Assembly: GCA_947259165.1 (NCBI GenBank)
Contig: CAMYKY010000031.1
Location: 4,047-36,332 of the forward strand
Length of the DNA: 32,286 nucleotides
Direction: 5' to 3'
DNA from: an uncultured Acidobacteriota bacterium
GTDB taxonomy: Bacteria; Acidobacteriota; Vicinamibacteria; Marinacidobacterales; SMYC01
Shown in pieces: positions 1 to 32,286 of the stretch (its first letter is position 1; every line of letters starts with the position of its first letter). The position numbers and the translations under genes are program-made. The notes under the pieces are model-generated. The model did no database searches, was not told the origin of the DNA, and saw only the letters and a program-made list of their open reading frames with translations.

Positions 1-39
1 CAGGGAGTAATTCAGCGAGCTCAAAGCGTCGAACTGCAT
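1..39 (-). CDS. Start of an MnhC/MbhG-like antiporter subunit (partial, runs off the window)
   Basis: Thirteen codons read from an ATG at 39 down to the window edge (MQFDALSSLNYSL). The ATG lies 2 bases after the stop of the MnhB-type gene, and a GAGG sequence overlaps that gene's end. In Mrp/Mbh antiporter operons the gene after MnhB (MbhF) is MnhC (MbhG), a small NuoK-like membrane subunit, so the identity rests on position only. Too little coding sequence is present to confirm the family. Confidence 0.4.
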   Translation of the reverse strand, partial: MQFDALSSLNYSL

Positions 40-41
40 CG

Positions 42-785
42 TCAGTCCTCTGCGCCCGCAGTCAGAACTTGGAAAATCAGCACGAGCACCGCGGTGACCG
101 CGATGAAGACGCCTACCTCGATCGTGAGGGACCCGATCTCCCGCAGGTGTGCCCCTTCGTATCCCAGTGGAAGCCCGGAGTAATCGAGGAAATTCCGACC
201 GAAGACGATGCTGATCAACCCCGTCAGAAAAAACACTAATACGCCCAGACTTGCGATCGCGAGCGTGGTCGTCGAGCGGAGTTGAAGGCCCAACGCCGAA
301 CCACGAACGAGACGCACGAGGATAATGGCGGCGGCAAAAATGGCGCCGCCCTGGAATCCCCCTCCGGGGCTGGTGTGCCCGTGGACGACAACGTATATGG
401 CAAACAGCGTGATGAAGGGGAACAGTATTCGGGAAGTCGCGTCGAGCACGTCGCTTCCGAACGATTGTACCATAGCGCCAGCCGATGCCTCGCCGCTCTC
501 CGGGCGGATGAACGCGCCAAGCACCAGGAGACATGCCAGAACCGCGGTAAAGATCACGACCGTTTCGCCAAGCGTGTCATAACTTCGATAATCAGCGAGC
601 ACCGCTGTGACCATATTGGGGGCACCGGTCTCGTCCTGTGCGTGCTCGATGTAGCGGGGCGAGACGTGCTCGGCGGCGGGTGCGGTCGGATCACCCATCG
701 TCGGTAGATCACGCGCCGCGTAGAACAAGACGGCCGCGGTCGCGACGAGAGGAACCCAGGCGAAGCGCTGGAAGAGATTTCGCAC
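42..785 (-). CDS. mnhB: Fused MbhE-like + MnhB (MbhF) subunit of a cation/proton antiporter
   Basis: A 247-residue membrane protein of a multisubunit Na+(K+)/H+ antiporter. Residues about 1-92 look like MbhE: a membrane helix, an extracytoplasmic loop, then YRSYDTLGETVVIFTA (66-81). Residues about 115-247 are the MnhB domain, with the family hallmark GHTSPGGGFQGG (136-147) and further membrane helices. These two parts are separate genes in archaeal Mbh operons; in classical Mrp systems the MbhD/E parts are the C-terminus of the big MnhA subunit. Here MbhE and MbhF are one polypeptide. The start is GTG at 785, 4 bases after the upstream stop, so translation is probably coupled. The MnhB assignment is firm; the MbhE assignment of the N-terminal half is from motif memory and gene order. 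Confidence 0.85.
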   Translation of the reverse strand: MRNLFQRFAWVPLVATAAVLFYAARDLPTMGDPTAPAAEHVSPRYIEHAQDETGAPNMVTAVLADYRSYDTLGETVVIFTAVLACLLVLGAFIRPESGEASAGAMVQSFGSDVLDATSRILFPFITLFAIYVVVHGHTSPGGGFQGGAIFAAAIILVRLVRGSALGLQLRSTTTLAIASLGVLVFFLTGLISIVFGRNFLDYSGLPLGYEGAHLREIGSLTIEVGVFIAVTAVLVLIFQVLTAGAED

Positions 786-789
786 GAGC

Positions 790-1032
790 CTAGTCCACTT
801 CCCGGTCAGTGCGGTAGATCGCGGAAACGAAGAACACTGTGGTGATAGCCGCGCCCACGGCGGCTTCGGTGAAGGCTACGTCGAGTGCGCCCAGGAGCGC
901 AAAGAGGATTGCGGAAAAGAAACTAAACGCTCCGAACGTGACGACGGCGGCAAGAAGGTCTGGAACTCTCAAAGCGAATATGGCGCAGACAACCATGAGC
1001 GCCAGAAAAAACGTAACCAGTGGCGCAATCAT
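790..1032 (-). CDS. DUF4040/MbhD-like antiporter subunit
   Basis: An 80-residue, almost wholly hydrophobic protein with about three membrane helices. The segment LGALDVAFTEAAVGAAITTV is typical of the DUF4040 (MbhD) domain, which matches a C-terminal part of MnhA in classical Mrp antiporters. The open frame extends upstream to 1179, but that extension is very basic, has no membrane character and is translated from a repeat-like sequence. I therefore place the start at the ATG at 1032 (MIAPLVTFF). It lies between mnhG and the MbhE/MnhB fusion, exactly where MbhD sits in Mbh-type operons. A 133-base gap separates it from mnhG, the only loose junction in this operon. Confidence 0.8.
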   Translation of the reverse strand: MIAPLVTFFLALMVVCAIFALRVPDLLAAVVTFGAFSFFSAILFALLGALDVAFTEAAVGAAITTVFFVSAIYRTDREVD

Positions 1033-1101
1033 GGTTTGAAAGAAACCGCGGAGGTCGAATGTCGTAATGCCGCGAAAAAGAACGCAACCAGTGCGTCGGC
1101 T

Positions 1102-1158
1102 TCTTGCTGTGTTCTCTCTGCGACTTCGCGTCTTCGCGCCCTTGCGTTGAGTCTTCCC
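1102..1158. repeat. Short-period 'CGCGAAG' dispersed repeat inside the antiporter operon
   Basis: On the minus strand this stretch reads as a run of near-repeats about 8-10 bases long (ACGCAAGG, GCGCGAAGAC, GCGAAGTCGC, AGAGAGAAC). I recall this style of element from intergenic regions of many environmental bacterial genomes; that is memory, not a search. It fills most of the 133-base gap between mnhG and the DUF4040 gene and accounts for the spurious basic N-terminal extension of the longer open frame. Confidence 0.45.
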
Positions 1159-1165
1159 ATCGATG

Positions 1166-1471
1166 TCACCCGGAATCACGCGGTTCAGACCAGGGGACCA
1201 GGCCCGCGCGGTGCGCGGCGCGGCCGAGCGCGTGGGTTGCGGTCGGGTTCGCGAGTCCCACGAACAAGATGATGAACAGGATCTTTGCGCCGTTGAGAGT
1301 GGCGCCTTCCAGGAGGGCGAGTCCGAAAACCATGAGAGCCACGCCGAGAGTGTCGCTTTTACCCATGGCGTGCAGTCGTGTGAAAAAGTCTGGGAAGCGA
1401 AGGATTCCCAGAGCTCCGGTAAAAATGAAGAAAAAACCCAACCCGAGCGAGGTGCACGCGACCGCCGTCAT
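1166..1471 (-). CDS. mnhG: Na+/H+ antiporter subunit MnhG (MbhC)
   Basis: A 101-residue protein with three hydrophobic segments. The MnhG/PhaG signature is GILRFPDFFTRLHAMGKSDT (about 22-41), followed by a FGLALLEG helix and a C-terminal helix ending in NPTATHALGRAAHRAG, the usual family end. It is a small accessory subunit of the Mrp/Mnh complex, required for assembly in characterised systems. The ATG at 1471 overlaps the mnhF stop by four bases (ATGA). A repeat-like spacer follows on the downstream side. The assignment is secure from motif and neighbours. Confidence 0.92.
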   Translation of the reverse strand: MTAVACTSLGLGFFFIFTGALGILRFPDFFTRLHAMGKSDTLGVALMVFGLALLEGATLNGAKILFIILFVGLANPTATHALGRAAHRAGLVPWSEPRDSG

Positions 1472-1740
1472 GCCTGCCCCGTCTCCTTACCTTCGAAGTA
1501 TTTAGCGAGCGCGAGGGATCCGATGAAAGTGATGAGAGTGTACGACAGGGTGATATCGACAAAAATATCTTCGCGACCCGTGACGCGTCCGATGAGCAAC
1601 AAAAGCACGATGGTCTTGGTGCCGATGAGCCCGAGCCCACTCAGCCGATCCCACAGGGTCGGGCCCCGGAGTAGGCGGAACAGCGATAGCGACATCGTCA
1701 AGGCGATGCCGACCGTCATGACGGCGAGAAAGAGGGTCAC
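1468..1740 (-). CDS. mnhF: Na+/H+ antiporter subunit MnhF (MbhB)
   Basis: A 90-residue protein with three membrane helices and the MnhF motif RGPTLWDRLSGLGLIGTK (about 25-42), then VDITLSYTLITFIGSLALAKY near the C-terminus. It is a small integral subunit of the multisubunit cation/proton antiporter. The start is GTG at 1740, overlapping the mnhE stop by four bases (GTGA); its own stop overlaps the mnhG ATG. This indicates translational coupling along E-F-G. Confidence 0.92.
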   Translation of the reverse strand: MTLFLAVMTVGIALTMSLSLFRLLRGPTLWDRLSGLGLIGTKTIVLLLLIGRVTGREDIFVDITLSYTLITFIGSLALAKYFEGKETGQA

Positions 1741-2300
1741 TGTTCAGTTGGCCTTGCAAACAGCGCGCTCACCCGGGCCTTCATGTCGCCGGGCTGAGAC
1801 GTTTGAAGCGCTTCCGCCGATTGTTGATTGAGTGCGTGAACGAGAAACTCGTCCCCGTGAACGTCGATGGTAACTGTGCCCGGTGTCAGCGTGATGGAGT
1901 TGGCGAGCATGGCGCGGGCGAGGTTGTGGGGCAGCTCGTGCCGGAATCGAAAAAGAGTCGGGGCAATTTTCATGGACGGGTTGAGAACGACCACGGCGAC
2001 CTGAACGGACGCGACGATGATCTGCCACGTCAGCCACGGGAGGTAGAGGACCAGCCGAAGCCACGGCACCGCAAAAAATGGATGCCGGCCGATTGGGCCG
2101 ACCGGTGGATTCATGGCGTAGAGATAGCACGTCATGTACGCCACTCCGGCGGCGGCGAGCGCTCCCGCGCCAAGGTGGAACAAGTCGAGCTTTCCCGAGA
2201 GGACGATCCAAAAGATGAACAAAACGAGCGCCAAGGGTACGCTCTCATGAAGAGGTAGCCGTTCCGAGGAAGACGAATGAACTTGCATAGTGCGCATCAC
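1737..2300 (-). CDS. mnhE: Na+/H+ antiporter subunit MnhE (MbhA)
   Basis: Up to 187 residues. A hydrophilic N-terminus of about 20 residues precedes membrane helices (LALVLFIFWIVLSG and others), then the conserved MnhE segment LANSITLTPGT and a cytoplasmic tail with TIDVHGDEFLVHAL. It is the first gene of the operon and faces murJ across a 65-base divergent gap. The frame opens with GTG at 2300; ATG codons at 2297 and 2288 are equally plausible starts and no clear ribosome site decides. The complex exports Na+ or K+ in exchange for protons in known systems; the ion here cannot be told from sequence. Confidence 0.9.
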   Translation of the reverse strand: MMRTMQVHSSSSERLPLHESVPLALVLFIFWIVLSGKLDLFHLGAGALAAAGVAYMTCYLYAMNPPVGPIGRHPFFAVPWLRLVLYLPWLTWQIIVASVQVAVVVLNPSMKIAPTLFRFRHELPHNLARAMLANSITLTPGTVTIDVHGDEFLVHALNQQSAEALQTSQPGDMKARVSALFARPTEQ

Positions 2301-2365
2301 GAACGGGTGTCGCGTCCGGCTGGCGTCTAGAAAAACATACCACGAAATGTAATATTATTGGCACC
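2301..2365. promoter_or_regulatory. Divergent mnhE/murJ intergenic region
   Basis: This 65-base spacer separates the divergent antiporter and murJ operons and must hold both promoters unless transcripts start further in. It contains an AT-rich patch (2329-2360). TAATAT at 2350-2355 could be a -10 for murJ, but it lies only 10 bases before the annotated ATG, which would make a leaderless or nearly leaderless mRNA. I see no convincing -35 box on either strand. Confidence 0.3.
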
Positions 2366-4072
2366 ATGGCTTCCCCCTCCGAGATGGAGAGTGCCCCGGA
2401 CGGAAGCCGAGCCGTCTCTGACGATAGCGGCGCTGCAAAAGGACCCGATGCTAGCAACGCGTCCGGTCGAGCCCTCACCCGTTCTGCAGGGACCGTCAGC
2501 ATCGGTGTCATGGTGTCTCGTGTTCTCGGACTCGTCCGCGAGCAAGTCCTCGCCTATTTGTTCTCGGCGCGGATCGGCCTCGATGCTTACTACGCGGCGT
2601 TTCGCATCCCGAACCTTCTTCGCGACATGTTTGGCGAGGGGGCTTTGAGCAAAGCGTTCGTTTCGACGTTTTCCGAGATTCAGGAAAAAGAGGGAAACGA
2701 TGCCGCGCTTCGTCTGGTGAACCTCGTGTTGAGCGCGCTGATACTCGTCGTCGGCGCGTTCACGTTGCTCGGTGTCGTGTATGCGGACGTCATCGTCGGG
2801 GTGGTATTTCCTGGCGGCGGATTCGATACGTCGCTGGCGCCGGAAGCGAGCTACGGTTTCGCGTCCAAGCGGGAGCTCACAGTACGCCTGACGCAGATCA
2901 TGTTCCCGTTCATCTTCTTCGTCAGCCTGGCGGCTCTGGTCATGGGGGTGCTCAACGCGCGCGGCCGCTTCTTGATCCCTGCTTTGGCCTCGTCGTTTTT
3001 CAATGTCGGCTCGATCGTCGTTGGCGTGAGCGGGTACTACCTGGCGCCCCGCTACGGGTATCACCCAACGATGGGCATGGCGACCGGGGTGTTGGCGGGC
3101 GGAGCGCTCCAACTTCTCTGGCAGCTCCCCACGTTATTCCGACTGGGGTATCGATATCGGCTGGTGATCTCCTTTCGCGATCCTTGGCTCGGTAAGGTCA
3201 TGCGCCTGTTCGGCCCCGGCGCGCTCATCGCATCGACGGTTCAAGTGAACCTGCTCGTCAACTCGATCTTTGCATCGATGGGAGAGGGTTGGCTGACGTG
3301 GATCATGCAGGCGTACCGGATTCTTCACCTGCCGCTCGGTCTCATTGCGGTTGCGGTGTCGGTGGCGACGCTTCCTGCGCTTAGCCGTGCTCGGGCGAAG
3401 GCGGACCGCGATAGTTTTCGCGACACGTTCTCGCTGGCGACGCGACTCGTCATCCTGTTCACGGTGCCGGCAACGATCGGCCTTTTGGTGCTCGCGCCTC
3501 CGATCGTTCGCCTGATATTCGAACAGGGCCAATTTGGGCCAGAAGACACGTTACAGGTCGCAGGCGCACTTCGGTTTTACGCCGTGGGCTTGCTGAGCTT
3601 CGCGGCCATCAAGATCGTGACCGACGGCTTCTACGCGCTTCAGGACATTCGCGCCCCGCTCATGGTGAGCTTCGTGAGCATCGCGTCGAACGCGGGCTTG
3701 AATTGGTTCTTCGTGGTGGTCCTGGGGATGGATCACCGCGGTTTGGCGCTTGCGACGTCGACAACGATGACGATTTCGGTAATATGGCTGTGGATGTTGC
3801 TGCGACGACGGACCGAGGTGGGTCGGCTTGACGGCGGCCGGACCCTCGTGACCCTCGTGAAGACCGTCGCTGCATCGGTTCTGATGGGTGTGTTCGTGCT
3901 CGGGACGATCCGATTTCTCGACGGTTCGTACGGACACGCCCTCGTGTGGACGCGACTCTTTCAGGTCGGAAGTGCGATCGGTGTCGGAGTCGTTGTCTTC
4001 GTCGCGGGGTGCAAGTTGCTGCGCGTCAGCGAATTGGACCAAGCGTTCGACGCGTTGAGATCTCGGAGGTGA
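2366..4072 (+). CDS. murJ: Lipid II flippase MurJ (MviN)
   Basis: A 568-residue polytopic membrane protein of the MOP superfamily that moves lipid II across the inner membrane for peptidoglycan synthesis. The N-terminal signature SRVLGLVREQ and GLDAYYAAFRIPNLLRDMFG is diagnostic. R52, R58, D73 and R86 fall at a constant offset of 34 from E. coli MurJ R18, R24, D39 and R52, the residues known to matter for activity. The 34-residue excess is a hydrophilic, Ser/Ala-rich N-terminal tail. The ATG at 2366 lacks a Shine-Dalgarno sequence, so part of the tail could be over-called, though no better start is obvious before the first helix. It is followed by an outer-membrane protein gene after one base. 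Confidence 0.95.
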   Translation: MASPSEMESAPDGSRAVSDDSGAAKGPDASNASGRALTRSAGTVSIGVMVSRVLGLVREQVLAYLFSARIGLDAYYAAFRIPNLLRDMFGEGALSKAFVSTFSEIQEKEGNDAALRLVNLVLSALILVVGAFTLLGVVYADVIVGVVFPGGGFDTSLAPEASYGFASKRELTVRLTQIMFPFIFFVSLAALVMGVLNARGRFLIPALASSFFNVGSIVVGVSGYYLAPRYGYHPTMGMATGVLAGGALQLLWQLPTLFRLGYRYRLVISFRDPWLGKVMRLFGPGALIASTVQVNLLVNSIFASMGEGWLTWIMQAYRILHLPLGLIAVAVSVATLPALSRARAKADRDSFRDTFSLATRLVILFTVPATIGLLVLAPPIVRLIFEQGQFGPEDTLQVAGALRFYAVGLLSFAAIKIVTDGFYALQDIRAPLMVSFVSIASNAGLNWFFVVVLGMDHRGLALATSTTMTISVIWLWMLLRRRTEVGRLDGGRTLVTLVKTVAASVLMGVFVLGTIRFLDGSYGHALVWTRLFQVGSAIGVGVVVFVAGCKLLRVSELDQAFDALRSRR

Positions 4073-4073
4073 A

Positions 4074-4868
4074 ATGACGGCGATTCCTTGGACGTCGGTG
4101 CTGGCGTTGGTGATGATTTCCGGCGGGAGCGCATTCGCGCAGGCGCAACGTCCCAGCCCGAACTTCGGAGAACAGGGTACGGTCGAGCTCGAGGTTCGAC
4201 GATGGCGCTCGGACCTGGTTTCCGAGCTGCGCTTTTCGGTGCCGGGAACGTTTGGGACGGATTTCGACCCGGTCGCGGACTTGGGCCTTCCGCCGGAGCG
4301 AGCGTTCGACTACCACTTTGGGGTGCGGATCACGCGCAGAATTCGGATCCGAGCCAATTGGTTACGGGTTAGCTACGCCGCGGACACGGTGGCGGAGCTC
4401 CCGCTAATCATCTCGGGTGACTTCTACCCTTCGGGAAGTATCGTGACCTCGATGTTGGAGCTCGAACAGTGGCGTGGCGGGCTCGAGTTCGATCTCCTGC
4501 GCGGCCAGTATGGTTGGCTGGCGGTCGTCGGCGAATGGGCTCGGTTCTCCGCGAAGAATGCCTATAGCAGCCCGGAGCAGGAAACGATTCCGCTACCGTT
4601 GAAGATGGACCTTCCGTTCTTTGGGGCAATGACGCGAATCTATCTGACACCGGCGCTGGCGGTTTCGATTGAGGGACTCGGGATGAAGCGCGAGGCCATC
4701 GGAGTGATGACGGACTTCGACGCCTCGGTGACGTACAGCGTTATTCCCAACCTCGGGTTTTCGTACGGTTATCGGAACTCGTACAATCGGTTCAAAGAGA
4801 ACGAGCCCGCGTCCCGGTCCATCTATCGCTTGAAGGGACAGTATTTCTCCGTCACGGTTCGCTTTTGA
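4074..4868 (+). CDS. Putative outer-membrane beta-barrel protein
   Basis: A 264-residue protein with a signal peptide (hydrophobic core about 8-18, likely cleavage after A22 or A24). The rest is rich in alternating polar/hydrophobic strands with aromatic girdles, for example FDYHFGVRITRRIRIRANWLRVSY and a C-terminal YFSVTVRF. The terminal phenylalanine is the usual Bam-recognition end of outer-membrane barrels. Length suggests about 8-12 strands. I do not recognise a named family. The ATG is one base after the murJ stop, with a strong ribosome site (GGAGG, 4065-4069) inside the murJ end, and its stop overlaps the xerD start. Export and barrel nature are inferred; function is unknown. Confidence 0.75.
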   Translation: MTAIPWTSVLALVMISGGSAFAQAQRPSPNFGEQGTVELEVRRWRSDLVSELRFSVPGTFGTDFDPVADLGLPPERAFDYHFGVRITRRIRIRANWLRVSYAADTVAELPLIISGDFYPSGSIVTSMLELEQWRGGLEFDLLRGQYGWLAVVGEWARFSAKNAYSSPEQETIPLPLKMDLPFFGAMTRIYLTPALAVSIEGLGMKREAIGVMTDFDASVTYSVIPNLGFSYGYRNSYNRFKENEPASRSIYRLKGQYFSVTVRF

Positions 4869-5749
4869 GAGAGTCTTTTCTTCACTACCTCGAGGTTGAA
4901 CGGGGACTCTCGCGCAACACCCTCGAGGCCTACCGCCGCGATGTTGCGAAACTGGAAGCGTTCGCAAAAAAGCACGGTCGTGGATTGAAATCTCTGACGG
5001 CGTCGGACTTGCGGGAGTTCCTTCGCGATCTTCACCGCCACGGACTCTCGCTTCGCTCGATCGGTCGAACCACATCGGCGATCCGAGGGCTCTACAAGTT
5101 CGCGGTGTCCGAGGGTCACCTGAGGCGCGATCCTGCGGAACAGATCGAGTCCGCTCGGCTCCACCGGAATCTGCCAAACTACCTCGCGCTCGACGAAGTC
5201 GATCGCCTGCTCGCGGTCTCGGACGTGTCGACCGCGGACGGACTTCGAGATCGCGCGATGCTCGAGCTCCTCTACGCGACGGGCCTTCGCGTCTCGGAGC
5301 TCATTTCGCTAGAGCTCGGTGATTTCAACTTCGATGTCGGCTATCTCGAGTGTGAAGGCAAAGGCCGCAAGGAACGTGTCGTGCCCTTCGGGCGGTCCGC
5401 GAAGACGTGGCTGGAGCGCTACCTTCGCGACGGGCGACCCGGGCTCGTCCGCGGTTCGAGCAACGCGTTTTTTTTGAGCCGCCTCGGCAAAGCGATGACG
5501 CGCCAGCGCTTTTTCCAGATTCTCAGAAGTTGCGGCAAACGCGCTGGCATCGAGAGGACTCTTTCTCCCCATGTCGTCCGCCACTCCTTCGCGACCCACC
5601 TGCTCGAGCGCGGTGCCGACCTGCGTAGCCTGCAGCTGATGCTAGGGCATTCGAACATCGGAACGACGCAGATCTACACCCACGTGAGCCGCGAACGACT
5701 GCGTCGAATCTACGACCAGCACCATCCCCGTGCCCGCGCCAAATCGTGA
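4865..5749 (+). CDS. xerD: Tyrosine recombinase XerD
   Basis: A 294-residue site-specific recombinase that, with XerC, resolves chromosome dimers at dif. The N-terminal SAM-like DNA-binding domain (about 1-95) has LSRNTLEAYRRDV. The catalytic domain shows the full set: R142 (ATGLRVSEL), K166 (EGKGRKERVVPFG), H236 and R239 (SPHVVRHSF), H262 (LGHSNIGTTQ) and nucleophile Y271 (IYTHV). The segment MTRQRFF and the C-terminal RLRRIYDQHHPRA match XerD rather than XerC as I remember them. The start is TTG at 4865, overlapping the barrel gene's stop by four bases (TTGA). No other in-frame start precedes the conserved N-terminus. Confidence 0.93.
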   Translation: MRESFLHYLEVERGLSRNTLEAYRRDVAKLEAFAKKHGRGLKSLTASDLREFLRDLHRHGLSLRSIGRTTSAIRGLYKFAVSEGHLRRDPAEQIESARLHRNLPNYLALDEVDRLLAVSDVSTADGLRDRAMLELLYATGLRVSELISLELGDFNFDVGYLECEGKGRKERVVPFGRSAKTWLERYLRDGRPGLVRGSSNAFFLSRLGKAMTRQRFFQILRSCGKRAGIERTLSPHVVRHSFATHLLERGADLRSLQLMLGHSNIGTTQIYTHVSRERLRRIYDQHHPRARAKS

Positions 5750-5770
5750 AGGTTCCCCTTTTTGGAGAGG

Positions 5771-5792
5771 CCGGCGAGCGATAGCTCGCCGG
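5771..5792. repeat. Perfect 9-bp hairpin, copy A of an intergenic repeat
   Basis: CCGGCGAGC, GATA loop, GCTCGCCGG: a perfect 9-bp stem 21 bases after the xerD stop. No T-run follows on the plus strand, so it is not a textbook terminator. Read on the minus strand from 5799, CCCTCACCCGGCGAGCT then TCGCTCGCC is shared almost exactly with the element at 26626-26650, so it is a dispersed repeat. Confidence 0.6.
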
Positions 5793-6032
5793 GTGAGGGA
5801 GTGCAACTGCGCGCCGCACTGTGGGCCGACCTGTGCCACCACGCGAACTTTGAACAAAACAAAGTCCTGCCCGCCTGCGCCTGAGCACTAGCCAAGAAAC
5901 TCCCTCGGTCCCATCACCTCGCGAATCGTGAACAGGGGTGTCTTCCCGAGAGGACACGGTCCCTGCGTCGGTGCCGACTCGTTCCGGCATGCATTTTGCT
6001 GTCTCATTGAATACCCGTCGCAGGAGGTTGTC
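5793..6032. other. Non-coding stretch between xerD and the His-rich lipoprotein
   Basis: Together with 5750-5792 this gap is 283 bases. Open frames here are interrupted or are shadows without a ribosome site. The only further structure seen is a weak inverted repeat, ACTTTG (5847-5852) with CAAAGT (5860-5865). A promoter for the lipoprotein gene should lie here, but I cannot point to convincing boxes. Confidence 0.4.
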
Positions 6033-6299
6033 ATGCACAACGTGGTTCGTTTGACTCTCGCGCTGGCGTTTTTGAGCGCGTGCGGTGGACACCATCACGG
6101 GTACTACTACGAAACTCCGTCGCCCCGCGAATATCGCCATCACCATCGACTCGAATGCAATCACGCCGTGGAGTGTCGCTACTACGGCGGTGCGCATCAC
6201 TTCATGCCGCATCGCAGTCACGACCGCTACTGGCACGTTCACCGTACCGAGCATGGGTACAAACGCTGCTACGTGGTGCGGAAGCGACATGACTACTAG
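6033..6299 (+). CDS. Small histidine- and tyrosine-rich lipoprotein
   Basis: An 88-residue protein with a lipoprotein signal: MHNVVRLTLALAFLSACGG, lipobox L-S-A-C and lipidated Cys17. The mature part of about 72 residues carries 15 His in clusters (HHH twice, HH, WHVH), many Tyr and Arg, and three more Cys. That composition suggests metal binding, but no family is recognised. The start is the ATG at 6033, preceded by a perfect AGGAGG at 6022-6027. The longer frame from 5928 would bury the signal peptide and is rejected. No close neighbour on the same strand indicates a function. Confidence 0.75.
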   Translation: MHNVVRLTLALAFLSACGGHHHGYYYETPSPREYRHHHRLECNHAVECRYYGGAHHFMPHRSHDRYWHVHRTEHGYKRCYVVRKRHDY

Positions 6300-6315
6300 A
6301 TGGCAGCAGGAGATT

Positions 6316-6342
6316 CCACCACGGAGTTACGGAGGCACGGAG
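6316..6342. repeat. 'CACGGAG' dispersed repeat, copy 1
   Basis: CCACCACGGAGTTACGGAG followed by GCACGGAG, with an internal period of about 8-10 bases. A related element occurs in inverse orientation at 26745-26793. It lies just after the His-rich lipoprotein stop and before the DUF4440 gene. I recall this sequence type as a very widespread intergenic repeat in environmental bacteria. Confidence 0.5.
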
Positions 6343-6350
6343 GGTTCGCA

Positions 6351-6380
6351 TTGAAAAAAACGATCGCTAGAAAGTAGTAA
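6351..6380 (+). promoter_or_regulatory. Possible promoter for the DUF4440 gene
   Basis: TTGAAA (6351-6356), an 18-base spacer, then TAGTAA (6375-6380) in an A-rich patch. The -35 matches consensus at five of six positions, the -10 poorly. If used, transcription would begin near 6387, after the GTG at 6382, favouring the downstream ATG at 6439 as the real start. Confidence 0.25.
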
Positions 6381-6438
6381 TGTGTTCCTATTCGGTGGGG
6401 CGCCGCTCTTGTGGTCGTCGGCAGGGGATTCGTCGAAA

Positions 6439-6810
6439 ATGGATGGGGAAATGGCGGCGCAGATTCGTGCGCTTGAAGAGAAGTTGTCGTCACCGGCCGT
6501 CCGGTCGTCGGAGCAAGAGCTTTCGGTTCTGCTGGGGGACGATTTTTGTGAGTTCGGAAGCTCCGGCCGGACGTTCGACAAGAAGGAGATTGTCGACGCG
6601 CTTGTTCGCGAGGAGTCTCCAACCGACTGTGTGCTCGAGGATTTTTCGGCTCGGCGTGTGAGCACTGAGGTCGTGCTGGCAACCTACCGATCGATCTGCG
6701 CGGCGGGTCAACGCACCGCGCTGAGAAGCTCACTATGGGTTTTTCGACCGGGTCGATGGCAGCTCGTCTTTCATCAAGGCACTCGCATAGCCCACCACGC
6801 GGCCCCGTAG
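6439..6810 (+). CDS. DUF4440 / NTF2-like family protein
   Basis: A 123-residue soluble protein. After an amphipathic helix (IRALEEKLSSPAVR) comes LLGDDFCEFGSSGRTFDKKE, which is the typical DUF4440 opening, and near the end WVFRPGRWQLVFHQGT, the typical closing strand. Members of this cone-fold group bind small ligands or act as enzymes, but the family name does not give a function. The frame is open from GTG 6382; I prefer ATG 6439 because AGGGGA (6423-6428) is 10 bases upstream and the helix begins right after. ATG 6451 is a third option. It lies upstream of the lipid cluster on the same strand but 311 bases away, so is probably a separate unit. Confidence 0.7.
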   Translation: MDGEMAAQIRALEEKLSSPAVRSSEQELSVLLGDDFCEFGSSGRTFDKKEIVDALVREESPTDCVLEDFSARRVSTEVVLATYRSICAAGQRTALRSSLWVFRPGRWQLVFHQGTRIAHHAAP

Positions 6811-7121
6811 TTGCCCAGATTGGACGCACCACGCCTTCCGAGCCAGCGAAGCGCCCCGCCTGAACTCTTCGTGGTCCGACGAGCTTGATTCTTGCTATTA
6901 TTTGATTACAAAGTGTGTCCTTGCATTCCCGTCGCACATACGAGAGGCTTTCTCATTCATGCATGCAGGTTCGCCTTGCGGACGCCGCCATACGAGCTCT
7001 TGCCGGAGGCGGAACTAGGTACGTCGCGCCACATCGCTTGTAGCATTCGGGTCGCCGTCAGACGCGATGGGCTCCCGAGTGAACGAACGGGCTTTCGAGC
7101 GGCGAACGACACGGAATCATT
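6811..7121. other. 311-base leader region upstream of the pfa-ole operon
   Basis: No supported gene. It includes an AT-rich island (about 6885-6912) in otherwise GC-rich DNA and an 8-base palindrome, TGCATGCA, at 6960-6967. As the last large gap before a 19.5 kb run of co-directional genes, it is the obvious place for the operon's promoter and any operator. I see no recognisable riboswitch or attenuator. Confidence 0.45.
6885..6912 (+). promoter_or_regulatory. Possible promoter for the pfa-ole operon
   Basis: TTGATT (6885-6890), 16-base spacer, TACAAA (6907-6912). These are the best sigma-70-like boxes in the leader. They would leave an untranslated leader of about 200 bases before pfaD. Weak evidence. 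Confidence 0.25.
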
Positions 7122-8864
7122 TTGACCAGCGAACGCGCGAGAACAGGATTGAGCTCAAAAAACCAAGCAGGCGCGCCGATGCAACACCAGAGCTCTCAGG
7201 CGCTGGTTTCGCAGATGTCTCGCTCCAGCTCCAACGCGCCTGTCTCCATCGAACCCCTGGGCCAATGGATAGGCCCCGCCTCGGGTGTTGACCTGCGGGC
7301 GGACGCGGTCAGGGACGCGGTGCAGGACACCGGCGAAGCCGTGGTCCTGATCTCGGATCGTGACGTGTACGCGCGGATCACCGGCGGCAAAGCAGTTCTG
7401 GGAGTGCGCGTCACCGAGCCCGGAGCGTTTCCCATCGTAGGCTATTCGCCACCAATCCCTCCCGAGCATCTCGGTGACCCGGGTTTCCTTGCCGATCACG
7501 GCTTGCGCTATCCCTACATTGCCGGCGCCATGGCCAATGGGATCGGCTCGGCCGAGATCGTGGAGGCCATGGGTCGCGCCGGCATGCTTGGCTTCTTCGG
7601 CGCAGCCGGTCTGCCTCTCGCGGTGGTGGACGCTGCTATCGATCGCCTGTCGCGTTCTCTCGAGGGTCAGCCGTACGGTTTCAACCTCATCCACAGCCCG
7701 AACGAGCCTGACCTCGAGGCCGCCGTGGTGGAGCTCTACATCCGTCGCGGGGTGCACCTTGCTTCGGCCTCGGCGTACCTGGATCTCACCCTCCCGGTGG
7801 TCCGCTATCGCGTCGACGGGATTCACGAAGATTCCCGGGGACGTATCGTGACGCCGAACCGACTCATCGCCAAAGCGTCTCGGATAGAAGTCGCTACGAA
7901 GTTCTTCTCGCCACCGCCGGAGCGCTTGTTGAGGGCTCTCATCGAGACGGGCGACATCACGGAGGGGCAGGCTCGTTTGGCAGGCCAAATGCCCATGGCG
8001 CAGGACATTACCGCCGAGGCCGACTCCGGCGGTCATACCGACAACCAGCCGGCACTGGCTCTGATGCCTTCGCTGATGGCACTGCGCGATCAGATGCAGG
8101 CGCGTCATGGCTACACCCAGCCGCTGCGGGTGGGAGCCGCCGGAGGCATCTCCACTCCCATTGCAGCCGCCGCGGCATTTTCGATGGGTGCTGCCTACAT
8201 CCTTACCGGCTCAGTCAACCAGTCCTGCGTCGAGGCTGGGACGTCGGAGACCGTGCGCACGATGCTCGCTGCCGCTGAGCAGGCCGACGTCACGATGGCG
8301 CCGGCGGCGGATATGTTCGAGATGGGCGTGAAGGTCCAGGTGCTCAAGCGCGGCACGTTATTCGCCATGCGGGCCCAGAAACTCTATGACCTCTATCGAG
8401 CCTGTAACTCTCTTGAATCCATTCCCGCCGCGGATTGGGCGGCGCTGGAAAAAAACTTCTTCCAAACTTCCGTAAACGAGGTTTGGAGCCAGTGCCACGA
8501 TTTTTTCGCAGATCGAGATCCGGCCCAGCTCGAGCGAGCAGCGAAGGATCCAAAGCATAAGATGGCCCTGGTCTTCCGCTGGTATCTCGGCCAGTCGTCT
8601 CACTGGGCCAATGCCGGCGATCCCTCCCGGGTCATCGACTACCAGATTTGGTGCGGACCTTCGATGGGGGCATTCAACGAGTGGGTCCGGGGATCGTTCC
8701 TCGAGCAGCCGGAACACCGCCGTGTCGTCACCGTCGCGATGAACATCTTGCATGGGGCAGCCTTGTTGTCCCGAGTGAACGCCCTTCGCGGCCAGGGCGT
8801 TAAACCCCCGCGCTCGTGGAGCGACTACAACTTGCGGCCAACGGAGGAACTTCTTGCGCAATAA
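7122..8864 (+). CDS. pfaD: PfaD-type FMN enoyl reductase of a PUFA synthase
   Basis: A 580-residue flavoprotein of the 2-nitropropane dioxygenase-like TIM-barrel fold. In Pfa systems it is the trans-acting enoyl reductase that saturates selected double bonds during chain building. Seen: the PfaD opening YSPPIPPEHLGDPGF (108-122), GAMANGIGSAEIVEAMG (135-151) with GFFGAAGLP, an EADSGGHTDNQPAL segment with the likely active-site H305, and the FMN-phosphate region GAAGGISTPIAAAAAFSMGA (338-357) followed by GSVNQSCVEAGTSE. The frame opens with TTG at 7122; ATG at 7179 (residue 20) is also possible since the first ~40 residues are low complexity and neither start has a good ribosome site. It overlaps the next gene by 11 bases. 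In myxobacterial clusters the same gene (pfa1) also comes first. Confidence 0.93.
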   Translation: MTSERARTGLSSKNQAGAPMQHQSSQALVSQMSRSSSNAPVSIEPLGQWIGPASGVDLRADAVRDAVQDTGEAVVLISDRDVYARITGGKAVLGVRVTEPGAFPIVGYSPPIPPEHLGDPGFLADHGLRYPYIAGAMANGIGSAEIVEAMGRAGMLGFFGAAGLPLAVVDAAIDRLSRSLEGQPYGFNLIHSPNEPDLEAAVVELYIRRGVHLASASAYLDLTLPVVRYRVDGIHEDSRGRIVTPNRLIAKASRIEVATKFFSPPPERLLRALIETGDITEGQARLAGQMPMAQDITAEADSGGHTDNQPALALMPSLMALRDQMQARHGYTQPLRVGAAGGISTPIAAAAAFSMGAAYILTGSVNQSCVEAGTSETVRTMLAAAEQADVTMAPAADMFEMGVKVQVLKRGTLFAMRAQKLYDLYRACNSLESIPAADWAALEKNFFQTSVNEVWSQCHDFFADRDPAQLERAAKDPKHKMALVFRWYLGQSSHWANAGDPSRVIDYQIWCGPSMGAFNEWVRGSFLEQPEHRRVVTVAMNILHGAALLSRVNALRGQGVKPPRSWSDYNLRPTEELLAQ

Positions 8865-11800
8865 GTCCAATGTGTCCGATCCGTCCAATGACGGTCGCGC
8901 GCAACAAGAGCCCTTGGCCATCGTGGGGATGGCGTGTCTCTTCCCCAAGTCGGATGACGTTGGGGCTTACTGGTCCAATCTCAAAAACGGCGTGGACACT
9001 ATTTCCGACATCCCGTCTACCCACTGGAACGTAGAGGATTTCTTCGACGACGATCCCAAGGCTCCGGATCGAACCTATGCGCGTCGCGGCGGATTTCTCT
9101 CCCCAGTCGACTTCGACCCCCTGGCTTTTGGCATCGCGCCCAACGACATAGAGGCCACCGATACGACGCAATTGCTGGGTCTCATGGTGGCCCAACAGGC
9201 GCTAGAAGATGCGGGCTACGGGGAGAAGGGAAGCTTCGATCGGGATCGGGCGAGCGTGATTCTCGGTGTCACCGGCACGCTGGAGCTGGTGATTCCTCTG
9301 GGCGCCCGCTTGGGGCATCCGTTGTGGCGACGGGCGTTGAAGGAATCCGGCATCGACGACGATCTTACCGATACGGTCGTTCAAAAGATCTCCGACAACT
9401 ACGTCGAGTGGCAGGAAAGCTCGTTCCCGGGATTGCTGGGCAATGTCGTGGCCGGTCGCATCGCCAACCGTCTCGACCTTGGTGGCACGAACTGCGTGGT
9501 TGATGCCGCCTGCGCGAGCTCACTGGGTGCGCTGCATCTCGCCGGCTTGGAGCTCGCGTCGGGACGCTCGGACATGGTGCTCGCGGGAGGTATGGATACC
9601 TTCAACGACATCTTTATGTACATGTGCTTCTCCAAGACGCCGGCGCTCTCACCCACGGGTGATTGTCGTCCTTTCGACGCGTCCGCCGACGGCACGATCC
9701 TGGGTGAGGGACTCGGGGTTTTGGTTCTCAAACGATTGGCCGACGCCCGCAGAGACAAGGACGCGGTTCATGCGGTCATTCGATCGGTGAGTGCGTCGAG
9801 CGACGGCAAAGGTACGGCGGTTTATGCGCCCGTGGCCAAAGGCCAGGCTAAAGCACTCCGAAGTGCATACGCCGGCGCCGGGATTTCGGCGCGGAGCATC
9901 GAGCTCGTCGAGGCTCATGCTACCGGTACGAAAGTCGGAGATGCGACCGAGGTCCAATCTCTTTCCTCGGTGTTCCGAGAACATGATGTCGACGGCAAAT
10001 GGTGTGCTCTTGGGAGCGTGAAGTCGCAGCTCGGACATACCAAAGCTGCCGCCGGAATCGCTGGCGTGATGAAGGCCGCCCTAGCGCTCAAGCACAAGGT
10101 TCTCCCACCCACGTTGAAAGTCACCGAGCCGCTCGAAGTGCTCAAGAACGGGGACTCGCCGTTTTACGTCAACACCACGAAGCGGCCCTGGGCTGGTTCG
10201 GCGGAGCATCCGAGGCGGGCCGCGGTCAGCGCGTTTGGCTTTGGCGGCAGCAACTTCCACTGCGTTCTCGAAGAAGCGGAAGCTTCGAAGTCCGCTCCCG
10301 ACTTCGACGGCGAAACGGTGCTTCTGGCGTTTTCCGCCCACACTCGAGAGGAGCTCTCGAGCGCCGTCCAGGCTTTTCCGGCGGAGCGGAAGGGTAGCGA
10401 TCTGCGTGCCTTGGCCGCGCGGTCGCGAAGCGCGTTCCGCCATGACGGCGCTCATCGGCTGGTCCTCGCAACGGAGCCGGCGCAGCTCGAAAAAGGTCTC
10501 GAGGGCGGCGTAAAGCTCCTGAAGTCTCAATCCGACAAGACGTCATGGAGCACTCCCGACGGGGCCTTCTACGGCAGCGGAGCGCCAGAGGGATCTTTGG
10601 CGTTTTTGTTCCCGGGGCAAGGCTCGCAATACGTCGGAATGCTCAGAGATCTGTCATGTCAGTTTCCCGAGCTCGTGGAGAGCTTGACGCGGGCCGGCAA
10701 GCCTCTCAACGACATGATCTATCCCCATCCCGCCTTCGACGACGAAACCAAAGCGTCGCAAGAGTGGGCCTTGCGTGCGACCGACGTGGCTCAGCCAGCA
10801 ATCGGTGCTGTCTCACTCGGTGCGTTGGGCGTGTTGCGGAGGTTCGGTCTCGAGCCCGACGCGGTCGCGGGTCACAGCTACGGCGAGCTGGTTGCGCTGC
10901 AGGCGGCGGAGGTGTTCGACGCTGACACGTTGCGCGTTTTATCCACGCTCCGCGGCCAGCTCATGGCCGAGGGAAGCAGCGACCGCGGCGCCATGTTGGC
11001 GGTGGAGTCCGATGAGGAGACCATCGAATCCATCATTACCGAAAATGCGCTCGAGCTCGTGGTGGCGAACAAGAATGCTCCGGCGCAGTTGGTCGTGTCC
11101 GGTGCGACCGGCGCAATCGAAAAAGCTGTGACGGTGTTCGAACGGCGAGGTCTCCGATGCAAACGCCTCGCGGTCTCCGCGGCGTTTCACAGCGCTCTCG
11201 TGGCGGATGCGTCCGAACCTTTGGCGAAGAAACTCGGCGAGCTGGACTTGTTCACGCCGAAGCGCAAGGTCTACGCGAACGCGACCGGCGAAACCTATCC
11301 CGACGACGCCGCCGGAATCGCCGAGCTGCTGGCGAGCCAGCTCGTCCGGCCGGTGGAGTTCGTCAACGAGATCCGCAACCTGTACCGAGACGGCACGCGT
11401 TTGTTTCTCGAGGTCGGGCCCGGAAGTCGGCTCACCGGCTTGGTGCGATCGATTCTCGACGATGATGACGTCGTGGCGCATGCGCTCGACGCGTCCTCGG
11501 GGAAGCGTCCCGGAGCCGTGGACCTCGCGCGTGCGCTCGCTCGCGTTGCTGCATACGGTTTCAGCGTTGCGTTGAATCAATGGGACCCCGAGGCCTCATC
11601 GTTCTCTATCGAGGAGGAACGTTCGAAGCCGGCTCTCACCGTGAGCCTTAGCGGGGCCAACTATGTCAAACCCAAGAAGAGGCAGGAGGCGCCTGCACCA
11701 GGGCGAACCCGCATGAGCAATCAACCCCCCAAACCTGTCAAAGCCCCCCAGCTACCGGATCGAGACCAAGCTGCTGCCGCTCCGAGCCAGGCACCCGTTG

Positions 11801-14800
11801 TGGGCGCTGCTGGACAATCATTAATTAATGACGCGCTACGGATGTCCCAGGCCAACATGGCCGCGCTTCAGAAGATGCAGGAGCAAACCGCGGCCCTCCA
11901 CCAACAGTTCCTTCAGGGCCAGGAGTCCGCTCACCAAACGCTACAATCGTTGCTCGATCAACAACAACGTCTGGTGGAGCAGAAACTTGGCCTGGCGCCA
12001 TCACCCGTGCGTCGAGCCGAACCCGCGTCAGTACCCGTCGTGCCGACTCCGATACCGCTGGCTCCGCTGGCAGCGGTGGCTCCACCGGTTCAGCCGATAC
12101 AGCCAACACAAATCGTTCCGCCGATCGCGGCTCCGGCCCCGGCTCCGGTGGCGGTACCGGTTCCGGCACCCACCGAGCCGCCGCAAGCTGAGTCTGCCGA
12201 AGTCGCAACTCAGTCGACTCCCGTCGGCGGTGTCGACGCTGCGAACGTGGAGGCGGTTCTTCTCGAAGTCGTGGCGGAGAAGACCGGATACCCAGCCGAC
12301 ATCCTGAACCTCGACATGGAGATGGATTCGGATCTCGGTATCGACTCGATCAAGCGAGTGGAGATCCTTTCGTCCCTGCAGCAGCGTATTCCCGAGGCAC
12401 CCCCGGTGGGTCCAGAGCATCTCGGTAACTTGCGAACTCTCGCGCAGGTCGTGACCTTTCTTACCGAGGACGACTCGGCGAGCTCATCGCCAGCCCCCGC
12501 GGACGCAGGCGCGGCGCCGCCGACATCGGCGAAACCGGCGACCGAGACGGAGCCCGCTGAGGCTGAAGTCGTTGCGCGGACGTCGAGTTCGGGAATCGAT
12601 CTCAAGGTTGGCTCGAGCGTTTTGGCGGCAGTGTCGGCCAAGACCGGGTTTCCGGTGGACTCCCTCCACATGAACATGGACCTCAAATCGGACCTGGGAA
12701 TCGATCACGTCAAACGCGCCGAGATCTTCTCATTCCTCAGGGACAAGACACCCACCATGCCCGAGATCGCCAACGGGGTCGTCAACTCGTGGCGGACGTT
12801 GCGCAACGTGGTGGAAACGTTGTCGGACAATATGAAGACTTACTCCCAGCCCTTAGCGAATCCGACCGACGCTCCTGTCCCGACTGTGGACGTCGACGAG
12901 CTCACTCGGCGGGCGAATTCGTTTCGGGCCAAGGGGCCGGAAAGAAGCGTGCTCGCGGTGAAAGTCCTCGACAAGGCGGCCGAGCGCAAAAAGTTCTCCC
13001 TGGCCGCGGACGGCGTCGTATGGATCTCCCGGGACGACTCCGGGCTCGCGGCCGAGGTCGCCAAACTTATTGAAGCCCTGGGACACGAGCCGCGGCTCGT
13101 CGCCCTGGAAGACGCCGTGTCGTTGGCGCCACCGTCAGAGCTAGCCGGGCTTGTCCTGGTCGGTCCCGCGAACCCGGACAGCGAACGGTTCCTGTCCCAA
13201 TCGTTGACGCTCCTGCGTCGGGCGGCGCCGGCACTACGCCGGAGCGGTCGTTCGACAGGCTCGGTGTTTGTTACCGTGTCACGTCTGGACGGTGTCTTCG
13301 GCGTTCGCGCAGGCTCGAAAGGTGGATCGAAGGGGATGGGCCCCGCGACTTGGCCTTTGAGCGGCGGACTCGCCGGTCTCACCAAGACAGCGAGCCATGA
13401 GTGGCCCGAAGTTCACTGCAAGGCCATGGACGTCACGTCCGGGGCTCATGACGCGGCTTCGCTCGCGGTGGACATTGTCGATGAGATCTTTTTCGATGGA
13501 CCGCTCGAAGTGGGTCTCACGACCACGGGTCCGGTCACACTCGAGCTTTCGCCCCGCGCCATCGTTCCCGGCGATTCGTCCTGCGAGCTCGGCAAAGACG
13601 ATGTGATCGTCATCTCCGGCGGCGCCCGAGGCGTGACGGCGGCGGCTGCCCGTGAGCTCGCTCGGGCCTTCGGATCGAAGCTCGTGCTCCTGGGGCGAAC
13701 TCCGCCTCCCTCGGACGAGCCCGCATGGCTTCAGGGCCTTACTTCCGAGGCGGACATCAAGAAAGAGATCGCAAGCCGGGCCGGCGCGGGCGCGTCGCCC
13801 CGGCACGTTGGGGACGAGTACCGGCGGCTCATGGCCAGTCGCGAGATTCGACAGACTCTGGACGATTTAGCAGACTCCGCCGATCACGTGGAATACCGCG
13901 CGGTGGATGTTCGTGATGGCGTGGCGGTACGGCACATCCTTGCTGACGTGAGCGCGAAGCTCGGACCCATCACCGCTCTCGTACACGGGGCCGGCGTGCT
14001 CGCGGATCAGCTCATCGAGGACAAGACCGAAGAGCAGTTTTCCCGGGTTTTCGGGACCAAGGTCGGTGGCATGACGGCTCTTCTGGATGCCGTGGAGATC
14101 GAGTCTCTCAAGGTAGTGGTTTTGTTCTCTTCGTCGACCGCACGCTTCGGCCGCAAAGGCCAAGTGGACTATGCCGTAGCGAACGAAGTACTCAACAAGG
14201 CCGCATGGCAGCTGGCCGCGCGGGTTCCTTCCGCTCGAGTGGTTTCCGTCGGCTGGGGTCCGTGGGACGGCGGTATGGTCACTCCCGCCTTGGCCAAGGT
14301 GTTCCAGGACGAGGGCGTTGGACTCATCGGTCTCCGAGAGGGAAGCCGCGCGTTGGTGGACGAGATTCGCCATGGTAGCCGGGACGTTGTCGAGGTCGTG
14401 ATGCTGGCGCCTCCGGAGACGGACGCGAGCTTGAGTGTGTCTTTCGAAAGAGAGATTGGCGTGAAGCAGATACCGATCCTGAAGGACCACGTACTGAACG
14501 GCCGGGCGGTTGTTCCCTTGGCTCTCATCGTCGAGTGGATGGCGCATGGTGCTGTGCACAAGAATCCCGGACTCCGCTTCCACGGTTTCGACGATCTCAG
14601 AGTGCTCAAGGGAATCATCCTGGATGCCAAGGAAACCCGCGTGACTCGAGTTTTCACGGGCAAGGCGATCAAGAAAAACGGACCGGGGCACCTCAGTATT
14701 CCCGTGGAAGTCAGAAGCACCGGCGCCGATGGCAAACAACACCACCACGCCCGGGCGACGATTCACCTGGCGTCGAAGTTGCCCGCGGCTTCCGGTGCCC

Positions 14801-15288
14801 GGCTGAACACCCACACCAGTCCTTACCACCGGCCAAGCGATGAGATCTATCGAGATCTTCTCTTCCATGGGCCGGCTCTGCAAGGTATTCAGGAAGTCGA
14901 AGGCCTCTCCGACGACGCGATCACCGCTCGCACCGTCCCGATGTCTCCTCCGTCCCGCTGGCTCGAGGAGCCACTCAGAAATTCGTGGCTCGCCGATCCG
15001 CTGGCATTAGACGTTGCCTTCCAACTGATGATCGTCTGGAGCCAGGAGACCCATCAAGCTGCCTCGTTGCCGACTTATGCGGGGCGCTATCGTCAGTTCA
15101 GAGAATCGTTTCCGGCGGAGGGTGTCTCGGTGGTCGTCAAGATCACAGGCAGCGGAGACTCCTGGGCCCGAGCCGACATGGAATTTCTCGATAGCGACGG
15201 GGGGCTCGTCGCCCGCCTCGAGAATTACGATTGCGTCGTCGACACTTCGCTCAGCGAGGCGTTCACCCGCAATCGTTTGTCGGTTTAA
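8854..15288 (+). CDS. pfaA: PfaA-type polyunsaturated fatty acid synthase, KS-AT-ACP-ACP*-KR-DH
   Basis: A 2144-residue iterative synthase. Ketosynthase 18-475: C220 (DAACASS), H355 (EAHATGT), H395 (LGHTKAAAG). Acyltransferase 580-880: FPGQGSQ, S675 (GHSYGE), R700, H779 (AAFHS), a malonyl-type set. A Gln-rich coiled coil (about 985-1045) and Pro/Ala linker follow. ACP1 1131-1206 has the phosphopantetheine serine S1165 (LGIDSIKR). ACP2 1250-1326 reads LGIDHVKR, with His1285 in its place, so it cannot be loaded normally. Ketoreductase 1580-1805: SGGARGVT, S1760/S1761, Y1773, N1777. C-terminal dehydratase-like domain 1870-2135: HxxxGxxxxP from H1879 and DxxxQ at D2053. Known PfaA proteins carry several tandem ACPs; one active ACP is unusual. 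The start is TTG 8854 with GGAGG at 8843-8847, inside the end of pfaD. Confidence 0.93.
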   Translation: MRNKSNVSDPSNDGRAQQEPLAIVGMACLFPKSDDVGAYWSNLKNGVDTISDIPSTHWNVEDFFDDDPKAPDRTYARRGGFLSPVDFDPLAFGIAPNDIEATDTTQLLGLMVAQQALEDAGYGEKGSFDRDRASVILGVTGTLELVIPLGARLGHPLWRRALKESGIDDDLTDTVVQKISDNYVEWQESSFPGLLGNVVAGRIANRLDLGGTNCVVDAACASSLGALHLAGLELASGRSDMVLAGGMDTFNDIFMYMCFSKTPALSPTGDCRPFDASADGTILGEGLGVLVLKRLADARRDKDAVHAVIRSVSASSDGKGTAVYAPVAKGQAKALRSAYAGAGISARSIELVEAHATGTKVGDATEVQSLSSVFREHDVDGKWCALGSVKSQLGHTKAAAGIAGVMKAALALKHKVLPPTLKVTEPLEVLKNGDSPFYVNTTKRPWAGSAEHPRRAAVSAFGFGGSNFHCVLEEAEASKSAPDFDGETVLLAFSAHTREELSSAVQAFPAERKGSDLRALAARSRSAFRHDGAHRLVLATEPAQLEKGLEGGVKLLKSQSDKTSWSTPDGAFYGSGAPEGSLAFLFPGQGSQYVGMLRDLSCQFPELVESLTRAGKPLNDMIYPHPAFDDETKASQEWALRATDVAQPAIGAVSLGALGVLRRFGLEPDAVAGHSYGELVALQAAEVFDADTLRVLSTLRGQLMAEGSSDRGAMLAVESDEETIESIITENALELVVANKNAPAQLVVSGATGAIEKAVTVFERRGLRCKRLAVSAAFHSALVADASEPLAKKLGELDLFTPKRKVYANATGETYPDDAAGIAELLASQLVRPVEFVNEIRNLYRDGTRLFLEVGPGSRLTGLVRSILDDDDVVAHALDASSGKRPGAVDLARALARVAAYGFSVALNQWDPEASSFSIEEERSKPALTVSLSGANYVKPKKRQEAPAPGRTRMSNQPPKPVKAPQLPDRDQAAAAPSQAPVVGAAGQSLINDALRMSQANMAALQKMQEQTAALHQQFLQGQESAHQTLQSLLDQQQRLVEQKLGLAPSPVRRAEPASVPVVPTPIPLAPLAAVAPPVQPIQPTQIVPPIAAPAPAPVAVPVPAPTEPPQAESAEVATQSTPVGGVDAANVEAVLLEVVAEKTGYPADILNLDMEMDSDLGIDSIKRVEILSSLQQRIPEAPPVGPEHLGNLRTLAQVVTFLTEDDSASSSPAPADAGAAPPTSAKPATETEPAEAEVVARTSSSGIDLKVGSSVLAAVSAKTGFPVDSLHMNMDLKSDLGIDHVKRAEIFSFLRDKTPTMPEIANGVVNSWRTLRNVVETLSDNMKTYSQPLANPTDAPVPTVDVDELTRRANSFRAKGPERSVLAVKVLDKAAERKKFSLAADGVVWISRDDSGLAAEVAKLIEALGHEPRLVALEDAVSLAPPSELAGLVLVGPANPDSERFLSQSLTLLRRAAPALRRSGRSTGSVFVTVSRLDGVFGVRAGSKGGSKGMGPATWPLSGGLAGLTKTASHEWPEVHCKAMDVTSGAHDAASLAVDIVDEIFFDGPLEVGLTTTGPVTLELSPRAIVPGDSSCELGKDDVIVISGGARGVTAAAARELARAFGSKLVLLGRTPPPSDEPAWLQGLTSEADIKKEIASRAGAGASPRHVGDEYRRLMASREIRQTLDDLADSADHVEYRAVDVRDGVAVRHILADVSAKLGPITALVHGAGVLADQLIEDKTEEQFSRVFGTKVGGMTALLDAVEIESLKVVVLFSSSTARFGRKGQVDYAVANEVLNKAAWQLAARVPSARVVSVGWGPWDGGMVTPALAKVFQDEGVGLIGLREGSRALVDEIRHGSRDVVEVVMLAPPETDASLSVSFEREIGVKQIPILKDHVLNGRAVVPLALIVEWMAHGAVHKNPGLRFHGFDDLRVLKGIILDAKETRVTRVFTGKAIKKNGPGHLSIPVEVRSTGADGKQHHHARATIHLASKLPAASGARLNTHTSPYHRPSDEIYRDLLFHGPALQGIQEVEGLSDDAITARTVPMSPPSRWLEEPLRNSWLADPLALDVAFQLMIVWSQETHQAASLPTYAGRYRQFRESFPAEGVSVVVKITGSGDSWARADMEFLDSDGGLVARLENYDCVVDTSLSEAFTRNRLSV

Positions 15289-15305
15289 GGCTCTCGGCTC
15301 CATCG

Positions 15306-18300
15306 ATGAAATCCCGCGCCCCGATCGCCGTCGTTGGTATGGGCGGGATTTTTCCCGGAGCAGCGAACCTCGATCGATTCTGGGCCAACATCGCCGCTGG
15401 CGTTGATGCTTCGCGGGAGGTGCCGTCCGGTCGATGGGTCCTCGATCCCGCCAGCGCCTACGACCCAGAGGTGGGCCGAGCGGACAAGGTGTACTCCACT
15501 CGAGGATGTTTCATCGAGGATTTCCATCTGGACAAGCGCGATCTAGATCTGGATCCAGATGTCGTTACCGCCCTCGATCCGCTGTTTCATTTGGCGCTTC
15601 ACGCCGGCAGGCAAGCCGTCGAGGATGCATGTCTCGATAAAGATTCCCGCGAACGCGTCGGCGTGATCATTGGCAACATCGCGCTGCCGACCGAGAGCTC
15701 GTCGAACATCGCGCGAAAAATTCTCGGCCAGACTTTCGACGAGATCACCGGCAGTCGGATCGCTTCGTCGTCGTCAGGCGCGTCGGGCCGTACCCATCCT
15801 TTAAATCGATACGTCGCCGGACTCCCTGGGGGCTTGATGGCGAAGGCGCTCAGGCTCGGTGGCGGAAGCTACACGTTGGATGCCGCCTGTGCCTCGTCGC
15901 TTTACGCTTTGAAGCTCGCCTCCGACGAACTGATCGCCGGACGCACGGACGCCATGGTTGCCGGGGGGTTGTGTCGCACCGACTGTCTCTACACCCAGAT
16001 GGGGTTTTCGCAGCTACGGGCGCTATCTCCCTCGGGTCGCTGCTCGCCGTTTGACCGCAAGGCCGATGGCCTGGTGGTGGGAGAAGGCGCGGGCATGGTC
16101 GTTCTCAAGCGCCTGGAGGATGCGCTGAGAGATGGTAATGCCATCCACGGTGTCATCACCGGCATTGGTCTGTCCAATGACGTCGAAGGCAAGCTTCTGG
16201 CACCCAGCACCGAAGGGCAGCTCAGGGCCATGCGACCGGCGTACAAGCAGTCGGGCTGGTCGCCGCACGATGTGGATCTCATCGAGTGTCACGCCACGGG
16301 AACACCGGTGGGCGACGCCGTAGAGATCGAAAGCTTGACCAAGCTCTGGTCCGAGGCGCCAAGCACAGAATCTGGCCCGTGCGTGATCGGTGGAGTGAAG
16401 TCTAACGTAGGGCACTTGCTCACCGGCGCCGGCGCCGCGGGATTCATCAAGGTTCTTCTGGCGATGAAAGCGCGGACGCTTCCGCCCACTGCCAACTTCT
16501 CTCGTGCGGGGTCGAATCTCGATCTCGAAGCGGGCCCGTTCCGGGTTCTTGCCGAGGCCGAGTCGTGGGAGAGCCGGGACAGTGCCACTCCTCGCCGCGC
16601 CGCGGTGAGCGCGTTTGGTTTTGGCGGCATCAACGCGCATGTGTTGGTAGAGGAGTGGAGCGAGTCGACCGCGGACCCTCGGAACCAACGTGTCGTGCAA
16701 ATGCCGGTGGTGCGAGAGGACTCGTCCGTTGCCATCGTTGGTATGGACGCTCAGTTCGGGTCGCTCGACTCACTAGGCGCTTTCGCGGAGCGGGTGCTCG
16801 GCGACGAGCGTACGGATCCGGAGGAGAACCCTCTGTGGTGGGGCGTTCAGGAGTCGTCTTGGTTCAAAGAAGAAGGACGATCCGCGGCTGAGTTCAAAGG
16901 CCACTTCATAGGCGAGCTTTCCTTACCGCTCGGTCGATTCAGGATCCCGCCGGTGGAGCTCGAGCACATGTTGCCGCAGCAGTCGTTGATGCTCGCCGTC
17001 GCGAAGGGCGCCATGGACGATGCGGGCCTGGGCACCGAAGAGAAACTTTCGACTGGGGTGTTCGTCGGTATCGGCCTGGACCTCAACACGACGAACTTCA
17101 ACTTCCGATGGTCGGTGCTCGCGTCCGAGGAGACGCAGCATCGCCCAAGGGGTTTGGCGGATGCTGCTTGTCCGCCGCTGATCGCGAACCGGACCATGGG
17201 TGCGCTCGGCGGTATCGTTGCGAGTCGTTTGGCGCGAGAGTTCCGGATCGGCGGCCCGAGCTTTACGGTGTCGAGCGAGGAGACCTCGGGCTTCAAGGCC
17301 CTCGAAGCGGCAGTGCGCTCACTCCAAAACGAGAACGTGAATCAAGCCCTCGTGGGCGCCGTGGATCTAGCGGGTGACGTGAGGGCGGTGTTGACGGCTC
17401 ACGACGCGCGGCCCGATGGGCAGCGAGGGACGCCGTTGCTCGGCGAAGGCGCCGCGGCGTTCGTGCTCAAGCGCCTCGAGGATGCCGAGGCCGATGGTGA
17501 TCGGATCTACGCCGTGATCAAGGGGCTCGGAAGCGCGACCGGCGGTGGTGTCGAGTCGACGGTGCCGACGTCGCAAGCGTATGCGTCCGCCCTCGGCCGA
17601 GCGTACGATGAGTCCGGCGTCGACCCCGCCACGGTGGGCTACATCGAGAAACACGGAAGCGGCATCCCTTGCGAAGACGCTGCTGAAACATCCGCTCTGG
17701 TGAATCACGTCGCGGCATCGACGGACCGCGACGCGGAACGCGCGGCGATGGGAAGCGTCAAGGACGCGGTGGGTCATACCGGCGCTGCATCGGGGATGGC
17801 GTCGCTTGCGAAAACTGCTCTTGCTCTGTACAACCGCGTGCTCCCGGGTCCGACGCGCCACTGGTTGAGAAATCGGGAGGATGGGCCCCGTCGAGCTGGC
17901 GTCAGTGGGATGAGTGTCGACGGCAACTGCTGTCACGTAGTGTTGGAAGAATACGAGACGCAGGAGTTCCATGAGCCCATCGGTGAGATAATCGTCGAGA
18001 CAACCGACGCCCTCTTTGCCGTCGAGGCAGACGATGAAGCGGGTCTTGCCGCCGAGAAGCGGCGACTCAATGACTGGCTGGAGTTACAACGCGGCACCGC
18101 CGATGACGACGCTCGACGATTGGCGGCGCGCTGGCATCACGCGAATCCGCTCGACTCGTCGAAAAAACTCGGTGTTGCCGTAGTCGCTGCCCGGGACTCC
18201 GACGTTGCCGCGCTGCTCTCGGGTGATGACGCCGCGCGGGTGTTCCAGACCAAAGAACCTTTGGGGCGTGAGGGAAGCGTTGCCTTCGTTTACCCGGGGT

Positions 18301-21300
18301 CCGGAAATCACTACCACGGCATGGGGCGAGAGCTCGCGCTGTGTTTTCCTGAAATCCTGCATCGCCACGACGCCGAGAACCGCTACTTGAAACGTCAGAT
18401 GGTGCCGGAGTGGTGTTGGGGGACGACGCCGCCTGAGGATTTTAACGAGCGGCACCACGCGCTCATCTTCGGCCAAGTCACGCTCGGCACTGTGGTCACC
18501 GACATCGTCACGAATGTCTTCGGTGTCGGCCCCGATGCTGTTGTTGGGTACAGCCTCGGCGAGTCCGCGGGCTTGTTCGCGACGCGAACGTGGACGGCGC
18601 GAGACGAGATGCTGACCCGGATGGAAGAGTCGTCCCTGTTCGTCAGCGACTTGGCGGGACCGTGCGAGGGCGCGCGCCGCGCATGGGGACTAGAGCCCGG
18701 AATCCCGGTGGATTGGCTCGTTGGCGTGGTGGACCGACCGGCCCAGACGGTGAAGGCCGCGCTTCGAGATCACGAGCATGTTTACCTGTTGATCACGAAC
18801 ACCTCCGACGAATGCGTCATTGGCGGCAATCGATCCGCGGTGACTCGCTTCGTCGCGTCTTTGGGCGCGAGCTTGGTTCCCGTTAACGGCGTCGTGACCG
18901 TTCACTGCGAAGTTGCCAATTCTGTCGACAAGGCGTACCACGATCTGCATCTGTTCGAGACGAAGCCTCCCGAGGGGGTGCGATTCTACTCGGTGGCTGG
19001 CGGGACGGCACATGAGCTGACTCGGGAGTCGGCAGCGCACTCCATTACCGAGCAAGCGCTTCACGGTTTCGATTTTCCTGCTGTCGTGCAAAACGCCTAC
19101 GCCGACGGCGCGAGGGTTTTCATCGAGATGGGGCCCGGTGCTTCGACGAGCCGGATGATCGATCGGATTCTTGACGATCGACCTCATCGGGCGATCGCGA
19201 TGAACGTCCCCGGGCAGGGCGAAATCTTTTCCTTGCTCCGAGGCGTTGCCACTCTCATTGCCGAAAGAGTGCCGGTCGATCTCGGCGCCTTCATGAATCG
19301 CTTCTGGCGAGCGCGAGAGGCCTCTGGAGCTTCCGCTTTATCCGCGACGGCGAGCCGCACGCGCGCGCTGCAAGTTGCGGTGGGAGGCCGGCCCTTCCAG
19401 GCGCCTGTCGCCATCGTGCCGTCGCCCGTGGCCTACGCCGAGACCGACATCGACTCGAATATCGATATCGGCGCCGAGATCCACGCCGACACCGGAATCG
19501 ATGCCGACATGATTGGCGGGTTCCAACAATCGGTGCTTCGCACCGGCGAGGCTCACAGCACGTTCTTGCGCGTGAGCGGAGCCTTGCAAAATCGGATGGC
19601 CGAGAATCTCTCGTTTCAAAACCGACTGCTTGGCCTAGTGGACTCGACGGACGTACCGGACGAGCTGTCATGGACGAGTGACAACCCAGTGGTCACCGCG
19701 CCGGCACCCGCTTTGGATCGAGCCGCGTGCCTGCGCTTCGCCGTCGGCTCGATCGCCGAAGTCCTCGGTGCGGAGTTCGCGCCGGTGGATAGCTTTCCTA
19801 CGAGGGTGCGTCTTCCAGACGAGCCGCTCATGCTGGTCGATCGCATCATGGAAATCCAAGGTGCGCCGAAATCCATGAGTCGCGGCCGGGTGGTCACCGA
19901 ACATGACATCCATCCCGGCGCTTGGTATCTCGATAGCGGTCGAATCCCGACCTGTATCGCCGTAGAAGCTGGGCAAGCGGATCTTTTTCTCTCAGGTTAC
20001 CTGGGTATTGACTTCATCACGCGAGGGCTCGCGGTCTACCGTCTGCTCGACGCCGAAGTCACTTTCCATCGCTCGCTCCCCGGCGCGGGCGAGACCATCC
20101 ATTACGACATCGCCATCGACGAGTTCTTCCGGCAGGGTGATACCCATCTGTTCCGCTTCAGCTTCGAGGCGACGGTCAACGGCGCGCCGTTGCTGAGCAT
20201 GGTCAAAGGATGCGCGGGTTTTTTCACCTCGGAAGAGCTCGCCGCCGGCAAGGGCATCGTGCATACGGCGATCGATTTGAAACCGCAGTCTGGTGTCCGG
20301 CCCGACGACTGGCGCGACCTAGTCGACATGACCGTGGAGTCCTACGACGACGCAGCCATCCAAGCGCTGCGTGACGGAGATCTAGCAGCGTGCTTCGGTG
20401 AGGCGTTCGCGAACTTGCCCGTGAAGAGCCCAGCGACGATTCCCAGTGGCACGATGAAGCTACTGGATCGAGTGGTGCATCTCGATCCTCGAGGCGGACG
20501 GTTCGGGCTCGGGATCATCAAGGCCGAAGCCGACATTCGCCCGGACGACTGGTTCCTGACGTGCCATTTCACCGACGACATGGTCATGCCAGGAACGCTC
20601 ATGTACGAGTGCTGCCTCCACACATTGCGCGTTTTCCTGCTCCGCATGGGATGGGTCGTTTCTAAAGACATCGTTGCCTTCCAGCCTGTCGCCGGCGTCG
20701 CAAGCCAGCTGAAGTGCCGCGGCCAAGTGATCGCGTCCACGAAGAACGTGCAGTACGAAATCTCGTTGAAGGAAATCGGATACACGCCGAAGCCTTACGT
20801 GATCGTGGACGCGCTCATGTACGCCGACGGCAACGCGATCGTGGAAATCACCAACATGTCTCTCGAGCTCGACGGTGTCGATCGCGAGACTCTCGAGAGA
20901 ACATGGGACGTTCCCGGGCTGTCCGAGCGGGCCAAGCCCGCAATCTACGATACCGATCGCATCACCGCCTTTGCGATCGGCAAGCCCTCGGAAGCTTTCG
21001 GCAAACCCTACGAGGTGTTTGACGAACAACGCGTCATTGCGCGCTTGCCCGGCCCGCCGTATCAGTTCCTCGACCGGATCACCGAGATCGAGGCGGAGGC
21101 TTGGAAGCTCGACGCCGGCGGCGTCATCGAAGCCCAGTACGATGTCCCTCAAGACGCCTGGTACTTCGACGCGGACAACCAGAACACCATGCCGTTCGCG
21201 GTACTGCTCGAAGTGGGCCTGCAGCCCTGTGGATGGCTCGCGGCGTACTTGGGCTCGGCGTTGACCAGCGACATCGACCTATCGTTTCGGAACCTTGGGG

Positions 21301-22013
21301 GCAAAGGTGTCCAACGCATGCCGGTCACCCGCGACATCGGTGTATTGACCACGGTCGTGAAGATCACGAATGTGTCGCAATCAGCGGGGATGATCGTGCA
21401 GAGCTACGACTTTGAGATTCGCTCGGCCACGGGACCCGTCTATATGGGTGATACGACCTTCGGCTTTTTTTCCAAGGAAGCCCTGGCATCGCAGATCGGG
21501 ATCCGCGACCAAGCGCCTTACGCGCCGAGCGACGACGAGCGTCACCGGAGTCGCGCTTTTGCCATTCCGCTGGGCGCACCTTTTCCCGATGAGCGGTTCC
21601 AGATGATTTCGGACGTCGAGCTGTTCGTCACCGACGGTGGCCCCCATGGCCTCGGCTTCGTGCGAGGAACGACTCGCGTCAACCCGGACGCGTGGTTTTT
21701 CAAAGCCCACTTCTATCAAGATCCGGTGTGGCCGGGATCCTTGGGGCTAGAATCTCTGATCCAGCTCATGAAAGTCTTTGCCGTCGAGCGATGGGGAGCC
21801 CCGCCCGATGGCCGACTCGAGGCGCTCACGCCCGACACGAAACACACTTGGATCTACCGCGGACAAGTCATTCCCACCGATTCTCTCGTCGTTGCTGATA
21901 TCGTGGTCACCAACTTCGATGAGCGCAATCACGTCATCGAGGCCTCAGGTACGCTTTCGGTCGACGGCCGGCTCATCTATAGGGTGACCGGTTTCAAGCT
22001 GACCTGGTGCTAG
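15306..22013 (+). CDS. pfaC: PfaC-type synthase, KS-CLF-AT-DH-DH (myxobacterial Pfa3-like, no AGPAT)
   Basis: A 2235-residue partner of PfaA. KS about 5-450: C195 (DAACASS), H329 (ECHATGTP), H370 (NVGH). CLF about 473-885: the nucleophile region reads VSSEETS (E658 replaces Cys), as expected for a non-condensing chain-length factor. Acyltransferase about 990-1290: S1083 (GYSLGES) and H1200; this is the PfaB-like AT, fused here as in myxobacterial Pfa3. Two FabA-like double hot-dog dehydratases follow. In each, the first half (about 1500-1640 and 1905-2060) lacks the His motif, while the second has CHFTDDMVMPG with H1754/E1768, and AHFYQDPVWPG with H2135/E2149. The protein ends at this point, without the C-terminal acyltransferase known from some Pfa3 proteins. 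I choose ATG 15306, 17 bases after the pfaA stop; the open frame goes back to TTG 15231 inside pfaA. Confidence 0.93.
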   Translation: MKSRAPIAVVGMGGIFPGAANLDRFWANIAAGVDASREVPSGRWVLDPASAYDPEVGRADKVYSTRGCFIEDFHLDKRDLDLDPDVVTALDPLFHLALHAGRQAVEDACLDKDSRERVGVIIGNIALPTESSSNIARKILGQTFDEITGSRIASSSSGASGRTHPLNRYVAGLPGGLMAKALRLGGGSYTLDAACASSLYALKLASDELIAGRTDAMVAGGLCRTDCLYTQMGFSQLRALSPSGRCSPFDRKADGLVVGEGAGMVVLKRLEDALRDGNAIHGVITGIGLSNDVEGKLLAPSTEGQLRAMRPAYKQSGWSPHDVDLIECHATGTPVGDAVEIESLTKLWSEAPSTESGPCVIGGVKSNVGHLLTGAGAAGFIKVLLAMKARTLPPTANFSRAGSNLDLEAGPFRVLAEAESWESRDSATPRRAAVSAFGFGGINAHVLVEEWSESTADPRNQRVVQMPVVREDSSVAIVGMDAQFGSLDSLGAFAERVLGDERTDPEENPLWWGVQESSWFKEEGRSAAEFKGHFIGELSLPLGRFRIPPVELEHMLPQQSLMLAVAKGAMDDAGLGTEEKLSTGVFVGIGLDLNTTNFNFRWSVLASEETQHRPRGLADAACPPLIANRTMGALGGIVASRLAREFRIGGPSFTVSSEETSGFKALEAAVRSLQNENVNQALVGAVDLAGDVRAVLTAHDARPDGQRGTPLLGEGAAAFVLKRLEDAEADGDRIYAVIKGLGSATGGGVESTVPTSQAYASALGRAYDESGVDPATVGYIEKHGSGIPCEDAAETSALVNHVAASTDRDAERAAMGSVKDAVGHTGAASGMASLAKTALALYNRVLPGPTRHWLRNREDGPRRAGVSGMSVDGNCCHVVLEEYETQEFHEPIGEIIVETTDALFAVEADDEAGLAAEKRRLNDWLELQRGTADDDARRLAARWHHANPLDSSKKLGVAVVAARDSDVAALLSGDDAARVFQTKEPLGREGSVAFVYPGSGNHYHGMGRELALCFPEILHRHDAENRYLKRQMVPEWCWGTTPPEDFNERHHALIFGQVTLGTVVTDIVTNVFGVGPDAVVGYSLGESAGLFATRTWTARDEMLTRMEESSLFVSDLAGPCEGARRAWGLEPGIPVDWLVGVVDRPAQTVKAALRDHEHVYLLITNTSDECVIGGNRSAVTRFVASLGASLVPVNGVVTVHCEVANSVDKAYHDLHLFETKPPEGVRFYSVAGGTAHELTRESAAHSITEQALHGFDFPAVVQNAYADGARVFIEMGPGASTSRMIDRILDDRPHRAIAMNVPGQGEIFSLLRGVATLIAERVPVDLGAFMNRFWRAREASGASALSATASRTRALQVAVGGRPFQAPVAIVPSPVAYAETDIDSNIDIGAEIHADTGIDADMIGGFQQSVLRTGEAHSTFLRVSGALQNRMAENLSFQNRLLGLVDSTDVPDELSWTSDNPVVTAPAPALDRAACLRFAVGSIAEVLGAEFAPVDSFPTRVRLPDEPLMLVDRIMEIQGAPKSMSRGRVVTEHDIHPGAWYLDSGRIPTCIAVEAGQADLFLSGYLGIDFITRGLAVYRLLDAEVTFHRSLPGAGETIHYDIAIDEFFRQGDTHLFRFSFEATVNGAPLLSMVKGCAGFFTSEELAAGKGIVHTAIDLKPQSGVRPDDWRDLVDMTVESYDDAAIQALRDGDLAACFGEAFANLPVKSPATIPSGTMKLLDRVVHLDPRGGRFGLGIIKAEADIRPDDWFLTCHFTDDMVMPGTLMYECCLHTLRVFLLRMGWVVSKDIVAFQPVAGVASQLKCRGQVIASTKNVQYEISLKEIGYTPKPYVIVDALMYADGNAIVEITNMSLELDGVDRETLERTWDVPGLSERAKPAIYDTDRITAFAIGKPSEAFGKPYEVFDEQRVIARLPGPPYQFLDRITEIEAEAWKLDAGGVIEAQYDVPQDAWYFDADNQNTMPFAVLLEVGLQPCGWLAAYLGSALTSDIDLSFRNLGGKGVQRMPVTRDIGVLTTVVKITNVSQSAGMIVQSYDFEIRSATGPVYMGDTTFGFFSKEALASQIGIRDQAPYAPSDDERHRSRAFAIPLGAPFPDERFQMISDVELFVTDGGPHGLGFVRGTTRVNPDAWFFKAHFYQDPVWPGSLGLESLIQLMKVFAVERWGAPPDGRLEALTPDTKHTWIYRGQVIPTDSLVVADIVVTNFDERNHVIEASGTLSVDGRLIYRVTGFKLTWC

Positions 22014-22028
22014 CAGCAACTGCCAACG

Positions 22029-23081
22029 ATGAAGTACACGAAAGTCTTTGTGGAGGCGATCGGATACGAGCTACCGCCCAGCGTGGTCACCTCCGCCGAG
22101 CTAGAAGCTCGCTTGGAGTCCGCCTACCGTGCGCTCCATGTGCAGCCGGGACAGCTCGAAGCTCTGACCGGGATCTCGGAACGCCGCTGGTGGGCTCCGG
22201 ACACACCGCTATCCCGGGGCGCTATTACCGCCGCTCGGTCCGCCTTGGAGTCGTCGTCGGTTCAATCCGGGGACGTCGACGCTCTCATTTATGCCGGCGT
22301 GTGCCGCGAAAGTTTCGAGCCAGCCACTGCCTGCCGGGTCGCGGACGGTGTCGGCGTGAGCGCCTCGGCGGCGGTCTACGACCTTTCGAACGCGTGTCTC
22401 GGCGTCTTGAACGGCATGCTCGACATTGCCAACCGCATCGAGCTTGGCCAGATCCGCGCGGGCCTCGTGGTCTCGTGCGAGAGCGCCCGGGAGATCGTGA
22501 GCACTATTATTGATGAGTTGAACGAGAGTCCGGACATGGAGCTTTTCAAGATGTCGCTAGCGACGCTCACCGGTGGCTCGGGCGCTGCCGCGGTGCTGCT
22601 GACCGATGGCACGTTCGGCGCGGCGTCGCGACACCGGCTCGTTGGAGGCGTGACCCGCACCGCACCGGAGCACTACGCGCTGTGCCGGTGGGGGATGGAA
22701 GAGACAAATGACAACGTGCAAGCTACTTACCGCCAGTACATGTCCACCGACTCGGTGGCGGTTTTGGAACACGGCGTGGCTCTCGGCCTCGAAACCTGGA
22801 ACGCTTTTATGAATGAGATGGGCTGGAGTGCGGCGGATGTCGACAAGACCATTTGCCATCAGGTGGGATCCGCCCACCAAGAAGTCATCTTGCGAACGCT
22901 TCAAATACCGGAGGACAAAGATTTCACGACCTTTGCCTACCTGGGAAACATGGGAACGGTATCGTTACCAATCACCGCTGCGCTCGCCGCTGAGCGCGAC
23001 GTCCTCGCGGCTGGTAACGCGGTCGCCTTGTTGGGAATTGGGAGTGGCCTGAATTGCCTGATGCTCGGGCTCGAGTGGTAG
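22029..23081 (+). CDS. oleA: OleA, thiolase-fold head-to-head acyl condensing enzyme
   Basis: A 350-residue FabH-like enzyme. OleA joins two acyl-CoA (or activated acyl) groups by non-decarboxylative Claisen condensation to a beta-keto acid. The nucleophile is C123 (LSNACLGVLNG); H277 (ICHQVGSAH) and N307 (YLGNMGTVSLP) complete the triad. E97 lies 26 residues before the Cys, the same spacing as the Glu117/Cys143 pair of Xanthomonas OleA that sets OleA apart from FabH. The His-Asn spacing (30) also agrees. The ATG at 22029 follows pfaC by 15 bases, and the stop is overlapped by oleB. Position between the PUFA synthase and OleB-C-D supports OleA over FabH. Whether its donor is acyl-ACP or acyl-CoA is not visible. 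Confidence 0.93.
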   Translation: MKYTKVFVEAIGYELPPSVVTSAELEARLESAYRALHVQPGQLEALTGISERRWWAPDTPLSRGAITAARSALESSSVQSGDVDALIYAGVCRESFEPATACRVADGVGVSASAAVYDLSNACLGVLNGMLDIANRIELGQIRAGLVVSCESAREIVSTIIDELNESPDMELFKMSLATLTGGSGAAAVLLTDGTFGAASRHRLVGGVTRTAPEHYALCRWGMEETNDNVQATYRQYMSTDSVAVLEHGVALGLETWNAFMNEMGWSAADVDKTICHQVGSAHQEVILRTLQIPEDKDFTTFAYLGNMGTVSLPITAALAAERDVLAAGNAVALLGIGSGLNCLMLGLEW

Positions 23082-23965
23082 ACGAGCTCTACCCGTTCGA
23101 GAGCCATTACTACGACCGCGACGGTCTGAAGCTTCACTACGTGGACGAGGGCAGGGGCGATCCCGTCGTGTGTCTACACGGAAACTCAGGCTGGTCGTTT
23201 TACTACCGCGAGCTCATCAAGGCGCTGCGTGGATCCCACCGCGTCCTGGCGCCGGATCACATTGGCTGCGGCCTGTCGGATAAGCCCGACGACGATCGAT
23301 ATGCATACCGGCTCGAGAGTCGCATCGACGACATCGAGGCCTGGCTCGGCGCGCTCGACATCCAAGAGAACATCACCCTGGTAATGCATGACTGGGGCGG
23401 TGCGATCGGCATGGGATTTGCGGTGCGCCATCCAGAGCGGGTCTCACGCTTGGTGGTCACGAACACCGCGGCCTTTCTCATACCCGGAGCGAAGGCGCTA
23501 CCCTGGTCGCTCTGGTTTTGCCGGAACACCTCGGCGGGCGCTCTATTCGTCCGAGGTCTCAACGGTTTTGTCTTCGGGTGGCTTCTCACCGGGTGCAGGA
23601 CGCGTCGTCTCGATGCCTCGGAGAAATCCGGCTACCTCGCCCCCTATGATTCCTACAAGAACCGAATCGCCGTGTTGCGATTCGTTCAAGACATTCCTCT
23701 CGAGCCGACCGATCCCAGCTTCGAATGTCTCGCGGGTGTCGCCGAGGGGTTGAGTACGCTTGGCGATAAACCCATGCTCGTTTTGTGGGGCGAGAAGGAT
23801 TTTGTATTCGACCATCATGTGCTGGAGGAGTGGACCCGCCGGTTCCCCGACGCTCGGGTCGAAGTGTTCCCTGAAGGCGGTCACTTGATTCTCGAGGATG
23901 CGCGCGATGAATCCATCAACCTCATCCGAGGTTTTCTCGAGGCGGGAGCGGAGGAGTCGTCGTGA
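23054..23965 (+). CDS. oleB: OleB, beta-lactone decarboxylase (alpha/beta hydrolase)
   Basis: A 303-residue alpha/beta hydrolase resembling haloalkane dehalogenases. OleB turns the cis-beta-lactone from OleC into a cis-olefin plus CO2. Seen: N43 in HGNSGWSF (oxyanion/halide-site region), nucleophile D113 in MHDWGGAIGMG, acid D249 in WGEKDF and H277 in EGGHLILED. The N-terminal ELYPFESHYYD fits OleB. The frame starts at TTG 23054, with GGGAG at 23040-23044 nine bases before it, giving a 28-base overlap with oleA. GTG 23075 (7-base overlap) would also keep the whole conserved region. Its stop overlaps the oleC start. OleB alone could be mistaken for a dehalogenase; the neighbours settle it. Confidence 0.92.
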   Translation: MPDARARVVDELYPFESHYYDRDGLKLHYVDEGRGDPVVCLHGNSGWSFYYRELIKALRGSHRVLAPDHIGCGLSDKPDDDRYAYRLESRIDDIEAWLGALDIQENITLVMHDWGGAIGMGFAVRHPERVSRLVVTNTAAFLIPGAKALPWSLWFCRNTSAGALFVRGLNGFVFGWLLTGCRTRRLDASEKSGYLAPYDSYKNRIAVLRFVQDIPLEPTDPSFECLAGVAEGLSTLGDKPMLVLWGEKDFVFDHHVLEEWTRRFPDARVEVFPEGGHLILEDARDESINLIRGFLEAGAEESS

Positions 23966-25623
23966 GTCTGGAAGATGGGGGGGGCGCCGTCAATAAAGTC
24001 GACAGCGTCAACATTGCCTCGCACTTGCCCGCCATGGCCCGACGCCAGCCGGACAGCCCTGCGGTGACGCTTTGGTCGGGTGCATCCTTGACGTTCAAGG
24101 AGCTCGACGACGCTAGCGGCGTGATAGCGCGCGGCCTCGAGTCCGTCGGGATCGGCCGTGGCGTCCGCACCGTGTTGATGGTCAAGCCAAGCATCGACTT
24201 TTTTACGCTCACTTTCGCGCTGTTCAAATGCGGCGCCGTCCCTGTCGTCGTCGATCCGGGGATGGGCCTCGGGAACCTGGGCGTCTGCCTCGCCGAGGCA
24301 CAGCCCGAAGCCTTCATCGGTATTCCTCAAGCCCATGCCGCACGCATCGTCCTGAGGTGGGCGCCGGGGAGGATTCGGACCAAGGTCACCGTGGGGCGTC
24401 GTTGGTTTTGGGGCGGGCATACGCTCAGGGGCGTCTCTCACCGGGGACGGGCCCAGGGCGACTACGTCATGGCTTCCACGAACGCGGACGAGACCGCGGC
24501 GATTCTATTTACCTCGGGAAGCACCGGTGTTCCCAAGGGTGCCGTGTACACCCACGGCAATTTCTCCGCCCAGGTCGAGATGATCCGCGACACCTACGAT
24601 ATCCAGCCGGGCGAAAAAGACATGCCCACCTTTCCCTTGTTCGCGCTTTTCGATCCTGCGCTAGGGATGTCCGCCGTCATCCCGGAGATGGACGCCACGC
24701 GTCCGGCCGCCGTGAACCCGGAGAACATCATCGAGCCCATCCTTCGTCACGGGGTTACCAACATGTTCGGCTCACCTGCGCTCATCGACAAGGTGGGTCG
24801 CTACGGCGAGGCCCGAGGCGTGAAGCTTCCGACGCTCCAGCGCGCCATCTCAGCCGGAGCACCGATGCCAGCCCGTGTCCTCGAGCGCTTCTCCAAGATG
24901 CTCTCGCCGGACGTGCAGGTCTTCACGCCCTATGGCGCCACCGAATCCTTGCCGGTTTGCTCCATCGGCAGTCGAGAGGTACTTGCGGGGACCCGGCAAG
25001 AAACGGATCAAGGCGCGGGAGTCTGTGTGGGTCGACCCGTGAAGGGCATGACGGTCGAGGTGATCCGGATCGACGACGAGCCCATCGAGGCGTGGAGTGA
25101 AGTGCTTCGAGTTCCCCAAGGTGAGGTGGGAGAGATTGCCGTCAAGGGCCCGGTGGTCACCCGATCGTATTTCAACCGTGAGGCCGCGACCAAGCTGGCA
25201 AAGATTCCCGTGCCAGACTCTTCTGAGTTTTATCACCGCATGGGCGACCTCGGTTACTTCGACGATGTAGGCCGGCTGTGGTTTTGCGGTCGCAAGTCTC
25301 ACCGCGTCATCACCAGTAGCGAGACCTACTACACGATTCCATGCGAAGGCGTGTTCAACGCGCATCCCAAGGTTTTCCGCTCGGCCCTCGTCGGAGCGAA
25401 GCGCTCCGCCGGAATCGATCCCGTTCTCGTGGTGGAGCTCGAGGCGGACACCCAAGAGTCTAGTGAGCTTCGCCAGGAGCTCCTAGCGCTCGGCGCCGCT
25501 CAGCCCCATACGAAGAAGATCCAAACGCTGCTCTTCCACAAGAGCCTGCCCGTCGATATTCGCCACAACTCGAAGATCTTCCGCGAGAAGCTCGCCGTGT
25601 GGGCCACGGAGCGACTCCAGTGA
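23962..25623 (+). CDS. oleC: OleC, beta-lactone synthetase (AMP-ligase superfamily)
   Basis: A 553-residue ANL-superfamily enzyme. OleC adenylates the beta-hydroxy acid from OleD and closes it to a beta-lactone. Adenylation motifs in order: P-loop LFTSGSTGVPK (182-192), YGATES (324-329), GDLGYFDDVGRLWFCGRKSHR (428-448) with D429 and R444, and the C-terminal lysine K538 in RHNSKIFRE. The segment TFPLFALFDPALGM after the P-loop is typical of OleC as I remember it. The start is GTG 23962, overlapping oleB by four bases (GTGA), with GAGGAG at 23951-23956. Without its neighbours it would be called a fatty-acid-CoA ligase; the complete oleABCD order makes OleC far more likely. Confidence 0.93.
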   Translation: MSLEDGGGAVNKVDSVNIASHLPAMARRQPDSPAVTLWSGASLTFKELDDASGVIARGLESVGIGRGVRTVLMVKPSIDFFTLTFALFKCGAVPVVVDPGMGLGNLGVCLAEAQPEAFIGIPQAHAARIVLRWAPGRIRTKVTVGRRWFWGGHTLRGVSHRGRAQGDYVMASTNADETAAILFTSGSTGVPKGAVYTHGNFSAQVEMIRDTYDIQPGEKDMPTFPLFALFDPALGMSAVIPEMDATRPAAVNPENIIEPILRHGVTNMFGSPALIDKVGRYGEARGVKLPTLQRAISAGAPMPARVLERFSKMLSPDVQVFTPYGATESLPVCSIGSREVLAGTRQETDQGAGVCVGRPVKGMTVEVIRIDDEPIEAWSEVLRVPQGEVGEIAVKGPVVTRSYFNREAATKLAKIPVPDSSEFYHRMGDLGYFDDVGRLWFCGRKSHRVITSSETYYTIPCEGVFNAHPKVFRSALVGAKRSAGIDPVLVVELEADTQESSELRQELLALGAAQPHTKKIQTLLFHKSLPVDIRHNSKIFREKLAVWATERLQ

Positions 25624-26606
25624 AAGCTCTGGTCACCGGTGGGGGAGGCTTTCTAGGAGGAGCTATCGCCGCGAAGCTCGCCGCCCGCGGTGATGACGTC
25701 AGGAGTTTTTCTCGGGGAAGCCACGCCGAGCTCGCCTCCCTCGGCGTCGAGCATGTTCGAGGAGACCTCGCCGACAGTGAGGCTGTGTCTCGAGCTGTCC
25801 GCGATTGTGAGGTGGTCTTCCACGTCGGAGCCAAGCCGGGAGTCTGGGGTCCCTATGCCGATTACTTCGCGACCAATGTGACCGGCACCGACAACGTCAT
25901 CACGGCTTGTCACCACGAGGGTGTGCACAAGTTGATCTACACCAGCACGCCCAGCGTGGTTTTTGGTGGGTCGGACCAGGAAGGAGTCGACGAGTCCGCT
26001 TCTTACCCCTCTCGCTATGAGACCGCTTATCCTGAAACGAAGGCCATTGCCGAGCGCAAGGTGCTCGAATCGAACACTCCGGAGCTGGCCACCGTCGCAT
26101 TGAGACCGCATCTCATTTGGGGGCCCGGGGACAACCATCTGGTTCCGAGAATCGTGGCCCGTGGTCGGGCGGGCAAGCTCAGAAAGATCGGGCGGCGGCC
26201 CTGCCTCGTGGACTCGGTCTACATCGACAATGCCGCCGACGCGCACATTCTCGCCTTCGAAAAACTCACTCCGGAAGCCGCCTGTGCCGGCAAACCCTAC
26301 TTCATCTCCAATGGCGAGCCCCTGCCCGTGTTCGAGCTCATCAACAAGATTCTGGCCGCCGCCGGAGTGCCGCCGGTCACCCGCTCGATCCCGGTCTCCC
26401 TGGCCGTCGCGGTGGGTTGGATGATGGAGAAGGTTTACGGCGCCGCGTCCATCAAAGAGGAGCCGCCGATGACCCGCTTCCTGGCGCACCAGCTCGCCAC
26501 GTCACACTGGTTCGACATCTCCGCTGCTCGCCGTGACCTGGGATACACCCCGTCCGTCACCATCGCTGAAGGACTCGACCGCCTGAAACGCTCGTTCGAA
26601 CCGTGA
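25620..26606 (+). CDS. oleD: OleD, NAD(P)H-dependent beta-keto acid reductase (extended SDR)
   Basis: A 328-residue extended short-chain dehydrogenase of the 3-beta-HSD/epimerase type. OleD reduces the 2-alkyl-3-keto acid from OleA to the 2-alkyl-3-hydroxy acid used by OleC. Seen: Rossmann motif VTGGGGFLG (5-13), the YTSTPSVVFGG strand carrying the active-site Ser/Thr, catalytic Y137 and K141 (YPETK), then LRPHLIWGPGDNHLVPR, VDSVYIDNAADAHILAFE and a C-terminal SAARRDLGYTPS. The start is GTG 25620, overlapping the oleC stop (GTGA), with GGAG eight bases upstream; the frame open from 25599 adds seven unneeded residues. It is the last gene of the operon; a repeat-rich convergent gap follows. Confidence 0.93.
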   Translation: MKALVTGGGGFLGGAIAAKLAARGDDVRSFSRGSHAELASLGVEHVRGDLADSEAVSRAVRDCEVVFHVGAKPGVWGPYADYFATNVTGTDNVITACHHEGVHKLIYTSTPSVVFGGSDQEGVDESASYPSRYETAYPETKAIAERKVLESNTPELATVALRPHLIWGPGDNHLVPRIVARGRAGKLRKIGRRPCLVDSVYIDNAADAHILAFEKLTPEAACAGKPYFISNGEPLPVFELINKILAAAGVPPVTRSIPVSLAVAVGWMMEKVYGAASIKEEPPMTRFLAHQLATSHWFDISAARRDLGYTPSVTIAEGLDRLKRSFEP

Positions 26607-26625
26607 CCGAGCCGCGAGAAATTCC

Positions 26626-26681
26626 CCTCACCCGGCGAGCTTCGCTCGCCTCCGTGAAACTCTCTTCCCCAGGGGGGAGAG
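26626..26681. repeat. Hairpin repeat, copy B, with a second GC stem
   Basis: CCCTCACCCGGCGAGCT (from 26626) leads into GGCGAGC (26634-26640), TTC, GCTCGCC (26644-26650), the same unit as at 5771-5799 in inverse orientation. A second stem, CTCTTCCCC (26662-26670) against GGGGGGAGAG (26672-26681), follows. Lying 20 bases after oleD and between convergent genes, these stems may act as a bidirectional transcription end, but neither has a T-run on the plus strand. Confidence 0.55.
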
Positions 26682-26744
26682 GTTAGTGCTGAATACCGTT
26701 GTATTCGTGAAACCCGTCGTGAGTTCGTGTCGGGGCCCTTGATC

Positions 26745-26793
26745 GCTTCCCACTCCGTGCTGTCTCCCTGCGCTGCGTGCCTCCGTGGTGAAT
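26745..26793. repeat. 'CACGGAG' dispersed repeat, copy 2 (inverse orientation)
   Basis: On the minus strand this reads CACCACGGAGGCACGCAG, then a CGCAGGGAGACAG stretch and CACGGAG: the same family as 6316-6342. It ends about 10 bases before the permease stop codon on the opposite strand. No gene lies in the 196-base convergent gap 26607-26802. Confidence 0.5.
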
Positions 26794-26802
26794 CCGACCC
26801 CG

Positions 26803-28512
26803 CTAAATCTCCATCGCCGCGAGGCGGCGGCCGCCCCAGCGCATAGGGAGCCAGACCGCGAGAATGTTCAACAAGACGACAATTGTCATCGCGCCGCCGA
26901 TGATCATCATGGCGCGCGAGTCGAGGGGGACTCCGCGGTATTGCGCGCTCAAGTAGAAATAGGCCGGGAACGCTTCGAAAAACAACACAGCCGCCACGAA
27001 TGTCGAGGCTGCGATCATGTAGATCAGCCCGCCGGCGCTTCCCGCGATTTGGGTGACGTTCTCGAATTTGAACTTGGGGAAGGCAGCGCCGAGGCCCACA
27101 CCGAGGCCTACGATCCCGAACGTGATCAAGAGAATCGTCACCGCCGACAAAACCGTCATGAACGCGGATGCCCCGAGGAAATGGTTGGAAGCCCACGTCA
27201 AGACCTGTGAGAGCACTAGAAGTGGCGGGACGGAAGTCCAGAATTTACTCCACAGGAACTGGCTTGTTGTCAGCGGTGACGAGCGTACGATCCAAAAGGC
27301 GCGACCTTCCGCGGAGATGGATGGGAACACGAAGCGCACCGCGACCGCGGACAAGACGAAACCGGCGAGACCCAGGTTGAGAAACGAGAACAGGTTCTGT
27401 AAGAAGAACGTCGCGAACGTGAAGTTCGACGGTAGCACGCTGAAGTTGTAGAGATAGACGACGACGAGCGCGAGAAGCAACAGTAACTGGGACCATTGCG
27501 TTGAGTCGCGGATAAAGGTTCTGACGTCCTTGAGCAACAGCGAGCGAAAACGTGGTTCGAAGACACCCGCAAGAGCTTCGAGGGGACGGTCGATAAAAGG
27601 CAATGACGACAGGCGCGCCGGTCGCGACTCTTGCGCGCTCGTATAGCCGCGAAGGTAGATACCTCGGGCGAGCCAGGAGCTCATCACGACGGACGCTGCG
27701 GCCGTGCTCCACAATAGGACGAGAGGCAGCGTCAGGAGGGGTTCCGCTCGCCGCCCCGCGATGAGAAGACTCGTTGTCCACGAGCTGGGAAGCATAGGCG
27801 ATGTGGGCGAGCGGAAGCTCGTGAAAAACTCGGTGACATCGTAAATCGACCGAGGGTTCAAGAGTTTTTCTGGCTGCTGGACCCGAATGAGGAACACCAA
27901 AAGGACGACAAACAGCGCGCCGAGAAGGATGAGCATCTCTCGTACGCGTCGCGCGGGAAACACGGCCATCAACATGGACGTCACCATGCTTCCGACAGCG
28001 GTTGCGATGACCATGAGCGGCGGTAGACCGATCGCGACCGCCAGCAAAAACTGCCACGGGGCGGGTGCGGTCACGGCGAACGCGCTGTAGATCGGGACAC
28101 TGAAGAGCAACACCATCCACGAAGACTGAACGGCGGTCATGATCAGCCGCGATGCATGCAGCGCCGGAAGGGGGACCGGACTACTGACTAGAAGCGACAA
28201 GTCGTCGGAGAGATAGTGCACCGATAGCGCGGTGATGACGCTACTGGCGAAGAGCACCGTGAGCACGAAGGTCGATACCGTGTCCAGAATCTGGTGGGTG
28301 AGGGGAGCAGTGAACTCCGAGAACCGGCCGATGTAGAGCAGCAAGCGATAGAAGCCGCCGAATACCAGCAGCCCGAAAGCGAGCGTGATGGAGGCAAATA
28401 GGAGGATGCGAAACAGCTCACCTTTGCCCGCTTTGTGCCGTTGATTGCGCAGACCTTGCCCAGCCGGCACCAGCAGCGCCAGGATCTGTCTCGCCGTGAA
28501 CTCGAACGTCAA
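26803..28512 (-). CDS. Large ABC-2-type transporter permease
   Basis: A 569-residue membrane protein with roughly a dozen hydrophobic segments in two halves: helices between about 35 and 275 and again between about 350 and 565, separated by a polar stretch. It resembles the large (550-600 residue) ABC-exporter permeases rather than the usual 250-400 residue ABC-2 type. The substrate is unknown. Start: the open frame reaches 28731, but that part is the ATPase gene in another frame. TTG at 28512 overlaps the ATPase stop by four bases (TTGA) and begins MTFEFTARQILALLVPAGQG, directly before the first helix. It is the third gene of a coupled trio with the ATPase and a transglutaminase-like protein. 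Confidence 0.82.
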   Translation of the reverse strand: MTFEFTARQILALLVPAGQGLRNQRHKAGKGELFRILLFASITLAFGLLVFGGFYRLLLYIGRFSEFTAPLTHQILDTVSTFVLTVLFASSVITALSVHYLSDDLSLLVSSPVPLPALHASRLIMTAVQSSWMVLLFSVPIYSAFAVTAPAPWQFLLAVAIGLPPLMVIATAVGSMVTSMLMAVFPARRVREMLILLGALFVVLLVFLIRVQQPEKLLNPRSIYDVTEFFTSFRSPTSPMLPSSWTTSLLIAGRRAEPLLTLPLVLLWSTAAASVVMSSWLARGIYLRGYTSAQESRPARLSSLPFIDRPLEALAGVFEPRFRSLLLKDVRTFIRDSTQWSQLLLLLALVVVYLYNFSVLPSNFTFATFFLQNLFSFLNLGLAGFVLSAVAVRFVFPSISAEGRAFWIVRSSPLTTSQFLWSKFWTSVPPLLVLSQVLTWASNHFLGASAFMTVLSAVTILLITFGIVGLGVGLGAAFPKFKFENVTQIAGSAGGLIYMIAASTFVAAVLFFEAFPAYFYLSAQYRGVPLDSRAMMIIGGAMTIVVLLNILAVWLPMRWGGRRLAAMEI

Positions 28513-29264
28513 TCCGAGCTGTCCTGCACTTCTTTGAACCCCTCGCCGCCGGTAAGCTTCAAGAAGATCTGCTCGAGGTCGTGCTGTTGCGTCTCGGCGC
28601 GACTCTGGAGCTCGTCCATGGTGCCGCAGGCGACGAGGGAGCCGTTCACGATGATCCCGATCCGGTCGCATAGCGCCTGTGCCACCTCGAGCGTGTGGGT
28701 GGAGACGAAAACGGTATTGCCCTGATCGCAATATTCACGGAAGACGCGCTTGATGAGCCGGGCGCCTTTGGGGTCGAGTCCGACCATGGGCTCGTCGACG
28801 ACGAGCACTCGAGGTTGGTGAACAAATGCGGCCGCCATCACGAGACGTTGCTTCATTCCATGGGAGAAGCTTTCGATGAGCTCCGAGCGGACGTGAATCA
28901 GCTCGACGAGCTCTAGCAATTCGTCGATTCGACCCTCCAGCCCGTTGCCATCAAATCCATAGATGCCGGCGACGAAGCGCAAGAACTCTGTGGCCGAAAG
29001 CTTCTCGTAGAGAAACGGCCGGTCTGGAATGAATCCTAGCGCGGCTTTGGCTTTGACGGGCTCGCTCTGGAGATTGTGACCTGCGAGAAAAATGTCTCCA
29101 GCGGTCGGTTTCAAAAGGCCCGCGATCATCTTGATCGTGGTTGTCTTGCCGGCGCCGTTAGGTCCGAGAAACCCGAACAACTCCCCGGCCGGAACGTGGA
29201 GCGACAGGCCCTTGACGGCGTCTCGGGCGCCGTAGCGTTTGTCGACCCCTGTCAGTCGGATCAT
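28509..29264 (-). CDS. ABC transporter ATP-binding protein
   Basis: A 251-residue ATPase that powers the adjacent permease. Walker A GPNGAGKTT (34-42), signature SFSHGMKQR (132-140, a variant of LSGGQ common in CcmA/NatA-like exporters), Walker B VLVVDEP (153-159) with D157/E158, D-loop GLDP and H-loop H190 (STHTLEVA). At the Q-loop the sequence is GFIPDRPFLY, with Asp81 where Gln is usual. The ATG at 29264 overlaps the transglutaminase gene's stop (ATGA), and its own stop overlaps the permease TTG. Family certain, substrate unknown. Confidence 0.93.
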   Translation of the reverse strand: MIRLTGVDKRYGARDAVKGLSLHVPAGELFGFLGPNGAGKTTTIKMIAGLLKPTAGDIFLAGHNLQSEPVKAKAALGFIPDRPFLYEKLSATEFLRFVAGIYGFDGNGLEGRIDELLELVELIHVRSELIESFSHGMKQRLVMAAAFVHQPRVLVVDEPMVGLDPKGARLIKRVFREYCDQGNTVFVSTHTLEVAQALCDRIGIIVNGSLVACGTMDELQSRAETQQHDLEQIFLKLTGGEGFKEVQDSSD

Positions 29265-30754
29265 CGTGTGTCCAGGACCTCGATGGTAGCCCTGCTCCCG
29301 AGAAGCCTAAGCACTTCGTACTGGGTCTCGAGCCCCCCCGTGAGCAGACGCAGGTGAAGCGGATCCGCCGGGAATTGGCCGAAGGTGGGATCAACGGCTA
29401 CCCAGCGCCCGAGCCAGACCTCGTTCCAGGCATGGTAGTAGAACCGACCTCCCGTGTACGCCAGGCCGGTGATGAGTCGCGTCGGAAGTCCGGCAGCACG
29501 CGCGAGTGCGGTGTAAAGGACAGCGTGTTCGTTGCAATCTCCAATACGTTGCTCGAGGACCTCGGTTGCGCTCGGTAGGGACAGTGTCGGCGATTTGGTC
29601 AAACTGACGTAGACCCAATCGCTGAGGACTTTCGCTTGCTCGACGCTCGAAAGTCGCTCGGTGAGCTCTCGAGCTTGGGCGAGGATCCGTGGATCGTCGG
29701 CCTGGATGAACCCGTCCGAGGCGAGGGCGTCGGCGCGCTCATGGGCGGGCAACTGATTGTGGCCGGCATAGGGAGGTTGTTCTCTCGTCACTTCGACGAC
29801 CCCTGACGCGTAGGCTTGACGCCCGCCGTCCAAGGCCTCGAAACCGTCCGGGAAGTTCTCGAGCTTGAGTTTTGCGGACGAGAGCTGCGACGCATCTCCA
29901 GCGAAGCCGGTGGCCGGTAGAGTCGAGTCCAGCATGACATCGGGCGCCGTGACGTCGGATGCTCTGGTCGCTCCTTCCGCCTGGAGACTACTGCCTGGCG
30001 CCTCTTTGCGAAGCGTCCAACCGAGCGGGGTCTTTTCCTGGAGTACCTCTCCGGTTTCGCTGACCCAAGCCGTCGTTGTCAGACCGGCGAACGTCGTTTT
30101 CAGTCGATAGGCTTCTTCTTCGCGGCCGCCCCACCGCACGACCTCGTTGTCTTTCACCTCGATAATCGCTTCCCCGTCCGAGAGCGTCATCGGATCGAAG
30201 AGGCGGACTCGGTAACTCTCCCCGGTGGTCCAACCATGGGCCGCGAGCGAGTAGTAGAGATTCAACGGAAGCACAATGGGCTCGTCGAGATGGCGTCGTT
30301 CGGTCCGCTCCGAATTGGGCGAGCGGATGGTCAATACGAGCTCATCGCCTTCAACCGTTCCGAGCACTGTCGTTTCGAACGGCGACTGACGCGAGGACGT
30401 CGAGAGTCGAAACTGGAACTCGCGGAGCCGTCCGTTCTCTCCGGTTACCGCCGAGCCTTCCATTTGCATGCGTCGCTCCCGTCCCAATACGGTGAGGGTG
30501 AGATCGCCTTTTTGCTCCGCGCGGTAGCCTTCGTCGAGAGGTGTGAGACGCTCGCGGATGAAGCCAATCCTTGCGCCGCGATAGTACACACCCCGTTGGG
30601 TGAGCTCCGCGTCGGCGCCCGTGATGGAAGTCGTGAGGTCGATGAGCTCGGTGGCTTCTCGGCCCGCGTAGCTTCGGGAGATGTGAACACCGACGAGGAC
30701 CATCCACGCGACGACGACCGCGATGGACACAAGCCGCCCTGGACGAATAGTCAT
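29261..30754 (-). CDS. Membrane-anchored transglutaminase-like protein
   Basis: A 497-residue protein. One N-terminal membrane helix (about 9-25) is followed by a long extracytoplasmic beta-rich region and a C-terminal transglutaminase-core domain. Its Cys-His-Asp triad is C407 (RIGDCNEHAVLY), H441 (YYHAWNEVW) and D455 (WVAVDPTFGQFPAD). Such domains act as thiol proteases or amide-transfer enzymes in bacteria; the substrate is unknown. I place the start at ATG 30754 (MTIRPGRLVS), just before the membrane helix; the frame is open to 30826 but would run into the tsaC gene on the other strand. It heads the operon with the ABC ATPase and permease, and its stop overlaps the ATPase ATG. Confidence 0.85.
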   Translation of the reverse strand: MTIRPGRLVSIAVVVAWMVLVGVHISRSYAGREATELIDLTTSITGADAELTQRGVYYRGARIGFIRERLTPLDEGYRAEQKGDLTLTVLGRERRMQMEGSAVTGENGRLREFQFRLSTSSRQSPFETTVLGTVEGDELVLTIRSPNSERTERRHLDEPIVLPLNLYYSLAAHGWTTGESYRVRLFDPMTLSDGEAIIEVKDNEVVRWGGREEEAYRLKTTFAGLTTTAWVSETGEVLQEKTPLGWTLRKEAPGSSLQAEGATRASDVTAPDVMLDSTLPATGFAGDASQLSSAKLKLENFPDGFEALDGGRQAYASGVVEVTREQPPYAGHNQLPAHERADALASDGFIQADDPRILAQARELTERLSSVEQAKVLSDWVYVSLTKSPTLSLPSATEVLEQRIGDCNEHAVLYTALARAAGLPTRLITGLAYTGGRFYYHAWNEVWLGRWVAVDPTFGQFPADPLHLRLLTGGLETQYEVLRLLGSRATIEVLDTR

Positions 30755-30803
30755 ATAGGGAAAAACAGAATCAATAGGAGTTGGATCGAGTATAGCATGG
30801 CCT
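30755..30803. promoter_or_regulatory. Divergent promoter region, transglutaminase operon / tsaC
   Basis: A 49-base spacer between divergent starts. TATACT on the minus strand (30794-30789) is a good -10 for the transglutaminase operon. The overlapping TATAGC on the plus strand (30791-30796) could serve tsaC, with a nearly leaderless mRNA. No clear -35 on either side. Confidence 0.3.
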
Positions 30804-31421
30804 ATGCGTCTGTCCGTGGATGCCAAACAGCCACAACGGGATGCGCTGGCCGAGGCGGCGCGTGTGATCGCGGCGCATGGGGTGGTGGCGTTTCCGACAG
30901 AAACATTTTATGGCCTGGCAGTGTCGGTGTTCGACCCCGAAGGGTGCGCGCGCGTGATCGAGCTCAAAGGACGCCCCTCGACGAAAGCGCTTCCCTGCAT
31001 TGTCTCAGACGTCGGCGCGCTCGAGTTGGTGGCCAGAGACATACCCCAGGTGGCGCGCGAGCTTGCGTCGCGGTTTTGGCCCGGCCCTCTGACGATGGTG
31101 CTGCCGGCGAAACGCTCGGTGGCGGCAGCGTCCGCCGACGGCACGGTCGCGGTGCGGGTGAGCTCTCTCCCCCTTGCTCGTGCGCTCGCGGGGTGGGCGG
31201 GGCCGATAACGTCGACGAGCGCGAATCGGAGTGGGACGCCCCCGGCGATCACGGCCGATGAGGTCGAGTCCCGTTTGGGCGACGCCGTGGAGCTAATCCT
31301 CGACGCGGGGCCGACGCCCGGAGGGTTGCCGTCGACGATTGTCGCGGTAGGCGAGGCCGATCTCGTGGAGCTCATTCGTGAGGGCGCCATCCCATTTCGG
31401 GACGTCGAACCCCGTTGTTGA
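30804..31421 (+). CDS. tsaC: Threonylcarbamoyl-AMP synthase (TsaC/YwlC/Sua5 family, short form)
   Basis: A 205-residue YrdC-fold enzyme that makes threonylcarbamoyl-AMP from threonine, bicarbonate and ATP for the t6A37 modification of ANN-decoding tRNAs. Motifs: PTETFYGL (31-38), KGRPSTKALP (55-64), FWPGPLT (91-97), TSTSANRSG (136-144) and PSTIV (176-180). It lacks the C-terminal Sua5 domain, so it is the TsaC-like short form. The ATG at 30804 has no obvious ribosome site and lies only 8 bases after a TATAGC box, so a leaderless transcript is possible. The stop overlaps the -35 box of the next gene's promoter. Confidence 0.93.
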   Translation: MRLSVDAKQPQRDALAEAARVIAAHGVVAFPTETFYGLAVSVFDPEGCARVIELKGRPSTKALPCIVSDVGALELVARDIPQVARELASRFWPGPLTMVLPAKRSVAAASADGTVAVRVSSLPLARALAGWAGPITSTSANRSGTPPAITADEVESRLGDAVELILDAGPTPGGLPSTIVAVGEADLVELIREGAIPFRDVEPRC

Positions 31422-31447
31422 CTCTCCGCTCGGCGCAAAGTTAGAAT
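31418..31447 (+). promoter_or_regulatory. Sigma-70-like promoter for the TPR lipoprotein gene
   Basis: TTGACT (31418-31423), 18-base spacer, TAGAAT (31442-31447): five of six matches in each box. Transcription would start near 31454, leaving about 40 bases of leader before the proposed CTG start. The -35 box overlaps the tsaC stop codon. Confidence 0.5.
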
Positions 31448-31495
31448 GGAGTTGAACTTGCGGGGATTTGATCCAACTAACAGGAACCTAGGACA

Positions 31496-32286
31496 CTGAA
31501 AGTACGCATTCTTCTTGGACCGCTTGTCGCGACGCTGCTCGTGGTCGCTGCATGCGCTGCGAAACGTGACTTCACGGCGGCGAGCGTTCCTGCATGGGAC
31601 TTCGTCCAAAGCATGGATCTCACGGCTCCCGAGGAACTATCGTCGGGGCACCAGAGCGACTTCGCTGACGGGTGGCGCAATGTCCAGCAGGGAAGTCTCC
31701 AAGCCGCTGCCTCGGACCTCCAGGGACTGACTCGTCGCTACGGTCGCAGCGCGGAAGTTGCAACGGCGAACGGGTTTCTCGAGCTGCGCCTCGGCAACTT
31801 GCCGGCCGCGGAGCGTTTCTTCCAGACGGCACTGCGGGAGAGGCCGTCGTACGGCCCTGCCCAGAGCGGCTACTTCCTGGCGGCACTCAGCGTGGGCAAT
31901 GATGAGCTGTCTCACGAGCGTCTAGACTCGCTGAAGCGTGATTATCCGCAGCATCCGCTCGTCGAGCGCTACGAAACAACACTTCAGATCAACGTCGCTG
32001 AGTCGCGGCTGGCCCGCGCCCGCGATCTTCTGGCTGGCGGAGAGTACAGCGAAGCCGCGACCGCGTATCTCAGCGCGCTCGAAGTCGCTCCGGAGGACGG
32101 AGCGCTCTATTTGGAGGCCGCCGAGGCGGAGCTGGCCGCCGGGCTGACCGACCGAGCGGCGCTTCATGCCGCGCAAGCAACCGAGCTCGAGCCGGACAAC
32201 GCGAACGCGTTTCGTGTCCTCGGTGAGGCGCGCTATGCGGATGGCCAGCTCGACGGTGCGTACGAAGCGTATGGAATGGCTGCACA
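31496..32286 (+). CDS. TPR-repeat lipoprotein, apparent CTG start (partial, runs off the window)
   Basis: At least 263 codons, open to the window end. From CTG 31496 the protein begins MKVRILLGPLVATLLVVAAC, a lipoprotein signal with lipobox V-A-A-C and Cys20. Helical TPR-like repeats follow, for example LRLGNLPAAERFFQTALRER, LAGGEYSEAATAYLSALEVA and a TPR ending in PDNANAFRVLGEARYADGQL. It probably faces the periplasm on a membrane anchor and acts as a protein-binding scaffold. Start: an in-frame TAA at 31478 closes the frame upstream, and no ATG, GTG or TTG lies between it and the signal peptide. CTG 31496 has AGGAA (31482-31486) nine bases upstream. A later GTG inside the hydrophobic core would destroy the signal. 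Confidence 0.75.
   Translation, partial: MKVRILLGPLVATLLVVAACAAKRDFTAASVPAWDFVQSMDLTAPEELSSGHQSDFADGWRNVQQGSLQAAASDLQGLTRRYGRSAEVATANGFLELRLGNLPAAERFFQTALRERPSYGPAQSGYFLAALSVGNDELSHERLDSLKRDYPQHPLVERYETTLQINVAESRLARARDLLAGGEYSEAATAYLSALEVAPEDGALYLEAAEAELAAGLTDRAALHAAQATELEPDNANAFRVLGEARYADGQLDGAYEAYGMAA

Follow-up and report, generated by a model that had tools for sequence, protein, structure and literature searches.

Does a polyunsaturated fatty acid (PUFA) synthase that is encoded side by side with olefin biosynthesis genes supply the chains for a long polyene hydrocarbon, and what could be the role of a carrier domain of this synthase that has lost its serine? Both questions are raised by a gene cluster of an uncultured Acidobacteriota bacterium, contained in the stretch of 32,286 nucleotides that was analyzed here (the window; G000:C31:4047-36332). 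The window derives from an assembly of 5.02 Mb in 172 contigs, which is 84% complete.

In the ORF list of the window, seven co-directional ORFs span positions 7122-26606, all on the forward strand. The first, pfaD (7122..8864, with a start at TTG 7122 or ATG 7179), encodes an enoyl reductase that matches TIGR02814 with 636 bits (cut-off 449). The product of pfaA (8854..15288) has the Pfam domain order KS-MAT-ACP1-ACP2-KR-PS_DH and scores 1426 bits against TIGR02813 (cut-off 1010). A PfaA-type KS-MAT-ACP-KR protein and a PfaD partner, both above their family cut-offs, identify a Pfa-type PUFA synthase. The third ORF (15231-22013) contains an in-frame ATG at position 15306, located 17 bases past the pfaA stop codon; read from this codon, the gene (15306..22013) encodes KS, CLF and AT domains and four FabA-like hot-dog stretches (Pfam), and its product reaches 126.6 bits against the PfaB family TIGR02816, below the cut-off of 144.3. 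The presence of KS-CLF-AT-FabA in one ORF corresponds to the pfaBC fusion of the Type I secondary lipid synthases (Shulse and Allen). The KS motif DAACASS is intact in PfaA and PfaBC, as are GHSYGE in the MAT and GYSLGE in the AT, and two HFxxD dehydratase motifs are present.

The four remaining genes are oleA (22029..23081), encoding a thiolase-like condensing enzyme (PRK09258, 475 bits, cut-off 285); oleB (23054..23965), for an alpha/beta hydrolase that is a predicted beta-lactone decarboxylase; oleC (23962..25623), for a predicted beta-lactone synthetase (PRK09274, 757 bits, cut-off 478); and oleD (25599..26606), for a predicted 2-alkyl-3-oxoalkanoate reductase. Cys123 of OleA and its Glu, His and Asn residues line up with the solved chain 3row_A, which we take to be the OleA of X. 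campestris, and these four residues are presumably catalytic. The complete set of OleABCD genes is therefore present, with an OleA that has the Cys, Glu, His and Asn. The olefin-specific NCBIfam equivalog models, which carry names of Xanthomonas and Shewanella types, were matched below cut-off: OleC reached 676 of 900 and 651 of 850 bits against two olefin beta-lactone synthetase equivalogs, and OleD 441 and 430 of 580 bits against two 2-alkyl-3-oxoalkanoate reductase equivalogs. For OleB the best model was haloalkane dehalogenase (171 of 241 bits, below cut-off), and no OleB-named model was among the models listed. Because the best family scores are below cut-off, the assignment of OleB and OleD leans on similarity plus gene context.

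At the junctions, pfaD and pfaA overlap by 11 bases, pfaA and pfaBC are separated by 17 bases (counted from ATG 15306) and pfaBC and oleA by 15 bases; the ole genes overlap by 28 (oleA/oleB), 4 (oleB/oleC) and 25 bases (oleC/oleD). Several ORFs in the cluster start with TTG or GTG, and these start positions are provisional. Coordinates, families and junctions agree with the preliminary description, which had listed pfaD, pfaA, pfaC and oleA-D as seven co-directional genes with overlaps or gaps of at most 17 bases. All seven gene identities were supported, but the gene named pfaC proved to encode a PfaB-PfaC fusion (KS-CLF-AT-FabA-like). Judging from the gene spacing, pfaD to oleD may be expressed as a single transcript.

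No pfaE was found within the cluster, and the sole PPTase match in the 84%-complete genome lies on another contig. A PPTase as the last gene past oleD, the published Geobacter order, is absent; a convergent ABC-transporter gene comes next, and convergent ABC-transporter genes plus a transglutaminase-like gene adjoin the operon on the minus strand (26803-30826). A simple scan of positions 26500-27000 revealed no terminator just past oleD, and an Rfam scan of the window gave no match. No thioesterase ORF (pfaT) was found inside the operon, and none of the five 4HBT_2 matches above cut-off in the genome could be assigned to PfaT. No second pfaD or oleC was found in the genome, which has one match each above cut-off.

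Upstream of the cluster, approximately 250 bases immediately 5' of pfaD are 72% conserved with the sister genome G002. A conserved block of 53 bases (6920..6972, forward strand), with 3/53 mismatches to the sister genome (L092), holds the TGCATGCA palindrome and has no other strong match in its own genome; it is a candidate promoter, operator or regulator site of the operon. Along the 17.8 kb that precede the operon in G002, where the contig ends 0.5 kb downstream of it, none of nine flanking window proteins (0/9) was found. A MurJ-like flippase, one unassigned ORF and a Xer-like tyrosine recombinase lie upstream in the window (2366-5749); in the sister genome, they were not found ahead of the operon.

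The preliminary description had proposed a search of genomes for pfaC within 1 kb of oleA, which we performed with the PfaBC dehydratase region as query (E <= 1e-60). In the phylum of the window 5 of 396 genomes match, and oleA adjoins pfaC in 2 of the 396 (the window's genome and G023); no oleA was seen in the stretches read of G020, G1399 and G1377. In the phylum of Desulfobacterium (L005), 22 of 297 genomes match, and all 22 were read: oleA lies at most 300 bases past pfaC in 13, and nine are without it. In the phylum of the Phycisphaerae (L002), 51 of 392 genomes match, and in 31 of the 40 loci read no more than 1 kb separates oleA from pfaC. Among the nine unlinked loci, L106 and L127 end soon after pfaC, five show no oleA, and oleA is located 5.7 kb off in L103 and 1.3 kb off on the opposite strand in L113. 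The phylum of L008 (Deltaproteobacteria by title, Myxococcota by NCBI ranks) has a single match in 290 genomes, that of L008 itself, which is linked. This survey count of the frequency of the pfa-ole unit appears to be new.

In a set of 60 relatives sampled earlier, with the whole PfaBC as query, the complete operon was found in G000, G002 and G023. No ole genes were seen in five of six further genomes with a distant dehydratase (G039 was left out); their PfaC-like loci L036-L040 (G027, G022, G029, G020 and G041, respectively), which belong to the window's class, have dehydratase regions that are 36-41% identical and lie in ole-free stretches. All six genomes of the initially matched loci (L003 left out) encode an OleA relative, which in the fragmented assemblies of L002, L004 and L007 is on a different contig from pfaC. 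A PPTase gene follows oleD in five of seven other loci tested (L065-L069, but not L070 and L073). An alternative layout with pfaD after pfaC was observed in L080-L083, L085 and L086, with no ole genes in the stretches read, and in L111 (G757) pfaD is found past oleD, at the 3' end of a pfaC-oleABCD run.

Across 16 linked loci, the pairwise OleA distances track those of the PfaC dehydratase region (r = 0.93), and 0 of 2000 permutations gave a value as high (L005 and L006 were excluded, as their dehydratase match is too short). The recurrent linkage and this correlation rule out a chance cluster of pfa and ole genes. The functional tie between the Pfa synthase and the Ole enzymes that had been put forward earlier gains support from the linkage in two other sampled phyla and one locus of a third, from the agreement of the distances, and from a link of OleA to the synthase in vivo, reported in the available text of PMC6463001.

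An OleA tree, built by a quick method, places the window and the sister genome with L065-L071 in a set of nine (SH-aLRT 99). In the PfaA tree the window falls into a set of 28 (100/100) together with Geobacter and Gemmataceae, the internal order of which is unresolved and the bootstrap unsettled; the gammaproteobacterial PfaA form a clade far from that of the window. The pfaDA(BC)-oleABCD operon of G023 (L034, L035), a genome that shares the class of the window, encodes a PfaA and an OleA that cluster with Phycisphaerae loci and not with the window. This grouping suggests that the pfa-ole unit has moved between phyla, and makes such a transfer likely.

We consider it likely that the cluster builds a polyunsaturated acyl chain and links two of these chains head to head, giving a long polyene hydrocarbon, with ACP2 of PfaA in a structural role. 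The Pfa-Ole route itself is established; for the window, the chain made, its transfer from ACP1 to OleA and the polyene product are predicted from the genes and by analogy with known systems. In the proposed pathway, a PPTase encoded elsewhere would charge ACP1, onto which the MAT of PfaA would load malonyl units. The KS domains and the CLF would elongate the chain, and the KR, the FabA-like dehydratase/isomerases and PfaD would process every round, leaving double bonds. OleA (Cys123) would receive the acyl chains, probably from ACP1, and condense two of them, after which OleD would carry out a reduction, OleC would close a beta-lactone and OleB would decarboxylate this to the olefin.

Alternatively, the synthase could mainly make PUFA for membrane phospholipids, with the ole genes drawing a side stream only, which appears unlikely. 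Acanthopleuribacter pedis and Sulfidibacter corallicola, cultured acidobacteria with pfaDA(B/C), contain EPA according to the available text of PMC8841776, and for this reason the main pathway reading is held with less confidence. The PfaB-like AT of the window keeps GYSLGE, and PfaB is described, in the part of PMC12895367 available, as the terminal acyltransferase that sets the PUFA product; furthermore, S. pealeana produces EPA and hydrocarbon alike (PMC6463001). On the other hand, oleABCD is directly linked to the synthase here, the synthase genes are co-inherited with OleA, and the Geobacter-group synthases are closer kin with a known product. Linkage of pfa and ole genes does not guarantee a product, since Photobacterium profundum SS9 yielded no detectable hydrocarbon (PMC6463001). 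The view of the preliminary description that an olefin, and not a phospholipid PUFA, would be the main product is therefore not a safe one.

In the polyene hydrocarbon pathway that we favor, ACP1 would be the carrier. ACP1 (12205..12468, forward strand) has kept the phosphopantetheine serine in DLGIDSIKRVE and scores 36.8 bits against PF00550 (cut-off 20.8). ACP2 (12565..12828, forward strand) reads DLGIDHVKRAE, with the serine replaced by a histidine (codon CAC at 12706-12708), and scores 12.8 bits, below this cut-off; it is predicted to be unable to bear a phosphopantetheine arm at the usual site. Instead of several active tandem ACPs (at least four in marine types), the PfaA of the window thus has one Ser-ACP and one Ser-less ACP; several ACPs occur in most, not all, clusters according to the available text of PMC3098273.

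A homologue search was performed with residues 1340-1860 of PfaA. The best 120 of 2172 proteins comprise the window and 13 close relatives (72-85% identity), followed by 106 others (44-52%). P0249, among the 14, is 99.6% identical to the PfaA of the sister genome, which was not counted separately. Each of the 14 listed clade members has one Ser-ACP and one Ser-less ACP, the latter with His in seven, Gln in six and Arg in one. A Ser-less ACP motif was found in 0 of 225 other listed homologues (106 of the best 120 of 2172 and 119 of the best 120 of 3657), with motif patterns that are blind to a Ser-less ACP altered elsewhere too. A looser ACP pattern also matched one non-ACP motif in 39 proteins, and those were discarded. 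Of the 106 homologues listed outside the clade, 16 have a single Ser-ACP, 77 have two, 8 have three and 5 have four. The list of the best 120 of 3657 puts many-ACP proteins first, which makes it an unfair sample of ACP number.

Mean pairwise identity within the clade is 84% for ACP2, compared to 91% for ACP1, 84% for the KR, 83% for the PS-DH and 40-64% for three linkers; the KS and MAT averages were set aside, as they are pulled down by the fragment P0241. Between the window and the sister genome, ACP2 has a dN of 0.10 and a dS of 0.82, and dN is 0.94 for the short linker of 29 codons between ACP1 and ACP2; two other linkers have dN values of 0.30 and 0.35. An AlphaFold2 model of ACP2 (35 rows) has four helices at a mean pLDDT of 81, and the best PDB matches listed are mostly acyl carrier proteins. 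Because ACP2 retains the Asp that precedes the lost Ser, plus a Lys and a Glu in the following helix, part of its partner-facing surface may survive. That ACP2 has no function, being a relic in decay or a product of misassembly, is quite unlikely: the lost serine, the PF00550 score below cut-off and the differing substitute residues (His, Gln, Arg) would fit this explanation, but an error of a single assembly is ruled out by the absence of the serine in 14 of 14 listed clade members, and ACP2 evolves as slowly as the KR and far slower than the linkers.

Most likely, judging from its sequence and from an engineered counterpart, ACP2 would assist ACP1 as a conserved domain for spacing or docking. 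In the available text of PMC5067506, a Shewanella PfaA engineered to contain five ACPs, one of them with a Ser-to-Ala substitution, gave approximately 30% of the PUFA yield of its five-ACP parent and approximately 250% of that of the native four-ACP enzyme; approximately 3% remained when the dead ACP was swapped for an ACP-unrelated sequence. The likeness lies in a Ser-less ACP retained in the carrier array, whereas the Shewanella protein was built in the laboratory and has four further active ACPs, and the window has a natural, clade-wide case with a single active ACP. A literature search limited to open-licence papers found no report of a natural inactive or degenerate ACP in a PUFA synthase, and every ACP of the PfaA homologue in the available part of PMC13291983 retains its Ser. 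A natural, clade-wide Ser-less ACP in a Pfa synthase appears to be new. As a tentative proposal, a carrier-dead ACP beside one working ACP may have become naturally fixed in this clade, under strong selection. It would serve for docking or spacing, raise output and maybe pass the polyene chain on to OleA, and the synthases concerned would supply a hydrocarbon pathway of the same operon; any connection between ACP2 and OleA would be a guess. That the substrates of OleA are ordinary type II fatty acids, in line with the use of FAS II chains by Xanthomonas-type Ole enzymes (PMC6463001), and that the shared operon reflects history only, is highly improbable, given that pfaC and oleA are repeatedly adjacent in separate phyla and that the OleA and PfaC distances correlate with r = 0.93.

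The tandem ACPs of Pfa synthases have been debated as parallel carriers versus structural elements. A natural, clade-wide Ser-less ACP beside one active ACP separates both roles with no need for engineering, so that the question can be tested directly. In addition, pfa-ole units are frequent among the pfaC-bearing genomes of two phyla, and rare but present in a third; as they occur in these phyla, long polyene hydrocarbons may arise well beyond the Shewanella-type marine bacteria.

Among known systems, P. profundum SS9, whose pfa and ole operons adjoin each other, and Shewanella, where these are unlinked, have the same enzymes as the window. On co-expression in E. coli, OleA draws on the Pfa synthase, and Pfa together with OleA gave a 31:8 ketone (PMC6463001). 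Unlike the window, SS9 and Shewanella have a separate PfaB, and SS9 has a thioesterase gene, pfaT, between the operons, as stated in the available text of the same paper. A. pedis and S. corallicola, which belong to the same phylum going by the label of the sister genome, share with the window the order pfaD, pfaA, pfaB/C and a pfaE located far off; EPA contents of 12.2% and 6.2%, respectively, were reported for these species, whereas ole genes are unmentioned in the part of PMC8841776 available.

The closest likeness is to the cluster of Geobacter. The preliminary description had not recognized the pfa-ole co-operon as a described arrangement, and its novelty is ruled out by the available text of two papers: a review of 2016 gives the tandem order pfaD, A, B, C, oleA, B, C, D, pfaE for Geobacter bemidjiensis, which produces hentriacontanonaene C31:9 (PMC4882568), and ole genes were termed "often linked" to such pfa-type clusters in 2011 (PMC3098273). 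The Geobacter cluster and that of the window both have pfaD first, then pfaA, a fused pfaB/C and oleA, B, C and D in tandem, and the PfaA of the window groups with those of Geobacter M21 (Type I in Table 2 of Shulse and Allen, as available) and Gemmataceae. The window differs in that no pfaE follows oleD, and in that its PfaA has one active and one Ser-less ACP, whereas the listed homologues outside the clade have Ser-ACPs only.
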